Source: Herbidospora yilanensis (GTDB lineage: Bacteria; Actinomycetota; Actinomycetes; Streptosporangiales; Streptosporangiaceae). Taken from it: 64,000 nt of DNA. The stretch's first letter is position 1; the number at the start of each line of letters is the position of its first letter. The notes below the pieces were generated by a model. It worked only from the letters and a program-made list of their open reading frames with translations, did no database searches and was not told the DNA's origin. The stretch is taken from NCBI RefSeq assembly GCF_001570565.1, contig NZ_BBXE01000022.1, positions 124,001 to 188,000 of the forward strand, given 5' to 3'. The translations under genes and the position numbers were made by a program. Shown here piece after piece: positions 1 through 64,000 of this stretch.

Positions 1-1
1 C

Positions 2-2302
2 GCCCCCGGCGGACGGCGGCCGGTGCTGGTGGTCGACGACGCCCACCTGCTCGACCCGGCCTCGGCCGCGCTGGTCTTCCAGCTCGCCGTGCACACCCGC
101 ACGTTCGTGGTGCTGACCGTCCGGCAGGGCCAGGCCGCGCCCGACGTGGTCACCGCGCTCTGGAAGGAACGGGTCGCCCGCCGGGTGGAACTCGGGCCCC
201 TCGGCGACGACGAGATCGACACCGTGCTCGAACGCGGCCTCGGCGGCCCCCTCGACGCGGTCACCCGGCGCAGCCTGCGCCGCCTGTCGGCGGGCAACCC
301 CCTGGTGTTGTACGAACTGGTGCAGTCGGCCCTGGAGGGAGGGTCCCTCCGTACCGTCGACGGCCTGTGGCACCTGGAGGGGCACCTGCGGGTCACCGGC
401 CGGCTGGGCGACCTCATCGAGGCCCAGATGGACGTCGACGACGCGGCCGTGCTGAGCGTTCTGGAGGTGCTGGCCTGCAAGGAGCCGCTCGGCCAGTCAG
501 TGGTGGAGTCGATCACGGGCCACGCGGCGGTCGTCGAGGCCGAACGCCGGGGGCTCGTTCTGCTCGAACGCTCCGGCCAGCGTATCCAGACCCGGCTCAC
601 CATCCCGGCCTACGCCGGAGTGATCAGGGCCCGGATGCCCCGGGCGCGGCACCGGGCGATCTGGGAGAGCCTGGCCGAGTCGCTCGCCAAGACCCCGCGC
701 CGCCGCGCCGACGACGCGCTCGAACTGGCCGTCTCGCGGCAGCGGGCCGGGCTCGGCTCCTCGGTGGGGGAACTGCTCGCGGGGGCCCGCCAGGCGGCCG
801 AGCACCTGGAGTTCGACATGGCCGAGCGGCTCGCCATGGCCACCCGCGAGGCCGGGGGAGGCGTCGACGCCGACCTGACGCTGGCCGAGGTGCTGGCCTG
901 GCAGGGCCGCTACGAGGCGGCGGCCGGGATGCTGCCCGAGCCGGAGGAGTGCGTCGACGAGGAGAGCTCCGACCGCCGCGCGATGTTGCAGGAACGCATC
1001 GACTACTGGCACCGCGAGGCCGCCCCGGCCGGCGGCCACCCGCCCGGCGAACGCGCCGCCGAGGCGGTGTCGACGTGGATCGTCCTGCTGGAGGGCGACG
1101 TCGCCCGGTCGATCGCGGTCGGGAGCGCACTGCTGGCCCTGCCCGACCCGCAGCTCCCGCCCCGCGCCGTCACCTGGGCCGCGACGGCGGTCATGGTGGC
1201 CGCGGGCCTCACGGGCGACCGGCGGCTCGTCGACCAGGCCGCCGCGACCGGGCTGCACATCGCCGTCGAGCACCGCAACACCCTGCCGCGGGCCCAGGCG
1301 CAGGTGCGCAGCGTGCGGTGCGTGGCCCTGGTGTTGTCGGGCGCGCTCGTCGACGCCGCCGCCGCCGTCGAGGCGGGCTACCAGGAGGCGGTCCGGACCC
1401 AGCTCCCGCAGACGGTCGGCATCTGGACGGGCCTGCGCGGCATCGTCGCCAAGGCCCAGGGCCGGACGACCCTGGCCCAGCAGGCGCTCCGCGAGTCGAT
1501 CGTGCTGCTCGAAGGCCACGACCCGCTCCGCCTCCAGCGTCTCTACCTGTCGGAACTCGTCGGCGCCCACGCCATGGCGGGCGACACCGCCGGGGTCGAC
1601 CAGTGGCTGGCCCGGATGGAGGAGACCCCGGCCCCGCCCGGCGCCCTGGTCGACCCGTGGATCAACCGCAACCGCGCCTGGGCCGCCGTCGCCGCCTCCG
1701 ACCTGCCGCTCGCCGCCGACCGCGCGCTCACCGCCGCGAAGGAGGCCCGCCGGGCCGGCGCGCCCCTGCTGGAGGCGCACGCCCTGGCCGACGCCTGCCG
1801 GATGGGCGCCGCCGGCGCGGCCCGCGACCGCCTGGCCGAACTCTCCGTCACCACCCCGACCTCGGTGACCAGGGCGTTCGCCGCCATGGCCGCCGCCCAC
1901 GCGGAAGAGGACCCTGATCTGCTGCTGGAGTCGGCCGGAACGCTGGCCCGCCTCGGACACACGCTGGCCGGGGCCGAATGCGCCGCGACCTCCTATCGGT
2001 TACTCGTGGCGGCCGGACGACGGACGGCCGCCACCAGCGCGCAGACGCTGGCCAGGGAACTGCTGACCGACTGCGGCGGGGCGAGGACGCCGCAGTCGGA
2101 CCTGTCAGGCGATTCCACGCTGACACCGCGGGAGCTCCAGATCGCCAAGCTGGTGGCGTCGGGCCTGTCGGGCCGGGCGGTCGCCGACCGGCTCGACCTG
2201 TCGTTGCGGACGGTCAACAACCACCTGGGCCGGGTCTACACGAAGCTCGGGGTGTCGGGGCGACGGGCGCTGGCCCAGGTGCTCGGCTCGACCGAGGCGT
2301 GA
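2..2302 (+). CDS. LAL-type LuxR family transcriptional regulator, 5' partial
   Basis: This is the C-terminal part of a large ATP-binding LuxR regulator. The frame is open from base 2, and the first visible motif is a Walker B strand (VLVVDDAHLLD). The Walker A motif and true start therefore lie upstream of the window, and the in-frame GTG at 23 is not a credible start. A long helical TPR-like middle follows. The protein ends in a LuxR/GerE helix-turn-helix, LTPRELQIAKLVASG then SLRTVNNHLGRVYTKLGV, encoded at about 2120-2270. LAL proteins are usually 850-1000 residues, which fits the missing N-terminus. The MFS gene follows closely on the same strand, but co-regulation is only an inference. 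Confidence 0.9.
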   Translation, partial: APGGRRPVLVVDDAHLLDPASAALVFQLAVHTRTFVVLTVRQGQAAPDVVTALWKERVARRVELGPLGDDEIDTVLERGLGGPLDAVTRRSLRRLSAGNPLVLYELVQSALEGGSLRTVDGLWHLEGHLRVTGRLGDLIEAQMDVDDAAVLSVLEVLACKEPLGQSVVESITGHAAVVEAERRGLVLLERSGQRIQTRLTIPAYAGVIRARMPRARHRAIWESLAESLAKTPRRRADDALELAVSRQRAGLGSSVGELLAGARQAAEHLEFDMAERLAMATREAGGGVDADLTLAEVLAWQGRYEAAAGMLPEPEECVDEESSDRRAMLQERIDYWHREAAPAGGHPPGERAAEAVSTWIVLLEGDVARSIAVGSALLALPDPQLPPRAVTWAATAVMVAAGLTGDRRLVDQAAATGLHIAVEHRNTLPRAQAQVRSVRCVALVLSGALVDAAAAVEAGYQEAVRTQLPQTVGIWTGLRGIVAKAQGRTTLAQQALRESIVLLEGHDPLRLQRLYLSELVGAHAMAGDTAGVDQWLARMEETPAPPGALVDPWINRNRAWAAVAASDLPLAADRALTAAKEARRAGAPLLEAHALADACRMGAAGAARDRLAELSVTTPTSVTRAFAAMAAAHAEEDPDLLLESAGTLARLGHTLAGAECAATSYRLLVAAGRRTAATSAQTLARELLTDCGGARTPQSDLSGDSTLTPRELQIAKLVASGLSGRAVADRLDLSLRTVNNHLGRVYTKLGVSGRRALAQVLGSTEA

Positions 2303-2354
2303 GTCCGGCCCACCTGTGACCCCCGCTCGGGGCGGTGGCCGGGCGCGTGCGAGC

Positions 2355-3554
2355 ATGTCGCGGGTGAAAGCGCGACCGCAGGTCATGACCCCGGGCCTGA
2401 CCTTTCTCTTCGCCGTCGCCGGAGGCGCGGCGGTCGGCAACCTCTACTGGGCCCAGCCCCTCCTCGACTTCATCGCCGCCGACCTGGGCTCCTCCACGGC
2501 CGGTGCGGGCCTGCTGGTGACGGCCACCCAGGTCGGTTACGCGGTGGGCATCCTGCTCTTCGTCCCGCTGGGCGACGTGCTCAACCGGCGGAAGCTGATT
2601 CCGCTGATGCTGGTGGTGTCCGCGGTGATGCTGGTGCTGTGCGCGCTGGCCCCCACGTTCGGCCTGCTGCTGGGCGCGATCACGCTCATGGGGATCACGA
2701 CCGTGGCCGGGCAACTGCTCACCCCGCTGGCGGGCGACCTGGCCGATCCGGAGCGGCGCGGCCACGTGGTCGGCGCCGTGACGGCGGGCATCCTGACGGG
2801 CATCCTGCTCAGCCGGACGATCAGCGGCCTGGTCGCCGAGTTCGCCGGTTGGCGCACCATCTTCCTCGCGGCGTCGGTCCTGGCCCTGATCCTGGCGCTG
2901 CTGCTCTACCGGGCGGTCCCCGAGATGGAGCCCAAGACCCGGCTGCCCTACCACCGGTTGATCGCGTCGGTGTTCTCGTCGGTCCGTCGCGAGCGGGTGG
3001 TCCGGTGGACCCTCGCCCTCTCCTGCACGGGCTTCGCGATCTTCACCATGTTCTGGACGTCGCTGACCTTCCTGCTGAGCTCGCCGCCCTTCGACTACCC
3101 GGTCTCCGTGATCGGCCTGTTCGGCCTGGCGGGCCTGACCGGCGCTCTGGCCGCCCAGCGGGCGGGCCGCCTGCACGACCGGGGCTGGTCGTTGCCCGCG
3201 ACCGGGCTCGGCTGGGTGGTGGTCCTGGTGTCGTTCGGCCTGGCCTGGTTCGCCGGCCGGTCGGCGGCGCTCGTGGTCGTGGTCGTCGTGCTGATCGACG
3301 CGGGGATGCAGGGCCTCAACATCCTGAACCAGACGCGCATCTTCGCGGTGTCCCACGAGGCCCGCAGCCGGCTGAACACGGCGTTCGTGACGGGCAACTT
3401 CGTGGGCGGCGCGATCGGATCGGCGGCGGCCTCGGTGTTGTGGTCGGTGGGGCAGTGGCGGGCGATCTGCCTGGCCGGGATGGTCGCGTCGGTCGTCGCC
3501 CTGGCGATCTGGGCCGTCGGCAGGCGGAGCGCGCTCGTCGTTACCTCCGTGTGA
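2355..3554 (+). CDS. MFS transporter
   Basis: A major facilitator superfamily permease of about 399 residues with roughly 12 hydrophobic segments. The loop 2-3 signature is GDVLNRRK, and TM1 carries GNLYWAQPLLD, a pattern common in drug/sugar-efflux-type MFS proteins. It probably exports a small molecule by proton antiport; the substrate is unknown. I chose the ATG at 2355. An in-frame GTG at 2316 would add 13 Arg/Gly-rich residues, and ATG 2385 is also possible; none has a strong ribosome-binding site. The gene lies about 50 bp after the LAL regulator. A weak GC hairpin followed by TTTT at 3576-3593 may terminate it. Confidence 0.88.
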   Translation: MSRVKARPQVMTPGLTFLFAVAGGAAVGNLYWAQPLLDFIAADLGSSTAGAGLLVTATQVGYAVGILLFVPLGDVLNRRKLIPLMLVVSAVMLVLCALAPTFGLLLGAITLMGITTVAGQLLTPLAGDLADPERRGHVVGAVTAGILTGILLSRTISGLVAEFAGWRTIFLAASVLALILALLLYRAVPEMEPKTRLPYHRLIASVFSSVRRERVVRWTLALSCTGFAIFTMFWTSLTFLLSSPPFDYPVSVIGLFGLAGLTGALAAQRAGRLHDRGWSLPATGLGWVVVLVSFGLAWFAGRSAALVVVVVVLIDAGMQGLNILNQTRIFAVSHEARSRLNTAFVTGNFVGGAIGSAAASVLWSVGQWRAICLAGMVASVVALAIWAVGRRSALVVTSV

Positions 3555-3790
3555 AGGGCGAACTCCCCGCACCACGGCGAAAGTCGCCATTTTGATCTGT
3601 GTCCCTCTCACGCCTCTTTCCTGAAGGTCAATGAACGGCCTCGCGTGACGTCCCCAGGGAAATCAAACCCAACATCGCACACAACCTCCGCAAACCACCT
3701 TCAAATCGGCGCATATCGCTCGCGATTCCGCCCCGACAAGAAAAAAGTAGAAGTGTAAACCAACGTCGGGACGATCCAGAGGAGAAGCCC

Positions 3791-4042
3791 ATGGACGGAA
3801 AGCGGCGAGTCGCGATGGCGGGGGCCGGGTTCCTCGGCGCGGCGGCCCTGGTCCTGGCCCCGGTGTCGGCGGCGTCGGCCGCCGAGGCCGCGACCCCGGC
3901 GACCACGACGGCGGCGAGCACGTCGGCGATCGTGTTCCCGACCTACCATCACTGGGACGACTACGGGCACCACCACAACCACCACAACCATCACAACCAC
4001 CACAATCACCACCACAACCACAACCACGGCTGGTGGTACTGA
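3791..4042 (+). CDS. Secreted His/Asn-rich mini-protein
   Basis: An 83-residue protein with a Sec-type signal peptide: KRR, then a hydrophobic Ala/Gly/Leu stretch, with likely cleavage after ASAA near residue 31. A short Thr/Ala-rich linker follows. The mature C-terminus is almost entirely His and Asn with HHN repeats and ends in GWWY. A strong AGAGGAG ribosome-binding site lies 7 bases before the ATG. Clustered His suggests binding of transition metals such as Zn, Ni or Cu, but this is inference and I recognise no family. The gene at 4379 is a tandem paralogue with the same signal peptide and a completely different tail. A strong terminator follows at 4051. Confidence 0.8.
   Translation: MDGKRRVAMAGAGFLGAAALVLAPVSAASAAEAATPATTTAASTSAIVFPTYHHWDDYGHHHNHHNHHNHHNHHHNHNHGWWY
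3968..4029 (+). repeat. CACCACAAC-type microrepeat encoding HHN units
   Basis: Imperfect short tandem repeats of CACCACAAC and CACAAC encode the His/Asn-rich tail of the mini-protein gene. Such repeats are prone to length change by slippage. Confidence 0.85.
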
Positions 4043-4050
4043 GGCGGTCT

Positions 4051-4080
4051 CCACCGCCCGGGTGATCGCCCGGGCGGTGG
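4051..4080 (+). terminator. Intrinsic terminator after the His-rich gene
   Basis: A near-perfect hairpin with arms CCACCGCCCGGG and CCCGGGCGGTGG around a short loop starts 9 bases after the stop codon. A nearly identical hairpin follows the paralogue at 4660, so the duplication included the terminator. Confidence 0.8.
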
Positions 4081-4378
4081 ATCATGTTCGGGGAAGGCCG
4101 GTGGCATAAGGGCCGCGTAAGTGCTTTACCGACACGTGGTGGGCCGGACCGTCGCCGCCCAAGGGCTTCCCGAACATTCTCCCCATTCGGCCCCAATCGA
4201 CCCCCATGTGCGCCGCACTTGGACGTAGCCCAATAAGCCGTACATAAAAGCACCCCCTCAACCCGCCCCCAGAACCTCGCCCGCCTCCCGTCAAATGAAG
4301 GCCACGCCCTCTCGCGCCGCTTGCCGGTCGTCGGGAAGCCTGGAGGGGCAAGCCAGGCGAATCCTAGGAGGAGAAGCC
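4081..4378. other. Intergenic region between the two mini-protein paralogues
   Basis: About 300 bases without a credible gene. Possible reading frames here lack ribosome-binding sites and plausible composition. The region presumably holds the promoter of the second paralogue; I could not place -35/-10 boxes with confidence. Confidence 0.5.
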
Positions 4379-4639
4379 ATGTACGGTAAGCGAGTCGCGA
4401 CGGTGGGGGCGGGAGTCCTCGGTGCGGCGGCCCTGGTCCTGGGGCCCATCTCAGCGGCGGATGCCGAGACGGCCACCACCGCGACCACTACCGCGGTGAG
4501 CACGGTCACCCAGCCCGCGTCCACGACCTACGACGACTGGGACTGGGACGACGACTACTACTACGACGACTACTACTACGACGACTGGGACGGCTGGGAC
4601 GACGACTACGTCGTCGAGGAGTACTACTACTGGGACTAG
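4379..4639 (+). CDS. Secreted Asp/Tyr/Trp-rich mini-protein
   Basis: An 86-residue paralogue of the gene at 3791. The first 28 residues (MYGKRVATVGAGVLGAAALV and onward) form a matching signal peptide, and the Thr-rich linker is similar. The mature tail differs completely: DDYYYDD and DDWDGWDDD runs that are strongly acidic and aromatic. The AGGAGGAGAAG ribosome-binding site almost matches that of the paralogue and decides the ATG at 4379 over an upstream in-frame start at 4295. The acidic tail could bind calcium or pair electrostatically with the His-rich paralogue; both ideas are inference. No known family was recognised. Confidence 0.8.
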   Translation: MYGKRVATVGAGVLGAAALVLGPISAADAETATTATTTAVSTVTQPASTTYDDWDWDDDYYYDDYYYDDWDGWDDDYVVEEYYYWD

Positions 4640-4659
4640 CCCCTAGCGGCTCCCGCCTC

Positions 4660-4687
4660 CACCGCCCGGGTCATCACCCGGGCGGTG
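4660..4687 (+). terminator. Intrinsic terminator after the Asp/Tyr-rich gene
   Basis: Hairpin with arms CACCGCCCGGGT and ACCCGGGCGGTG, nearly identical to the one at 4051. It sits between converging genes and could act in both directions. Confidence 0.8.
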
Positions 4688-4706
4688 CAGGTCTCTCCGG
4701 GGCGCC

Positions 4707-5369
4707 TCATTCGATCGGGCCGCCCATCGTGGCCAGCAACTGCTGCATCCGGTCGATCTCGATGCGCTGGTCAGAGTCGATGTGGGTGGCGAAGACGTAG
4801 GTTTCGGTCTCCTGGCCGCCGTCGGCGGCGAACAACTTCTCCACCATCTCCAGGGCGCCCATGTGGTGGCCGATCATGAACTGGGTGAAGAGACGGTCGA
4901 ACTCGCCGTCCTTCGCCTTCTCCAGCCGGTCGAACTGGTCTTCGGTGAGCATCCCGGGCATCAGTTCGCCGGCCCCGTGGCCGTGGTCCGTCGACGGCAC
5001 GTCCTGCCCTCGGGACGTCAGCCACTTCCGCATCTGCGTCATCTCGTCCTCCTGCGTGGCCGAGATGCGCTTGGCGATCAGGGTCACGTCGCGGTTCTTG
5101 GTGCGCGAGGGCACGAGCGAGGTCATCCGGAGCGCCTGTCCGTGGTGGGGGATCATCCCCTGGAAGAAGATCACGTCGGCGGCGGTGAACGGGGCCTCGC
5201 TGACGGAGGGCACGGCGGTGCCCGGGAGCGTCCTGCCGGCCTGCCCGGGAGCGCCGGGCTGGACGACCACCGGCGCGTTCGGGGCCGGAGGCGGGGCGTC
5301 CTCGCTGCAACCGGCGAGGACCAGGCCGGAGACCAGCAGTAACGCGCTCAGGTGACGCAATTGGCTCAT
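4707..5369 (-). CDS. DUF305 family lipoprotein
   Basis: A secreted lipoprotein of about 220 residues. The N-terminus is a lipoprotein signal ending in the lipobox LVLAGC. After a Pro-rich linker come the DUF305 hallmarks: DVIFFQGMIPHHGQALRM and, later, FMIGHHMGALEM. The two HH pairs suggest a metal-binding four-helix bundle of the ferritin-like kind. DUF305 proteins often accompany copper or other metal homeostasis genes, but no such neighbour is seen here. I chose the ATG at 5369 because the lipobox then sits at normal distance; an ATG at 5402 would add 11 residues. Its promoter must lie in the divergent gap before 5537. Confidence 0.9.
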   Translation of the reverse strand: MSQLRHLSALLLVSGLVLAGCSEDAPPPAPNAPVVVQPGAPGQAGRTLPGTAVPSVSEAPFTAADVIFFQGMIPHHGQALRMTSLVPSRTKNRDVTLIAKRISATQEDEMTQMRKWLTSRGQDVPSTDHGHGAGELMPGMLTEDQFDRLEKAKDGEFDRLFTQFMIGHHMGALEMVEKLFAADGGQETETYVFATHIDSDQRIEIDRMQQLLATMGGPIE

Positions 5370-5536
5370 GGTGTGGGGCTGCTTCCGCTGTACCGTCGGC
5401 ATCTGTCCGGAAAAGTAGATATGTCTACGTATAGAACATCAAGACCCTTTCGGTTTACGGTACGCGGTGAAATACCACATAGGACCGCTGCCCTGAAATC
5501 CAGGGCGGCCGGTTTCCAACTTGAAGGGACGGCCCC

Positions 5537-7306
5537 TTGCGACTACGCACTCTCGGGGTCATCGCCGCTGCCGGAGCGTTAGTGGCGGGCTTCCTGCCCA
5601 CCGCCGCGCAGGCCGCCGATGATCCGCGTGTCGGCCTCGGAGCCGGCTGGCTGGACGCACAGTCCGCCGCCAGCGGCCTCGAACTGACCAAGCACAACGA
5701 CAAGCCCGCCGGGTTCGTCAACCCCGACAGCCCGGGCAGCTCCTCGTTCGCCAACTCCGACCTGGCGTTCAGCGGGAACTACGCCTTCGCGGGCAACTAC
5801 AACGGGTTCAACATCTACGACATCAGCACCGGCGCCGATCCGGTGCTGAAGACGTCGGTGGTGTGCCCGGGTGGTCAGGGTGACCTGTCCGTCTACGGGA
5901 ACCTGCTGTTCATGTCGGTCGAGGAGACCCGCGGCCGCATCGACTGCGGCACGCAGGGTGCTCCCGGCACCGTGAACCCCGAGCGGTTCCGCGGTGTCCG
6001 CGTCTTCGACATCAGCGACATCAACGCCCCCACGCAGGTGGCGGCCGTGCAGACCTGCCGTGGTTCGCACACCCACACGGTCGTGACCAGCCCCAAGGAC
6101 AAGAAGAACGTCTACGTCTACGTTCAGGGCACCTCCAGTGTCCGGTCCGGTGACGAGCTCGCCGGTTGCGCCAACACCGCGGCGACCGACCCGAACACCT
6201 CCCTGTGGCGGATCGAGGTCATCAAGGTCCCGCTGAAGAACCCGGAGACCGCCGCGGTCGTGGCCCAGCCGCGCCTGTTCGCCAACCCGGAGACCGGCGC
6301 GATCGACGGCCTGCAGAACACCCCGCCGACGGCGCAGCACCCGTCGGGCACGAACTGGTCGCCCCGCCCCGTGACCAACCAGTGCCACGACATCACCGCG
6401 TACCCGGAGATCGGGCTGGCCGCCGGAGCCTGCGCGGGCAACGGCATCCTGCTCGACATCAAGGACCCGGAGAACCCCAAGCGCCTGGACGCGGTCGCCG
6501 ACCCGAACTACGCCTACTGGCACTCGGCGACCTTCAACAACGACGGCACCAAGGTCGTCTTCACCGACGAGTGGGGCGGGGGCTCCGGCGCTCGCTGCCG
6601 TACCACTGACCTGCCGTCGTGGGGTGCCAACTCCATCTACAACATCGTGGACGGCAAGCTGGTGTTCCAGAGCTACTACAAGCTCCCGGCGCCCCAGACG
6701 ACGGCCGAGAACTGCGTGGCCCACAACGGCTCGCTGGTCCCGATCCCCGGTCGCGACATCATGGTCCAGGCGTGGTACCAGGGCGGCATCTCGCTCTGGG
6801 ACTTCACCGACTCGGCCAACCCGAAGGAGCTCGGCTACTTCGACCGCGGCCCGGTGAACGCCGCCGCGCTCGTCCTCGGTGGCTTCTGGTCGGCGTACTG
6901 GTACAACGGCCAGATCTACGGCACCGAGATCGCGCGTGGTTTCGACGCCTTCAAGCTGGTCCCGACCACCGCCGTGGCCCAGGAGGAGATCGACGCCGCG
7001 AAGACCGTCACGCTGAACCTGTTCAACGCGCAGGGCCAGCCGCGTCTGTCGTGGGAGTCGAGCTTCGAGCTCGTCCGCGCCTACCAGGTGCAGGCCGAGC
7101 GCGCCGGTCTGGACAAGCTCCAGGCCAAGGCCGTCGACGCCCTGATCGACGAGGCCCAGCGTCTGAAGGACCGTCACAAGAAGCTGCTGGCTTCGGTGGC
7201 CCTGAAGACCGCCGCCGCCCTGCTGAAGAAGTCCGACCCCGCTCAGGCCCGCCTCCAGTCGGCCCTGATCGACCTGTCGAAGACCGTCCTCAAGGGCGGC
7301 CGGTAG
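5537..7306 (+). CDS. Secreted LVIVD-repeat beta-propeller protein
   Basis: A 589-residue secreted protein. It starts with TTG at 5537, preceded by GAAGGGA, and has a signal peptide cleaved near AQAADD. The body carries repeated blade motifs such as GNYAFAGNYNGFNIYDI, FRGVRVFDISD and GGISLWDFTD, typical of the LVIVD-repeat seven-bladed propeller family. Several Cys may form disulfides. The last 100 residues are helical and charged and resemble the FIMAH-type tail seen in the giant secreted protein at 18335. Function is unknown; a cell-surface or extracellular binding role is likely. A strong terminator follows at 7328. Confidence 0.85.
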   Translation: MRLRTLGVIAAAGALVAGFLPTAAQAADDPRVGLGAGWLDAQSAASGLELTKHNDKPAGFVNPDSPGSSSFANSDLAFSGNYAFAGNYNGFNIYDISTGADPVLKTSVVCPGGQGDLSVYGNLLFMSVEETRGRIDCGTQGAPGTVNPERFRGVRVFDISDINAPTQVAAVQTCRGSHTHTVVTSPKDKKNVYVYVQGTSSVRSGDELAGCANTAATDPNTSLWRIEVIKVPLKNPETAAVVAQPRLFANPETGAIDGLQNTPPTAQHPSGTNWSPRPVTNQCHDITAYPEIGLAAGACAGNGILLDIKDPENPKRLDAVADPNYAYWHSATFNNDGTKVVFTDEWGGGSGARCRTTDLPSWGANSIYNIVDGKLVFQSYYKLPAPQTTAENCVAHNGSLVPIPGRDIMVQAWYQGGISLWDFTDSANPKELGYFDRGPVNAAALVLGGFWSAYWYNGQIYGTEIARGFDAFKLVPTTAVAQEEIDAAKTVTLNLFNAQGQPRLSWESSFELVRAYQVQAERAGLDKLQAKAVDALIDEAQRLKDRHKKLLASVALKTAAALLKKSDPAQARLQSALIDLSKTVLKGGR

Positions 7307-7327
7307 TCCCTGAGTAAGTGATCGACG

Positions 7328-7357
7328 CGGGCGGGTCCTCCCCTGGGGGCCCGCCCG
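7328..7357 (+). terminator. Intrinsic terminator
   Basis: Hairpin CGGGCGGG ... CCCGCCCG followed by TTC, 21 bases after the LVIVD gene stop. Confidence 0.7.
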
Positions 7358-7429
7358 TTCACATGAAGTTTTCTTGATCGGGCCCTGGACCGCGCATACG
7401 CTCCGTATCAGCGGACGGAAAGTGTGGGC

Positions 7430-8770
7430 ATGGCGAAGACGTTCGACACCTCGCTGCGGATCGACGCGGCCGGGCCACGTGGCATCCCGATCGTCAACAA
7501 CCTCCGATTCCTCCGGCACAACGCCTGGTACGCCCTCGACCGCGTCGCCTCCCGGTTCCCGGGCCCCGTCATCCCGCTGACCGGCGGAAATGGGTCGGTC
7601 GTGTTGCTCCGCGGCGAGGAGGGCGCACGCGGTTACTTCACCGAGAACGACGTGTTCGAGCGGCTCAGCGACGGCATCTTCGCCCTCCCGAAGGGCCGCC
7701 CCTGGTCGAAGATGTTCGACGCGGTCATCACCTTCAACGGCGACCGGCACCGCCGCTCGCGCCGCCTGCTGATGCCGATCACGCACAAGAGCGCGATGGA
7801 CCACTACGGAACGGTCTTCGCCGAGACGTTCAAACGGTCCCGCTTCGCGCGGGGCGACGGCGAGCCGTTCGACATGGCGGCCGAGTTCCTCGACGTCACC
7901 CGCGCGAACATGCTGGTCTGCCTGCTCGGCATCGACGTCGACGAGGCCAACGTCCGGCTGGCGAACGACGTCGCGCGGTTGCTCCGGGCCTTCCAGAACC
8001 CGCTGGTGCTGCTGTTCCGGAGCGAGGCCGCCTGGACCCCGCACGGCCGCTGGTTGCGCCACCTGGCCTCGGTCTACGACCGGCTGGAGCTGCTCATCGA
8101 GCGCAAACGCGCCGACGAACCGCGACGCGACGCCCTGTCGATCCTCTGCCACACCGTCGACGAGAACGGCGACCGGCTCAGCACCCCGGAGATCGCCGGT
8201 GAGCTGCACGGCCTGTTCGCGGCCGGTTTCGAGACCACCGCCATGTCGATGACGTGGGCGCTGCTGACGATCCTCGGCACCCCCGGCCCGTTCCCCGGCA
8301 CCGAGCACGACCTCGACGCGGCCGTCCGCGAGTCGCAGCGGCTGATCCCGACCGTCCCGTTCAGCCTGCCGCGCCGGGTGGCCCGCGACATCGAAGTCGG
8401 GCCCACCGTGATCCCGAAGGGCGCGCTCGCGTTCGCCGCGCCGCTGCTCGAACACCACGACCCGGCGTCCTTCCCCGACCCGGGGGTCTACCGCCCGTCC
8501 CGCTGGACCGGCGCGAAGGTCTCCCCCTACGCGTTCCTGCCCTACGGCGTCGGCCAGCGCCGCTGCCTGGGCGCGTCGTTCGCCGACCTCCAGATCCGCA
8601 CCACCCTGGGCCTGATGCGCCGGCCGTCGCTGCTCACCACCGAGGTCGACTACGTCATCAGGTCGGGCGCGACGGCGTTCCCCGGAAGACCCGTGTTCGT
8701 ACGGACCGGCCCGCCCGCCCCCGCTCCCGGCCCGGTGACCGGGAGCGTGCGACGTCTCTGGGCGGCCTAG
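7430..8770 (+). CDS. Cytochrome P450
   Basis: A soluble bacterial P450 of about 446 residues. The I-helix oxygen-binding motif is AAGFETTAMS, the K-helix ExxR is ESQR, and the heme-binding loop is FLPYGVGQRRCLG with the axial Cys. The region around PFPGTEHDLDAAV is shorter than usual for helix J, but all core motifs are present. It probably hydroxylates a lipid or secondary metabolite; the substrate is unknown. ATG 7430 is preferred over the GTG six bases upstream. Its stop overlaps the stop of the converging acyl-CoA dehydrogenase. No ferredoxin or reductase gene is adjacent. Confidence 0.92.
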   Translation: MAKTFDTSLRIDAAGPRGIPIVNNLRFLRHNAWYALDRVASRFPGPVIPLTGGNGSVVLLRGEEGARGYFTENDVFERLSDGIFALPKGRPWSKMFDAVITFNGDRHRRSRRLLMPITHKSAMDHYGTVFAETFKRSRFARGDGEPFDMAAEFLDVTRANMLVCLLGIDVDEANVRLANDVARLLRAFQNPLVLLFRSEAAWTPHGRWLRHLASVYDRLELLIERKRADEPRRDALSILCHTVDENGDRLSTPEIAGELHGLFAAGFETTAMSMTWALLTILGTPGPFPGTEHDLDAAVRESQRLIPTVPFSLPRRVARDIEVGPTVIPKGALAFAAPLLEHHDPASFPDPGVYRPSRWTGAKVSPYAFLPYGVGQRRCLGASFADLQIRTTLGLMRRPSLLTTEVDYVIRSGATAFPGRPVFVRTGPPAPAPGPVTGSVRRLWAA

Positions 8771-9918
8771 ACGAACGCGCTCTCGCCCGTGACGGCCCGG
8801 CCGACGATCAGGGTGTTGATCTCCCGGGTGCCCTCGTAGCTGTAGATGGCCTCGGAGTCGGCGACGAACCGGCCCATGCCGTAGTCGAGCACGATCCCGT
8901 TCCCGGCCATGATCTCCCGCCCCCACCCGACGGCCTCGCGCATCCGGGCCGTGCAGAACGCCTTGGCCAGCGCCGAGTGCTCGTCGCGGTAGACGCCGTC
9001 GTCCTGGAGTTGCGCCAGGCGTACCACCATGCCGAGAGAGGAGGTCACGTTGCCGAGCATGCGCACCAGCAGATCCTGCACGAGCTGGAACGACGCGATG
9101 GGCCGCCCGAACTGCTCGCGCTCCTTCGAGTACGCCAGCGCCCGCTCATAAGCGCCGATCATGCACCCGACGGCCTGCCAGGCGACGCCGCCCCGCGTCT
9201 GCCGCAGGATCGCCGCGGTGTCCTTGAACGAGGAGGCCCCGGCCAGCCGGTTCTCCTCCGGCACGAGCACGTTCTCCAGCGTGATGTCGGCGTTCTGGAC
9301 GGTCCGCAGAGCGATCTTGTTCTCGATCTTCGTGGCGGTGAACCCCGGGGAACCGCGGTCGACCACGAACCCCTTGACCTGCCCGTCGCCCTCGTCCTTG
9401 GCCCACAGGATGACGTGGTCGGCGAACGTCGCGTTGCCGATCCAGCGTTTGGCCCCGTTGAGCACCCATGTGTCGCCCTCACGACGGGCGGTGGTGCGGA
9501 GTCCGGCGGCGACGTCCGATCCGCCGGTCGGCTCGGTCAGCGCGAAGGCGCCGATCTTGTTCATCGCGGCCATCCGAGGGAGCCAGCGCTCCCGCTGCTC
9601 ATCGGAGCCCAGCCGGGCGACGCTGCCCATGGCCAGGCCCGCGTGCACCCCGAAGAAGGTGCCCCACGAGGGGTCGACCCGGTTCATCTCCAAGACGACG
9701 AAACCGGTCAGCAGGCTGCGCGCGCCCTGGAAGGCGAGGCCCGCGACGTCGAGTTTGCCGAACTCGGGCACGAGCTGGTGTGGGAACTCGGCCCTGGTCC
9801 ACTGGTCGTCGGCGATCGGCGCGACCCGATCGGTCATGAACTCGCGTACCCGCTCGATGACGTGCTTCTCATCCCCGTCGAGCAGGTCGGCGTACGCGTA
9901 GAGATCCCCGTTCGTCAT
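8767..9918 (-). CDS. Acyl-CoA dehydrogenase, glutaryl-CoA dehydrogenase-like
   Basis: A 383-residue FAD-dependent acyl-CoA dehydrogenase. Visible motifs are the flavin/substrate loop FALTEPTGGSD, WIGNATFADHVILWA, and a C-terminal SYEGTREINTLIVGRA in which the Glu matches the catalytic base of glutaryl-CoA dehydrogenase-type enzymes. It likely oxidises an acyl-CoA in catabolism, passing electrons to ETF. The similarity to GCDH suggests, but does not prove, a glutaryl-CoA-like substrate. It converges on the P450 with a 4-bp overlap. The ATG at 9918 has no competing start nearby. Confidence 0.92.
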   Translation of the reverse strand: MTNGDLYAYADLLDGDEKHVIERVREFMTDRVAPIADDQWTRAEFPHQLVPEFGKLDVAGLAFQGARSLLTGFVVLEMNRVDPSWGTFFGVHAGLAMGSVARLGSDEQRERWLPRMAAMNKIGAFALTEPTGGSDVAAGLRTTARREGDTWVLNGAKRWIGNATFADHVILWAKDEGDGQVKGFVVDRGSPGFTATKIENKIALRTVQNADITLENVLVPEENRLAGASSFKDTAAILRQTRGGVAWQAVGCMIGAYERALAYSKEREQFGRPIASFQLVQDLLVRMLGNVTSSLGMVVRLAQLQDDGVYRDEHSALAKAFCTARMREAVGWGREIMAGNGIVLDYGMGRFVADSEAIYSYEGTREINTLIVGRAVTGESAFV

Positions 9919-9957
9919 GCCTCACCCTTGCCCGGGAGGCATGGGGCGTAACGAGGG

Positions 9958-10125
9958 TCAGCGCGCGGCGCTGCCGTCGGGGAGCAGCAGGCCGAGGTCC
10001 TCGAACAGCACGACGCCGTTGCACAGCAGGCTCCAGCCCTGTTCCGGGTGGGCCGCCACGACGTGGGCGGAAACGCGGTCGGAGGCGTCGGGGGACGGAC
10101 ATCGGGGCTGATGCTGACACATCAT
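9958..10125 (-). CDS. DUF5999 family mini-protein
   Basis: A 55-residue protein. It starts MMCQHQPRCPSPDASD, continues with HVVAAHPEQGWSLLCNG and VVLFEDLG, and ends LLPDGSAAR. This matches my recollection of the small actinobacterial DUF5999 family, including the CxxxxxxC spacing at the N-terminus and the single later Cys. GAGAGG lies upstream of the double ATG, so translation may begin at 10125 or 10122. The family is abundant in streptomycetes and relatives; its function is unknown, and a small zinc-binding or regulatory role is plausible. The acyl-CoA dehydrogenase lies 39 bases downstream on the same strand. Confidence 0.8.
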   Translation of the reverse strand: MMCQHQPRCPSPDASDRVSAHVVAAHPEQGWSLLCNGVVLFEDLGLLLPDGSAAR

Positions 10126-10413
10126 CGCGACCTCTCAGGTGAGCTCCTGGATCATCAAACGAACGAATCCGCGGATTTGCGCCCGCACTTCCTACTTTGG
10201 ACATCTGAAGAGTGACCCAAGCCACTATCACTCCGCTTTCCGTCCGCTGTACGCGGATTGCAAGCCCCGCCCGGGGCGGTTGCGCGCATCTGACACACGT
10301 CGCGGTGTTCGCCATGGGGCACGTGGTCGCGAGCAGATGGGCGCGGCCCGGCACGCCCGGGAAGGCCGCTCACCCGCTCTGGTGTGCGCCGCGGTGGCGT
10401 GTGCGGTACGCCG
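10126..10413. other. Intergenic region with a 12-bp palindrome
   Basis: About 290 bases between the PhyH gene end and the DUF5999 start. Possible small frames here have implausible composition and no ribosome-binding site. The perfect palindrome AATCCGCGGATT at 10166-10177 lies about 40 bases upstream of the DUF5999 start and could be a regulator site; this is unproven. Confidence 0.4.
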
Positions 10414-11127
10414 TCATCGTGCGAACCCGCGCAGCATCATGCCCTGACCCCGTGACTGGTGCACGTCGTCGGCCGGTTCGTCCTCCGGGTCGCGGAACTG
10501 CACCAGGAAGGTGGTGCGGTCTTCGCCGGAGGTGTTCACCCCCGACCCGTGCACCAGCAGGTAGCTGAGGAACAACACGTCACCGGCCTCGGCCTCGACG
10601 GGGACCGCCGACGACAACGGCCACTCGTCGAGCGGCAGGTGCCAGCCGCCCTCCTCGACGTGGGGGAGCGGGCCGGCGTGGTGGCTGCCGGGCACCACCC
10701 GTACACAACCCTTCTCCTCGGGGGCGTCGTCGAAGTGGAAGATGGCGGCGGCCATCGTGTGGCGGGTGTGCGGGAAGTGCGCGGCGTCCTGGTGCATCGG
10801 GAACGGCGAGCCGCGCCCGGCCGGCTTGACGAAGATCTTCGTGTGGTGGAGCTGGACGTTCGGCGAGCCCACGACCTCGGCGGCCACGCCGGTGAACCGG
10901 GGGTCGACGATGAGCCGCGAGAACGCGGCGGCGTGGAACTGCGCGTCGTGGCAGTGCCGCAGCTCGGTGTGCCGCTCGGTCAGCTTCCTGGCCACCGCCC
11001 ACGTGGGGTCGGCCGCCCGCAGCCGGGAGATCAGCTCGTGCGTCTCCCGGCGGTAGGCCGCCGCCTCCTCTCGGGTGAGAAGCCCTTTGACCAGCGCGTA
11101 TCCGTTCTCGCGGTAGAAGTCGATCAC
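10414..11127 (-). CDS. Phytanoyl-CoA dioxygenase (PhyH) family protein
   Basis: A 237-residue Fe(II)/2-oxoglutarate-dependent oxygenase. The metal motif is MHQDAAHF (HxD) with the distal His in LVHGSG, and GDVLFLSYLLVHG is typical of PhyH proteins. The GTG start at 11127 overlaps the TGA of the upstream membrane protein (GTGA), so the two are translationally coupled and probably act in one pathway. The substrate is unknown; relatives hydroxylate lipids, amino acids and natural products. The N-terminus IDFYRENGYALVKGLL is the usual PhyH opening, which supports this start. Confidence 0.88.
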   Translation of the reverse strand: MIDFYRENGYALVKGLLTREEAAAYRRETHELISRLRAADPTWAVARKLTERHTELRHCHDAQFHAAAFSRLIVDPRFTGVAAEVVGSPNVQLHHTKIFVKPAGRGSPFPMHQDAAHFPHTRHTMAAAIFHFDDAPEEKGCVRVVPGSHHAGPLPHVEEGGWHLPLDEWPLSSAVPVEAEAGDVLFLSYLLVHGSGVNTSGEDRTTFLVQFRDPEDEPADDVHQSRGQGMMLRGFAR

Positions 11128-13184
11128 GTCAGCGCCCGTGCGGTGCGCGGCAGCAGCACGAACGCCCCCAGGTAGAGCAGGCCCGCCACGATCAGCAGCG
11201 AGTTGTAGCCGAGCACCAGGGCGGCGTATTCGAGGCAGCCGCCGACCATCGCGCCGAGCAGGTTGGCGCCGAAGGCGGTGGTCGAGTCGTCGGTGTCGGT
11301 GAACCGCTTGGCGAACACCACGTTGGCCGCGAAGATCGGCAGGAACGCGATGGCCACCGCCACCGGGATGCGCAGCGCCAGCGGCAACGACAACAACCAC
11401 GAGTTCGGCACGAGCCACCCGATGACCAGGCCGACCGCGATCACGCCGTACATGACCGGAAGGGACGGGGTGCGGAAGCGGCGCGTCACCTCGACCGCGG
11501 CGAGCACCGCGACCAGGACGCCCGCGAAGACGATGGCGTTCACCACCCAGGTCGTGCCGAACAGCAGCGCGAAGCCGGTGATGCTCTTGGTCTCCAGCAA
11601 CATGAACCCGACGCCGAGCAGGAACAGGTCGGCGTAGGGCCGCATCTGCCCGAACGGCCCCGCCACGGCGCGCACCGCGAAGAGGCTGACCAGCAGGATC
11701 AGGCCCAGCGCGATGATGTAGAGCGACGGGATCGAGCCGGTGCTCAGGTAGAGGAACGGCCGGTCGTCGCTGGTCGGCGCGGGCGTGCCCGCGGCGGCGC
11801 CGCCCCATTCGCCGGCACAGGCCTGGTCGGCGGGGGTGAGCCCGGCGGTGATGACGGCCTGGCCGCCCCAGCCGGTGAAGTCGACGCACGGCTTGTGCCC
11901 GAACGCCGCCTGCGCGGTCGACGCGAGCCGGTCGATCAGCCAGGTCTCGCGGTAGTAGTTGTACATCGAGAACGCGCCACCCGGCTTCAGGTGGGCCTTC
12001 GCCGCCTCCATCGCCTGCTCGGTGAACAGGTAGCTCTCCAGCCGCAGCGAACTCGCGCCCGACACCAGGGTCAGCGAGTCGGGCAGGGCGAAGAGGATCA
12101 GGTCGTACTTCTTGTCGGTGCGCTCCAGGAACGCCCGGCCGTCGTTGATGTGGGTGGTCACGCGCGGGTCGGAGTAGGGCTTGTCGGGGTGGAACTCCCC
12201 GCCGAGTTGCCGCAGCTTCGGGTCGATCTCGACCGCGTCGACGTGCTTGGCGCCCTTCAGCAGCGAGATCGCGACGTCGGTGCCGCTGCCCGCGCCGACG
12301 ATCAGCACGTCGTCGAGCCGCTGCTCGCCTGCGGCGACGGAGCGCTGGTAGGGCATGCCGTACTGCTGCTCCCACTCCAGCCGCTTGGCCGCCGGGATCG
12401 CCTGCTGATGGGGGATGCCGTTGACCTGGATGTCCAGGACGTCGACGCCCTGGTTCTGGAACGCTTCGGTGGTGACCTTGTAGTAGGGCGACCAGAGGGC
12501 CCCGGCGGAGAACGTCTCGATGGCCAGCGCCGCGATGACCAGCAGCGACGGCACGGCCAGCGCGACCCCGGTGAGGATGCGCTGGGGCCGCATCACCACG
12601 AAGTAGCCGATCGCGACCACGAGCCCCCACGCCAGCGGCGGCGCGCTCAGGAACGACAGCAGCGTGAACAACCCGATGCCGCAGAGCGACCCGACGAGGT
12701 CCCACCGGTACGCCTCAAGCCGGTCGAGCTTCGGGAAACACTGGGCGACCAGCTCGGCCGGCCCCATCAGCACCAGCGCGACCACCACGAAGATGACCGG
12801 CAGGATCAGCCAGGCCGGCGGCCCGCTCGTCTCCAGGCTGGTGAAGTAGAGGATGCCCTGCGCCTCCCGGTTGACGTGCACCGGGAAGAAGCTGATGACC
12901 AGCACCAGCACGGCCAGCAGGACCGGCGAGTAGTAGGGCTGCCGTTTCGTGCGCCCCACCCGCAGGAACCCGAGCCCGATGCCGAGGAACGACCCCAGCA
13001 GGACGAAGTTGGTGAAATAACTCAGATGGACGACGTTGGACCCGGTCCACCGGATCAGCGACAACTCCAGGAAGAGCATCAACCCACTCGCCACGACGAG
13101 GCGCGGTCGCACCGCGAGCCAGTGGCGGGGTTCGTTGTCGTCCTGACGGGCGGGGGCTTCCTGCTGGACTGTCACTTGGGGCAC
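11124..13184 (-). CDS. Spermidine synthase-like polytopic membrane protein
   Basis: A 686-residue protein with about seven N-terminal membrane helices, a central methyltransferase-fold domain and about six C-terminal helices. The soluble domain has the SAM/aminopropyl-donor glycine motif VLIVGAGSGTDVAISL, the acidic AVEIDP and NDGRAFLER, as in spermidine synthase-like proteins. It is unlikely to be a housekeeping spermidine synthase because that enzyme is soluble and near 300 residues. It overlaps the PhyH gene by 4 bases, suggesting joint modification of a membrane-associated substrate. The ATG at 13184 follows a clear gap and is the only sensible start. Confidence 0.85.
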   Translation of the reverse strand: MPQVTVQQEAPARQDDNEPRHWLAVRPRLVVASGLMLFLELSLIRWTGSNVVHLSYFTNFVLLGSFLGIGLGFLRVGRTKRQPYYSPVLLAVLVLVISFFPVHVNREAQGILYFTSLETSGPPAWLILPVIFVVVALVLMGPAELVAQCFPKLDRLEAYRWDLVGSLCGIGLFTLLSFLSAPPLAWGLVVAIGYFVVMRPQRILTGVALAVPSLLVIAALAIETFSAGALWSPYYKVTTEAFQNQGVDVLDIQVNGIPHQQAIPAAKRLEWEQQYGMPYQRSVAAGEQRLDDVLIVGAGSGTDVAISLLKGAKHVDAVEIDPKLRQLGGEFHPDKPYSDPRVTTHINDGRAFLERTDKKYDLILFALPDSLTLVSGASSLRLESYLFTEQAMEAAKAHLKPGGAFSMYNYYRETWLIDRLASTAQAAFGHKPCVDFTGWGGQAVITAGLTPADQACAGEWGGAAAGTPAPTSDDRPFLYLSTGSIPSLYIIALGLILLVSLFAVRAVAGPFGQMRPYADLFLLGVGFMLLETKSITGFALLFGTTWVVNAIVFAGVLVAVLAAVEVTRRFRTPSLPVMYGVIAVGLVIGWLVPNSWLLSLPLALRIPVAVAIAFLPIFAANVVFAKRFTDTDDSTTAFGANLLGAMVGGCLEYAALVLGYNSLLIVAGLLYLGAFVLLPRTARALT

Positions 13185-13343
13185 GTTAGCGAACCGGTCA
13201 AAGTGTGACTAGTGTCTCTGAATCGTTCAGTTGCTTTCTGAAGATTTCCCAGTTCGGGCGGTAGGGCTGAAGCATCACTGTTGTCCCTGACAACGAGTTA
13301 GGAGACGTTGGGCGCTCCCCCACACCTCTCCTAGGAGGAGCAC

Positions 13344-14393
13344 GTGCACACGCTCTCCCGGACCCTGCTCGCGGCCCTGGGCGCCCTGGCACTCTTCGCC
13401 ACAGCACTCGTCGCGACCGCGAACGCCCACGGCTCCGTCACCGACCCGCCGAGCCGCAACTACGGCTGCTGGCAGCGCTGGGGCACTGACCACCAGAACC
13501 CGGCGATGGCCCAGCAGGACCCGATGTGCTATCAGGCCTGGCAGTACGACGTCCAGGCCATGTGGAACTGGAACGGCCTCTACCGCGAGCAGGTGGCCGG
13601 CAACCACCAGGCCGCCGTCCCCGACGGCCAGCTCTGCAGCGGCGGCCGGACCTTCAACGGCCGCTACAACGCGATGGACACCCTCGGCGCGTGGAAGACC
13701 GTCGACAAGCCCACCCGTTTCACCCTGAACATGACCGACCAGGCCATCCACGGCGCCGACTACATCCGCGTGTACGCCACCAAGCAGGGCTTCAACGCGC
13801 TGACGACGCCACTGAAGTGGAGCGACCTGGAACTGGTCGGCCAGGTGGGCCGCGTGCCGACCGGCGCGACCACCCCCGTCGAGGTCAACGCGCCCGGCCG
13901 CTCGGGCCGCCACATCGTGTTCACGGTCTGGCAGGCCAGCCACATGGACCAGTCGTACTACTTCTGCAGCGACGTGAACTTCGTCGGCGGCAACTCCACC
14001 CCGAGCCCGACCCCCACGCCGACCCCGACGCCCACCCCCACGCCCACGCCGACCCCCACCCCGACCCCCACGCCCACGCCCACCCCGAACCCGGGCCAGG
14101 GCTGCTCGGCGACGTACCGGGTGACCTCGACGTGGGGCGGCGGCTTCCAGGCCGACGTGACGGTGACGGCGGGTTCGGCGCCCATCTCCGGCTGGCAGGC
14201 GACCTGGACGTGGCCGAGCGGCCAGTCGATCAGCCAGTCGTGGAACGCCACGGTGACGAGCAGCGGCTCGAACGTGACGGCGCGGAACGTGTCGTACAAC
14301 GGCGCGCTGGGCGCGGGCGCGTCGGCGACGTTCGGCTTCCTCGCCTCGGGCAACGCGGGCACCGCGCCCACGGTGACCTGCCGAACCGTCTGA
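13344..14393 (+). CDS. AA10 lytic polysaccharide monooxygenase with CBM2
   Basis: A 349-residue secreted copper enzyme that cleaves chitin or cellulose oxidatively. The signal peptide ends at ANA, placing His29 (HGSVTDPPSRNYGCW) as the mature N-terminal His of the copper histidine brace. The catalytic domain spans about residues 29-215, with YYFCSDVNF near its end as in AA10 proteins. A Thr-Pro linker of about 30 residues leads to a C-terminal CBM2 (CSATYRVTSTWGGGFQADV, GWQATWTW). The GTG start at 13344 has an excellent AGGAGGAG site 3 bases upstream. Chitin versus cellulose specificity cannot be decided by eye. It is followed by a bidirectional hairpin. Confidence 0.94.
   Translation: MHTLSRTLLAALGALALFATALVATANAHGSVTDPPSRNYGCWQRWGTDHQNPAMAQQDPMCYQAWQYDVQAMWNWNGLYREQVAGNHQAAVPDGQLCSGGRTFNGRYNAMDTLGAWKTVDKPTRFTLNMTDQAIHGADYIRVYATKQGFNALTTPLKWSDLELVGQVGRVPTGATTPVEVNAPGRSGRHIVFTVWQASHMDQSYYFCSDVNFVGGNSTPSPTPTPTPTPTPTPTPTPTPTPTPTPTPNPGQGCSATYRVTSTWGGGFQADVTVTAGSAPISGWQATWTWPSGQSISQSWNATVTSSGSNVTARNVSYNGALGAGASATFGFLASGNAGTAPTVTCRTV
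14001..14092 (+). repeat. Thr-Pro linker microsatellite
   Basis: A run of ACN-CCN hexamers (ACGCCC, ACCCCC variants) encoding the (TP)n linker between the AA10 and CBM2 domains. It is low-complexity DNA likely to vary in length between strains. Confidence 0.9.
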
Positions 14394-14407
14394 TCCTGGG
14401 CCCGCCC

Positions 14408-14443
14408 GCCGCCGGCCTCCATGCGCACATGGGTGCCGGCGGC
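14408..14443. terminator. Bidirectional terminator hairpin
   Basis: A nested inverted repeat, GCCGCCGGC then CCATG, a CGCA loop, CATGG then GCCGGCGGC. It lies between the converging LPMO and aldehyde dehydrogenase genes. Confidence 0.75.
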
Positions 14444-14458
14444 GTGGTCGGCCGCCCC

Positions 14459-15814
14459 TCAAAGCTGGATCGACTTGACCTCCAGGAACTCCTCCAGCCC
14501 GAGGCGGCCGAACTCGCGGCCGTTGCCCGACTGGCGGTAGCCGCCGAAGGGGGCGAGCGCGTTCCAGTGGCCGCCGTTGACGTCGACCTGGCCGGCCCGG
14601 ATCCGCCGCGCGACCGCGCGGGCCTCCTCGTCGGGGCCGAAGACGCCGCCGGTCAGGCCGTAGCTGGTGCCGTTGGCGATGGCCACGGCCTCCTCGGTGT
14701 CCCGGTAGGGGATGACCGTCAGCACCGGCCCGAAGATCTCCTCCTGGGCGATGACCGACGCGGGGTCGACGTCGGCGAAGATCGTGGGCCGGACGTAGGC
14801 GCCCTTGTCGAAGGGCCGTCCGGGGCCGCCGAAGACCAGGCGGGCGCCGTCGGCGACGCCGCGCTCGATGTAGCCGTGCACCTTGTCCCGGTGCGCCTCC
14901 GACGCCATCGGGCCGATCATCGTGGTCTCCAGGAGGGGATCCCCGACGGTGTAGGTCTCGGCGACCGCCACCGCACGGGCCACGACCTCCTCCTGGAGGC
15001 CGGCGGGCACCAGCAGCCGGGGCCACGAGCCGCAGACCTGGCCGCCGTTGGCGAAGGCCCTGGCCACGCTCTGGGGAACGGCCACGTCGAGGTCGGCGCC
15101 GTCGAGGATCACGTTGGCGCCCTTGCCGCCCAGTTCCAGGGCGACCCGCTTGACCGTCTCGGCGGCCACCGAGCCGATCCGGCGGCCGGCCCTGGTCGAG
15201 CCGGTGAAGGAGATCATGTCGATGCCGGGGTGGGCGGAGATCGCCTCGCCGACGACGTCGCCGGTGCCGTACACGACGTTGAAGACGCCGGCCGGCAGGC
15301 CGGCCTCGGCGGCGATCTCGGCCAGCACACGAGCCGTGAGCGGCGCGATCTCCGACGGCTTCCAGACGACCGTGTCGCCCGCGACCAGCGCGGGGGCGAG
15401 CTTCGAGACGATCTGCTGGAGCGGGAAGTTCCACGGCGTGATCGCGCCGACGACGCCGATCGGCTCCCGGACGACCAGCGAGGCGCCGATCTCCTCGGTC
15501 CAGGCGAAGCTCTCCGCCAGGGTGGCGAACGACTGGGCGACGGCCACCGGGAACTGGATCTGCGCCGTGCGGGCCAGGCTGACCGGAGCGCCCATCTCGG
15601 CGGTGATGAGGGCGGCGAGTTCGTCGGTACGGGCGGCGATGCCCGCCCCGATGCGGCCCACGACCGCCGCCCGGTCGAGGGGGTCGGTCGCGGCCCAGGA
15701 GGGGAGTGCGGCACGGGCGGCGGCCACCGCCCGGTCGACGTCGGCGGCGGTGCCCGCGGGCACCTCGGCGACCACGTCGCCGGTGGCGGGGTTGTACACG
15801 GGGATTGTTGTCAT
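14459..15814 (-). CDS. Aldehyde dehydrogenase family protein
   Basis: A 451-residue NAD(P)-dependent aldehyde dehydrogenase. Visible motifs are ITPWNFPLQQ, KPSEIAPL, FTGSTRAGRRI, the general-base region LELGGKGANVIL, the catalytic Cys in GGQVCGSWPR, EEIFGPVL, and the C-terminal PFGGYRQSGNGRE. The residues after the catalytic Cys (GSWPR) differ from the common AxTR pattern, which may shape the substrate site. The start is ATG 15814 (MTTIPVYNPATG). Reading from 15916 would add 34 residues that overlap the regulator promoter. It is divergent from the XRE regulator at 15911, which probably controls it. Confidence 0.93.
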   Translation of the reverse strand: MTTIPVYNPATGDVVAEVPAGTAADVDRAVAAARAALPSWAATDPLDRAAVVGRIGAGIAARTDELAALITAEMGAPVSLARTAQIQFPVAVAQSFATLAESFAWTEEIGASLVVREPIGVVGAITPWNFPLQQIVSKLAPALVAGDTVVWKPSEIAPLTARVLAEIAAEAGLPAGVFNVVYGTGDVVGEAISAHPGIDMISFTGSTRAGRRIGSVAAETVKRVALELGGKGANVILDGADLDVAVPQSVARAFANGGQVCGSWPRLLVPAGLQEEVVARAVAVAETYTVGDPLLETTMIGPMASEAHRDKVHGYIERGVADGARLVFGGPGRPFDKGAYVRPTIFADVDPASVIAQEEIFGPVLTVIPYRDTEEAVAIANGTSYGLTGGVFGPDEEARAVARRIRAGQVDVNGGHWNALAPFGGYRQSGNGREFGRLGLEEFLEVKSIQL

Positions 15815-15910
15815 ACCGTCGAACCTGCCGGGTGCCGGAACCCGCATCCAGGGACGAAGTGTCCGTGCCTCAGCGGAATCAGCCCAGGTCCGGAGGTTGT
15901 TGACCGGAAC

Positions 15911-16735
15911 ATGCAACGGGCCCGACTCGCCGACTTCCTGCGCACCCGGCGCGAGGCGCTCCAGCCCGAGGACGTGGGCCTGCCGCGCGGCTCACGCCGC
16001 CGGACGGGCGGGCTGCGCCGCGAGGAGGTCGCCGCCCTGTCGGCCATGTCGACCGACTACTACAGCCGGATCGAGCAGCAGCGCGGCCCGCAGCCGTCGG
16101 AGCAGATGCTCGCCGCCATCGCCCGCGCCCTGCGGCTCACCGACCAGGAGCGCGACCACCTGCTCCGCCTCGGCGGCTACGCCGTCCGGCCCCGCATGAA
16201 GGCCACGAGGGGCGTCAACCCCGGCATGGAGCGGATCTTCGAGAACCTTCCCGCCGACGCCGCCGCGCTCGTGGTCACCGACCTGGGCGAGACCCTCCGC
16301 CAGACCCCGCTGGCCCGCGAGCTCCTCGGCGACGGCCTCGCCCACGAAGGCCTGTCGGCCAGCCTCCACTACCGGTGGTTCGACGATCCGGCCGTACGAA
16401 AGATTCATCCGGTCGACGATCACGCCACGGTGGGCCGGGAACTGGCCGCCGACCTCCTCCGGATCCACACGCGGGACGGCGAGAACTCCCGCGCGGGCGA
16501 TATCGTGCGGACGCTGCTGGCCCGCAGCCCCGAGTTCGCCGCACTCTGGCGTGAGCATCCGGTGCCCGGTCCGGCGTGCGCCAGGAAGCGGTTCACCCAT
16601 CCTGAGCTGGGCCTGCTCGACCTCGACTGCCAGACGCTCATGGATCCCGACCAGAGCCAGGCGCTGCTCGTCTACACCGCCCCAGCGGGCTCAGTGGCCG
16701 CCCAGAAGCTCAGGCGGATTGGTTTGAACGGGTAG
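15911..16735 (+). CDS. XRE family regulator with MmyB-like ligand domain
   Basis: A 274-residue regulator. The N-terminal HTH spans about residues 5-75, with RTGGLRREEVAALSAMSTDYYSRIEQQRGPQPS, broken here as RTGGLRREEVAALS and YYSRIEQQRG. This is the classic MmyB/ClgR-like opening found in many actinobacterial regulators. The C-terminal part (LVVTDLGETLRQTPLARELL, HPELGLLDLDCQTL) matches the MmyB-like ligand-binding domain. It lies 96 bp from the divergent aldehyde dehydrogenase, an arrangement typical of a repressor that senses an aldehyde or related ligand. The ATG at 15911 starts exactly at the conserved domain edge. Confidence 0.9.
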   Translation: MQRARLADFLRTRREALQPEDVGLPRGSRRRTGGLRREEVAALSAMSTDYYSRIEQQRGPQPSEQMLAAIARALRLTDQERDHLLRLGGYAVRPRMKATRGVNPGMERIFENLPADAAALVVTDLGETLRQTPLARELLGDGLAHEGLSASLHYRWFDDPAVRKIHPVDDHATVGRELAADLLRIHTRDGENSRAGDIVRTLLARSPEFAALWREHPVPGPACARKRFTHPELGLLDLDCQTLMDPDQSQALLVYTAPAGSVAAQKLRRIGLNG

Positions 16736-16778
16736 CCAAACTAAAGGGTTGCGCTCCCATCGAACTCGGACGCCTCGC

Positions 16779-16888
16779 TTTGTAACGGTCCAGTTACGCG
16801 CCGCACAAGCCTGCGACCTGCGGTTATTCGTCGATGTCAACTCGTTATCCGTTCACACGGTGCGCTCCAGACACGTGCGTGTTACAAA
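16779..16888. promoter_or_regulatory. Candidate operator of the ROK regulator
   Basis: GTAAC-GGTCCA-GTTAC forms an inverted repeat at 16782-16797. TTTGTAAC at 16779 is mirrored by GTTACAAA at 16881-16888, about 100 bp away and 45 bp before the ROK start. Paired distant sites fit looping autorepression as known for NagC/Mlc-type ROK proteins; this assignment is inference. Confidence 0.4.
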
Positions 16889-16932
16889 CCTCATTAATTG
16901 ATTGCCGAGACAAATGAAAGGCGGGTGACCGC

Positions 16933-18198
16933 GTGACGCATCCACATCGCAGCGCCCGCGCGGCCGGCACCGCCCTGCCGAGCAGCGCACCGATGCTCCG
17001 GCAGACCAACCTTTCCCTCGTGTTACGCCACCTGCGTGATCACCCGGCGCAATCCCGGGCCGACATCGCGGAGGCCACCGGCCTGCACCGGGCCACGGTC
17101 TCCAACCTGGTGGCCGAACTCCTCGACCGGCGACTCGTCCGGGAGACCGGCACCGAGCACGCCGGGGCGATCGGCCGCCCCCGGCGGCCCGTCACACTGC
17201 ACGGCGCCCACGTCGGCGCGCTGGGTTTGGAGATCAATGTCGACTACATCTCCGCACACGGGTCCGACCTCAGCGGCCAGGTGCTCGTCGAACGGCGGAT
17301 CGCCTTCGACGCCATGGCCGGCGGTCCCGATCTCTCCCTGCGCCAGCTCGGCCGGGTGGCTCTGGAGGCCGTCGAGGCGATGAAGGCGGCCGGGGCCACG
17401 CCCGCCGGGCTGAGCGTGGCGGTCCCCGGTCTGGTCGACGTGGCGAACGGTGTCGTCACCCTCGCCCCGAACCTGGGCTGGCACGATCTACCCCTGGCCG
17501 CGCGGCTCTCCGCGGCCCTCGGACCGTGGCGGGTCCCCGTCACGGTCGACAACGACGCGAATCTCGCGGCACTGGCCGAACACACCTCCGGCGTCGCCGC
17601 GGGCACGTCCCACCTCGTTTACCTGACGGGCGAGGTCGGCGTGGGCGGCGGCATCGTGCTCGACGGGAAGCTGCTCCGCGGTGCGGACGGCTTCTCCGGC
17701 GAGATCGGCCACCTGCCGGTCGATCCGGGCGGTTCCCGCTGTGGTTGCGGGAGGCACGGCTGCCTGGAGACCAAGGTGGGGCTCGCCGCGCTCATGAAGG
17801 CAGCACACCCGGAGACCTCGCTCCCGGCCTCCGACCCGGAGGAGCGGGCGATCGAGATCGCCAGAGGACTGACCGCGGGTGACAGCCGGATGGCTGAGGC
17901 GGTCGCCCAGGTGGGCAAGTGGCTCGGGCTCGGCGGCTCGATCCTCGCCAACCTGTTCAACCCGCGTGTCATCGTCGTCGGCGGTTACTTCGCCACGCTC
18001 GCCGAATGGCTGCTCCCCCCCGCACAGGCCGAACTGGAACGGCTGGTCGTGGCGCGATCAGCCAGCCAGTGCCGGTTCGTGGCCTCCGACCTCGGCTTCG
18101 GCGCCGCCGCTCGCGGCGCCGCGAGCGTGGTCGTCAACCGGCTCATGGACCATCCGACCATGATCCCTGATCCGATTCCCCGGCTGGCGCCTCACTGA
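16933..18198 (+). CDS. ROK family transcriptional regulator
   Basis: A 421-residue NagC/Mlc/XylR-type repressor. The N-terminal winged HTH (QSRADIAEATGLHRATVSNLV) covers about residues 35-85. The ROK sugar-kinase fold follows, with VDNDANLAALAEH, GVGGGIVLDGKLLRGADGF, the EIGH motif and the zinc-binding CGCGRHGCLE. It likely binds a sugar or sugar derivative and controls the adjoining secreted carbohydrate-related genes downstream. The GTG at 16933 follows GAAAGG. Its own upstream region holds inverted GTTAC repeats. Confidence 0.93.
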   Translation: MTHPHRSARAAGTALPSSAPMLRQTNLSLVLRHLRDHPAQSRADIAEATGLHRATVSNLVAELLDRRLVRETGTEHAGAIGRPRRPVTLHGAHVGALGLEINVDYISAHGSDLSGQVLVERRIAFDAMAGGPDLSLRQLGRVALEAVEAMKAAGATPAGLSVAVPGLVDVANGVVTLAPNLGWHDLPLAARLSAALGPWRVPVTVDNDANLAALAEHTSGVAAGTSHLVYLTGEVGVGGGIVLDGKLLRGADGFSGEIGHLPVDPGGSRCGCGRHGCLETKVGLAALMKAAHPETSLPASDPEERAIEIARGLTAGDSRMAEAVAQVGKWLGLGGSILANLFNPRVIVVGGYFATLAEWLLPPAQAELERLVVARSASQCRFVASDLGFGAAARGAASVVVNRLMDHPTMIPDPIPRLAPH

Positions 18199-18334
18199 CG
18201 GCGCCGGCCCCCACAAGCCTGGAGGTGGCACCCTCCAGCCCTTGCAATACCGCAACACCCCCCATGTAACACAAGTGGCACCAGCGAGGCGGCGCTCGCT
18301 TGCCTGACATCCCCAGTCAGGAAAGGGATTCCCC

Positions 18335-21300
18335 ATGTCACCACGTTCTCGAACGTGGGCCAGGCTCTCCGAGATCCTGCCTTTTAAGAGAAAAATCTCC
18401 CTGCGCCGGACCGTGGCGGTCGCATCGGCAGCTCTCATGCTGCCCATGCCCGTCCTGGCCTTCTCCGCTGCTCCGGCCAGCGCAGCCGCTGAACCCGACT
18501 TCAAGGTCCTCGTCTTCTCGAAGACGACGGGTTTCCGGCACGACGCGATCCCGGACGGCAACGCGGCCATCCAGAAGCTCGGCACCGAGAACAACTTCGC
18601 GGTCGACGTGACCGAGGACAGCGCCCAGTTCACTGACGCCAACCTGGCGCAGTACAAGGCCGTCATCTTCAACTCGACCACCGGCGACCCGGTGAGCACG
18701 GCGGACCAGAAGGCCGCCTTCGAGCGCTACATCAAGGCGGGCGGCGGCTTCGTGGGCATCCACGCGGCCTCCGACGGCGGTTACAGCTGGGACTGGTTCC
18801 GGCGGCTGGTGGGCGCGTACTTCAAGTCGCACCCCGCCATCCAGCAGGCGACGGTCGTCACCGAGGACAAGGCCCACCCGTCGACCTCGCACCTGCCGAT
18901 CTCGTGGACCCGGACCGACGAGTGGTACGACTTCCAGGCGAACCCGCGTAGCAGCGTGCACGTCCTGCAGTCGATGAACCAGAAGTCGTACACCGGCTCC
19001 ACCCAGGGCAACGACCACCCGATCTCCTGGTGTCAGGACTTCGACGGCGGCCGTTCCTGGTACACCGGCCTCGGTCACACCAAGGACAGCTACGTGGAGG
19101 CCAACTTCACGAAGATGCTCCTCGGTGGTATCCGGACCGCCGCCGGCGTCGAGAAGGCCGACTGCTCCGCTGGTCTCAGCGGCAGCTACGAGAAGGTCAC
19201 CCTCGACGACAACACGGCGAACCCGATGATGACCGACATCGCCAAGGACGGGCGGGTCTTCTACATCGACCGCCTCGGCGACATCAAGATCATCAAGCCG
19301 AACGGCTCCACGGTCACCGCCGGCAAGCTGAACGTCTTCACCGCCAACGAGTCGGGTCTCCTGGGCCTCGCCCTGGACAAGGACTTCGACACCACCAAGT
19401 GGGTGTACCTCTTCTACTCGCCCGCCACCGGTGGGAACGTCGACCGGCTGAGCCGGTTCACGGTCGTCGGCGACACGATCGACTTCGCGAGTGAGAAGGT
19501 CGTCCTGAACGTGCCGGTCCAGCGGGCCGAGTGCTGCCACCACGGCGGCGGCATGCTGATGGACCACAAGACGGGTGACCTGTGGCTGGCCACCGGTGAC
19601 AACACCAACCCGTTCGCGTCGGACGGCTACACCCCGATCGACGAGCAGTCCGGCCGTTCCTCCTGGGACGCCCAGCGCACCTCGGGCAACACCAACGATC
19701 TGAGCGGCAAGGTCCTGCGCATCACGCCGCAGCCCGACGGCACGTACACCATCCCGGCCGGCAACCTCTTCCCGCCGGGCACCGAGAAGACCAGGCCCGA
19801 GATCTACGGCATGGGCTTCCGTAACCCGTTCCGCATGGGTCTGGACCCGAAGACCGGTCACGTCATGGTGGCCGACTACGGACCTGACGCCGGCTCCGCG
19901 AGTGCCACCCGCGGTCCCCGCGGCACGGTCGAGTGGAACCTCCTCAGCGCCGCCGGCAACTACGGCTGGCCGTACTGCGTGGGCAACAACACGCCGTACA
20001 TCGACTACAACTTCCAGACCAAGGCCTCGGGCTCGGCGTTCAACTGCGCCGCGCCGGTCAACGAGTCGCCGAACAACACCGGTCTGACCAACCTGCCCGC
20101 CGCCAAGGCCGCGAGCATCTGGTACGTCAGCAGCGCCGACGCCAACAACTTCCCGGAGCTGAACGGCGGCGCCCCGATGGCCGGCCCGGTCTACCGCTTC
20201 GACGAGGCGCTGAACTCGCCCGTCAAGTGGCCGGCCTACTGGGACGGCAAGGCCATCTTCGGCGAGTGGAACACGAACAAGATGTTCTCGTTCCAGCTCA
20301 ACGAGGCCGGCACCCAGCAGCTCAAGATCAACCAGATCCTGAGCTCGATGAGCTTCAAGCGTCCGATGGACCTCAAGTTCGGTCCTGACGGTGCGCTCTA
20401 CCTGATCGAGTGGGGTTCGGGCTTCGGCGGCGACAACGCCGACTCGGGCATCTACCGCATCGAGTACGTCAAGGGCAGCCGCCCGCCGATCGCGAAGATC
20501 ACCGCTGACAAGACCGACGGCCCGGCTCCGCTGACCGTCAACTTCTCCAGCGAGGGCTCGCGCGACCCCGACGGCCAGCCGATCACCCTGGAGTGGGACT
20601 TCGACAACAACGGCACCGTCGACTCGACGGCCGCCAACCCGTCGTACACCTACACCCAGCCGGGCAACTACAGCGCGGTCCTCACCGTGAAGAACAGCCT
20701 GGGCGCGGTGGCGCACGCCAACGTCCCGATCGTGGCCGGCAACACCCGCCCGGTCGTGAACATCACCCTGCCCCCGGCAGGTGGGTTCTTCGAGTTCGGT
20801 GACCAGGTGAAGTACACCATCACCGCCACCGACGCCGAGGACGGCACGATCGACTGCACCAAGGTGCAGCTGCAGGCCTACCTGGGCCACGACAGCCACG
20901 GTCACCCGCTCGACCAGAAGACCGGTTGCTCGGGCACCATCCAGACGCTGTCGGACAGCGGCCACGGCATCAACGACAACCTCTACTACATTCTTGAGGC
21001 GACCTACGCCGACAAGGGTGGCGCGGGTGGCGCCGGTTCGCTGACCGGCCGTTCGGAGGTCATCCTCCAGCCGAAGCGCAAGCAGGCCGAGCACTTCACC
21101 GAGACCGGCCGGGTCCAGGGCGGCACCGGTACCGACACCCCCGGTGTCGCGACCGAGACGACCACCGACCCGCTGGGCGGAAACCTGAACATCGGTTTCA
21201 CCAACGACGGTGACTTCTGGGCCTACAACCCGGTGAACCTGTCGGGCATCGACTCGGTGACCCTCCGCGTCTCGTCCGCCGGTCCCGGCGGCACGGTGCA

Positions 21301-24109
21301 GATCAAGGCCGGCAACCCCAACACGGGCACGCTGGTCGGCTCGGTCGACATCACCCCCTCGGGTGGCTGGCAGACCTTCAAGGACGTCTCGGTCCCGCTG
21401 ACCAACGTCCCGGCGACCTCCGGGCCGCTGTACTTCATCGTCCGCAAGCCGGCTTCCGCCGGTAACGGCGACTACCTGCTCAACTTCAACTGGGTCGACT
21501 TCGTCGGCAAGGGCGTCACCGACAACCAGCGCCCGACGATCACCGCGACCGGCACCCCGCTGACGGGCACCGCGCCGCTGAAGGTGGACTTCACCTCCAC
21601 CGCGTCCGACCCCGACGGCGACACCCCGCTCACGTACAAGTGGAACTTCGGCGTCACCGGCGCCCCGCAGCCCACCACGGCGAACGCGAGCTACACCTAC
21701 AACGCGCCCGGCACCTACGTCGCCACCGTCACGGTGACCGACGCCAAGGGCTCGTCGAACACCGCCTCGGTCAACGTCAAGGTCGAAGCTCCGAACGTCA
21801 CCTGCTTCTCGGGCCGTTCGGACGACTTCCTGGGCAGCGACCTCAACCGCACCCGCTGGTCGGTTCTCCGTGAGAACCAGGACCTCAAGGTCGTGGACGG
21901 CTCGCTGGTCATCCCGACCTCGCTGACCGACATCTACGGCACCAACAACTCCACGCCGGTGAGCAACGTCGTGCTCCAGCCCCTCCCCTCGGGTGCCTGG
22001 ACCGCGACCGCCAAGGTCACCATGCGCGCCGACCAGCAGTACCAGCAGGCCGGTCTGGTCGTGTACGGCGACGACGACAACTACGCCAAGATGGTCATCC
22101 AGGGTCGCGCCGCGAACGCCACGCCTGACCACGCGCAGCGTATCTTCCAGTTCATCCGCGAAGAGGCGGGCGTTCCCAACGAGGTCACGGCGAGCAACAC
22201 CGCCAACCTCGGAGACGCCTTCCCGGACACGTTCTACGTCCGGTTCTCCAGCAACGGCAGCAACCTGAACGCCTCCTACTCGGCCGACGGCACCACCTTC
22301 ACGGCGATGTCGGAGACCAAGCAGCTGGCCGGCATCACCAACCCGCGCATCGGCCTCGTGTCCTTCGCGAACACCGGTCAGCGCGCGGTCGTGGACGCCA
22401 AGTTCGACTGGTTCAGCATCACGCCGGACGACACCGCCGGTAACACCGACCCGAACGACGACTTCAACGGCACCACGATCGACCCGTGCCGCTGGAACGC
22501 CATCGTCCGTCCGGACTCCACCACCGCCAAGGTCACCGGCGGCAACCTGGAGCTCACCACCACCACCGGCGACATCTACGGCACCGGCAACTCCGGTCCG
22601 AAGAACTTCATCCTCCAGACCGCGCCCTCGGGTGACTGGACCCTGGAGACGAAGGTCGACGCTTCGGCGCTGAGCGAGCAGTACCAGCAGGGCGGCCTGA
22701 TGGTGTACACCGACGACGACAACTACGTGAAGTTCGACCTGCTCACCACCAACGCCGCCGGTGCGACCGTGGTGCGTGGCGTCGAGCTGCGTAGCGAGGT
22801 CGCCGGCACCGTCCAGAACCCGCAGCCCAACGCCAACCCGGGCACCGGTGTGGTCTGGCTGCGCCTGAAGAAGACCGGCACGGTCTTCCAGGGTTCGTAC
22901 TCGACCAACGGCACCACCTGGACCGACATGTCGGCGACCGTCAGCAACACCGCGGTCGGCACTCCGAAGATCGGTGTCTACACCATCGGCACCAACCAGC
23001 AGGCTGCGAAGACGGTCAAGTTCGACTACTTCACGCTGACCAAGGCCAGTGCGGCCGACACGACCGCTCCCACCACCACCGCCACGACCAACCCGGCTGC
23101 TCCGGCGGCCTCCGGCTGGTTCACCAGCGCCGTCCTCGTCACGCTCGCGGGCACGGACAACGCCGGCGGCAGCGGTATCGCCAAGACCGAGTACCAGGTC
23201 GACGGCGGCGCCTGGACCACCTACGCGGACTCGTTCGCGGTCGCCGGTGACGGCAACCACACCGTGAACTACCGTTCGGTGGACAAGGCCGGCAACACCG
23301 AGGCGACCAAGTCGCTCGCGCTCAAGGTCGACGTGACCGCCCCTGTCACCACCGCGGACTTCCTCCCGGTGAGCCAGGACACGGTCCCGGTGACCCTCGC
23401 GGCGACCGACGCCACCTCGGGTGTCGAGAAGATCGAGTACGCCCTCGACGGCGGCGCCTGGACCGCCTACACCGCTGCGGTCAACGTCAGCGGCGTCGGC
23501 GATCACCAGCTCCAGTACCGCGCCACCGACAAGGCCGGCAACGTCGAGGAGACCAAGGCCGCCACCATCAAGATCGAGGAGAACGAGCCCACCATCCTCA
23601 TCTCCGGTGTGGCCGAGGGTGCCGAGTACGGCGACAGCCAGGACGTCACCATCGCCTGGGAGATCGCCGGCTCCGGCATCAAGACGGTCACCGGCACGCT
23701 CGACGGCCAGCCGTTGACGTCCGGTGCGGTCGTCGAGCTCTACCGCCTGGCTCTCGGCGAGCACACGCTCACCGTGACCGTCGAGACCAACGCCGGTGGC
23801 GTCTACTCGCAGTCCGTCAAGTTCAAGACGGTCACCTCGACCGAGGAGATCTCCGCCCTGATCGCTCGCTTCCAGGCCGCCGGCACCCTGTCGGCCAAGG
23901 CCGCGGCGAAGCTTCAGGACGACATCAACAAGGTCATGGTGTCGGAGGACAAGGGCCGCGAGCGGGACCAGAAGAAGATCGTCAAGAAGCTCACTCGCTT
24001 CATCGAGGCGGTCAACGACCCGAAGAACGTGACCAACGTCGTCGTGAAGGACACGCTCATCCGTGACGCCAACGCGCTGATCGTTGAGAACGGCGGCAAC
24101 CCGGTCTAA
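18335..24109 (+). CDS. Giant secreted ThuA / PQQ-type propeller / PKD / CBM multidomain protein
   Basis: A 1924-residue secreted protein. Approximate order: signal peptide 1-51; ThuA-like glutamine-amidotransferase fold 55-265 (FKVLVFSKTTGFRHDAI, GGGFVGIHAASDGG); a glucose/sorbosone dehydrogenase-type six-bladed propeller 285-713 (GLLGLALDKDF, HHGGGMLMDHKTGDLWLATG, GMGFRNPFRMGLDP); PKD 718-800; an Ig-like segment 805-910; CBM6-like 917-1058; PKD 1065-1152; two paralogous concanavalin-like domains 1162-1364 and 1374-1570; two OmpL47-like repeats 1575-1747; an Ig-like domain; and a C-terminal FIMAH domain 1836-1922. It probably binds and modifies extracellular polysaccharide. ThuA plus propeller fusions are known in actinobacteria, but this length is large. 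The upstream ROK gene suggests sugar control. Confidence 0.9.
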   Translation: MSPRSRTWARLSEILPFKRKISLRRTVAVASAALMLPMPVLAFSAAPASAAAEPDFKVLVFSKTTGFRHDAIPDGNAAIQKLGTENNFAVDVTEDSAQFTDANLAQYKAVIFNSTTGDPVSTADQKAAFERYIKAGGGFVGIHAASDGGYSWDWFRRLVGAYFKSHPAIQQATVVTEDKAHPSTSHLPISWTRTDEWYDFQANPRSSVHVLQSMNQKSYTGSTQGNDHPISWCQDFDGGRSWYTGLGHTKDSYVEANFTKMLLGGIRTAAGVEKADCSAGLSGSYEKVTLDDNTANPMMTDIAKDGRVFYIDRLGDIKIIKPNGSTVTAGKLNVFTANESGLLGLALDKDFDTTKWVYLFYSPATGGNVDRLSRFTVVGDTIDFASEKVVLNVPVQRAECCHHGGGMLMDHKTGDLWLATGDNTNPFASDGYTPIDEQSGRSSWDAQRTSGNTNDLSGKVLRITPQPDGTYTIPAGNLFPPGTEKTRPEIYGMGFRNPFRMGLDPKTGHVMVADYGPDAGSASATRGPRGTVEWNLLSAAGNYGWPYCVGNNTPYIDYNFQTKASGSAFNCAAPVNESPNNTGLTNLPAAKAASIWYVSSADANNFPELNGGAPMAGPVYRFDEALNSPVKWPAYWDGKAIFGEWNTNKMFSFQLNEAGTQQLKINQILSSMSFKRPMDLKFGPDGALYLIEWGSGFGGDNADSGIYRIEYVKGSRPPIAKITADKTDGPAPLTVNFSSEGSRDPDGQPITLEWDFDNNGTVDSTAANPSYTYTQPGNYSAVLTVKNSLGAVAHANVPIVAGNTRPVVNITLPPAGGFFEFGDQVKYTITATDAEDGTIDCTKVQLQAYLGHDSHGHPLDQKTGCSGTIQTLSDSGHGINDNLYYILEATYADKGGAGGAGSLTGRSEVILQPKRKQAEHFTETGRVQGGTGTDTPGVATETTTDPLGGNLNIGFTNDGDFWAYNPVNLSGIDSVTLRVSSAGPGGTVQIKAGNPNTGTLVGSVDITPSGGWQTFKDVSVPLTNVPATSGPLYFIVRKPASAGNGDYLLNFNWVDFVGKGVTDNQRPTITATGTPLTGTAPLKVDFTSTASDPDGDTPLTYKWNFGVTGAPQPTTANASYTYNAPGTYVATVTVTDAKGSSNTASVNVKVEAPNVTCFSGRSDDFLGSDLNRTRWSVLRENQDLKVVDGSLVIPTSLTDIYGTNNSTPVSNVVLQPLPSGAWTATAKVTMRADQQYQQAGLVVYGDDDNYAKMVIQGRAANATPDHAQRIFQFIREEAGVPNEVTASNTANLGDAFPDTFYVRFSSNGSNLNASYSADGTTFTAMSETKQLAGITNPRIGLVSFANTGQRAVVDAKFDWFSITPDDTAGNTDPNDDFNGTTIDPCRWNAIVRPDSTTAKVTGGNLELTTTTGDIYGTGNSGPKNFILQTAPSGDWTLETKVDASALSEQYQQGGLMVYTDDDNYVKFDLLTTNAAGATVVRGVELRSEVAGTVQNPQPNANPGTGVVWLRLKKTGTVFQGSYSTNGTTWTDMSATVSNTAVGTPKIGVYTIGTNQQAAKTVKFDYFTLTKASAADTTAPTTTATTNPAAPAASGWFTSAVLVTLAGTDNAGGSGIAKTEYQVDGGAWTTYADSFAVAGDGNHTVNYRSVDKAGNTEATKSLALKVDVTAPVTTADFLPVSQDTVPVTLAATDATSGVEKIEYALDGGAWTAYTAAVNVSGVGDHQLQYRATDKAGNVEETKAATIKIEENEPTILISGVAEGAEYGDSQDVTIAWEIAGSGIKTVTGTLDGQPLTSGAVVELYRLALGEHTLTVTVETNAGGVYSQSVKFKTVTSTEEISALIARFQAAGTLSAKAAAKLQDDINKVMVSEDKGRERDQKKIVKKLTRFIEAVNDPKNVTNVVVKDTLIRDANALIVENGGNPV

Positions 24110-24140
24110 CCGGAAGTTCGCAGTACAACCTTTGATAGTG

Positions 24141-24184
24141 GGGTGCCCCGCGCGCCGTAGTGCGCGCGGGGCACCCGTGTTTTC
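24141..24184 (+). terminator. Strong intrinsic terminator/attenuator
   Basis: A perfect 15-bp stem, GGGTGCCCCGCGCGC with its complement, a 6-base loop, then GTGTTTT. It separates the giant secreted gene from the next gene and probably limits read-through. Confidence 0.88.
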
Positions 24185-24210
24185 CCAGTCAGATGAAGGG
24201 ACCCCCACGA

Positions 24211-24768
24211 ATGAACAAGGCACTGAGGTACGCCCTGGCCGTCGTGCTGGCCGGTCTCGGCCTGCTGCTCGGCGCGCAGCAGGCCATGGCCGCAGCGGAC
24301 GGCCCGATCAAGCTGGAGGTGGCCGGCGACGGCGGCCGTAACGTGAACGTCCTGGTGACCTGGAAGAAGGACGGCACGCCCGTCACCGAAGTGGTCGCCG
24401 CGACCCTGTTCGCGGAGAGCTCCGACGGCAGCCGCACCTTCGGCCCCGTGCCGCTGATGTCGGCCCCCGAGGGCCAGAACCTCTACAACCCGGCCGAGCT
24501 TCTGCCGGACGGCGAGTGGAAGGTCACCGTGAAGGCCACGAAGCCGAGCAAGGCCCAGGCCTCCATCAAGGTGACCTCGGGCGAGGTCCCCAACGTGCCC
24601 ACGACCGAACCGGTGACGACGGCCAAGATGGCCGAGCGCGCGATGGCGGCCGAGGAGAGCGCTTCGGAACTCCCGCTGCTCCAGATCGGCATCATCGGCG
24701 GCGCGGTCGCGGCCGCGGTCGTGGTGTTCTTCGTGCTGGTCCGAGGCCGGCGCGCACCGGTGCGTTAG
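24211..24768 (+). CDS. Secreted membrane-anchored hypothetical protein
   Basis: A 185-residue protein with an N-terminal signal peptide (cleavage near AMAAAD), an Ig-like beta domain of about 90 residues (VTWKKDGTPVTEVVAATLF, DGEWKVTVKATKP), an Ala/Glu-rich stalk, one C-terminal membrane helix (IIGGAVAAAVVVFFVLV) and a short Arg-rich tail. This is the layout of a type I surface protein. The ATG at 24211 is preceded by GAAGGGA and fits the signal peptide. It follows the giant ThuA protein behind a terminator and may display or retain it at the surface; no family was recognised. Confidence 0.85.
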   Translation: MNKALRYALAVVLAGLGLLLGAQQAMAAADGPIKLEVAGDGGRNVNVLVTWKKDGTPVTEVVAATLFAESSDGSRTFGPVPLMSAPEGQNLYNPAELLPDGEWKVTVKATKPSKAQASIKVTSGEVPNVPTTEPVTTAKMAERAMAAEESASELPLLQIGIIGGAVAAAVVVFFVLVRGRRAPVR

Positions 24769-24831
24769 AAGCGGGCGCAAATCGGCAACCGTTGACGGAA
24801 CCTCCGGAATGTAACGCTTCGTCCTCCAGGT

Positions 24832-25779
24832 ATGAGGCGTTACTCCGGAGGGCACGTCGTGGCGATCGGCGTGACCGTCATGACGCTCTGCCTCGGCGGC
24901 GCGATCCTCGCGCTCGACCACCTGATCGACCGGCAGCCCCGTTACTTCGGGCTCGCCGGGACGGTCCTCCGCTCCAGCCAGGACACCGGCCAGATCGACG
25001 TGGCCTATCGAGACGGCGGGGGCGCGGAGAAGTCCGTCCGCTTCGTCGTCCACGACCCGGCGCTGTTCGCACCCGGCGACCGCTTCGGGCTGCTCCTCCT
25101 CACACCGGCCGGCACGATCCATCCGGACGAGGTGTACGGCCAGCACGTCAGGGACCAACCGCCCCCTCCGGCGATCGACACCACGCCGAGTGAGGTCCGG
25201 CACGTCCTGCTCCCGCTCGGGATCCTCCTGCTGGCCTGCTGGGCGGTCCGCGCCTACTTCACCGCCTCGGCCGCCGACGCCCCGGTGACCCGCGCACGGG
25301 CCCGGCACCGGACCCCGATCGGCGACGAGGACGCCGGGCACGAGAACAGGGTGCTCTCCCGGCACCTGATCGAACTCGACCCGTGGGATTCCGACCTCCC
25401 CCGAACGCTGCTCCAGCCCGTGTTGTGGAGCCCCGCCCTGGAACGACTGGCCGACGGCGCCGTCGTGGACATCCGCCTCGGCCGGGGACCGCTGCGCCGG
25501 GCCGTCATCGACCTCCCCGACGGCGGCCGGTTGTGGCCGGCGGGCCGCGCCCGGGTCGTGCACGACGGGCCGCGCGTCTCGTCGGCGCCGCCCGAGTCCA
25601 CGTGGCCGTCGCTGCTGCTCGCCGTGGTGAGCCTGGGCTCCGGCGCCGCGCTGGCCTTCCTCCTCAAGGGTGCCCTCGGCACGGCGGCACTCCCCATAGG
25701 CCTCGCCGCCGGCGCCGGCCTCGGCGCGCACCTCTGGGCCTGGTCGGGCGGTTTCGCGGGCCGCCCACCCCGGCGGTAG
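24832..25779 (+). CDS. Hypothetical membrane protein
   Basis: A 315-residue protein with one N-terminal membrane helix (VVAIGVTVMTLCLGGAIL), an extracytoplasmic beta-rich segment, a second helix near residue 130 (LLPLGILLLACWAVRAYF), a cytoplasmic domain and two C-terminal helices (residues about 258-305). I do not recognise a family. TTGACG at 24792 and TAACGCT at 24812 resemble promoter boxes with short spacing, and no ribosome-binding site precedes the ATG, so the message could be nearly leaderless. Whether it belongs with the CHAT locus downstream (110 bp away, same strand) is unclear. Confidence 0.7.
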   Translation: MRRYSGGHVVAIGVTVMTLCLGGAILALDHLIDRQPRYFGLAGTVLRSSQDTGQIDVAYRDGGGAEKSVRFVVHDPALFAPGDRFGLLLLTPAGTIHPDEVYGQHVRDQPPPPAIDTTPSEVRHVLLPLGILLLACWAVRAYFTASAADAPVTRARARHRTPIGDEDAGHENRVLSRHLIELDPWDSDLPRTLLQPVLWSPALERLADGAVVDIRLGRGPLRRAVIDLPDGGRLWPAGRARVVHDGPRVSSAPPESTWPSLLLAVVSLGSGAALAFLLKGALGTAALPIGLAAGAGLGAHLWAWSGGFAGRPPRR

Positions 25780-25889
25780 CGGGTCTTCGCGTCGATCACC
25801 TTCACCGGGACCCTGAACTTCCGGGTCCGCCGGCTGTCCGTTACTCGGATGACAGGCGCCGAAATGTGGGTACTCGCGAGAATCGAACG

Positions 25890-28800
25890 ATGTCGGCAGA
25901 TCGGTTGAACGAGATCGTCCGCCTGGTCACGGCGGGCGCGGCGGCGGGTGACGAGTCCCGCTTCGACGACGCGCTTGGAGCGTTCCTGGACGCCTACGCC
26001 GCCAGTCATCCCGACGCGCCCTGGCGGGGGCCGCTGGCGGAGGTGTACGCCGAGGCCCTCTGCCAGAAGCGGCTGCTCACAGGCGAGGGCGGGCCGGAGG
26101 CGGGGGATCCGGGGGCCCTGAGCGTCGTGTTCGCGATGCTCCACGAGGCCACGCTCGATCCCTTGCTGCTCGACCAGGCCATCGTGCGGGCCCGGGTCGC
26201 CGTGGACGTCGCCGGGGAGGGCACCGAGTTCCGGGTCCACTGTCTGGCGAACCTCTCGCGGATGGCGCACCGCCGCCACGAGCTGACGGGTGACCCCGGC
26301 TCCCTCGCCGAGGCGCTCGACGCGGCCCGCCGGGCGCTCGACGCCATGCCCGGGAGCGCCCGGTTACGCCACGACTACGCCGTCATGTTGCGTAGCGCCC
26401 ATCTCCGTGACGGCGCGGTCGAGACCCTTGAGGAGAGCCGCGCGTTGCTGGAGGGCGTGGTGGCGGACGTACCGGACGAGCCCCTCTATCTGATGAGCTG
26501 GGCCACCGCGCTCATGGACCGGGGTGGGCTCGCCGATCTCGAAGCGGCGGCGCGGGCGGCGGAGAAGGCGGTGGCCGGCGCCGATCCGGCCGATCCCCGG
26601 CTGGCCGCCTATCTGAACGTCGCGGGGGCGGCGCTGTTCGAGCTGGGGAAGGCGGCTTCCGACGTACCGAAACTGCATCGGGCGCTGGAATACGGCCGGG
26701 CCTGTGTCGCCGTGACCCCGCACGGCGCGCCCGAGCGGGCCGCCCATCTGAGCAATCTCGCCGCGCACCTCGGCGCCCTCGCCGACCCCGAGCTGCTCAG
26801 GGAGGCGGTGGTCACCCTTCAGGAGGCGTCGGGGCTGCTGCCCGGCGGGCATCCGGCGCGGGCCGGTTGCCTGGCCCGGATGACCGAGTGCCTGTTCGCC
26901 CTGTACGACCAGACCGGCGAGGCCCGCCTGCTCGACGAGGCCGCCGCGACGGGACGCGAGGCGGTGGCCCTGCTGCCCGAGGGCAGTCCCGTGCTCGGCG
27001 CGGTGCTCAACACGCTCAGCGTCGTGTTGCGGGCGAAACACGAGTTCGCCGAGGCCGTCGAGCTGGCCCGGCGGGCGGTGGCGCAGCCGGGGGACGAGCC
27101 GGGCCTGGTCGTCCGCCTCGACTCGCTGCGGCACTGCCTGTCCCGGTACGACGACGCGCTCGGCGGCGACGCGGAGGTGCGCCGGGAGATCGTCGAGGTC
27201 GCGCGGCGGACGGTGCGGCTCTCGCCGGGGCACGCGCGGCGGCTCTCCTCGCTCTCGTGGGCGCTTCTGCAGGTGGGCGACCTCGACGAGGCGGTGGAGA
27301 CCGGGCGGCGGGCCGCCGCGCTCTCGACCGACGCCGAGATCGCGTTCCGCGCCGGGTGCGCGCTGCTCGGCCGGGAGACCGAGGCCGACGCCCGGGAGGC
27401 CGTGGACATCCTCGACCGGGGAGCCCGGGACGAGGGGTCGGCTCCGCAACACCGGATCGAGGCCTGCCGGGCGCTGGCCTACGCCCACGCCGGACTGGGC
27501 GACCACGCCGCCGCCCTCGGCGCGATGGACCGGGCGGTCGCGCTGTTCCCCGCCGTCGCGTCGTGGCGGCTGGCGCAGGCGGGCCGCACCCGGGCGCTCG
27601 GCCGGCACGACGGGCTGGCCTCCGAGGCCGCGGCGGCGGCGCTCGACGCCGGTGATCCGGGCCGCGCGCTGACCTACCTCGAACAGTCGCGGGTGCTGCT
27701 GCTCGGCGAGGCCCTGCTGATGCGGTCGGACCTGCGTGACCTCGACCCGGCGGACGCGGCGGAGTTCCTGCGGCTCCGCGACCTGCTGACCGCCGAGACC
27801 GAGGAGAGACCGGGACACCTGCCGCTGCTCGACTCGTCGGGGGAGCGGCTCCGGCTTTCGCGGGCGTTCGACGACCACGTCGCCCGGATCCGGCGCGACC
27901 ACCCCGGCTTCCTCGCCCCGCCGAGTGTCGACCGGCTGCTGGCGCAGGCCGCCGAAGGGCCGATCGTGCTGGTCAGCGCCTCGGTCTGGCGGGGCGACGC
28001 GCTGATCGTGACCCCCGGAGGGGTGCGGCACGTCCCGCTGCCCGACCTCGCCCATGACCGGGCCCTCGCCTGGGCGCGGGGGCTCGACGCCGACTCCGCG
28101 CCCGGGAACCCGTTCCTGCTCGCCCTGCTGGCGTGGTTGTGGGACGTGGTGGCCGGGCCCGTGCTGGCCGCGCTCGACCCGGCCCCCGGATCGCGCTTGT
28201 GGTGGTGCCCGGTCGGCACCCTGGCGTCACTGCCGCTGCACGCCGCCGGCCGGCACCTCGACGGCGGCCCGTGCGTCGCCGACCGGGTGGTGTCGTCGTA
28301 CACGGCGACCGTTCAGGCGCTCGGCCACTCGCGCACCCGGCGTCCCGGCGGGGGCGGCGCGCTCATCGTCTCCGTGCCCGAGGCCGACGGGCTGCCGCCG
28401 CTGCCCGGCACCGTGCGGGAACTGGAGAAGGTCGCCGGCCATCTGGAGAGGGCCGGGATCGCGGTCGGCACGCCCTCCCGGGCCGCCGCCATCCTCACGG
28501 CGATGCCCGCCAGCTCGGTCGTGCACGTCGCCGCCCACGCGGCCACTGACGCGGAGCCGTGGAACGGCGGCATCGAACTGGCCGGGGAGCGGCTGACCGT
28601 CGGCGAGATCGCCCGGCTCGACCTGTCGGGCGCCGGGCTCGCCTACCTGTCGGCCTGCGAGACCGGCGCCACCCGACTGGGCCTGGCCGACGAGGCCGTC
28701 CACCTGGCCGGGGCGTTCCAGGTCGCCGGATATGCCCAGGTCGTCGGCAGTCTGTGGCAGGTGAAGGACCGGATCGCCGCCAAGGTCGCCGACCAGGTCT

Positions 28801-28925
28801 ACGGCGCGGCCCTGCCCGGCCTCGACCGGATCCCGTACGCCCTGCACGCCGCCGTCGAGCGGATGCGCGAGCGTTACCCGGCGTCCCCGGCGCTCTGGGC
28901 GGCGTTCACGCATCACGGCAGGTGA
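25890..28925 (+). CDS. TPR-CHAT (caspase HetF-associated) protease
   Basis: A 1011-residue protein. Residues 1 to about 620 are helical TPR-like repeats (AVELARRAVAQPGDEPG, ALTYLEQSRVLLLGEALL). The C-terminal CHAT peptidase domain, from about residue 670, has the caspase-like dyad His883 (VVHVAAHAATD) and Cys923 (YLSACETGATRLGLADEAVHL). CHAT proteases act in signalling and immunity and cut partner proteins when the sensor part is triggered. Its 3' end overlaps by 13 bp the converging CATRA/TIR-like gene, and CASPASE/TPR partners define CATRA systems, so they probably work together. The ATG at 25890 lacks a clear ribosome-binding site. It is predicted to be cytoplasmic. Confidence 0.9.
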   Translation: MSADRLNEIVRLVTAGAAAGDESRFDDALGAFLDAYAASHPDAPWRGPLAEVYAEALCQKRLLTGEGGPEAGDPGALSVVFAMLHEATLDPLLLDQAIVRARVAVDVAGEGTEFRVHCLANLSRMAHRRHELTGDPGSLAEALDAARRALDAMPGSARLRHDYAVMLRSAHLRDGAVETLEESRALLEGVVADVPDEPLYLMSWATALMDRGGLADLEAAARAAEKAVAGADPADPRLAAYLNVAGAALFELGKAASDVPKLHRALEYGRACVAVTPHGAPERAAHLSNLAAHLGALADPELLREAVVTLQEASGLLPGGHPARAGCLARMTECLFALYDQTGEARLLDEAAATGREAVALLPEGSPVLGAVLNTLSVVLRAKHEFAEAVELARRAVAQPGDEPGLVVRLDSLRHCLSRYDDALGGDAEVRREIVEVARRTVRLSPGHARRLSSLSWALLQVGDLDEAVETGRRAAALSTDAEIAFRAGCALLGRETEADAREAVDILDRGARDEGSAPQHRIEACRALAYAHAGLGDHAAALGAMDRAVALFPAVASWRLAQAGRTRALGRHDGLASEAAAAALDAGDPGRALTYLEQSRVLLLGEALLMRSDLRDLDPADAAEFLRLRDLLTAETEERPGHLPLLDSSGERLRLSRAFDDHVARIRRDHPGFLAPPSVDRLLAQAAEGPIVLVSASVWRGDALIVTPGGVRHVPLPDLAHDRALAWARGLDADSAPGNPFLLALLAWLWDVVAGPVLAALDPAPGSRLWWCPVGTLASLPLHAAGRHLDGGPCVADRVVSSYTATVQALGHSRTRRPGGGGALIVSVPEADGLPPLPGTVRELEKVAGHLERAGIAVGTPSRAAAILTAMPASSVVHVAAHAATDAEPWNGGIELAGERLTVGEIARLDLSGAGLAYLSACETGATRLGLADEAVHLAGAFQVAGYAQVVGSLWQVKDRIAAKVADQVYGAALPGLDRIPYALHAAVERMRERYPASPALWAAFTHHGR

Positions 28926-30289
28926 TGGCCCACTCCCCGCTCGTAGGACTCCTGGTCGCCGAAGTCGCCGGCCGTCAGCCAGTCGCCGCCCGACAGGTCG
29001 ACGGGACAACCCGCCAGCTTGAGGCGGTGGGCCAGCCTTGTCCGGAACAGCACGTCGTCGGAGACGGTCACGAAGTTGCGCCCGTCGATGTCGCTGATCG
29101 GCCGCATCGCCCCGAACGTCAGCACGACCAGGTTCTTCGGCCGCAGCGCGTACGCCATGCCGAGCTCGATGAGCACGTTCGGGCGCGCCTGGGAGACCGG
29201 CCGTTCCGGCCCGAAGTCGGGATGCAGGTGGACGAGGTCGTCCGGCGTCATCAGCACCACGATCGCCTGGACGTGGGGCATCGTCTGGAGCAGCACGTCG
29301 CCGATGTACGGCCACGGCTGCCCGCCCGTCCGCGCGACCAGCGTCTCCCACTCCAGCGGGCGCAGGTCGAGCGCCCGGAGCAGCGTGAAGACGGCGTCGC
29401 GGGCCTGGAGGTCGCGCCCGTGCACGATGAACACGTCCCGGCCCCCCACCTCGGGCACGACGACGGCCGGGTCGATCGAGTCGTGCAGGTACCGCGCGTC
29501 GTCGTCGAGCCGTTCGATCAACGACCTCGCCAGGTCGGCGTCGTCGGCGAACGGGCCGCCCTGGAGCAGCAGCGGGGTCACGTCGAACGACCGGAGCATG
29601 TTGTCGGCGGCGATGTCGACGGATCGCCGCATCCGGCGGATGTCGCCCACCCGCCGCCCGACGTCGAAGGTGCCGGGGACCGGCCGCCCGCCGCCGTCGC
29701 GGAGCCAGACGCCCAGCTCGTAGCGCATCTTGGCGGCGTGCAGGAGATAGCGGGCCAGCGGCGGGATCTCCGGGGTGCCCCGGCTCCAGACGAAGGCGCT
29801 GGCGACCGGGTCGTCCTCGAAGGCGATCAGGAAGCGGCGGGTCCGGCGGTAGTCGACGTCTCCGCCGCGCTCCCAGACGGCCAGACCGTCGGACGTCGTC
29901 ACCGGCCCCAGCCAGTGGGGCTCCGACCGGACGCCGCCGCCGTGGGCGAGGAAGAGCCGGGCCTCGCCGAGGAAGTCACGGTGGCCGACCACCTCCGACC
30001 AGTCGGCGTCCCAGGTCTGCCAGTCGCCTCCGGTCAGCCCCACCGACAGGACGAACACGTCGTGGTGGACGCGCACGATCGCCTGGGAGTCGCCCCGCCC
30101 CGCGGCGGCCAGCGCCGCCTCGGCCCCGGCCGGGTAGCCGCTCGACACGGGCACTTCGAGGGGGAGATCGAGGATCTTCTCGGTCAGCCCGAACGCCTTC
30201 CGGCACGCCGCCCAGAGCTGGCGGAACGCGGGGGCCGATTCGAGGGTGGCGTACAGGTGGACCACGAACTGCTGCTCCACGGTGCTCAC
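28913..30289 (-). CDS. CATRA conflict-system protein fused to a TIR-like nucleotide-binding domain
   Basis: A 458-residue protein in two parts. Residues 1-270 resemble the CATRA (CASPASE/TPR repeat-associated) protein family: VEQQFVVHLYATLESAP, RQLWAACRKAFGLTEKI, VHHDVFVLSVGL, GEARLFLAH. From about residue 283 there is a predicted nucleotide-binding TIR-like domain of the PF10137/CAP12 type: DVFIVHGRDLQARDAV, VLMTPDDLVHLHPDF, ARPNVLIELGMAYAL. TIR-like effectors degrade or bind NAD or signal nucleotides. The GTG start at 30289 overlaps the TGA of the small gene upstream (GTGA). The fusion suggests an abortive-defence effector gated by the CHAT protease; this is inference from families and context. 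Confidence 0.8.
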   Translation of the reverse strand: MSTVEQQFVVHLYATLESAPAFRQLWAACRKAFGLTEKILDLPLEVPVSSGYPAGAEAALAAAGRGDSQAIVRVHHDVFVLSVGLTGGDWQTWDADWSEVVGHRDFLGEARLFLAHGGGVRSEPHWLGPVTTSDGLAVWERGGDVDYRRTRRFLIAFEDDPVASAFVWSRGTPEIPPLARYLLHAAKMRYELGVWLRDGGGRPVPGTFDVGRRVGDIRRMRRSVDIAADNMLRSFDVTPLLLQGGPFADDADLARSLIERLDDDARYLHDSIDPAVVVPEVGGRDVFIVHGRDLQARDAVFTLLRALDLRPLEWETLVARTGGQPWPYIGDVLLQTMPHVQAIVVLMTPDDLVHLHPDFGPERPVSQARPNVLIELGMAYALRPKNLVVLTFGAMRPISDIDGRNFVTVSDDVLFRTRLAHRLKLAGCPVDLSGGDWLTAGDFGDQESYERGVGHHLP

Positions 30290-30624
30290 TTCTTCGGGCC
30301 GGAGAGCTCGTGGACCAACTGATTCAACCGTTCCCGCACGGGCGGGGGCGGCGGCACGATCGGCGGCGAGCCGATCTTGGTGATCCGGCCCTGCCCCGCG
30401 TTCTCCAGCTCCTCCAGCACGAGCCGCAGGGCCGCGGGCTCGTCCAGCGACGCGGCGGCCAGGTCGAGCAGGCCGCCGATCGTCTCCCAGTGCCCGGGGG
30501 GCACCCGCCATTGGGCGATGTCGGTGACGAGGTCGAGTAAGTCGTCGTGTGCGTCGGTCACAGTCTTTCGATCGGCGCGGGGCCACCCGGCGTTTCGCAG
30601 GGCCGCCTCGACCGCCTCCCGCAC
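30286..30624 (-). CDS. Small CATRA system-associated protein
   Basis: About 112 residues. The core DIAQWRVPPGHW, DEPAALRLVLEELENAG, and ITKIGSPPIVPPPPPVRERLNQLVHEL matches the short partner that accompanies CATRA proteins. The GTG at 30624 has GAGG 8 bases upstream; the GTG at 30561 (91 residues) is the alternative. Upstream of 30624 the same frame reads on in charged helical sequence, while another frame carries a membrane-helix-like stretch (ALIAVVAGWFVVTR). A frameshifted longer N-terminus is therefore possible. Translation is coupled to the downstream CATRA/TIR-like gene. Confidence 0.7.
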   Translation of the reverse strand: MREAVEAALRNAGWPRADRKTVTDAHDDLLDLVTDIAQWRVPPGHWETIGGLLDLAAASLDEPAALRLVLEELENAGQGRITKIGSPPIVPPPPPVRERLNQLVHELSGPKK

Positions 30625-30948
30625 CCGGGCGTCCTCGCGCTCCTCACGCCGCGCGTCACGACGAACCAGCCCGCCACGACCGCGATCAGCGCCGCCGGCG
30701 GGTTGGGCGTGGCGGCGGTGCTGAACGGTTTGACGGGAATCGTCGTCCGGCTGTGAATTAGCCGCATATTTCGGTATAAGGCGGACACAATGGATGACCA
30801 TTGCGTGACCGTGGGGTGGCCTTTAGTATTGGCGGCGAGACGGGGGATCGCTTTTCTTTTCGGGGGCCTCATTGTGCATTCTATTGCCTATGGAAGACGC
30901 GCCGAAAAAGACTGCTCGTGAATTCGGTGAATTCCAGGAGGGGGCTTG

Positions 30949-32112
30949 ATGCCCGAGTCGAGCGAAACTCCATCGGGACGGTTGCCGGGCCCGACCGGCC
31001 TGGGCACCTCCGCACTCCGGGTCCCCGCCGCCGATCCGCCTGAGATCCCGGCGATCGTCGACGGGCACCAGCCGCCCTCGCCCTCACTCGATCCGACGCT
31101 GGTCGTCCGCCGCTACGGCCTCACCCCGCTGCCCTACCGGGAGAGGGAGTGGGGCGACGGCAGTCACCCGCCGCTCTACGTCCCCGACACGGTGCGGGTG
31201 AACGACGCCCTCGGCGAAGAGGTCAACCGCCGCCTGGTCGTGTGGGCCGAGAGCGTCGGCCTCCACGAGGGCCGCATCGACACCTTCCGCGACGCCGGCT
31301 TCGGCCGCCTGGCCACCCTCGCCCACGCCGACACCGACGAACCCGACCAGATCCTGATCGCCGCCCAGATGAACGCCGCCTGGTGGGCCGCCGACGACTA
31401 CTACGCCGACGAGACCGACCTGGGCGCCACCCCGACCGAGCTGCCGCCCAGGCTGGCCCTGGTCACCTCGGCGATGGACCCGCCGCCACCGGCCGGCGCC
31501 TACACCGCGCAACTCGAAGAGGCGATCGCCGCCGACCCGGTGCTGCGCGCGCTCCGGTCGGCCACCGCCCACCTGAGCCGCCACGCCACCCCGTCGCAGG
31601 TGATGCGGACCTGCAACATCACCTCGCAGATGTTCGTGAGCTGGACCGCCTACGCCGCCTGGCGTTACTTCGAGGCGCCGCCGCCGGTGTGGCGTTACCT
31701 GGCCGCCCGGCAACACGACAGCTTCTACACGTCGATGGTGCTCATCGACGTGGTGGGCGAATACGCCCTCCCCGCAGACCTCTTCGCCGACCGGCGGTTC
31801 CACACGGCGCTCATGCAGGCCGGGACCGCCAGCGTCATCGTCAACGACCTCTATTCGGCGGAGAAGGAGGCCGCCGACGAACTGCCCGACTCCAATGTGG
31901 TGCTGCTCATCGCCGCAGAGGAGAAATGTTCTGTCCGCGAGGCGACCGAACGAGCCGTTGCCCTCCACAACGACTTCGTCCGGGGCTTCGAAGCCAGCCA
32001 GAAATCACTGGCCGCCGTTCCCTCCACGGAACTCCAGCGTTTCCTGCGCGGCGCCCAGGCGTGGATGGCCGGCTGTCTCGAATGGCACGGATCCAGCGAC
32101 AGGTACAGATAG
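30949..32112 (+). CDS. 2-methylisoborneol synthase
   Basis: A 387-residue class I terpene cyclase that converts 2-methyl-geranyl diphosphate to the earthy odorant 2-methylisoborneol. The Asp-rich metal motif is DDYYADE, the NSE/DTE-type motif is NDLYSAEKE, and the C-terminus has WMAGCLEWHGSSDRYR. The Pro-rich N-terminus is typical of this family. The ATG at 30949 has an AGGAGGGGG site; a TTG directly before it is not needed. It is followed 18 bp later by the dedicated methyltransferase. The cyclic-nucleotide-binding protein often found in the operon is absent. Confidence 0.93.
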   Translation: MPESSETPSGRLPGPTGLGTSALRVPAADPPEIPAIVDGHQPPSPSLDPTLVVRRYGLTPLPYREREWGDGSHPPLYVPDTVRVNDALGEEVNRRLVVWAESVGLHEGRIDTFRDAGFGRLATLAHADTDEPDQILIAAQMNAAWWAADDYYADETDLGATPTELPPRLALVTSAMDPPPPAGAYTAQLEEAIAADPVLRALRSATAHLSRHATPSQVMRTCNITSQMFVSWTAYAAWRYFEAPPPVWRYLAARQHDSFYTSMVLIDVVGEYALPADLFADRRFHTALMQAGTASVIVNDLYSAEKEAADELPDSNVVLLIAAEEKCSVREATERAVALHNDFVRGFEASQKSLAAVPSTELQRFLRGAQAWMAGCLEWHGSSDRYR

Positions 32113-32130
32113 CGAAAGGAAATTCGTTCG

Positions 32131-32967
32131 GTGACCATCACCCAAAGCGATTACCAGCGCTCCGTGGCTGATTATTGGAACACCGAGAAAAACCCAGTGA
32201 ATCTCCGCCTGGGCGAGGTCGACGGCATCTACCACCATCACTACGGCATCGGCGACGTCGACTGGTCGGTCTTGGAGGGGCCGGGGGAGACCCGCGAAGA
32301 GCGCATGACCAGGGAGCTCCACCGCCTGGAGTCGGCCCAGTCCGACTTCCTGCTGAGCCACCTGGGCGACATCAAACCGCACCACCGCCTCCTCGACGCC
32401 GGCTCGGGCCGCGGCGGCTCGTCGCTGGTCGCCAATCTGCGGTACGGCTGCCACGTCGACGGCATCTCCATCTCCGAATCGCAGGTCGACTTCGCCAACG
32501 AGCAGGCGAAACTGCGCGGCGTCGACGACCGGGTGCGTTTCCACCTGCGCAACATGCTCGACACCGGCTTCGAGACGGGCTCATACCAGGCGATCTGGAA
32601 CAACGAGAGCACCATGTACGTCGAGCTCGCCCTCCTGTTCAGGGAGCACTCGCGCCTGCTGGCGCGCGGCGGGCGCTACGTGACCATCACCGGCTGCTAC
32701 AACGACGCCTACGGCCTGCCGTCGAAGGCGATCAGCCAGATCAACGCCCACTACATCTGCGACATCCATCCCCGCAGCCAATACTTCAAGGAGATGGCCA
32801 ACAACCGGCTGGTCCCCGTCAGCGTCGTCGACCTGACGGCGGCCACCATCCCCTACTGGGAACTGCGGGCCAAGTCCCACCTGGTGACGGGGATCGAGGA
32901 GGCGTTCCTGAACGCCTACAAGAACGGCAGCTTCCAATACCTGCTGATCGCCGCCGACCGCGTCTGA
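32131..32967 (+). CDS. Geranyl diphosphate 2-C-methyltransferase
   Basis: A 278-residue SAM-dependent methyltransferase that adds a methyl at C2 of geranyl diphosphate, the substrate of the preceding cyclase. SAM motif I is LLDAGSGRGGSSLVA, and SISESQVDFANEQ and IWNNESTMYVEL are diagnostic of the GPPMT family. The N-terminus SDYQRSVADYWN also matches. The GTG at 32131 is preceded by GAAAGGA. The two genes form a complete two-step 2-methylisoborneol pathway ending at a strong terminator. Confidence 0.94.
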   Translation: MTITQSDYQRSVADYWNTEKNPVNLRLGEVDGIYHHHYGIGDVDWSVLEGPGETREERMTRELHRLESAQSDFLLSHLGDIKPHHRLLDAGSGRGGSSLVANLRYGCHVDGISISESQVDFANEQAKLRGVDDRVRFHLRNMLDTGFETGSYQAIWNNESTMYVELALLFREHSRLLARGGRYVTITGCYNDAYGLPSKAISQINAHYICDIHPRSQYFKEMANNRLVPVSVVDLTAATIPYWELRAKSHLVTGIEEAFLNAYKNGSFQYLLIAADRV

Positions 32968-32980
32968 CCTGACGGACCGA

Positions 32981-33009
32981 GGGCTCCGGATCCCCCTGCC
33001 GGAGCCCTT
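32981..33009 (+). terminator. Intrinsic terminator of the 2-MIB operon
   Basis: Perfect hairpin GGGCTCCGG ... CCGGAGCCC followed by TT, 14 bases after the methyltransferase stop. Confidence 0.8.
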
Positions 33010-33021
33010 AGTGTTGCCCGA

Positions 33022-34059
33022 ATGAACTCCTGGCGCGAGGTCCGCCGTCACCTCAACACGAACCGCCACGACCTGGCCCGGCTGGCCGACCCGCTCTACC
33101 CCGACCTGCCCCGAGTGGGCTCCACCCGCCTGCTGACCCGCCCTGCGTGGTCCCTGCCGCAACCCCTCGACCTGCGCGAGGTCGTGCTGCGCTGGACCGA
33201 CGAACCGGTGCCGGCCGGCCCGCGGATGCCCGGCGACCCGACCTACGCCGAGGCGATGGCCGCCTTCGACCGGCCGAGACTCTTCGAGAACCGCACCTGC
33301 TACCGGCTCCTCGACGTGACCTGGCCGGAGCTGACCTTCACCCGGGGGATGTACTTCGACGCCGTCAACGTGGGCGAGGCCGTCGCCCACGAGTTCGCCG
33401 CCGCGTCCCTGGCGGGTTCGGCGGGCGGGCTGCCGTTGCGGCGGCTGGTTCCCGATCCGACCGAGCTGCGGGCCCGGCCCGCGCATCCCGCGATCTCGAT
33501 GCTGACCCTGCGGCACGACCGCGAGACCGGTGAGATCACCTTCGTGCTGCACTGGCGTGACCCCGCACTGGTCGCGCACGGCGGAGGGTTGTTCCAGGTC
33601 ATGCCGGTCGGGGTGTTCCAGCCGTCAGAGGAGGGCCCGCAGGCCGAGAGGGCCGACTTCGACCTGTGGAAGTGTGTGGTCCGCGAATACGCCGAGGAGT
33701 TCCTCGGGCGGCCGGAGCACTACGGCCCCGCCTTCGACTACGAGACCTGGCCGCTCTACCGGCGGCTGACCGACGCCCGCGAGAACGGCGACCTGCGGTC
33801 GCTGGTTCTGGGCGTCGGCGTCGACCCGCTGACCTTCGCCACCGACATCCTGGCCGTCACCGTCGTCGAGGCGCGCGTCTTCGACGCCGTCTTCGGCGGG
33901 ATGACCGGCGCGAACGACGAGGGGCAGGCGACGAAGGGGGTCCCGTTCGACGAGGAGTCGGTCGCCCGGTACGTCACCCGCGAGCCCATGCAGGCGGCCG
34001 GCGCGGCCGTGCTCGAACTCGCCTGGAGGCACCTCCGCGGCATCTCCGAGGCAGCGTAG
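33022..34059 (+). CDS. Uncharacterised protein with a Nudix-like motif
   Basis: A 345-residue soluble protein. The C-terminal half has VMPVGVFQPSEE followed by a helix CVVREYAEEFLG, which resembles the REUxEExG part of a Nudix box but lacks the complete GX5E consensus. Related actinobacterial proteins carry an N-terminal HTH; here the N-terminus is short (WREVRRHLNTNRHDLARLA) and helical. The function is not known. The ATG lies just after the 2-MIB terminator with no ribosome-binding site, so a leaderless transcript is possible. Confidence 0.65.
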   Translation: MNSWREVRRHLNTNRHDLARLADPLYPDLPRVGSTRLLTRPAWSLPQPLDLREVVLRWTDEPVPAGPRMPGDPTYAEAMAAFDRPRLFENRTCYRLLDVTWPELTFTRGMYFDAVNVGEAVAHEFAAASLAGSAGGLPLRRLVPDPTELRARPAHPAISMLTLRHDRETGEITFVLHWRDPALVAHGGGLFQVMPVGVFQPSEEGPQAERADFDLWKCVVREYAEEFLGRPEHYGPAFDYETWPLYRRLTDARENGDLRSLVLGVGVDPLTFATDILAVTVVEARVFDAVFGGMTGANDEGQATKGVPFDEESVARYVTREPMQAAGAAVLELAWRHLRGISEAA

Positions 34060-34166
34060 GAGATTAGCAAGCATTCCCTTCGACATCCAGTCTTTGCGTG
34101 ATCTCGTCACACTGTTACGTTCATCGCGTCGACAGTTTTCGACATCACGCCAAGAAGGGAACAACG

Positions 34167-34475
34167 TTGATCCGTAAGCGCATCGCCGCCGCGATGGGAG
34201 CGGTCGCGGCGGCCGCCGCCGTCCCGCTCATCCTGTTCGCCGGGCCCGCCCAGGCGAACCCGACCACCCCCTACATGTGTCCGTGGTCGATCGTCGACGA
34301 CACCGGCACCGCCCGCTGGATCCACTCGTGGGTCCAGGGCTACGGCCAGATCATCTGCCACTACAACGCCACCGCGACCATCAGCTGCCGCTGGAACGCC
34401 TACAACGGCGACCCGTGGTGGGGCTCGCCCAACCCGTCGTACTGCCCGCCCCGCGCCATTCCCACCACGCCGTAA
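34167..34475 (+). CDS. Small secreted cysteine-containing protein
   Basis: A 102-residue protein starting with TTG at 34167, decided by AAGAAGGGA 6 bases upstream. The signal peptide (IRKRIAAAMGAVAAAAAVPL) is cleaved near AQANP. The mature part of about 70 residues has four Cys (YMCPWS, IICHYN, ISCRWN, SYCPP) likely forming two disulfides, and is rich in Trp, Tyr and Asn. No family was recognised. It stands alone between the Nudix-like gene and the RiPP cluster and is followed by nested GC hairpins at about 34499-34538. Confidence 0.75.
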   Translation: MIRKRIAAAMGAVAAAAAVPLILFAGPAQANPTTPYMCPWSIVDDTGTARWIHSWVQGYGQIICHYNATATISCRWNAYNGDPWWGSPNPSYCPPRAIPTTP

Positions 34476-34591
34476 CCCCCGCGTGTGAGTGACGCTCCGG
34501 ACCGAGAGCGTCCCCGCCGGGATGCCGGCGGCCGGTCCGGGCCCACGCGGAAGCCCTGCTCGGGGGAGTGTCACTGTTTTCGCATGACAGT

Positions 34592-34623
34592 TATCACCCA
34601 GGGCTGGTGTTAGTTGTTTCTGG
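34592..34623 (+). promoter_or_regulatory. RiPP-cluster element copy 1 (upstream of precursor 1)
   Basis: TATCAC, then 9 bases, then GTGTTAGTTGTTTCTGG. TATCAC and GTGTTA form a near inverted repeat. The same element with the same spacing and one mismatch in the long part recurs at 36223 upstream of precursor 3. It lies about 120 bp before the precursor 1 start, so it is probably an operator or activator site for the cluster. Confidence 0.6.
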
Positions 34624-34741
34624 TTGCCAGGCGCGAACATGACGAATCTAGGACATGTGACAAGCGGTAGCGGTCAGTCCAGAGGCCCGCTGCCACTCCG
34701 CCGGATCTCGGTGACGAGCCGATGCAGAAGGAGCGTGCCCC

Positions 34742-35065
34742 ATGGCCGAAAGCATCTACATTCTCGGTGACGAAGACCGTAAGAAGTTCGCCCGTCTGGT
34801 CGCCGCCGCGTGGTCGGACGGCGGCGTCAAGACCCGCTACGGCCACGAGCCCCGCGTGATGCTGGCCGAGTACGGCATCAGCTACCCCGAGGGCGTCGCC
34901 ACGCCGCCGCTGCCCGCCCGCCCCGAGGGCGAGTTCTCGGTCGAGGAGCTCGAGGTCGCGGCCGGCGCCGAGGCCGAGGGCTGCCTGGGCTCCGCCAGCT
35001 CGATCAGCACCATCGGCGGCTGCCTCGGCACCGCTTCGACCTACGGCTGCGGCTCGGTGTCGTAG
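34742..35065 (+). CDS. NHLP-leader RiPP precursor 1
   Basis: A 107-residue precursor with a long nitrile hydratase-like (NHLP) leader: AESIYILGDEDRKKFARLVA, then AAAWSDGGVKTRY, EPRVMLAEYGI and VATPPLPARPEGEF. The likely leader end is near AAGAEAEG. The core has an internal duplication, GCLGSASSISTIG followed by GCLGTASTYGCGSVS, with three Cys and many Ser/Thr. These are substrates for azole formation and dehydration by the cluster enzymes. The ATG has AAGGAG 8 bases upstream. Its stop overlaps the start of precursor 2 (TAGTG). The exact cleavage site is inferred from the Gly-Ala motif only. Confidence 0.88.
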   Translation: MAESIYILGDEDRKKFARLVAAAWSDGGVKTRYGHEPRVMLAEYGISYPEGVATPPLPARPEGEFSVEELEVAAGAEAEGCLGSASSISTIGGCLGTASTYGCGSVS

Positions 35066-35364
35066 TGGCCGAGAGCGTCTACGTCCTCGGCGACGAGGAT
35101 CGTAAGAGGTTCTCCCGGCTGGTCGCGGCCGCGTGGTCCGACGACGCGGTCAAGACCCGCTACGGGCACGAGCCCCGCGTGATGCTCGCCGAATACGGCA
35201 TCGGCTACCCCGCGGGTGTGCCCACGCCGCCGCTGCCCGTCCGTCCCGAAGGCGAATTCGAGCTGGAGGAGCTGGAGGTCGCGGCCGGCGCGCAGGAGCC
35301 GAGCTGCGTGTCCTGCATCCAGTGTGTCGGCACCGTCGCCACGCTCTACACCACCAACTCGTGA
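35065..35364 (+). CDS. NHLP-leader RiPP precursor 2
   Basis: A 99-residue paralogue of precursor 1. Its leader is nearly identical (AESVYVLGDEDRKRFSRLVA) but the core is different: after AAGAQEPS it reads CVSCIQCVGTVATLYTTNS, with three Cys clustered at the start and Thr/Ser at the end. The GTG start shares a base with the TAG stop of precursor 1, so translation is coupled and no separate ribosome-binding site is needed. A conserved leader and variable core is the usual result of precursor duplication. A strong hairpin follows at 35382, which probably keeps precursor transcripts in excess over enzyme transcripts. Confidence 0.88.
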   Translation: MAESVYVLGDEDRKRFSRLVAAAWSDDAVKTRYGHEPRVMLAEYGIGYPAGVPTPPLPVRPEGEFELEELEVAAGAQEPSCVSCIQCVGTVATLYTTNS

Positions 35365-35381
35365 CCGTCGCCGCTTGACCT

Positions 35382-35419
35382 GTCTTGGGGGCGCGGGCCC
35401 GCCTGCGCGCCCCCAAGAC
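35382..35419 (+). terminator. Terminator/attenuator after precursors 1 and 2
   Basis: Perfect 14-bp stem GTCTTGGGGGCGCG with its complement around a 10-base loop, 17 bases after the precursor 2 stop. Confidence 0.8.
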
Positions 35420-35471
35420 GTCCAGCGGAACACCCGTTGCCTTCTTCGACCCGGATTGTCATGATCCGTTG

Positions 35472-36218
35472 GTGACCCAACAGCGGACGGCCGCTCGCGC
35501 ACCCCTGGAGGTGCGGATCGGACGCGCCGCCGTTGTGGCGTTCTCGATCTTCTTGATGTCCCGCACGTACGCCCACTACCTGCAGGACCCCCCCGTCCGC
35601 GCGGCACTGGCCGTGGTCCTGGCGACGGCGGTCATCGGCCTCTACGCCACCGCGAGCTTCCGGCCCGGACGCCGGCGCAGATGGATCCTGGGCGCGATGG
35701 TGCTCCTGGCCTATCTGCCGCTGCCGATCCTGGGCGAGTGGTGGGCCGCCGCCGGGGTCTTCCTCGCGGCGATGACGCTCGTGTTCCTGCCCCGGCCCTG
35801 GGCGTTGCCCTCGTTCGCGCTGGTGGTCGTCGTGGAGGGGGGCAAGTCGCTGGCCCTCGGCGACGACCTTCCCTCGGCGGTGACGTGGATCATGACCGTG
35901 GTGATCTCGTCCATCCCGCTGGTGGCTCTGACGCGGTTCGCCGAGATGGCGCGGGTGCTCTACGAGACCAGGGCCGAGCTGGTCGCCGTCGAGGTGGCGG
36001 CGCAGCGGGCGCGGGCGATGCGGGAACTGGAGGGCATCCTCGGCAGCAGGCTCGACACGATCGCGGTACTCGGGCGCGAGATCCTCACCGGCGCCGACGG
36101 CGACGCCGAGACCCTCAAGAAGGAGCTGCGCGGCATGCTCGCCGTGGCCCGCGAAGCCCAGCGCGAGATGCGCGAGTTCGCCCACAGGGAGCAGCGGCTC
36201 ACCCGTCACGCCACATGA
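35472..36218 (+). CDS. Truncated histidine-kinase-like membrane protein
   Basis: A 248-residue protein with about five membrane helices in the first 145 residues and a C-terminal coiled helical region. The segment RAMRELEGILGSRLDTIAV aligns with the HisKA_3 box of NarL/DesK-type kinases (RELHDLLGxxLxxI), but the phospho-acceptor His is Glu187 and the protein stops before any HATPase domain. It cannot be a working kinase. It may bind or titrate the cluster kinases at 51148 and 53025, or act in immunity; both are inference. GTG 35472 is chosen because an upstream in-frame start at 35385 would begin within the terminator. Confidence 0.7.
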   Translation: MTQQRTAARAPLEVRIGRAAVVAFSIFLMSRTYAHYLQDPPVRAALAVVLATAVIGLYATASFRPGRRRRWILGAMVLLAYLPLPILGEWWAAAGVFLAAMTLVFLPRPWALPSFALVVVVEGGKSLALGDDLPSAVTWIMTVVISSIPLVALTRFAEMARVLYETRAELVAVEVAAQRARAMRELEGILGSRLDTIAVLGREILTGADGDAETLKKELRGMLAVAREAQREMREFAHREQRLTRHAT

Positions 36219-36222
36219 TGAA

Positions 36223-36254
36223 TATCACTTTTCGCCCGTGTTAGTTGGTTCTGG
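36223..36254 (+). promoter_or_regulatory. RiPP-cluster element copy 2 (upstream of precursor 3)
   Basis: TATCAC, then 9 bases, then GTGTTAGTTGGTTCTGG. Compared with the copy at 34592, the spacing is identical and 16 of 17 bases match in the long part. It lies 71 bp before the precursor 3 start, marking a second promoter that likely drives precursor 3 and the long biosynthetic operon. Confidence 0.6.
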
Positions 36255-36324
36255 CCGACCCACCACTGATCGCAAAAACTGAGTGTCACAGGCGGTCCAC
36301 TTCCCCGACCTGAGGACACAGATC

Positions 36325-36612
36325 ATGCCGGATGACCCCACGCTGCCCCACGAGCTGCGCACCCAGCTCGCCCGGTTCTTCGCCCGCGCCTGGTCGGACG
36401 AATCGATCAGAACCGACTACGCACGCGACCCACGCGCCACCCTCGCCGGAGCGGGTGTCGACTGGCCCGGAGAACTGCCCACCCCCGAACTGCCCGACCG
36501 TCCTGACCAGAGCATCGACCTCGAAAGCCTGGAGTCGTCGGCCGGCGGCGCCCTCGGCACGATCGGCACCGTGAGCTGCCCCACCGGATGTTTCTCCGGG
36601 CAGACCACCTGA
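36325..36612 (+). CDS. NHLP-leader RiPP precursor 3
   Basis: A 95-residue precursor with a divergent NHLP-type leader (ELRTQLARFFARAWSDESIR, DPRATLAGAGVDWPGELPTP) and a core after SSAGG containing LGTIGTVS and CPTGCFSGQTT. The ARAWSDE and DPR..L..GV pattern keeps it in the same family as precursors 1 and 2, although identity is low. Two Cys and several Ser/Thr are available for modification. I chose ATG 36325 because the leader helix then starts as in its homologues; a GTG at 36283 would add 14 residues. It follows the second copy of the shared upstream element. Confidence 0.82.
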   Translation: MPDDPTLPHELRTQLARFFARAWSDESIRTDYARDPRATLAGAGVDWPGELPTPELPDRPDQSIDLESLESSAGGALGTIGTVSCPTGCFSGQTT

Positions 36613-36635
36613 GCCTCTGAGCACCAAACGGGCGA

Positions 36636-36664
36636 GGTGGTGGGCAGTCCAGATGCTCACCACC
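36636..36664 (+). other. Small inverted repeat between precursors 3 and 4
   Basis: GGTGGTG and CACCACC separated by 15 bases. This weak hairpin could act as a partial attenuator or processing site. Confidence 0.35.
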
Positions 36665-36706
36665 CCGCCGTCGAAGCATCTCATACCCCGTCGCGGGAGG
36701 CCTGTG

Positions 36707-36988
36707 ATGACTGTAGAGACGATCGGCTGGAACACCGCTCAGCGCAGAGGATTCGGCGAACTCATCGCGCGCTCGTGGTCCGACGCCGGCCTGCGGCTGC
36801 GCTACGAACGCGAGCCCGCGGAGGTCCTCGCCGAATACGACATCCACCTCGCCGCCGGCACCAGCGCCCCGGCCCTGCCCCCGAGCCCCGGCGAACTCGT
36901 CGTCGAGACGTTCGGCAGCCCCGAGTCCGTGCCTCCGCCCTGCATGCTCAGCATCTGCTTCTGCCTGCAGCCGGACGTCGAGCGATGA
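36707..36988 (+). CDS. NHLP-leader RiPP precursor 4
   Basis: A 93-residue protein with an NHLP-type leader (NTAQRRGFGELIARSWSDAG, YEREPAEVLAEYDIHL) ending in PPPCMLSICFCLQPDVER, where three Cys lie in a hydrophobic stretch and one Ser is present. The ATG at 36707 follows GGGAGG. The TGA overlaps the ATG of the HlyD gene (ATGA), linking it to the export operon. The core is poor in Ser/Thr compared with the other precursors, so if it is modified, thiazoles from Cys are the main option. It could also be a degenerate precursor. Confidence 0.78.
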   Translation: MTVETIGWNTAQRRGFGELIARSWSDAGLRLRYEREPAEVLAEYDIHLAAGTSAPALPPSPGELVVETFGSPESVPPPCMLSICFCLQPDVER

Positions 36989-37692
36989 CCACGACCGCGG
37001 TCGAGACGTCGGGGGGCGAGCGGATCGACCAGCTCGTCTCCACCGTCCGGACCAAGGCCTGGCTCGCCGCCGCCGCGCTGGTCCTGGTGGCGGGGTGCGG
37101 GGCCGGCTGGGTCTGGTGGGGCCAGGTCCGCGACGTGGTCGTGGCCCGGGGCGTGCTGGTGGCGGGGGACGGGCCCGTCCCGGTCGCCGCGCCCGTGCCG
37201 GGCAGCCTGGCCGAGGTGCTCGTCCGCGCGGGTCAGGAGGTGACCCCGGCGACGCCGCTGGCGGTCATCCACGGCGGCGACGGCGCCCGCCGCGTCGTCA
37301 CCGGCACGGCGAGCGGGCGGGTGCTGCGCACCGTCGCGCCGGGCACCACCGTGGGAGCCGGTGCGACCGTCGCGGTCGTCGACCCGGCCGCCGGGTCGCT
37401 TCGGGCCCTGCTCGTCGTCGGCCCCGAACGTGTCGGCTCGCTGGCCGGCGGCCAGGCCGTCACCGTGCCCGGCGCCGGTCCGGGCCGGGTCAGCGCCGTC
37501 GACGTCTATCCCGTCTCCGGTGAGCAGCTCCGCCCCCTGTACGGCGACGCCCTCCAACCCGGCTACCTGGTGACCGTCGACCTCGACCGCCCGGCCTGGC
37601 CCGGCGCGACCCTCACCCCCGTGGCCGGGGAGATCACCGTCGACGTCGTCCGTCCCGTCGACGCCCTGTTCGGCGGGGGGAGCCGTGGCTGA
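36985..37692 (+). CDS. NHLM secretion HlyD-like protein
   Basis: A 235-residue membrane-fusion-type protein with one N-terminal membrane helix (AWLAAAALVLVAGCGAGWVW) and a biotinyl-lipoyl-like beta domain (VAAPVPGSLAEVLVRAGQEV, TGTASGRVLRTVAPG). It corresponds to the secretion protein of NHLM bacteriocin systems and is short because the coiled-coil hairpin is missing, as expected in a Gram-positive host. It overlaps precursor 4 upstream and the C39 transporter downstream by 4 and 8 bases. It should assist the two ABC proteins in exporting the processed peptides. Confidence 0.85.
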   Translation: MTTTAVETSGGERIDQLVSTVRTKAWLAAAALVLVAGCGAGWVWWGQVRDVVVARGVLVAGDGPVPVAAPVPGSLAEVLVRAGQEVTPATPLAVIHGGDGARRVVTGTASGRVLRTVAPGTTVGAGATVAVVDPAAGSLRALLVVGPERVGSLAGGQAVTVPGAGPGRVSAVDVYPVSGEQLRPLYGDALQPGYLVTVDLDRPAWPGATLTPVAGEITVDVVRPVDALFGGGSRG

Positions 37693-39850
37693 GACGGCGA
37701 CCAGGCACAAGCCCGTACGCACCGAGCGGCGTCCCCAGATGGAGGACGCGGACTGCGGCCCGGCCTGCCTGAGCATGATCTTCGCCTTCCACGGCCTGCG
37801 GGTCCCGGTGCACGAGATCAGGGAGAGCTGCGGCGTCGGCCGCGACGGCCTGTCGGGCGCGGGGATCAAGAAGGCGGCCGAGAAGTACGGCTTCGACATC
37901 GGGGCCTGGCGGGTGGACGCCGACGAGCTGGAGACCTTCAAGGTGCCCGCGATGATCTTCGTGGACCACCGGCACTACGTGGTGCTCGAAGGTCTGCGCA
38001 AGCGGTGGGCGTACGTCAACGACCCGGCCGTCGGCCGGATCCGGCTGACCAGGGACGACTTCAGGAAGCGGTTCAGCGGGGTCGTGCTGGTGCCCAGGCC
38101 GGGCGAGGGCTTCACCCCCGGCGGGAAGCGGTATCCGCTGGCCCGGTCGTTGCTGGCGAAGGTCCGCCCCTACCTCTCGACGCTGGTCGCGGTGGCCGTC
38201 ATGGCGGTCGTGCTGGCGCTGCCCGCGGTGGCGACGTCGCTGCTCACCCGGTTGCTGCTCGGTGAGGTGCTGATCGCCGGCAACACGGCGTGGTCGGCGC
38301 CGGTGCTGCTCGGGCTGCTGGCCGGCGCCGCGTTCACCCTGGTCGGCGTGTGGACCCAGCAGCGCATGCTCGGCGCGGTGCAGACCGCGATGGCGGCCGA
38401 CCTGTCGGGCCGGCACATGTGGCGGCTGCTGCGGCTGCCCGGCGAATTCTTCCACCGGCGGATGACCGGCGGCATCGTCACCAAGACCTCCTTCGGCGCG
38501 GGGCTCGCCCTGCTGCTGTCCGACCGGGCCGCCACGGCGGTCGCGGCCGTGCTGACGATGGTGCTGCACATCTCCGTCCTGTTCGCCTTCCACCCGGCGT
38601 TCGCGCTGGTCGCCGGGGTGTTGGCGGCGGTCAACGTGATCGCGATGCGGCTGGTCTCCAGCCGGGCCGCGCCGCACCAGCAGCGGCTCATCTTCGACGA
38701 GCACCGCCGCGACGCGATGGCGTTCAACGGCGTCTCGATGGCCGAGTCGCTCAAGGCCGACGGCGCCGAGGGCTGGTTCTTCGCCAAATGGGCCGGCCTG
38801 TCGGCCAAGGCCCTGTCGGCCACCCAGGACCTGATGCGGGTCACGCAGGCGCTCCTGGTGGTGCCGGCCGCGCTCGGCTCGCTCGCCGGGGCGGCGATGG
38901 TGATCACCGGCGCGGTGCTGATGGCCGGCGGCGAGGTCACGATGGAGACCGTGATCGCCGCCCAGCTCCTCGTCGGCGCATTCCTCGTGCCGGTGACCGC
39001 GCTGGTCGGGCTGGGGGCCGAGGCGCAGATCGCGGTCGCCCAGACGAGCATGCTCGACGACGCCCTCAGCGTGCCGCCCGACCCGCAGTACGCCGCCCTC
39101 CCGCAGGCCCCCGGCAGACCCGGCGGGCTGCGCGGCGCGGTCGAGTTCGACGAGGTCACCTTCGGCTACGACCACCAGCACGGGCCGGTCATCCAGGGCC
39201 TGTCGTTCCGGATCGAGCCCGGCCGCCGGGTCGCGATCGTGGGCCGCACCGGCAGCGGCAAATCCACCGTCGCCCGCCTGCTCACCGGGGCCGTCCGGCC
39301 GTGGTCGGGGGAGATCCTCCTCGACGGCGTGCCAAGGGAGGGCTGGCCCCGGGAGGCACTCTCCACCTCCATCGGGTACGTCGAGCAGAACCTCCAGGTG
39401 TTCGAGGGCACCGTGGCCGACAATCTGACGCTCTGGGATCCGACCGTGCCCGCGTACCGGCTGAACCGGGCGCTGGCCGACGCCGACCTGGCCGGAGTCG
39501 TGCACCGCAGGGGCGGTCTGGACGGCGGCTGGATCCAGGAGCGCGGCCGGAACCTGTCCGGCGGCGAGCGGCAGCGGCTGGAGATCGCCCGCGCGCTCGC
39601 GTTGTCGCCGTCGGTGCTGGTGCTCGACGAGGCCACCAGCGCGCTCGACGCCGAGACCGAGGCGCTGGTCGACGCGAACGTGAAGGCCAGGGGGTGTACC
39701 AGCGTCGTCATCGCGCACCGCCTCAGCACCGTGCGCGACAGCGACCTGATCCTCGTGCTCGACCGGGGGAGGGTCGTGCAGCGCGGCACCCACCCGGAGC
39801 TCATCGCCGTCCCCGGCCACTACCGCGCGCTCGTCGAGGAAGCGTCATGA
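37685..39850 (+). CDS. NHLM ABC transporter with C39 peptidase domain
   Basis: A 721-residue bacteriocin-type ABC exporter. The N-terminal C39 peptidase (residues about 15-140) has catalytic Cys24 in QMEDADCGPACLSM, His in DHRHYVVLEG and Asp in NDPAVG, so it should cut the leader at a double-Gly-like site. A six-helix membrane domain follows. The ATPase has Walker A GRTGSGKST, signature LSGGERQRLEIARAL and Walker B VLVLDEATSALD. The GTG start overlaps the HlyD gene. The substrates are probably the NHLP precursors encoded nearby, cleaved near their Gly-Ala or Gly-Gly motifs. Confidence 0.93.
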   Translation: MAETATRHKPVRTERRPQMEDADCGPACLSMIFAFHGLRVPVHEIRESCGVGRDGLSGAGIKKAAEKYGFDIGAWRVDADELETFKVPAMIFVDHRHYVVLEGLRKRWAYVNDPAVGRIRLTRDDFRKRFSGVVLVPRPGEGFTPGGKRYPLARSLLAKVRPYLSTLVAVAVMAVVLALPAVATSLLTRLLLGEVLIAGNTAWSAPVLLGLLAGAAFTLVGVWTQQRMLGAVQTAMAADLSGRHMWRLLRLPGEFFHRRMTGGIVTKTSFGAGLALLLSDRAATAVAAVLTMVLHISVLFAFHPAFALVAGVLAAVNVIAMRLVSSRAAPHQQRLIFDEHRRDAMAFNGVSMAESLKADGAEGWFFAKWAGLSAKALSATQDLMRVTQALLVVPAALGSLAGAAMVITGAVLMAGGEVTMETVIAAQLLVGAFLVPVTALVGLGAEAQIAVAQTSMLDDALSVPPDPQYAALPQAPGRPGGLRGAVEFDEVTFGYDHQHGPVIQGLSFRIEPGRRVAIVGRTGSGKSTVARLLTGAVRPWSGEILLDGVPREGWPREALSTSIGYVEQNLQVFEGTVADNLTLWDPTVPAYRLNRALADADLAGVVHRRGGLDGGWIQERGRNLSGGERQRLEIARALALSPSVLVLDEATSALDAETEALVDANVKARGCTSVVIAHRLSTVRDSDLILVLDRGRVVQRGTHPELIAVPGHYRALVEEAS

Positions 39851-42375
39851 ACGGATACCCCGTCAGCGAGATCGAGCTGATCGACCCCTACGCCGTCTGG
39901 CGTGTGGTCAGCGGCTCCGTGGACGTCCTGTTGTCGCCCGTCGACGGCCAGGGTCCCCGCCACCGGGTCATGAGGGTGGAGAGCGGCCAGCTCATGCACG
40001 GTTTCGCGGCCACCGACATGCCCGGCGGCTACACCGTCCTGGCGGCGCCCGCGGAGGGCACATCGGTCCGCCGCGTGCGCCGCGACCCCGACGTGGTCTC
40101 CTCCTGGGTCCGCCGCCTCAACGTCCCCGGCGCCGAAGGACGGCCCAGCGACCGGGAGCTGCGCGAACTCCACCGGGGCGCGCTGACGCAGGTGCTCCTG
40201 CTGGCCGAGGCCGAGGACGCCGACCGCGACAACTGGCGAGCCGCCCGGGTGCGGGACACCGGCGACACCCTGGCGCGTTCCTTCGCCGACATCGCGGTCG
40301 CGGCCGGGGCCAGGCCTCCCTCCGACAACCCGCGCACCGAGGCCGGCCACGCCACCGAGGTGGTGAAGGCGCTGGCCGCGCACTGCGGGTTCACCGCGCG
40401 CGACTTCGGCCCCGGCGCCGGCGACCCGCTCACCGCCGCGCTCGACGCGTCCCGCGTCCGGCACCGCCGGGTCACCCTGGAAGGCCGCTGGTGGCGCGAC
40501 GCCACCGTCCCGATGATCGCCTTCACCCGCGACGGGGACCGGCCGGTGGCGCTGCTGCCGCGCGGCGGCGGCTACCGGCTCGCCGACCCGTCGAAGGGCG
40601 TGCGCCGGGTGGACGCCGAGGTCGCCGCCGCGCTCGCCCCCGGCGCCTGGCAGCTCTACCCGCCGCTCGACGAGGGCATCGGCTCACCGCTCGGCCTGCT
40701 CAGATTCGGGCTGCGCGGCGCGGGCCGGGAACTCGCCTGGCTGCTGGCCGCCGGGGGCGGCGCGGCCGTGCTCGCGCTCGGCGTGCCGATGCTCACCTTC
40801 GTGCTGCTGCGGACGGCGCAGAACCCCGCCGACCGGCCCGCGATGATCTGGACCGCGCTCCTCATCGCGGGCGCGGTCATCGCCTCCGCCATGCTCCTCG
40901 CCGTGCGCAACGCGGTGCTCGTGCGAGTGCAGGGCCGCCTCCAGGAACGGCTCGAACCGGCGGTCTGGAGCCATCTCATCTCGCTCGACCTGCCGTTCTA
41001 CGCCCAATACAGCTCGGGCGACCTGGTGCAGCGCGCCAACGCCGTGGCCGACATGCGCAAGTCGCTCGGCGAGGCGGCCGTCAACTCGCTGCTCGGCGGC
41101 GTCTTCTCGCTGCTCGGCCTGCTGATCCTGGTGACCGTCGACTGGCGGCTGGCGCTGGCCGCGCTCGGCGGGGTGCTGGTCCTGCTCGCCCTGCTGGCCG
41201 CGCTCGCCGTCCGCCAGCAGCGGCACGAACTGGTCATGCACGAGCAGTACGGCAAGGTCTACTCGCTTCTGTACTCCTGCCTCAGCGCGATCGACAAGAT
41301 CCATGTGGCGGGCCGGGAGTCGCAGGTCTTCGGACTGTGGTCGCGGCTGTTCGCCACCCAGCAGAAGGCCGCCGCCGCGTCGCGCCGCCAGGCCGCCCTG
41401 TCGGCCGCCGTGGGCGCGGCGGCCCAGCCGACGCTGCTGCTCGTGCTGGCCGTCACCGGGCTCTCGTTCGGCGTGCCCGCCGCCTCCTTCGTGATCGCCG
41501 CCGTGGCGCTGGGCCAGTTCGTGCTCGCGCTCGGGCAGGTGAACCGCGCGGTCGAGGCGGCCTTCGCGCTGCTGCCGAGGTTCGCCCGGCTGAAGCCGCT
41601 GCTGGAGCGGGCCCCCGAGACGCCTCCTGGCGCGAAGGACCCGGGCGAGCTGACCGGCCTGGTGCGGCTCAGCGGCGTCTCCTTCGCCTACCCCGGCACC
41701 GCCCAGCGGATCGTCGAGGACGTCTCCATGGTGTTCCGTCCCGGCGAGTTCGTCGCGGTCACCGGTCCCTCCGGCGCGGGCAAGTCGACGATCGTACGGC
41801 TGCTCCTCGGCTTCGAGCCGCCGCGCACGGGCCAGGTGCTCTACGACGGCGGCGACCTGCGCGACCTCGACCTGCGCCGGGTCCGTGCCCAGGTGGGCGT
41901 GGTGATGCAGCAGGCCCGCGTGCTCCGGGGCTCGATCCTGGAGAACATCATCGGCGACGTGCCGGGGGCCAAGGAGGAGGACGCCTGGCGGGCCGCCCGC
42001 CTGGCCGACCTCGACGGCGACATCGCCGTGTTGCCGATGGGCATGCACACCGTCGTCAGCGAGGACAACGCCACCTTCTCCGGCGGCCAGCTCCAGCGCC
42101 TGCTCATCGCCAGGGCGCTGGTGAAACGCCCTCGCATCCTCATCCTCGACGAGGCCACCAGCGCCCTCGACAACGTCACCCAGGCGCTGGTCAGCCGGAG
42201 GATCGCCGAGCTTGACATCACCAGGATCGTGATCGCGCACCGGCTGAGCACCATCAGGTCGGCGGATCGGATCTACGTACTCGACCAGGGCAGGGTCGTC
42301 GCCAACGGCTCCTTCGACGGGCTCATGGACGCCAACGAGCTCTTCGCCCGCATGGTCCGCCGACAGGAGGTCTGA
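39847..42375 (+). CDS. Second NHLM ABC transporter (no peptidase)
   Basis: An 842-residue ABC protein. The first 330 residues are a soluble region without C39 Cys/His motifs, characteristic of the second NHLM transporter subunit. Six membrane helices and an ATPase follow, with Walker A GPSGAGKST, signature FSGGQLQRLLIARAL and Walker B ILILDEATSALD. It likely forms a heterodimer with the product at 37685, as known for NHLM systems. Its ATG overlaps the previous stop (ATGA), and the LanM ATG begins 2 bases after its stop. Confidence 0.92.
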   Translation: MNGYPVSEIELIDPYAVWRVVSGSVDVLLSPVDGQGPRHRVMRVESGQLMHGFAATDMPGGYTVLAAPAEGTSVRRVRRDPDVVSSWVRRLNVPGAEGRPSDRELRELHRGALTQVLLLAEAEDADRDNWRAARVRDTGDTLARSFADIAVAAGARPPSDNPRTEAGHATEVVKALAAHCGFTARDFGPGAGDPLTAALDASRVRHRRVTLEGRWWRDATVPMIAFTRDGDRPVALLPRGGGYRLADPSKGVRRVDAEVAAALAPGAWQLYPPLDEGIGSPLGLLRFGLRGAGRELAWLLAAGGGAAVLALGVPMLTFVLLRTAQNPADRPAMIWTALLIAGAVIASAMLLAVRNAVLVRVQGRLQERLEPAVWSHLISLDLPFYAQYSSGDLVQRANAVADMRKSLGEAAVNSLLGGVFSLLGLLILVTVDWRLALAALGGVLVLLALLAALAVRQQRHELVMHEQYGKVYSLLYSCLSAIDKIHVAGRESQVFGLWSRLFATQQKAAAASRRQAALSAAVGAAAQPTLLLVLAVTGLSFGVPAASFVIAAVALGQFVLALGQVNRAVEAAFALLPRFARLKPLLERAPETPPGAKDPGELTGLVRLSGVSFAYPGTAQRIVEDVSMVFRPGEFVAVTGPSGAGKSTIVRLLLGFEPPRTGQVLYDGGDLRDLDLRRVRAQVGVVMQQARVLRGSILENIIGDVPGAKEEDAWRAARLADLDGDIAVLPMGMHTVVSEDNATFSGGQLQRLLIARALVKRPRILILDEATSALDNVTQALVSRRIAELDITRIVIAHRLSTIRSADRIYVLDQGRVVANGSFDGLMDANELFARMVRRQEV

Positions 42376-42376
42376 G

Positions 42377-45300
42377 ATGCCGGTAACAGTTCACCAGCAC
42401 GACGCCGAGGCGCAGAGCGACGGGCTCCTCGCCGTCCCCGGCGGCGACGAACGGCTGATGGCGGTGCTGGCCGCCGCCGCGCCCTTCCACGAGCGGGTGT
42501 CGGGCGACCACTTCGTCCCCGTCGCGGGACGGGGGCGGCGCCAGACGTCCGAGCGCACCCAACGCTGGCTCAAGGCGGCCGTCGGCGACGACGACGTCGC
42601 CAAGCGGGCGCTGCTGCACCACCGCAGGCGCTCCGGCCGCGACCTCGGCGCCGGACTGGTCGACGTTCAGCTCGCCGACCCGCGCCGGCTGCCCGACTGG
42701 GGATACGCGCTGGTCGACTTCCTGCTGGCGCAGCCGCCCACCGCGGCCTCCGACCCGGCCACCGGCCGCCCCGGGGCGCCGTTCGTGGCGTTCCGGCGCG
42801 CGGTGAACCGGCTCGTCGACATCAAGGACGGCACGGTGCGCGGCGTCCCGGTGACGCCGGAGGCGCGAGAGGACATCGCGGGACAGCTCATCGAGCGCCT
42901 GACGCAGGTGTGCTTCGCCGGATTCGCCTTCGAGGCGCAGCTCGCCGGGACCCGCAACGACGTGTCGGCCTGGCTCCAGAGCCCCGGCCTCGACGTCAGC
43001 CAGGCCGGCTGGCTCGACCGGCTGGAGACCCTGCCGGGCCTGGCGTACGTGATGGGCATGACGTGCCTGCAGTGGCGGCGGGTGGTCCACGAGATGTTCG
43101 ACCGGCTCCGCGCCGACCTGCCGGAGCTGCGCCGCGAGTTGTGGGGCTGGGCCGCGCCCGGTCCGGTGACGGGCTACTCGGGCGACTCGGGCGACCTGCA
43201 CAACCACGGCCGCGTGGTCACGCTGCTCACCTTCGCCTCGGGCGAGCGTGTCGTCTACAAGCCCAAGGACCTGCGCTCGGTGGCCGGGCTGATGGACGTG
43301 TGCACGCTGCTGAACAACCACGGACTGCCACTCGCGTTGCACACCCGCAAGGTCTTCCTGCGCGACGGCTACGGGTGGGAGGAGTACGTCGCCGCCGAGC
43401 CCGGCACCGACGAGGCCAGCGTCCGCCGCTACTACACCCGCCTGGGCATGTTCGCCCGGCTGGCGCAGTTCCTCGAATGCCGCGACCTGTGGGCCGACAA
43501 CCTGGTGGCGATCGGCGAGACGCCGGCGTTCATCGATCTGGAGAACGTCCTGCAGGCCCGGATCAGCAAGCCGGCCCTCATCGGCGACCGCATCACGTCG
43601 ATGTGGGGCCGGGTCGAGGACACGGTCGTGAAGACGGCCGTCGTCACGTTCCCCCGCGTGATCGCGGGCGGCGTGCAGGCCCAGGACATCGGCTGCCTGG
43701 CCGCCCTCCAGGAGCAGGTCGCCAAGAACTCGGCCGGGTTCCCGTACGGCTGGGAGGCCCCGCCCTACCGCCCGACCTGGGGCGCGGGCGAGCTGGCCGA
43801 CCCGCGCGACTACGCCGACGAGGTCGCCGAGGGCTACCGCCAGATGCAGGAGTGCCTGGCCCGCAACCGGGAACTGCTCGCCGACGCGCGCGGCCCGCTG
43901 GCGCTGCTGGAGGACGCGCCGGTGCGCTACATCTGGCGCAGCACCTTCGACTGCGTCGACATGCTGCGCATGAGCGTCAGCCCGGCCGCCCTGGTCGACG
44001 GCGTGGCCCGCGAGGTCATCCTGGCCCACCTCTTCCGCAGCGCCATGGGCACCCTCCGGGTCGACCCCGACCGCACCGACATCCTGGAGATCATCGAGCA
44101 GGAGATCGACGCGTTCCGCCGCATGGACGTCCCGCTCTTCATGTCGAGACCATCCTCCGACTCGGTCTTCACCCCCGACGGCGCCGAGATCCCCGGCCAC
44201 TTCGCCGGCACGGCCTGGCGGCGTCTCCAGGACCGGGTCGCCGACCTGGCCGGGTTCCCCCTCGACGAGCACGTCGCCGTGCTGGAGACCTGTCTCGACA
44301 TCACCGGCGCGGGCGACCTGCCCACCTCCTTCCCCGGCCCGGGACGCCGCCCGAGGTCGATCCGCGAGATCGGCTTCCACGCCTTCGAGCTCTCCGGCCG
44401 GCCGGACGGCCCTCCGTCCGAGACCTTGCTGGCCCGCGCCGCCGAGGTGGCGGGCGAGGTGCTCGACGCCGCCGTGTCGCTGGGCGCCGACCGCTCGGCG
44501 TGGCTGGGCGTGGTCAACTACCCGGCCCACGGTCTCGACCAGGTCGAACCCCTCCACGGCGACCTGCTCACCGGCACCGCCGGCCTGGCCGTCTTCCTCT
44601 CCGAGCTGTACGCCAACACCGGCGCCCCCGCCCACTGGACCGCCGCCCAGGAAGCGCTGGACGCCACGGTCGAGTTCGTCACGCTGGCCCCCCAGTCGGC
44701 CTTCTACCGCAGGATGAACGGCGGCATCGCCGCCGTCGGCGCGTTCGTCGGCGTCGGCTCCGCGATCTACGCGCTGAGCCGATGCGGCGACGCCCTGGGC
44801 GACGCCCGGCTGGTCGAGCGGGCGGCCGACCTGCTGCCGCTGGCCGAGACCGAGCTCAAGGGCGTCACGTCGGCCGAGCCGGTGCTGGGCCGCGCGGGGT
44901 TGCTGCTGGCCCTGCACAAACTGCGCGAGGCCGCGCCGGCGGGGGTCCCGGCCGCCGACGCGCTGGCCGCCCGGCTGCACGAGGAGCTGCTGGCCGAGTT
45001 CACCTCGAACGGACGCCCCAAGCTGCCCTACCCCGTGGACGTGCCCATCCTGGGCGGGCTGCCCGCCGGCGTCGACGGGCTGGTGTGGGCGCTGGCCTCC
45101 AGCGCGGCGGCGCTGGGCGAGACCGGGACGGCGGCCGGGCCGCTGCTGGCCCACCCCTTCTCACTCGACACCCCCGGTTCGCTGCTGGCGGCCGTCGCCA
45201 CCGCCCACACCCTCACCGGTGAGGTGCCCGACGATCTGCGCGAACGCGTCGCCCGGCACTGCGCCCCCATCGCCGGCCGCTCCTGCGCCGCGCTCGTGGT

Positions 45301-45538
45301 GGACGCCGAGGTCGCCATCCACACCGCCCGCCTGACCGGCGACGACACGCTGACCCGCTCGGCCGGCGGGCTGGCCGAGGAACTGCTGCGCCGCCGCGAC
45401 CACACCGGCCGCTGGTTCGCCGACCGGCGGCGGGCCGACCGCATGGCCCTCTCGGCGGTCGACGGGCTGGCCGCCGCCGGGCTCACCCTGTTGCGGCTGG
45501 CCGACGACCAGGTCGCCTCGCTCCGTCTCGTGCACTGA
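42377..45538 (+). CDS. LanM-like lanthipeptide synthetase with altered active sites
   Basis: A 1053-residue class II lanthipeptide synthetase. The kinase-like dehydratase (about 180-640) keeps GDLHNHGR with Asp273/His275, Lys295 in VYKPK, Asp387 in IDLE, and Arg521/Thr523 in IWRST, matching CylM elimination and ATP residues. The usual DxHxxN motif is D370-L-W372-A-D-N375, so the His is Trp. In the C-terminal LanC-like domain the positions of HGxxG, WCHG and CHG read GLPAGVDGL (895-902), HPFSLDTPG (926-934) and C970-A-A; the Cys/Cys/His zinc ligands are not seen. It may dehydrate Ser/Thr but probably cannot form lanthionine by the zinc mechanism. AGGAGG precedes the ATG. Motif alignment is by eye. 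Confidence 0.88.
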   Translation: MPVTVHQHDAEAQSDGLLAVPGGDERLMAVLAAAAPFHERVSGDHFVPVAGRGRRQTSERTQRWLKAAVGDDDVAKRALLHHRRRSGRDLGAGLVDVQLADPRRLPDWGYALVDFLLAQPPTAASDPATGRPGAPFVAFRRAVNRLVDIKDGTVRGVPVTPEAREDIAGQLIERLTQVCFAGFAFEAQLAGTRNDVSAWLQSPGLDVSQAGWLDRLETLPGLAYVMGMTCLQWRRVVHEMFDRLRADLPELRRELWGWAAPGPVTGYSGDSGDLHNHGRVVTLLTFASGERVVYKPKDLRSVAGLMDVCTLLNNHGLPLALHTRKVFLRDGYGWEEYVAAEPGTDEASVRRYYTRLGMFARLAQFLECRDLWADNLVAIGETPAFIDLENVLQARISKPALIGDRITSMWGRVEDTVVKTAVVTFPRVIAGGVQAQDIGCLAALQEQVAKNSAGFPYGWEAPPYRPTWGAGELADPRDYADEVAEGYRQMQECLARNRELLADARGPLALLEDAPVRYIWRSTFDCVDMLRMSVSPAALVDGVAREVILAHLFRSAMGTLRVDPDRTDILEIIEQEIDAFRRMDVPLFMSRPSSDSVFTPDGAEIPGHFAGTAWRRLQDRVADLAGFPLDEHVAVLETCLDITGAGDLPTSFPGPGRRPRSIREIGFHAFELSGRPDGPPSETLLARAAEVAGEVLDAAVSLGADRSAWLGVVNYPAHGLDQVEPLHGDLLTGTAGLAVFLSELYANTGAPAHWTAAQEALDATVEFVTLAPQSAFYRRMNGGIAAVGAFVGVGSAIYALSRCGDALGDARLVERAADLLPLAETELKGVTSAEPVLGRAGLLLALHKLREAAPAGVPAADALAARLHEELLAEFTSNGRPKLPYPVDVPILGGLPAGVDGLVWALASSAAALGETGTAAGPLLAHPFSLDTPGSLLAAVATAHTLTGEVPDDLRERVARHCAPIAGRSCAALVVDAEVAIHTARLTGDDTLTRSAGGLAEELLRRRDHTGRWFADRRRADRMALSAVDGLAAAGLTLLRLADDQVASLRLVH

Positions 45539-45548
45539 AGGGAACGCC

Positions 45549-47783
45549 ATGGACGCCAGACCGGGATTCCGCCGCCACTTCCGCGTGGAGGTCGTCGACG
45601 GAGAAGGGGTCTTCCTGATCTCCGAGCGCGACCTGCACCTGCTCACCGGCCGCTCGATAGAGGTGGTCGCGGGCCTGCTCGACGGCAAGCACGACATCGA
45701 CGACATCCTGACCGCCGTCGAGGCCGACCTGCCGCCGGAGCACGTCTTCTACGTGCTGCACCAGCTCAGGTCGCGGAACCTGCTGGTCGACGTGGCCGAC
45801 GAGCTCGACCGGGGCACGGCCGCCTACTGGGAGATGGCCGGTCTGGAGGGTGACGCGGCGGCCGAGGGCGTCCGGACGGGCGCCGCCCGGGTGGTGACCG
45901 TGGGCGACGTGCCGGGCGAGGAGCTGAAGCGGCTGCTCGCGGGCGAGGGCGTCGGCGTGGTGGACGAGGGCGGGCTGACCGTCGTGCTCACCGACGACTA
46001 CCTGCGCCCGGAACTGGCCGAGATCAACAGGGAGCACCTCGCCGCCGGCGAGCCGTGGCTGCTGGCCCGGCCCGTCGGCCCCTTCCTGTGGCTCGGGCCC
46101 GTCTTCCAGCCGGGGGAGACCGGCTGCTGGCGGTGCCTGACGCAGCGGATGGAGGGGCACCGGCAGACGATGTCGTACCTGGAGAACCGGTTGCGCAGCG
46201 CCCGGCCGCTGGCCCTGCCGGTCGCCGACCTGCCGCTGACCCGCGACACGGGCCTGCGCCTGGTCACCGCCGAGGTGCTCAAGTGGCTGGCGGGCGCGCG
46301 CAGCGAGCAGCAGCACGACGTGATCACCTTCGACACCCAGCGGCTCGGCACCGTCCGGCACCGGCTGACCCGCCGCCCGCAGTGTCCTGAGTGCGGCGAC
46401 CCCGCGATCATGTCGCAGTCGCGCCCGATCGAACTGGCCTCCCGCCCCAAGGGCTTCACCGCCGACGGCGGACACCGCTCCCACCACCCCGAAGAGACCC
46501 TGGAGAAGTACGAGCACCTGATCAGCCCCATCAGCGGCGTGGTCAAGGAGCTGACCCGGGTCGAGACCGACGTCCCGTTCGTGAAGACCTACGTCGCCGG
46601 CCACAACTTCTCCCGGCAGATCCACAACCTCGACGGGCTGCGGGCCGGCCTGCGCAGCCAGAGCGCCGGCAAGGGCACCACCGACCTCCAGGCCAGGGTC
46701 AGCGCCATGTGCGAGGCGATGGAACGCTATTCGGGCATCTTCCAGGGCGACGAGCCGCGCCGCGACGCGACCTACCGCGAACTGGGCGAGGCGGCCATCC
46801 ACCCGAACGCGGCCGCGCTCTACAGCCCCGCGCAATACGCCGACCGTCACGAGCTCGGCAGGGTCTCCAACTACGACTTCGTCAACGACCCCCTCGACGA
46901 GGACGCCGTCATGGAGTGGTCGCCGCTCTGGTCGCTGACCGAGCGGCGGCACCGGTACCTGCCGACCAGCTACCTGTACTACTACCACCACGACCGGCAT
47001 CACACCGGCCCGGTCTACGCGTGGGCCGACTCCAACGGCAACGCCGCCGGCTCCTCACTGGAGGACGCGGTGCTCCAGGGCTTCATGGAGCTCGTCGAAC
47101 GCGACGCCGTCGGCATCTGGTGGTACAACCGCGTGCGGCGTCCCGCCTTCGACCTCGACAGCTTCCGCGACCCGTGGATGACCGCCTACCAGGAGGTGTA
47201 CGCCGGCCTCGGCCGCCGCATGCACGTCCTCGACGTGACCAACGACCTCGGCATCCCGGTCGCCGCCGCGGTGAGCTGGCGGCCCGACGCGCCGACCGAG
47301 GACGTTCTCATGGCCTTCGGCGCCCACTTCGACCCGCGTATCGCCGTCCAGCGGGCGCTGGCCGAGATGAACCAGTTCATCCCCGCCGTCATCGACGTCG
47401 CCCCCGACGGCCGCACCCGCTACCGCTTCCACGAGGGCGACCAGACCAGGTGGTGGCGGGAGGCCCGCATAGAGGACCACCCCTATCTGACCCCCGAGGG
47501 AACCGTCGCCGCCTCGGCGTACGCCCCCCGCGACACCGGAGACCTGCTCGACGACGTCGCCGAGGCCCGCAGGGTGGTGGAGGAGCGCGGCATGGAGATG
47601 CTCGTGCTCGACCAGACCCGGCCGGACATCGGGCTGCCCGTGGTCAAGGTCGTGGTGCCCGGACTGCGGCACTTCTGGCGTCGCATGGGGGCCGGCCGCC
47701 TCTACGACGTGCCCGTCCGGCTCGGCTGGCTCGCCGAGCCCACCCCGGAGGAGCAGATGAACCCCATCACGATGTTCCTGTGA
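45549..47783 (+). CDS. TOMM leader-binding / YcaO cyclodehydratase fusion
   Basis: A 744-residue protein that makes thiazoline/oxazoline rings from Cys, Ser and Thr. The N-terminal 320 residues form the leader-binding ocin-ThiF-like part with a zinc site from two CxxC pairs, Cys193/Cys196 (GCWRC) and Cys279/Cys282 (CPECG). The YcaO domain runs from about residue 340 and has the ATP/Mg motifs ARVSAMCEAMERYSG and QGFMELVERDAVGIWWYN. The C-terminus ends in NPITMFL instead of a clear PxPxP. It starts 10 bases after LanM and overlaps SagB by 4 bases. It should recognise the NHLP leaders and act with SagB. Confidence 0.93.
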   Translation: MDARPGFRRHFRVEVVDGEGVFLISERDLHLLTGRSIEVVAGLLDGKHDIDDILTAVEADLPPEHVFYVLHQLRSRNLLVDVADELDRGTAAYWEMAGLEGDAAAEGVRTGAARVVTVGDVPGEELKRLLAGEGVGVVDEGGLTVVLTDDYLRPELAEINREHLAAGEPWLLARPVGPFLWLGPVFQPGETGCWRCLTQRMEGHRQTMSYLENRLRSARPLALPVADLPLTRDTGLRLVTAEVLKWLAGARSEQQHDVITFDTQRLGTVRHRLTRRPQCPECGDPAIMSQSRPIELASRPKGFTADGGHRSHHPEETLEKYEHLISPISGVVKELTRVETDVPFVKTYVAGHNFSRQIHNLDGLRAGLRSQSAGKGTTDLQARVSAMCEAMERYSGIFQGDEPRRDATYRELGEAAIHPNAAALYSPAQYADRHELGRVSNYDFVNDPLDEDAVMEWSPLWSLTERRHRYLPTSYLYYYHHDRHHTGPVYAWADSNGNAAGSSLEDAVLQGFMELVERDAVGIWWYNRVRRPAFDLDSFRDPWMTAYQEVYAGLGRRMHVLDVTNDLGIPVAAAVSWRPDAPTEDVLMAFGAHFDPRIAVQRALAEMNQFIPAVIDVAPDGRTRYRFHEGDQTRWWREARIEDHPYLTPEGTVAASAYAPRDTGDLLDDVAEARRVVEERGMEMLVLDQTRPDIGLPVVKVVVPGLRHFWRRMGAGRLYDVPVRLGWLAEPTPEEQMNPITMFL

Positions 47784-49087
47784 TCGGCCTGCGCGCGGAC
47801 GCCGCCGTCACCTGGCAGGACGGCGTCCTGACCGTCGCCAACCCGTTCGGTTCGGTCTCGGCCCGCGGCCTGACGCCCGGCATCGCGGCGCTGCTCGGCG
47901 AGCTGCCGGGCGTCGTGGTCTCCGACGACGACCTGGCCGGGAAACTGCTGGCGGAAGGCGGCGCCGCCGAAGAGGTCGCGCTGCTCTACCTGGTCCTCGA
48001 CCGGTTGCGCCCGGTGCTGGTGCACGGGGTCGACCCGCTGCTGCGGGCCGTCCCGATCGCCCGCGACGCGGGCTTCACCCTGCCCGACCCCGCCGCCGAG
48101 ACGATCGTGCGGTTGTCGCGGTTCGCGCTGGTCCGCCGCGCCGGCGACGGGCTGGTTCTGGAGTCGCCGCTGGCCAGGCACCGGATCGAGCTGACCGGCG
48201 AGGCCATGCCGCTGCTCGCGGCCCTGAGCCGCGGAGTTCCCCTGGCGGAGGCGCCCGAGGCGCTGCGGCTGCTGCTCGCCACCGGCTTCTGCGACCCGGG
48301 CGAACCCGACGACCCGGCGTTGCGCGGGTGGGACTTCCACGACCTGCTCTTCCACAGCCGGACCCGGGTGGGCCGGCACGACGAGCCTTTCGGCGCGACG
48401 TACCGATTCCAGGAGGAACCGGAACCGGCGCTCAAGAAACTGCCCGAGGGCGAGGCGATCGAGCTGGTCCGGCCGTCGCTCGACGCCGACGGGCCGTCCT
48501 TCACCGCCGTGCTCGAAGGCCGCAGGTCCATCCGTCAGTACGGGGACACGGGGCTGACCGTCGGCCAGCTCGGCGAGTTCCTCTACCGCGCCGCGCGGGT
48601 ACGGGGCGTCGTCCCGCCCCAGCCCGGCGCCCCCTACGAATCGAGCACCCGCCCCTATCCCGGCGGCGGCGCCGTCTACGAACTGGAGCTCTACCTCACC
48701 GTCGACCGGTGCGAGGGCCTGGAGAACGGCGTCTACTACTACGACCCGCTCGGCCACCGCCTGATCCGGTTGCCGGCCCGGCCCGGGGACGCGCGGGCGA
48801 TGCTGGCCATCGCCTCGATGGCGACCGGCGGCATCGCCCGGCCCGACGTGCTCATCACCATCACCTCCCGCTTCCGCCGGATGAACTGGAAATACTCGGC
48901 GCTCGCCTACGCCGCCACGCTCAAGACCGTCGGCGTGCTCTACCAGACCTTCTATCTCGTGGCCACCGCGATGGGCCTGGCCCCCTGCGGGCTGGGCAGC
49001 GGCGACGCCGACCTGGCGGCCCGCACGTTCGGGCTCGACTGGGCCGAGGAGTCGTCGGTCGGAGACTTCATCATCGGCTCCGTGTGA
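47780..49087 (+). CDS. SagB/ThcOx-type FMN azoline dehydrogenase
   Basis: A 435-residue protein. The first 220 residues are a helical leader-recognition-like part. The C-terminal nitroreductase fold has RRSIRQYG (FMN contact), RPYPGGGAVYELELYL, and NWKYSALAY containing the Lys371-Tyr372 pair that is catalytic in SagB/BcerB-type azoline oxidases. It oxidises azolines made by the YcaO enzyme to aromatic thiazoles and oxazoles. It starts with GTG overlapping the YcaO TGA (GTGA). The intact Lys-Tyr pair argues that azole formation is functional in this cluster. Confidence 0.92.
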   Translation: MIGLRADAAVTWQDGVLTVANPFGSVSARGLTPGIAALLGELPGVVVSDDDLAGKLLAEGGAAEEVALLYLVLDRLRPVLVHGVDPLLRAVPIARDAGFTLPDPAAETIVRLSRFALVRRAGDGLVLESPLARHRIELTGEAMPLLAALSRGVPLAEAPEALRLLLATGFCDPGEPDDPALRGWDFHDLLFHSRTRVGRHDEPFGATYRFQEEPEPALKKLPEGEAIELVRPSLDADGPSFTAVLEGRRSIRQYGDTGLTVGQLGEFLYRAARVRGVVPPQPGAPYESSTRPYPGGGAVYELELYLTVDRCEGLENGVYYYDPLGHRLIRLPARPGDARAMLAIASMATGGIARPDVLITITSRFRRMNWKYSALAYAATLKTVGVLYQTFYLVATAMGLAPCGLGSGDADLAARTFGLDWAEESSVGDFIIGSV

Positions 49088-49191
49088 TGTCCGTCATGGG
49101 TGACCGGTGTCGTCTGTATCTGCCCGTGTCCGGCCGCGTTTGGGATCGTCGCAGGTGGACGACCCGGCTACCGAAGAACAGAGGAGCTCCG

Positions 49192-49476
49192 TTGGCCGAG
49201 AGCATCTACATCCTCGGAGACGAGGATCGCAGGAAGTTCGCCCGCCTGATCGCGGCCGCGTGGGACGACGGGGAGCTCCGCAACCGCTATGAGACCGAGC
49301 CCAGGCTCGTGCTGAGTCAGTACGGCATCGTCTATCCCAAGGGCGTGCCGACCCCGCCGCTGCCCGAGAAGCCCGAGGGCGAGTTCGACATCGCCAACCT
49401 CGACACGGCCGGTTCGGGCGCCGCGACGGTCAGTTCCGTCACCCTTTCCACCTTCATCGCCGGGGGTGAGACATGA
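49192..49476 (+). CDS. NHLP-leader RiPP precursor 5, no Cys in core
   Basis: A 94-residue precursor with a leader very close to precursors 1 and 2 (AESIYILGDEDRRKFARLIA, VPTPPLPEKPEGEF) and a core after GSGA that reads ATVSSVTLSTFIAGGET. The core has no Cys, so it cannot form thiazoles or lanthionines; only oxazole-type rings or dehydroamino acids from its Ser/Thr are possible. The TTG start at 49192 is fixed by GAGGAG 5 bases upstream. Its TGA overlaps the ATG of the ABC ATPase (ATGA), so this precursor is embedded in the operon between the enzymes and the exporter. Confidence 0.86.
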   Translation: MAESIYILGDEDRRKFARLIAAAWDDGELRNRYETEPRLVLSQYGIVYPKGVPTPPLPEKPEGEFDIANLDTAGSGAATVSSVTLSTFIAGGET

Positions 49477-50369
49477 CCGAGACCGTGATCGAGGTCGAGG
49501 ATCTCCGCAAGCGTTACGGCGCCTACACCGCCGTCGACGGGATCTCCTTCGACGTACAGAAGGGCGAGGTGTTCGCCCTGCTCGGCACCAACGGGGCCGG
49601 GAAGACCACCACGATCGAGATCCTGGAGGGTTACCTGCGGCCCTCCGGCGGCAGCGCGCGGGTGTTCGGCCACGACCCCGCCGACCGCGGCCCGCTGCGG
49701 TCCCGAGTCGGTCTCGTCCTGCAGGACTCGGGCCTGATCGGCGAGTTGTCGGCCGCCGAGACGGTCACGGCCTGGCGGCGCTTCACCTCCGACGCGCGTT
49801 CGGTGGCCGAGGCGCTGGAACTGGTCGGGCTCACCGGCCAGGCCAGGACCCGGGTCAAGCAGATGTCCGGTGGCGAGCGGCGCAAACTCGACATCGCCCT
49901 GGCCACGCTCGGCCACCCCGAACTCCTGTTCCTGGACGAACCCACGACCGGCCTCGACCCCGAGGCCCGCCGGCGCATCCGCGATCTGGTCAAAGACCTG
50001 GCCGACCAGGGGACGACGGTGCTGCTGACCACCCACTACCTCGAAGAGGCGCAGGATCTGGCCGCCCGGGTGGCGATCATGGACAAGGGCAGGATCGTCG
50101 TCCACGGCACGATGGCCGAGGTGCTCGGCCGGGGTTCCGGCCGGGTCGCCTTCGACGTGCCCGCCGGCACGAGCGTCGAGGGCCTGCCGGTGGGTGCGGC
50201 CGACGTGCTCACCGTGACGGGCGGCCGGTGCGTGATCCTCACGGCCGAGCCCGAGGCGGTCGCGCACGCGGTGCTCGGCTGGGCCGCCGCCGGCGGAGTG
50301 CGGATCGGCGGCCTCGACGTCCGCCAGGCGACCCTTGAGGAGATCTTCATGGAGGTGGCCGAGGCATGA
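49473..50369 (+). CDS. ABC transporter ATP-binding protein
   Basis: A 298-residue ATPase with Walker A GTNGAGKTTT, signature MSGGERRKLDIALATL, Walker B LLFLDEPTTGLDPEARR and H-loop TTHYLEEA. It belongs to the drug/bacitracin-type exporter group and pairs with the permease that starts in its stop codon. Its place after a precursor and before a two-component system suggests producer immunity or export of the mature peptide. The C-terminal 80 residues form the extra domain usual in DrrA-type proteins. Confidence 0.92.
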   Translation: MTETVIEVEDLRKRYGAYTAVDGISFDVQKGEVFALLGTNGAGKTTTIEILEGYLRPSGGSARVFGHDPADRGPLRSRVGLVLQDSGLIGELSAAETVTAWRRFTSDARSVAEALELVGLTGQARTRVKQMSGGERRKLDIALATLGHPELLFLDEPTTGLDPEARRRIRDLVKDLADQGTTVLLTTHYLEEAQDLAARVAIMDKGRIVVHGTMAEVLGRGSGRVAFDVPAGTSVEGLPVGAADVLTVTGGRCVILTAEPEAVAHAVLGWAAAGGVRIGGLDVRQATLEEIFMEVAEA

Positions 50370-51169
50370 CCACCCACACGCTCTCCCACTTCCGGCTCAC
50401 GCTGAAGCTGTTCTGGCGCACCCCCGTGTCGGTCGGCGTCGCCCTGGGCTTCCCGATCCTGTTCGCCGCCTTCCTCCCGTCGACCATCCCCGACGGGGAG
50501 CGCGGCGGCACGCCCGTCCACGTCGCCGTGATCGTCGGCCTGATCGTGATGGGGGCCGGGATCCTCGGCTTCATGACGCTGGTGGAGTCGTTCGTCCTGA
50601 AGCGGCAGGCGCTGATCCTCAAGCGGCTGCGCGGCACCGAGCTCCCCGAACTGGCCATCTTCGGCGGCGAGATCCTGACCATCGTGTCGATCGGGCTGTT
50701 CCAGGTCGTGGCCATCGTCGCGGTGGCGAACGCGGTCCACGGCATCGCGCTGCCGGCCAACCCGCTCCTGCTCGCGGTCACGATGGTGCTGGCGCTGGCG
50801 GTGTTCGCCGCCATGGCGATCGCGGTGAGCGGCCGGATCCCGGCGCAGGGCTCCACCATCGTGGTCAGCCTGCCGTTCCTGATGCTCACCATCGGCCTGT
50901 CCGGGTTCGTCTACCCCGTCTCGGCCTTTCCCGACTGGCTCCGGATCGCCTCCTCCTTCCTGCCGTTCACGCGGGTCGCCGAGGGGGTGAGCACCGCCTA
51001 CCTGGGGCGCGACCACGTCGGCCACGCCGGTTCCGCGGTGCCGCCGGAGGTCGGGGTGCTGGAGGGATTCGCCGTGATGTGGCCGGCCTGGCTGGTCCTC
51101 GCCGCCTGGCTCGTCCTGTCGCTGCTCGTCGCGAAGAGGTGGTTCAAGTGGGAGCCCCGGAGAGGCTGA
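50366..51169 (+). CDS. ABC-2 type permease
   Basis: A 267-residue membrane protein with six predicted helices and the ABC-2 pattern (LSGFVYPVSAFPDWLRIAS-like loop before the last helix). It overlaps the ATPase by 4 bases (ATGA). Together they form a DrrAB-like exporter for the cluster. Its 3' end overlaps the kinase start by 22 bases. Confidence 0.9.
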   Translation: MTTHTLSHFRLTLKLFWRTPVSVGVALGFPILFAAFLPSTIPDGERGGTPVHVAVIVGLIVMGAGILGFMTLVESFVLKRQALILKRLRGTELPELAIFGGEILTIVSIGLFQVVAIVAVANAVHGIALPANPLLLAVTMVLALAVFAAMAIAVSGRIPAQGSTIVVSLPFLMLTIGLSGFVYPVSAFPDWLRIASSFLPFTRVAEGVSTAYLGRDHVGHAGSAVPPEVGVLEGFAVMWPAWLVLAAWLVLSLLVAKRWFKWEPRRG

Positions 51170-52323
51170 CGGGCGTGGGGCCGGCCACCGTCCGGCTCGC
51201 ACGCATCGGCGCGGCCGTGTTCTCCGTCGGCATGGCGGCCTTCGCCGCCGTGCCGCTGCTGGAGGCGCTCGGCCGGTTCCCGGGCGCCCGGGGGGCCGTC
51301 GCGGTGTTGCTGATCACCGGGCTGACCGGCTGCTATCTGTGGCTCGGCGTCCGGGCCGTGCTCCACCGCAGCGCCCGGCGGGATCTGTTCGTGCTGGCCA
51401 CGATGACGGTGCTGGCCGTCGCAATGCCGTTCGCGGCCGGTTACTCGTGGCTGAGCATCGGGTTCATGCTTCCGTTCGCGTACGCGATCACGCTGCGGGG
51501 CTGGCGGGCCTGGACGGGCTTCTTCGCCGCCCACGTGCTGAACGCGGTCCTCTCGATCGGCCACGACGTGAACTGGGTGCTCTTCAGCTCGTTGCAGAAC
51601 ACCCTGACGGCGGGCGCGCTGGCCGGCCTGACGATCTTCGCGACGCTGCTCGGCGAACTCCAGCGCACCCGGGAGGAACTGGCCCGGCTCGCCATCACCG
51701 AGGAGCGGCTCAGGTTCGCCCGCGAACTGCACGACGTGCTCGGCCACAACCTGTCGGTCATCGCCATGCGCACCGAACTGTCGATGCGGATCCCCGCGAG
51801 CCAGGTCAAGCGGCTGCACGGCGAACTGGCCGAGATCCACGACATCGCCCGGCGCTCGCTCCACGACGTGCGCGCAGTGGTCAAGGGCTACCGCGAGATG
51901 TCGCTGGAACGGGAACTGAGCGGCGTGCGCAAGGTCCTGGAGACGGCGGGCGTGCGCTGCGACTTCGCCGACCTGCCCGCCACCCTCTCCCCGGACGTGC
52001 GGGTGGCCCTGGCGTGGGCGGTCCGGGAAGCGGCCACCAACCTGCTGCGGCACAGCGACGCCACCGTCTGCCTGCTCCACGTCGACACCGAGGGCGACCG
52101 CGTCCTCGTCACCGTCGCGAACGACGGCGTACGCGAGAACGACGCCGTGAAGTCACGGGACAACGTCGGCGGCAGCGGCCTGGCCGGTCTCGACGAACGA
52201 CTCACCCAGGTCGGCGGAAGCTGCGGACGCCACATCGAAGACGGCTGGTTCACCCTCTCTCTGGACGTTCCCGGCCGCCCGATGGCGGCCACTCTCACCT
52301 CTGCCACAGGAGACCGGAAATGA
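51148..52323 (+). CDS. Sensor histidine kinase 1 (NarL/DesK type)
   Basis: A 391-residue kinase with five to six membrane helices (residues 15-165), a HisKA_3 box with the phospho-acceptor His in RELHDVLGHNLSVIAM, and a HATPase with AVREAATNLLRHSDA and GSGLAGLDERL. GTG 51148 is inside the permease gene; GTG 51175 is an alternative. Its stop overlaps the start of response regulator 1, forming a pair that probably senses the peptide or cell-envelope stress and controls the RiPP operon or exporter. Confidence 0.88.
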   Translation: MGAPERLTGVGPATVRLARIGAAVFSVGMAAFAAVPLLEALGRFPGARGAVAVLLITGLTGCYLWLGVRAVLHRSARRDLFVLATMTVLAVAMPFAAGYSWLSIGFMLPFAYAITLRGWRAWTGFFAAHVLNAVLSIGHDVNWVLFSSLQNTLTAGALAGLTIFATLLGELQRTREELARLAITEERLRFARELHDVLGHNLSVIAMRTELSMRIPASQVKRLHGELAEIHDIARRSLHDVRAVVKGYREMSLERELSGVRKVLETAGVRCDFADLPATLSPDVRVALAWAVREAATNLLRHSDATVCLLHVDTEGDRVLVTVANDGVRENDAVKSRDNVGGSGLAGLDERLTQVGGSCGRHIEDGWFTLSLDVPGRPMAATLTSATGDRK

Positions 52324-52958
52324 TCAGAGTTCTTATCGCTGAGGACCACGACCTCATCAGAGGCGCCCTGATCGCCCTCCTGTCGGAGGAGCGGGACATC
52401 CGCGTCATCGAGGAGGTGTCGCGGGGCGACGAGATCCTCCCGGCCGTCGTCGGCAGCAGGCCCGACGTGGCCCTCCTCGACATCGGCCTGCCCGGCATCG
52501 ACGGCCTGGAGGCGGCCGGCCTCATCAGGGAGCTGGAGCAGCCCCCGCCGGTGCTGATCCTCACCAGCGTCGGCACGCCGGGCAACTTCGACCGCGCGAT
52601 GGCCGCCGGCGTCAAGGGCTTCCTGGTCAAGGACGCCCCCGCCCACCGTCTCACCGACGCCATCCGCGCCGTCGCGAGGGGTGAACGGTACATCGACATG
52701 GACCTCGCCGACGACGGCGGCGAGACCGAAACCAACACCAACCCGCTGACCGCACGGGAGATCAGCGTCCTGTCGGCGCTGGCCGCCGGCCAGGGCGGCA
52801 ACGATCTGCGGGGCAGCCTCGGACTGTCGGCCCACACGATCCGCAACTACCTGGCCGCCGCCCGGCTGAAGACGGGCGCCCGTACGGATGAGGAAGCGGT
52901 GCGTATCGCCCGCGTCAACGGCTGGTTAACGGACAGTTCGATCGACGCCAACGGTTGA
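52320..52958 (+). CDS. Response regulator 1 (NarL family)
   Basis: A 212-residue regulator. The receiver domain has the acidic pair in LIAEDHDLIRG, phospho-acceptor Asp in VALLDIGLPGIDG and Lys in GFLVKDAP. The C-terminal LuxR-type HTH is LTAREISVLSALAAG and AHTIRNYLAAARLKTGAR. It overlaps kinase 1 by 4 bases. It is a candidate for binding the TATCAC-N9-GTGTTA element upstream of precursors 1 and 3. Confidence 0.92.
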   Translation: MIRVLIAEDHDLIRGALIALLSEERDIRVIEEVSRGDEILPAVVGSRPDVALLDIGLPGIDGLEAAGLIRELEQPPPVLILTSVGTPGNFDRAMAAGVKGFLVKDAPAHRLTDAIRAVARGERYIDMDLADDGGETETNTNPLTAREISVLSALAAGQGGNDLRGSLGLSAHTIRNYLAAARLKTGARTDEEAVRIARVNGWLTDSSIDANG

Positions 52959-53024
52959 TCGCGGTCGCCGGAAGCGTCACGATCAGTACGAAAGTTGACG
53001 CCTGGGACGTTTGCGGAGACCCTC

Positions 53025-54173
53025 GTGGCTCACGAAACCGAAGCGCAGGTCAGATGGTTGTCCACGGGCGTCGTCGCGGTGACGGGCGCGTTGTGGGCAC
53101 TCACCCCGCTCGCGTTCCTGATCGTCGGCCACGTCGAGCAGGCGGCAGTGTCCGGTGTGCTCCTGGCCGGCCTGCTGGCGGTCTACACCCGCGTCGTGGC
53201 GGGCCACATAGCGGGCAGCGGCCCGGGTCCCCGCGGCCTGCGGACCTTCGCCCTGTTCGCCGTGGTCGTCTACGGCTCGTTCCCGATCCTGGGCGGCGTC
53301 TGGATCTACACACCGCTGATCGTGGGCACCGCCGGGCTCCTCCTGCTTCCGTTCCGCATGGCGGTCGCCGTCCTGGTCGTGGTGGCCGTGGCCGAGTTCC
53401 CGCTCACCCTGGCGCTGCGCACCGGCCTGCCGACGGAGGGGTTGCAGAACAGCGCCGGAGTGCTGGTCGCCGCCGTCGTGGCGGCGGGCATCGTCCACTA
53501 CGCGCGGTTCGTGCGGGAGTTGCGGGAGATCCGGGCGACACTGGCCGAGATGGCCGTCGACCAGGATCGCATCCGCATGGCCGGGGAACTGCACGACCTC
53601 CTGGGCCAGACCCTGGCCTCGATCAGCCTCAAGACCGAGATCGCCCTGGCGATGGTCGACCGGGACAGAGGCCGGGCGGTGGAGGAGATCAAGGCGACGA
53701 TCGCCATAGCGGGCGAGGCGCGGGCCGAGGTCGGCGACGTGGTCGCGGCCAGGCGCTCCCTGAGCGTCGGCGCCGAACTGTCCTCGGCCGTCGCGCTCCT
53801 GGAACTGGCCGGCGCGACCTGCGACCTGCGGCTGGGCATCAGCGAGATAGACGAGGAGACGGGTGACACACTCGGCTGGATCGTCCGGGAGACCGCGACG
53901 AACATCGTCCGCCACAGCGACGCCCGTTCCTGCCTGATAGAACTCGGCCGCGCCGACGGCCGCATCCTGCTGCTGGTACGCAACGACGGCGCCCGGCGCG
54001 GAGGTCCGGGGCGCGGAACGGGATTGGCGGGTCTCAGGCAACGGGTGGACCGGCTCGGCGGGGAGCTGACCGCGGGGGAGACCGAAGAAGGCGGATTCGA
54101 GGTGCGGGTGTGGTTGCCCGCCGTGCACGACCAGGAGAGAGTGATCAGCATTGATTCGTGTCCTGCTGGCTGA
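53025..54173 (+). CDS. Sensor histidine kinase 2 (NarL/DesK type)
   Basis: A 382-residue kinase with about six membrane helices (residues 15-165), a His-box MAGELHDLLGQTLASISL and HATPase motifs ETATNIVRHSDA and GTGLAGLRQRV. It is paralogous to kinase 1 in layout. GTG 53025 is preferred because GGAG lies 7-8 bases upstream; a TTG at 52995 would add 10 residues. It overlaps response regulator 2 by 23 bases. The truncated kinase-like protein at 35472 resembles its membrane and helical part. Confidence 0.87.
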   Translation: MAHETEAQVRWLSTGVVAVTGALWALTPLAFLIVGHVEQAAVSGVLLAGLLAVYTRVVAGHIAGSGPGPRGLRTFALFAVVVYGSFPILGGVWIYTPLIVGTAGLLLLPFRMAVAVLVVVAVAEFPLTLALRTGLPTEGLQNSAGVLVAAVVAAGIVHYARFVRELREIRATLAEMAVDQDRIRMAGELHDLLGQTLASISLKTEIALAMVDRDRGRAVEEIKATIAIAGEARAEVGDVVAARRSLSVGAELSSAVALLELAGATCDLRLGISEIDEETGDTLGWIVRETATNIVRHSDARSCLIELGRADGRILLLVRNDGARRGGPGRGTGLAGLRQRVDRLGGELTAGETEEGGFEVRVWLPAVHDQERVISIDSCPAG

Positions 54174-54798
54174 AGACCACGGCGTCGTCCGAGGCGCGCT
54201 CACCGTGCTGCTGAACCTGACCGACGACATCGAGGTGGTCGCGGAGGCCGACCGGGGCGACCGGGTCGTGGCCAGGGCCCTGGCGGCCCTGCCGGATGTC
54301 GCGGTCCTGGACATCGAGATGCCCGGCGTCGACGGCATCGAGGCCACCAGCCGCCTGCGCCGCGCCCTCCCGGCGTGCCGCGTGCTGATCCTGACCGCCC
54401 TGGCCCAGGTGACGCTGCTGAAGAAGGCGATGGACGCCGGGGCGAGCGGCTTCCTGCTGAAAGACGCCCCGACCGAGCGCCTGGCCGAGAGCATCCGGCG
54501 CATCGCGGCCGGCGAACGGGTGATCGACGCCTCTCTGGCGGTGGCCGCGATGACCGCGACGTCGTCGTTGCTGACCGACCGCGAGTCCGACGTGCTCAAC
54601 CTGGTCGGGCTGGGGGCGACGACGGGCGAGATCGCGGCGGAACTGCACCTGTCGGCGGCGACGGTGCGGAACTACATCTCCAACATCATCACCAAGACGG
54701 GGGCCAGGAACCGGACGGACGCAGTGCGGATCGCGGTGGACTCGGGCTGGATCGAACGGCCACGTCCGAACCCGGCGGCTCCGGCGGCCCGCCGCTGA
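54151..54798 (+). CDS. Response regulator 2 (NarL family)
   Basis: A 215-residue regulator with receiver motifs LLAEDHGVVRG, VAVLDIEMPGVDG and GFLLKDAP, and a LuxR-type HTH (LTDRESDVLNLVGLG, SAATVRNYISNIITKTGARN). The TTG start at 54151 lies inside the end of kinase 2. It closes the plus-strand RiPP region; its stop abuts the converging GAP1-like gene with no gap. A second kinase/regulator pair in tandem suggests separate sensing of inducer and of immunity signal. Confidence 0.9.
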   Translation: MIRVLLAEDHGVVRGALTVLLNLTDDIEVVAEADRGDRVVARALAALPDVAVLDIEMPGVDGIEATSRLRRALPACRVLILTALAQVTLLKKAMDAGASGFLLKDAPTERLAESIRRIAAGERVIDASLAVAAMTATSSLLTDRESDVLNLVGLGATTGEIAAELHLSAATVRNYISNIITKTGARNRTDAVRIAVDSGWIERPRPNPAAPAARR

Positions 54799-57051
54799 TC
54801 AGCGCTCACGACCGCCGGGGGCGTACGACGACGAGCGGAACAGCGCGACCATCCCGGCCATCATGAGCAGCAGTGCGCCCAGCAGCAGTCCGACGCTGCC
54901 GAGGTCGACGGAGACGCCGTGCGCGTCGCCGGGAGGCGGCAGGAGGGGGGTCTTCGTGACCGCCGGCGAGAGCACGGGTTTCATGAGCACGTTCGCCGAC
55001 TCCCGCGCCGACTCCTGCGGATCGCCCCGGCCCGGCCCGGTCTGCCACGCCTCGATCAGCCGGTCGGAGACGCCTTCGAGGCTCGCCTCGACACCGGCCG
55101 GGAGGTCGTGGCCCAGCACGTGGACCGTCCGGGCCGGCAGCACCTCGTCGAGCAGGGCGGACCGTTCGAAGGGGACGGCCATGCCGGCCGGCAGGATCGC
55201 CAGGGTGACGTCTCCCCGCTCGACCGCCCCGACGATGTCCTCCTGCGGCAGGAGCACCACTTCGGGGGCGGGGTAGCGCGACTTGAACTTCTCGGCGTCG
55301 GGGAAGTCGGTGCGGACCGCGACGACGGTCTTCGCCGAGGCGAGCGCCTCAGGAAGCCGGTCCGCCTCGATCCTCTCGGGATTGAAGATCAGAACGTTCT
55401 GGATCGGCGGCGGGTTCAGCAGCGCGTGGTAACCGGGGTAGCCGGCCGTGCCGGCGGTGATCACGAGGTGCGGGTGAGCGGGATCGAGATCGGGGAACTC
55501 CCGCACCTCGGACCTGTAGCCCTGGTTGCGCAACATCTGGGCGTAGATGTCGGCCAGATAGCGGTCGCGCTGTTCGGCGTGGACGGTGATCAACCGCCGG
55601 AACTCCGTGACGACGGCCGTCGTGGTGTCGTCGGGCGCCGCGACGTTCTCGTCCGGGCCGGAGAAGATGCCGAGCGTCGCGAAGAAGAAGAGCACCAGGC
55701 CGATCATGAGCGCGCCCACGCTGAAGACGTACTTCGCCGCCCTGCCGGGCAGCACCCGCTGCCACCAGGACCGCTGGCCGCGCATCGACCTGATGACGTT
55801 CTTGACCTGCTTCGGGGTGGTCGACCTGTCCAGCAGGGCGTCGGCGATCTCCGTCCGGCAGGTGTCGGCGGTGAAGGCCGCCTTCGCCATCTCCGTGTAG
55901 CGGGGTTCCGGATCGTCGAACCTGCCGACCGGGGATTCGAAGCAGTGGTGCTCGTAGAGGGCCGACTGGAGGACCAGCCGGTCCTCGCGGGTCTCGATGG
56001 CATCGAGCAGGGCGCGGAGCCGGTCGGTCACCTCCGAGTTCTGCGTCGCCATGCGGAGTGACCCGACGAGCCTGGTGATCGGCGCACGTTCGAGCGGGAG
56101 CGGCGGCGCCTGCTTCGGAAGGGTGTCGCGTTCCCGGGGTTCCTCGGGGACGACCCGCGATACCCGTTCGGCGTCCGGCAGCGCGCACTCTTCGAGCAGG
56201 ATGCGCGCCTTGAGACAACCCGTCTCGTCGAACGAGATGGGGGAGGTCTTCTCCGCCAGCCGCTCCACGAGCTCCCTGGACGGCACCCGGCGACCGCTCA
56301 GCAGGGCGGCGTACTCCCTGGCCAGCGGTTCGGCGGCGGGCATGGGCGCCCCCTGTCTCCAGGTGACGACGTGGGTGCCCTCGGCGGCGTGTTTCGCGAA
56401 CGACAACCTGATCTTGTGGCCCGCGGTCGCGCTGACCCAGGTGGCGGCGGTCAGCCGGGTGCGCATCCCGTAGGGGAGCAGCGCCGCGACCTCGTCGACG
56501 AACCGCAGGCGTTCGATCATCGAGACGCCGTCGGCGCCGAGCACGCACACGTGCCTGCCGGTCATCAGGAGCGCGGCGGCGCTCGTGGCGTCGCCGTAGA
56601 GTTCGTCGTCGCCGGGAAGGCGGGCGTGCGCCCGGACCGCGACGGTGGGGGGCCGGGTGTCGGCGAGGTCCTTGAAGGCGTCGTACAGGGCCTCGTAACT
56701 CACCCGATGGCCGGCGAGCTGGTCGTAGGGGATGTAGTACCAGCGGGTGCGGTAGATCTTGCGGTTGGTGCCGTCGCGGTGGCCCGACCACTCGTTCTGG
56801 AGGGCGAGCACCACGTAGTAGGAGATCCCCTCGTCGGGTTGCCGGGTGCCCGCGAAGGCGATGGTCACCTGGGGCTGGTCGCCGGTCGCGCCGGTGGCGT
56901 AGCGGCTCCTGATCTCGTCGAAGATGCCGAGGCTGAGCCCGTCGCTGTGGCTCAGCACCTCGTAGTCGTTGTAGCTGCCCGGCGGTTTGCCCTCCAGCGC
57001 CCACTCGTAGTCGACGGTCACGTGGCGGACGGTCACGGGGCTGTCGGTCAT
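54799..57051 (-). CDS. GTPase-associated protein 1 (GAP1)-like membrane protein
   Basis: A 750-residue protein with an N-terminal domain (VTVDYEWALEGKPPGSYNDY, ISYYVVLALQNEWSG, RTRWYYIPYDQL) that I associate with the GAP1-N domain of bacterial GTPase conflict systems, a helical middle, a membrane helix near residue 445 (FSVGALMIGLVLFFFATLGI), an extracytoplasmic alpha/beta part of about 230 residues and a C-terminal helix (SVGLLLGALLLMMAGMVALF). It is translated from an ATGA overlap with the GTPase gene. The role may be a membrane effector or sensor switched by the GTPase. Family assignment is from memory and moderate. Confidence 0.65.
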   Translation of the reverse strand: MTDSPVTVRHVTVDYEWALEGKPPGSYNDYEVLSHSDGLSLGIFDEIRSRYATGATGDQPQVTIAFAGTRQPDEGISYYVVLALQNEWSGHRDGTNRKIYRTRWYYIPYDQLAGHRVSYEALYDAFKDLADTRPPTVAVRAHARLPGDDELYGDATSAAALLMTGRHVCVLGADGVSMIERLRFVDEVAALLPYGMRTRLTAATWVSATAGHKIRLSFAKHAAEGTHVVTWRQGAPMPAAEPLAREYAALLSGRRVPSRELVERLAEKTSPISFDETGCLKARILLEECALPDAERVSRVVPEEPRERDTLPKQAPPLPLERAPITRLVGSLRMATQNSEVTDRLRALLDAIETREDRLVLQSALYEHHCFESPVGRFDDPEPRYTEMAKAAFTADTCRTEIADALLDRSTTPKQVKNVIRSMRGQRSWWQRVLPGRAAKYVFSVGALMIGLVLFFFATLGIFSGPDENVAAPDDTTTAVVTEFRRLITVHAEQRDRYLADIYAQMLRNQGYRSEVREFPDLDPAHPHLVITAGTAGYPGYHALLNPPPIQNVLIFNPERIEADRLPEALASAKTVVAVRTDFPDAEKFKSRYPAPEVVLLPQEDIVGAVERGDVTLAILPAGMAVPFERSALLDEVLPARTVHVLGHDLPAGVEASLEGVSDRLIEAWQTGPGRGDPQESARESANVLMKPVLSPAVTKTPLLPPPGDAHGVSVDLGSVGLLLGALLLMMAGMVALFRSSSYAPGGRER

Positions 57052-58010
57052 CGCGACCGCCCCTGCCGGGCCAGGCGCTCACCGAGCCACAACATCGGCT
57101 CCACCACGTTGATCGGGTAGACGGGCCCCCTGATCCGCAGCGCCGCGTGGTCGGACTCGTCGGGGATCAGGTTCAGGTAGTCGTTCCAGTCGAACGTCTC
57201 GGTCTGCGGATTGACGTAGAAGCCGATCGACGAGGTCACGTAGAACTTGATGTGGCTCTCGTGGAAGAACTTGTCGAGAGAGTTGATCACCATGTCGGCG
57301 GTTCCGGTGGCCGAGACCCGGGAGAGCTGGCCGAACAGGTCGCGGGCCTCGTCGCTGCCGACGCGGGGGAACCGGTGCCGGTCGTCCAGCTCGATGAGGC
57401 CGCGTTTCTGCGCGGTCTGGAGGACCCGGGGGTCGTCGAACTTGGTGATGCACACCGCGATGTGGTGGGGCAGCTTGCCGCCGATGAACTCGTTGCTCTC
57501 CAGCATCTTCTCGGCCAGCCGGTTCAACGGGCCGTGGAGGTGGTCGTAGGCGTCGCCGACTTCGAACTCCCGGATGGGGTCGAAGAGGAACACGATGCCG
57601 CGGCTCTGGGTGAGGTTGGCCATCAGCTCCTCCTGCCGTTCCTCGGCGCCGCCCGACCGGCCGGTCCGTTTGCCGGGCGCGAAGTGGCCGCCCGGCGCGT
57701 CGACCATGGTCAGCCCGATCGTGGTGGACGCGTGCTTCGACTGCCGCCGGAACAGGCTCCGCCGCGCCGGGCCGATCAGCGCCCACTGGAAGGTCTCCAG
57801 GGCGGTGCTGGCCTCGGGGAACTCCTTCCCGGAGGTCAGCGCGCTCGTCATCTCGGTCAGGTAGGCGGTGGACTCCGGGTTCTGCCCGATGATCTTCCAG
57901 TCGTCCTCGCGGCGGTTCAGCGCGATGGAGAGCGCGGCCAGCAGCGTCGTCTTGCCACTACCGGGAGCGCCCCACATGGCGATGTGGTGGCGGGGCGATT
58001 CGGGCTGCAT
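57048..58010 (-). CDS. Conflict-system P-loop GTPase
   Basis: A 320-residue P-loop GTPase. G1 is WGAPGSGKTTLL near residues 13-24, the G3-like strand is MVDAPGGHF, and CITKFDD resembles the G4 (N/T)KxD motif giving guanine specificity. It is the central enzyme of the three-gene minus-strand operon: vWA-like protein, then GTPase after a 4-base gap, then GAP1-like protein by ATGA overlap. Such operons are predicted NTP-dependent biological conflict systems; the target is not known. Confidence 0.82.
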   Translation of the reverse strand: MQPESPRHHIAMWGAPGSGKTTLLAALSIALNRREDDWKIIGQNPESTAYLTEMTSALTSGKEFPEASTALETFQWALIGPARRSLFRRQSKHASTTIGLTMVDAPGGHFAPGKRTGRSGGAEERQEELMANLTQSRGIVFLFDPIREFEVGDAYDHLHGPLNRLAEKMLESNEFIGGKLPHHIAVCITKFDDPRVLQTAQKRGLIELDDRHRFPRVGSDEARDLFGQLSRVSATGTADMVINSLDKFFHESHIKFYVTSSIGFYVNPQTETFDWNDYLNLIPDESDHAALRIRGPVYPINVVEPMLWLGERLARQGRSR

Positions 58011-58014
58011 GTGT

Positions 58015-59409
58015 TCAGTACTCCACGTCGATCAGGGGGAACGGGACAGGGACGGCGTCGGGGACGAGCCCGAGACCGGAGATGAGCCCTCGGATGTCGA
58101 GCGCGTCGAAGTTCGCCAGCGCGGCCGATCCGAGCTGCCGCCACACCCGCGACAGCCGGTCTCCCGACTGGTAGTCGACGATCGCGCCGAAGACGACCTG
58201 CCGCGACTGCTCCAGCCGGGTGGCGGCGGCCCTCCAGTCGTGCCGGTGGGGGCAGGGCAGCACCCGGGAGGTGTCGAGCTTCGGCGGGTGCGGAGGCCGG
58301 TCGCCGATGGTCAGCAGCGCGACCGGCGACGCCGGGTCACGGGAGAGCCGCCGTTCGACGGCGACCAGCATGTCCTCGACCTGGGCGGCGTGCGGGTGGT
58401 AGGGGTAGCCCTGGGTGATCGCGCCGCGTTCCTCCAGCTCGTCGAGGGCGTCCTGGGCGGCGGCGACGTCGACGCGCCAGGCCCGCACCTCGACGGGGGA
58501 GTCCTTCACCGCCCGGTCGAACGAGTGCGCCCCGTACGCCACCACCGAGACCGACAACCCGGGCCGGCCCGACAACGTCGAGACCACCTGACGGGCCCGG
58601 CCCACCCGTTCGGCCACCTTCGGCTCGGCCCCGCAGACCTCGATCGCGCAGATGAGGTGTCCGGCGTCGGAAGGGCGCGCGGGCAGCCGGGCGGGGATGC
58701 CGGCGATCAGCTCCGCCCAGCCGCGGTGGTCGTCGGCCAGCGGCGGCAGGCCGCTGAACCGCACCCGGCCGGGCCGCCGGAGTTCGGCGGTGACGTTGTA
58801 GGACCCCGGGTGGAGCGTCCCGGAGGCCACCGACAGCAGAAGGGGCTCCTGGCCCTGCCAGGTGACCACCGCGAAGGCGGTGCCGTTCGGGCCGCCCTGT
58901 TCGCAGTGGAGTGTCATCGTCATGGTCGCGCCGGGCCGGGCCTGCACGGGGAACAGCGGCACCGTGGCGAGTTCCAGGGTCCCGTCGGCGCGGGGGCGTA
59001 AGACGACCAGATCGTAGGAGCGGGTCAGCGGATCGTCGCGCAGCACCTCGGTGATCACCGCGGCCACGGAGGCGTCGACACGCAGCGTCGGCGCGTCGGG
59101 ACGGGCCTCCCGGAGCCACTCGAACGCCTCGTCGGCCGGGGCGCCGCCGGGGGACGAGCAGACGAGCAGCGCGTCGTCGCCGGGGTCGACGTCGGCCGCC
59201 CGGAGCAGGGCCGCGCGCTCCTGGCCCAGTTCGGTCCACGACGAGTGCCATCGGCGGCCTCGGGGGACCCCGTGGTCGTCGCGGACGATCTTGAACGAGG
59301 TGAGCCCGTCGGCGGCCACCTCCACCACGCTCAGCCTGCCGCTTCCGGGGAGACCCGCCACGGCCTTGGCGAGCGCCTTGCGAAGGAGATCGTTGTCGGG
59401 GTCGGGCAC
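58015..59409 (-). CDS. vWA-like partner of the GTPase system
   Basis: A 464-residue protein. The middle has a beta-sandwich-like part (PLFPVQARPGATMTMTLHC), and the C-terminal 220 residues look like a von Willebrand A-like fold (HLICAIEVCGAEPKVAERV, LSVSVVAYGAHSFD, VALLTIGDRPPH) in which the DxSxS metal motif is replaced by EVCG. GTG 59409 has GGAGG 8 bases upstream and is preferred over TTG 59436, which has no such site. It is the first gene of the GTPase operon. It could be an adaptor that binds a client protein; this is inference. Confidence 0.7.
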   Translation of the reverse strand: MPDPDNDLLRKALAKAVAGLPGSGRLSVVEVAADGLTSFKIVRDDHGVPRGRRWHSSWTELGQERAALLRAADVDPGDDALLVCSSPGGAPADEAFEWLREARPDAPTLRVDASVAAVITEVLRDDPLTRSYDLVVLRPRADGTLELATVPLFPVQARPGATMTMTLHCEQGGPNGTAFAVVTWQGQEPLLLSVASGTLHPGSYNVTAELRRPGRVRFSGLPPLADDHRGWAELIAGIPARLPARPSDAGHLICAIEVCGAEPKVAERVGRARQVVSTLSGRPGLSVSVVAYGAHSFDRAVKDSPVEVRAWRVDVAAAQDALDELEERGAITQGYPYHPHAAQVEDMLVAVERRLSRDPASPVALLTIGDRPPHPPKLDTSRVLPCPHRHDWRAAATRLEQSRQVVFGAIVDYQSGDRLSRVWRQLGSAALANFDALDIRGLISGLGLVPDAVPVPFPLIDVEY

Positions 59410-59631
59410 CGGGTGCGCCTCCGAGGGTGTCGTCAATTGCGGAGTGTCATTAATAGGGTCGGGGTGGTGCCGTAAATAGGTGTCCCGACGATATGACCGA
59501 CTATCAGATCATTGCGCGAACGTCCCGGTTTAAAGCGAAGTGCGATAATGCAGATAGGCTAGCGGGGGTTGGCCGTGACTGCGAGGATCTAGACCCAGCA
59601 CAGAACGTGAAGCTTCACGGGTGGGGAAAAC

Positions 59632-60990
59632 ATGAGGCGCTTTCTGATCGCGTTATCCGGGGCGCGGCCTGATGTCCTGGCACGTTGTAAAGGCGAGACC
59701 GCGAAATTCGAAGGTGTCGGCGGAGCGGTGCTGACCACGGCGGTGATCGCCGTGATCTCGATGTGTTTCGCCCTGGTGAGCGCCCTCGACGTCGGCATCT
59801 GGCTGGCCGTGCCGACCGCGCTGGTCTGGGGTCTGATGATCCTGAGCCTCGACCGGTGGCTGGTCACCACGATGCGGAGCGACAGCCCGCGCCGTTTCGC
59901 GCTGGCGGTGCCGCGTCTTCTCATGGCCGTCCTGCTCGGCGCCGTCATCTCGACGCCATTGGTGCTGCAAATCTTCAAATCGGAAATCGATGCACAAATC
60001 GTAGAAATCAAGCAGCAGCGTGCCGAAGAGTTCGCCCGAGAGCAGTCCCAGGGCACGGTGGGCAAGAGCGTCGACGAGCTCCGCGCCGACGTGACCCGGC
60101 TGCAGCAGGTCATTTCGTCCGGCGGAGACGTTCCGGTCGACCCCTCGCAGGACACCAAGATCAAGTCACTGCAGGCCGAGCGGGCAAGCGCCGAGAAACA
60201 GTCCGAAAAGCACTACAAGGAATGGCAGTGCCAGCTCTACGGCGGCGACGGCTGCACCAAGAAGGGCGACGGCCCCCTCGCCCAGAGCAGCAAGAAGGCC
60301 TACGACCGGAGCCAGGCCCGCATCGCCGACCTGAACCGGCAGATCGAGAGCCGCAAGCAGGAGCTCACCGCCGCCGGCGCCGACGCGAAGGAGAGCAGGC
60401 TGGCCAGCGCCCGCGAGGCGCTGCCGAAGGCGCAGGAGCAACTCGACCTGGCGGTGCAGCGGCAGTCCGACCTGCAGGCCGTCTTCGACGAGGAGAACCT
60501 CGTCACCAACGGCCTGCTGATCCGGCTCCAGGCCCTCAACGAGGTCACCGGCAAGGACACCACGCTCAGCACCGCCCGGACCGTGCTGTTCCTGCTGTTC
60601 CTGCTCATCGAGTGCCTGCCGGTGACGATCAAGCTCATGATGCGGCCGGGCAACTACGAGCGGGTGCTCGCCCTCGCGGAGAAGGACGAATACCGCAAGG
60701 CCCGCAGCGCCTTCAACGAGGGCGGCCCTCATGGTGAGGGCGGCGAACCCGATCCCGGCGGGTCGTGGAACGTGTGGGGTGTCTGGTCCCGGCCGTCCGA
60801 CACGGGCGACAACTGGAAGTCGCCGGGCCCGCGCGGCCCCAACGGCACCAGCGTCGAAGACCGCCCCGACCCGGCGGGCGGCATGCGCGACGACGACGCG
60901 CTGCGCCGGATGAACGACACCAGGGCCGCGCGACTGTCGAGCATCGACCGCCCCGGCGGCGTGGAACTGCTGCCCGACGACGACCACTGA
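59632..60990 (+). CDS. DUF4407 family membrane protein
   Basis: A 452-residue protein with three N-terminal membrane helices (residues 32-115), a long coiled-coil-like helical region (IVEIKQQRAEEFAREQ and onward to about 300), one further helix (TVLFLLFLLIECLPVTIKLM) and a disordered acidic C-terminus. This is the DUF4407 layout. The function is unknown; DUF4407 genes often occur beside conflict or kinase genes. It is followed 7 bases later by a Ser/Thr kinase that may phosphorylate its tail. It is divergent from the GTPase operon, so the 220-base gap holds both promoters. Confidence 0.88.
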   Translation: MRRFLIALSGARPDVLARCKGETAKFEGVGGAVLTTAVIAVISMCFALVSALDVGIWLAVPTALVWGLMILSLDRWLVTTMRSDSPRRFALAVPRLLMAVLLGAVISTPLVLQIFKSEIDAQIVEIKQQRAEEFAREQSQGTVGKSVDELRADVTRLQQVISSGGDVPVDPSQDTKIKSLQAERASAEKQSEKHYKEWQCQLYGGDGCTKKGDGPLAQSSKKAYDRSQARIADLNRQIESRKQELTAAGADAKESRLASAREALPKAQEQLDLAVQRQSDLQAVFDEENLVTNGLLIRLQALNEVTGKDTTLSTARTVLFLLFLLIECLPVTIKLMMRPGNYERVLALAEKDEYRKARSAFNEGGPHGEGGEPDPGGSWNVWGVWSRPSDTGDNWKSPGPRGPNGTSVEDRPDPAGGMRDDDALRRMNDTRAARLSSIDRPGGVELLPDDDH

Positions 60991-60997
60991 CAGCAGG

Positions 60998-62803
60998 ATG
61001 ATCAACGACAGGTACGAGCTGATCCGTCAGCTCGGCGCAGGTGGCATGGGCACCGTCTGGGTGGCCCGCGACACCATGCTCGGCCGGAAGGTGGCGCTCA
61101 AACGCATCACCCTGTCCGGCCACAAGGAGGCCGTCGAGACACAGCGCCAGCGCGCCCTGCGCGAGGCGCGGGCCGCCGCGTCCGTCCACCACCCGGCGGT
61201 GGTCCCCGTCCACGACTGGTTCCTCGACGACGACGGCGCCCCGTGGATCGTGATGGCCTACATCGAGGGCGCCACGCTCGAAGAGTGGATGGAGCGCGGC
61301 CCGCGCACCGAGCGCGAGGTGGCCACCCTGGCCCGCCAGGTGCTGGGCGGCCTGATGGCCGTCCACCGGGTCGGCGTGCTGCACCGCGACATCAAGCCCG
61401 CGAACATCGTGGTCACCCGGGACGAGCACGTGTGCCTGGTCGACTTCGGGATCGCCCGCATCGTCGGCGAGACCGGCGTCACCGCGACCGGCCTGCTGCT
61501 CGGCACGGTCGAATACATGGCCCCCGAACGGGTCAACGACCGCGCCCAGTCCCCGGCGGCCGACCTGTGGTCCTTCGGTGTGACCTTCATCCACGCCCTG
61601 GAGGGACACTCCCCGTTCCGGCGCGGCAGCTTCCCCGCCACCTTCCTGGCCATCCTGAACGACCCCCTGCCACCACCCCGCAGACCCGGTCCTCTGTACG
61701 ACGCCCTGACGGCCGTCCTGCCGAAGGATCCCGGCCGCCGCATTTCGGCCGAGACGCTGGCCGCCCGCCTGGACAGGATCATCGCCCCACGGGAGCCGGG
61801 TTCTCCCGCGCGGCGCGGCCCGACCGCGTCCGGGCGGCCGGACCCGCGCGACCGGGCGGCTCCCCGGCGATCGGAACCCGGCGCGCGGGGCGGGCCGGTG
61901 CGGCCTCGTGCGCAGGGCGACTCGGGCGCGCCTTCTGACCTTCAGGCTCGGCGCCGGGAGGCCTCTGGGCGATCGGATCCTGACGGGCGGGGCGGCTCGG
62001 GCAGGCCCGTGCAGTCGAATCCCCATGGGCAGGGTGGGTCGGCCGCCTCTGGGCAGTCGGGTCCTCGTGCACAGGGTGGGTCGGCCGCGTCCAGCCAGTC
62101 GGATCCCCTTGGGCAGGGTGGGTCGGCCGCCTCTGGGCAGTCGGATCCTCATGCGGGGGGTGGCCTGGCCGCCTCTAGGCAGTTGGATCCCCTTGGGCAG
62201 GGTGGCTTGGCTGACTCTGGGCAGTTGGATCCTCATGCAAAGGGTGGTCCGGCCGCGCCCAGCCAGATCGGTCCCTCCCAGCGCCGTGGTCCGGTCCCGC
62301 CCCGAGAGGCCGCCCATCCCCGGCGAGGTGGCCCACGCGGGGCCGACGCCGCAGACGGTTCGGGTCGGCCCGCCGTATCCATCGGGCGGATGGAGCCGCG
62401 CGGAGCGGCCCAGGAACTCGACGACCTGGTGACGACTCGCCCCCACGAGGTGGCCGCGACGCTGAGGGCCCTGCCCCTGGAGCGGGCCGGGCGCATCCTC
62501 GGGCTCATGCGTCCGGACGGGGCGGCGGCGGTGCTGGGCGTTCTGCCGCCCGACCAGGGTGTGCGCCTGCTCTCGCACACCGGCGAGCGCACGGCCGGGG
62601 CGTTGCTCGGCGTGCTCGGTGTCACCGTGGCGGCGACGCGGCTCGTTGAGGCGATGACCCTGGCCCGTGCCTGCGAGGTGCTGGAGCACGTGCCGCCGGC
62701 GGTGATCGCCGGGCTGCTCAAGGCGTCGTCCGACGGCCGGTCGGGCCGTCTGCTCAAAGGCCTCAGCCCCGCCACCAGAGCCCAGATCGCCGACACCTAC
62801 TGA
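60998..62803 (+). CDS. Serine/threonine protein kinase with MgtE_N-like tail
   Basis: A 601-residue Hanks-type kinase. Residues 1-265 have the Gly loop LGAGGMGTVW, Lys in VALKRI, the catalytic loop HRDIKPANIV, DFG and APERV. No membrane helix is present, so it is cytoplasmic, unlike PknB. Residues about 330-425 are made of 14-residue repeats from a 42-bp tandem DNA repeat. The last 130 residues (DDLVTTRPHEVAATLRALPL, ILGLMRPDGAAAVLGVLPPD) look like the helical repeats of the MgtE N-terminal domain. It is co-transcribed with DUF4407. The tail could dock onto a partner; the fusion is unusual. Confidence 0.9.
   Translation: MINDRYELIRQLGAGGMGTVWVARDTMLGRKVALKRITLSGHKEAVETQRQRALREARAAASVHHPAVVPVHDWFLDDDGAPWIVMAYIEGATLEEWMERGPRTEREVATLARQVLGGLMAVHRVGVLHRDIKPANIVVTRDEHVCLVDFGIARIVGETGVTATGLLLGTVEYMAPERVNDRAQSPAADLWSFGVTFIHALEGHSPFRRGSFPATFLAILNDPLPPPRRPGPLYDALTAVLPKDPGRRISAETLAARLDRIIAPREPGSPARRGPTASGRPDPRDRAAPRRSEPGARGGPVRPRAQGDSGAPSDLQARRREASGRSDPDGRGGSGRPVQSNPHGQGGSAASGQSGPRAQGGSAASSQSDPLGQGGSAASGQSDPHAGGGLAASRQLDPLGQGGLADSGQLDPHAKGGPAAPSQIGPSQRRGPVPPREAAHPRRGGPRGADAADGSGRPAVSIGRMEPRGAAQELDDLVTTRPHEVAATLRALPLERAGRILGLMRPDGAAAVLGVLPPDQGVRLLSHTGERTAGALLGVLGVTVAATRLVEAMTLARACEVLEHVPPAVIAGLLKASSDGRSGRLLKGLSPATRAQIADTY
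61989..62270 (+). repeat. 42-bp tandem repeat within the kinase gene
   Basis: Six to seven imperfect copies begin at 61989, 62031, 62073, 62115, 62157, 62199 and 62241, exactly 42 bp apart. Each encodes 14 residues of the type GGSAASGQSDPLGQ. The in-frame period keeps the kinase open and allows copy-number variation. Confidence 0.85.
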
Positions 62804-62916
62804 TCTTGCGTCGCCGAGGTGCGGTGTGGCGGCATTGGTCGCGCATGCTGGTCGCCGGGGGGCGCCCGTGGCCTCCATGTGTTCACCCTGCCGGGCACCC
62901 CGGAACCCTGAGCGGT

Positions 62917-63528
62917 TCAGTTGCCGCGGACGACGATGTCGCCGTAGGAGGTGACGGCGCGGATGTCGACGGTGAGGTTCCCGTCGAACTTCTGGCGGAG
63001 GTCGCGCAGGGTGCCGTGACCGGTGGTCGCCTGGAGTCCCGCCGAGACGCCCGCCGCGACCCCGACCTCGATCGTGCCGGCGCTGGTCTTCAGGTCGAGC
63101 AGGCCGCTGACGGCCTCGGCGACGCGGATGTCGCCCTGCGCGGTGTCGGCGATGACGGGCCCGTCGACGATGCCGAGGGAGATGTCGCCCCTGGCGGTCT
63201 GGACCCGGTTGCCGCCGAAGCGGCCTTCGGTCCGGAAGTCGGTGGCCATGCCGCTGCCCTCGATCGCCGATCCGGCCGGCAACTCGACGGTCACCTCCAC
63301 CGAGCCGCTCTTGCCGAACCGGGGCCCTTCGGGAGCCCTGACCTCCAGGATTCCGCCGTCGAAGGCGACGGTGGTCTGCTCGGCCGCCTTGACGTCGATC
63401 GCGCCGCCGGGGTTGCCGGGCCGGACGTCGACGACGGTGTCCGCGCGGTCGCCGGCGACGATCCGGACGAGCCCCATCGGGACGGAGATCTTGGCGGTGA
63501 TGGCCTGGGGGGTGTCGAACTTCTGCAT
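62917..63528 (-). CDS. DUF4097 family beta-strand repeat protein
   Basis: A 203-residue soluble protein made of short repeated beta strands (GLVRIVAGDRADTVVDVRPG, TARGDISLGIVDGP, AQGDIRVAEAVSG, TSAGTIEVGVAAG), the DUF4097 right-handed beta-helix-like pattern. It has no signal peptide. ATG 63528 has GGAG 8-9 bases upstream; reading from 63597 would add 23 unlikely residues. It is divergent from the HTH regulator at 63760, a pairing common in actinobacteria, and is probably controlled by it. The function is unknown. Confidence 0.88.
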   Translation of the reverse strand: MQKFDTPQAITAKISVPMGLVRIVAGDRADTVVDVRPGNPGGAIDVKAAEQTTVAFDGGILEVRAPEGPRFGKSGSVEVTVELPAGSAIEGSGMATDFRTEGRFGGNRVQTARGDISLGIVDGPVIADTAQGDIRVAEAVSGLLDLKTSAGTIEVGVAAGVSAGLQATTGHGTLRDLRQKFDGNLTVDIRAVTSYGDIVVRGN

Positions 63529-63646
63529 GTTGTGCTCCGTGGTGTCCGCTGTGTTTCTGACATTGGAAAGGCTATGTTGCGTTCGCGAATCCTTCAACTA
63601 GCTCGTTGCTTTAGAAGTGCATTACAGCAGCTCAAAGTGGTGAAAT

Positions 63647-63700
63647 CATTGCAATGGTCGTGCACGTGAACGCAATGCAGGATCGCTCTGTGTTGCAATG
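63647..63700. promoter_or_regulatory. Candidate operator: three GCAATG direct repeats
   Basis: GCAATG occurs at 63651, 63672 and 63695, spaced 21 and 23 bases apart, about two helical turns. The first sits in the perfect palindrome CATTGCAATG. The repeats lie in the divergent region between the DUF4097 and HTH genes, so they may be sites for that regulator. Confidence 0.45.
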
Positions 63701-63759
63701 AGTTTAAGTGAACGCCATAATCGGCAACGTCGAGCAGTCGAGGGAAGGGGCGTGGCCCG

Positions 63760-64000
63760 ATGCCGGGAGGAAGACTCAGTCAGCAGGAGCGTCAGCAGAT
63801 CGCCGCGGGGCTGGCCGACGGGCTGGCCTACGCGGAGATCGCCCGGGGGCTGGGCCGGCCCACGTCGACCGTCACGCGTGAGGTCATGCGCAACGGCGGG
63901 CCGGCCGCCTACCGCGCCGAGATGGCCCACCGGGCCACCGAACGCCGTGCCCACCGCCGCAAACGGTCACCCGCCGGCACTCCATCGGCGGAGCCCGACG
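63760..64000 (+). CDS. Helix-turn-helix regulator, 3' partial
   Basis: The first 80 residues are visible before the window ends. MPGGRLSQQERQQIAAGLAD then AYAEIARGLGRPTSTVTREV is a clear HTH of the type that opens many actinobacterial GbsR/MarR-like regulators and resembles the IS30-type HTH_38. NGGPAAYRAEMAHRATERRA follows, then a linker. An IS30 transposase is unlikely given the DUF4097 neighbour and the known pairing. The ATG lies 17 bases after GGGAAGGGG; the GTG at 63752 is out of frame. Confidence 0.8.
   Translation, partial: MPGGRLSQQERQQIAAGLADGLAYAEIARGLGRPTSTVTREVMRNGGPAAYRAEMAHRATERRAHRRKRSPAGTPSAEPD

Follow-up and report, generated by a model that had tools for sequence, protein, structure and literature searches.

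A multi-precursor gene cluster of probable dehydrazole type in Herbidospora yilanensis

The window analysed here, a 64,000-nucleotide stretch of Herbidospora yilanensis contig NZ_BBXE01000022.1, contains a cluster of 18 genes at 34742–54798. The genes are collinear, and all those named in a preliminary description of this DNA lie on the forward strand. Gaps of ~105 bases occur upstream of precursors 3 and 5, and the GTG start of precursor 2 overlaps the stop of precursor 1. Five precursors, a LanM, a YcaO fusion and a SagB-type enzyme had been named from the sequence, and profile matches recovered every one of them:

34742–35065, +, precursor 1 (G1), core ..GCLGSASSISTIGGCLGTASTYGCGSVS; TIGR04351 61.7 bits (cut-off 65)
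35065–35364, +, precursor 2 (G2), core ..SCVSCIQCVGTVATLYTTNS; TIGR04351 54.1 bits
35385–36218, +, orfX, truncated sensor-kinase relative (blastp to HK1 and HK2; 13-locus alignment)
36325–36612, +, precursor 3 (G3), core with invariant TIGTVSCPTGC
36707–36988, +, precursor 4 (G4), core PPPCMLSICFC..; TIGR04351 65.1 bits (cut-off 65)
36985–37692, +, HlyD-like secretion protein; TIGR03794 weak, 35.4 bits (cut-off 156.2)
37685–39850, +, NHLM transporter 1 with C39 peptidase domain; TIGR03796 725.6 bits (cut-off 853.3), PF03412
39847–42375, +, NHLM transporter 2; TIGR03797 675 bits (cut-off 709.4)
42377–45538, +, LanM-type dehydratase, cyclase half without zinc ligands (LanMbC-like); TIGR03897, DUF4135
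45549–47783, +, leader-binding domain/YcaO cyclodehydratase fusion; TIGR03882, TIGR03604, PF02624
47780–49087, +, SagB-family azoline dehydrogenase; TIGR03605 164 bits (cut-off 78.4), ThcOx, Nitroreductase
49192–49476, +, precursor 5 (G5), TTG start, core ..GAATVSSVTLSTFIAGGET; TIGR04351 62.4 bits
49473–51169, +, ABC-2 ATPase and permease pair; family profile matches
51139–52958, +, sensor kinase HK1 and LuxR-type response regulator RR1; family profile matches
52995–54798, +, sensor kinase HK2 and LuxR-type response regulator RR2; family profile matches

Both NHLM transporters had likewise been named; two are present, with TIGR03796 and TIGR03797 as their best models, but both scores fall under the cut-offs. 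The product of orfX resembles HK1 (E 4e-12) and HK2 (E 1e-7) in blastp, and its alignment across 13 loci shows that the phospho-acceptor His is replaced by Glu and that there is no ATPase domain. Its family profile search gave no match at the thresholds used, bar a sub-cut-off Ycf66_N.

The five precursors share a leader family and differ in their cores, as described earlier. Their TIGR04351 scores span 30.5–65.1 bits, and only precursor 4 reaches the cut-off of 65. None of the five has a nitrile hydratase-like leader above the cut-off of the general NHLP model, TIGR03793, where four score below it (best 23.5 of 50.9) and precursor 4 is unlisted. A whole-genome TIGR04351 search at E 0.01 returned five matches, all inside the cluster, and thus no orphan precursors outside it. 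As in dehydrazole precursors, the leaders are NHLP-like, albeit below the TIGR03793 cut-off, and the cores are rich in Ser, Thr and Cys.

The cores are conserved to very different degrees. The precursor 3 block TIGTVSCPTGC is identical in all 15 loci that carry the cluster and constant over five genera; the window core, ALGTIGTVSCPTGCFSGQTT, has a computed mass of 1899.87 Da when unmodified and cleaved after GG, and contains a single Ser with Ser, Thr or Cys as the next residue; here a Dha would be predicted at the Ser preceding Cys. The precursor 1 position is filled in 13 of 13 loci. Precursor 5 occupies a hypervariable position (cores average 24% identity) and in the window has no Cys, which is present in the other four cores. 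In 12 of 13 loci no AAG/SAG motif precedes the precursor 4 core, whose Cys pattern is unlike that of its siblings. These features of precursors 4 and 5 would suit a scheme in which the precursors are handled unequally, some receiving azoles only and precursor 4 perhaps retaining its leader for a regulatory role, with no single product class. Such a scheme is possible but rather doubtful, as the precursors have one leader family and the genome encodes one YcaO fusion at E 1e-50. It also overlaps the dehydrazole assignment developed below, and the two are not mutually exclusive.

The LanM is carried by 15 of 341 genomes of the family, and the set of precursors, modification enzymes and transporters recurs in the same gene order in all 15; recurrence in 14 other genomes excludes a chance assembly. 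The ABC-2 pair is not intact in two of these loci (missing in L031, a remnant in L038), and L033 has seven precursor genes, which encode six distinct cores. At the level of the class, LanM relatives at E 1e-30 occur in 10 of 394 genomes. The neighbourhood of LanM, YcaO and NHLP genes, suggested earlier as a check, was recovered there in part: the YcaO fusion adjoins LanM in the H. yilanensis genome, G275 and G315, whereas six others (20 kb loci L044–L049) gave no YcaO fusion match, and G340 (7.5 kb contig) lay outside the comparison. Conversely, the YcaO fusion is found in loci with related precursors and no LanM match (L086–L088, L090, L091, L043 and L089, the last placed by family search alone; G359 was left out of the set). 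Because such loci exist, LanM may be a later addition to an older module.

The window's precursor 1 core appears nearer to those of Acrocarpospora and Sphaerisporangium than to those of other Herbidospora. Horizontal scrambling was considered and rejected: in a tree built from five concatenated enzymes the window falls with Herbidospora, and descent within the genus is retained for the enzymes.

The LanM-type protein belongs to the LanM synthetase family (TIGR03897 332.4 bits, above the cut-off of 304) and contains a DUF4135 dehydration domain (PF13575, 269.7 bits). Its LANC_like match is confined to residues 725–868. The zinc-ligand motifs WC and CHG occur in 0 of 15 loci, so that two ligand positions of the cyclase half are gone and no zinc-binding lanthionine cyclase site was found in any locus. 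Among eight distant LanMs, WC is present in seven, CHG in six and CCG in one. The second LanM of the H. yilanensis genome (contig C13) served solely as a distant control. The cyclase half retains a LanC-like fold in a structure model that is poor overall (mean pLDDT 41); Foldseek gave nothing at E ≤0.001 and no LanC protein among the 50 matches listed.

With zinc ligands missing from the cyclase half at every one of the 15 loci, the cluster is not expected to form lanthionine rings. The preliminary description had assigned it to the class II lanthipeptides; that assignment was the first choice until the zinc-site test, after which it was dropped in favour of Dha/azole peptides without lanthionine. 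A true hybrid, in which the LanM-type enzyme dehydrates Ser and Thr and forms lanthionines with Cys spared by YcaO, could draw on the above-cut-off TIGR03897 score, the retained fold and the Cys in four of five cores; furthermore, class III enzymes include zinc-independent cyclases (PMC10676384), which leaves some room for rings. A six-precursor Herbidospora mongoliensis cluster was also classed as class II by Walker et al. (PMC7268733). Set against the missing zinc ligands, the short LANC_like match and the Cys-free precursor 5, a hybrid lanthipeptide is highly improbable.

The DxH motif reads DLW in all 15 loci, and LanM activity may therefore be altered. Other conserved columns, such as 191 and 526, also deviate. 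Together with the LanM-less loci, which combine related precursors, the YcaO fusion and kinase/regulator genes, these changes might indicate a LanM-type protein that has lost catalysis or acts as a regulator, with plain azole peptides as the products. This is improbable: most dehydratase residues are retained, the protein is 81–85% identical to 11 orthologs and 75% to that of G315, and LanMbC enzymes are reported to be divergent but active (PMC10676384).

Dipeptide statistics, in which the cores are related sequences, showed no significant excess of Ser before Thr/Cys in the window (6 vs 3.9 expected, p 0.17) or in eight held-out cores (11 vs 8.0, p 0.14). Ser after Thr/Cys was depleted in both (0 vs 3.9, p 0.007; 3 vs 8.1, p 0.015). 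The bias is compatible with dehydration at a Ser preceding an azole; a YcaO preference for a small preceding residue could yield the same pattern.

No characterised LanM–YcaO–NHLP pathway was known to the preliminary description. Two reports fill this place and describe the same architecture in part: carnazolamide, a dehydrazole from a LanM-like, YcaO, dehydrogenase and NHLP pathway, has been reconstituted (PMC10676384), and nostatin A, whose isolated product carries Dha/Dhb-azole units, has been obtained from Nostoc (PMC11583998). The cca cluster of Chryseobacterium carnipullorum, as described for carnazolamide, shares with the present one an NHLP leader, YcaO and dehydrogenase and, going by the published description of CcaM, a DUF4135 dehydratase joined to a cyclase without zinc ligands; it also has Ser-before-azole sites, which in H. 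yilanensis are predicted from the cores. It has one precursor rather than five, and a radical SAM epimerase, methyltransferase and S8 peptidase, none of which was recognised among the 18 genes here; the present cluster, unlike cca as reported, has C39/NHLM export and kinase/regulator pairs (PMC10676384). Similarly, the nst cluster combines an NHLP leader, cyclodehydratase, oxidase and LanM-like protein, and the stretch SSASTASS in its core is similar to SASSIST in precursor 1; it differs in its epimerase, C-methyltransferase, sactionine bridge and single precursor (PMC11583998).

Goadsporin has a cyclodehydratase and dehydrogenase in common with the cluster, and its Dha formation requires an azole at the next residue. 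It differs by its LanB-like split dehydratase, 30-residue leader, N-acetylation and single structural gene (PMC5303826); no LanB-like split dehydratase is present in the H. yilanensis cluster, where other families account for 17 of 18 genes and the remaining one, orfX, is similar to sensor kinases. Haft et al. (2010) described NHLP/Nif11 families with a conserved leader, hypervariable core, several precursors and export genes, as seen here, and placed NHLPs beside either a cyclodehydratase fusion or LanM, leaving undecided an Azospirillum case with LanM and an unfused docking protein (PMC2887384). The H. mongoliensis class II cluster with six distinct precursors, noted in 2020 by Walker et al., is very probably an ortholog of the present one, an identity drawn from the precursor count of L033; that account counts it as a class II lanthipeptide, in passages that make no mention of YcaO for it (PMC7268733).

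With a DUF4135 domain, a fused zinc-less cyclase and YcaO and azoline dehydrogenase alongside, the cluster fits the recently described dehydrazole class, not a new lanthipeptide hybrid. It is likely to be a multi-precursor system of this type, specifying azole-containing proteusins; the observations behind this assignment are the gene set, its conservation and the zinc-ligand loss in the cyclase half, all known from the genes. The DLW motif, the non-significant Ser excess, the Cys-free precursor 5 and the single Ser of that kind in precursor 3 count against it. Since a LanM-type dehydratase, azole enzymes and a shared NHLP-like precursor family are encoded together, the combined product class proposed earlier is likely, without its lanthipeptide part. 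The products are very probably several small peptides with azole rings and dehydrated serines.

It is proposed that the YcaO fusion captures the NHLP-like leaders through its leader-binding part and that YcaO converts selected Cys, Thr and Ser, mostly residues after Gly or Ser, into azolines, which SagB would oxidise to azoles. The LanM-type enzyme would then phosphorylate and eliminate Ser directly preceding an azole; Dha-azole units would result, but no lanthionine. Leaders would be cut off near the AAG/SAGG motif by the C39 peptidase of transporter 1, and export of the products would fall to the transporters; processing may differ for precursor 4, which mostly has no such motif. Control of the cluster probably lies with the two kinase/regulator pairs and the His-less kinase relative, and the ABC-2 pair may give self-protection.

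The constant precursor 3 block, the mostly motif-less precursor 4 and the conserved His-less kinase relative have apparently not been reported previously, and a constant core next to hypervariable siblings needs a separate explanation. One speculative possibility, on balance unlikely, is a fixed-plus-variable multi-peptide system in which one enzyme set serves a constant precursor 3, a precursor 5 and duplicates whose cores vary as weapons, and a leader-retaining, intracellular precursor 4. If so, precursor 3 could be, for example, a signal for the cluster kinases or the unchanging component of a two-peptide antibiotic. The claim of a new hybrid lanthipeptide is withdrawn, and the cluster joins the young dehydrazoles, represented in the reports cited by two characterised products, carnazolamide and nostatin A. 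In this actinomycete pathway a single azole/Dha enzyme set is provided with five natural substrates, with core variation in 15 genomes, and the division of Ser, Thr and Cys between YcaO and the dehydratase thereby becomes directly testable.

The window lies on contig C22 of a 7.85 Mb genome (G000), and the gene set claimed in the preliminary description is real: a LanM, a YcaO fusion, SagB, NHLM-like transporters and five precursors are present within 34742-54798, a region of 18 genes, all on the + strand.

Gene order of the cluster in the window
34742-42375, + strand: two precursors, orfX (a truncated sensor-kinase relative), two precursors, an HlyD-like protein, NHLM-like transporters 1 and 2
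42377-54798, + strand: LanM-type protein, leader-binding/YcaO fusion, SagB, fifth precursor, an ABC-2 pair, two kinase/regulator pairs

All five TIGR04351 matches in the whole genome fall inside this cluster, and the genome encodes a single YcaO fusion at E 1e-50. Three - strand genes adjoin the cluster at 54799-59436. One is Double-GTPase-like (DO-GTPase1 and 2 slightly under cut-off), and the first is also matched next to the cluster in four related loci (L031, L032, L033 and L037).

At E 1e-150, LanM was found in 15 of 341 family genomes and 5 of 68 genera, and one locus per genome was examined (the window, L029-L039, L041, L068 and L069). On the proposed gene-neighbourhood check, LanM, the YcaO fusion and NHLP-like precursors occur together in all 15 loci. 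The common order is upstream precursors, orfX, precursors, HlyD, NHLM1, NHLM2, LanM, YcaO fusion, SagB, downstream precursor(s) and regulators, the exception being L041, in which the orfX match precedes precursor 1. Precursor number ranges from four (L030, L035, L038, L039 and L041) up to seven (L033); the ABC-2 pair is absent from L031 and a remnant in L038, and the sequence of L041, L068 and L069 stops short of the last regulators. Since matches to the genes directly 5′ of precursor 1 are confined to Herbidospora loci, precursor 1 most likely marks the left boundary of the cluster.

The YcaO fusion is present in six of the seven genomes of the genus at ≥73% identity; the seventh has a 49% relative only. 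Three loci from other genomes of the genus (L042, L043 and L090) have no LanM match and carry a related YcaO fusion with kinase/regulator genes; L043 and L090 additionally carry SagB and a precursor ending SAKWTYCG. In four genomes of another genus (L086-L089), a distant precursor, YcaO fusion, kinase and regulator occur with no LanM or SagB match, the L089 precursor being known from the family search alone. These four loci may represent an older version of the module. The orfX gene itself (35385-36218) has no ATPase domain and is conserved alongside the precursors; its phospho-acceptor His position is Glu in 12 of 13 loci, with His retained in L041.

The LanM-type protein passed the LanM family cut-off in a profile search, and its LanC half gave a weak sequence match over residues 725-868 only. 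When 13 close and 8 distant LanMs are aligned, Ala takes the place of the first zinc Cys (WC) in 12 of the close proteins and Asp in one; the second zinc Cys is retained, and none of the 13 has His after it. The distant proteins keep WC in seven cases, CHG in six and CCG in one more. The FSHG-type His, missing from all 13 close LanMs, is less telling because four of the eight distant LanMs also lack it. Two loci checked afterwards match the 13 at the zinc-ligand positions. With the WC and CHG positions thus lost in all 15 loci, lanthionine formation, the lanthipeptide half of the original proposal, is unlikely. Kinase/elimination residues are mostly retained, but DxH reads DLW in 15/15 loci.

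The structure model of this protein is poor overall (mean pLDDT 41.2) and better over residues ~735-1006, a region that by structure comparison is folded like the LanC enzymes of classes I to IV; the Foldseek listing for the model contained no LanC enzymes. The LanC-like fold leaves the odds of the readings unchanged. Separately, a distant LanM in L047 (genome G285) likewise lacks WC and CHG, and its 20 kb locus shows no match to the YcaO fusion.

The leader profile found 65 precursors in 13 loci, and 64 were sorted into six positional groups (G1-G6), one extra precursor of L033 being excluded.

Mean pairwise identity within positional precursor groups
G1: leader 79%, core 46%
G2: leader 77%, core 47%
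G3: leader 71%, core 76%
G4: leader 65%, core 37%
G5: leader 75%, core 24%
G6: leader 78%, core 46%

The G3 block TIGTVSCPTGC is identical in 13/13 loci and both held-out loci, with synonymous variation at 9 of its 11 codons among the 13. By-eye counts for G4 showed AAG/SAG before the core to be absent in 12/13 (L036 has SAG; L030 has GG) and CFC present in 10/13. Two tandem downstream precursors at L069:16902-17671, with 72/75 leader residues identical and different cores, probably reflect recent duplication with core replacement.

Among 40 distinct cores (G4 excluded), Ser precedes Thr/Cys 48 times and follows it 4 times, against 32.5 expected for each. Gly before S/T/C is observed 120 times (68.4 expected) and Thr 13 times (55.1 expected). 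When the count is restricted to seven loci, with 23 cores, the Ser figures are 29 versus 3. In 8 held-out cores (11 versus 3) and the 5 window cores including precursor 4 (6 versus 0), the shortage of Ser after Thr/Cys reaches significance but its excess in front does not; in the nostatin A core (4 versus 1), neither does. This bias is the pattern that azoles at Thr/Cys and Dha at the preceding Ser would require; a preference for a small residue in front of an azole would also give it.

The class is known, although the preliminary description knew of no characterised LanM-YcaO-NHLP pathway: carnazolamide (PMC10676384) and nostatin A (PMC11583998) are both described in these articles' texts as products of LanM-like, YcaO, dehydrogenase and NHLP pathways. 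Carnazolamide is stated to have no lanthionine rings (PMC10676384), and the text of PMC11583998 mentions a sactionine bridge for nostatin A and does not contain the word lanthionine. Pei et al. define LanMbC as a DUF4135 protein whose cyclase lacks zinc ligands and which has a YcaO alongside (PMC10676384), features shared by the LanM-type protein of the window. Their article reports ~50 such clusters, chiefly from Proteobacteria and Actinobacteria; one of these has several precursors. It also cites an earlier BGC containing both YcaO and LanM, and there is no mention of Herbidospora, Nonomuraea, Sphaerisporangium or Streptosporang- in its main text. Because the seven precursor genes of L033, an H. 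mongoliensis locus, encode six distinct cores, the class II BGC of that species with six distinct precursors, as described in the text of Walker et al. (PMC7268733), is very probably this cluster. Among the papers listed by searches of the open-licence PubMed Central literature, supplements aside, none was recognised as a characterisation of it. The remaining interest lies in the constant core of precursor 3, whose siblings vary, in the missing cleavage motif of precursor 4, and in the conserved sensor-kinase relative that lacks its His.
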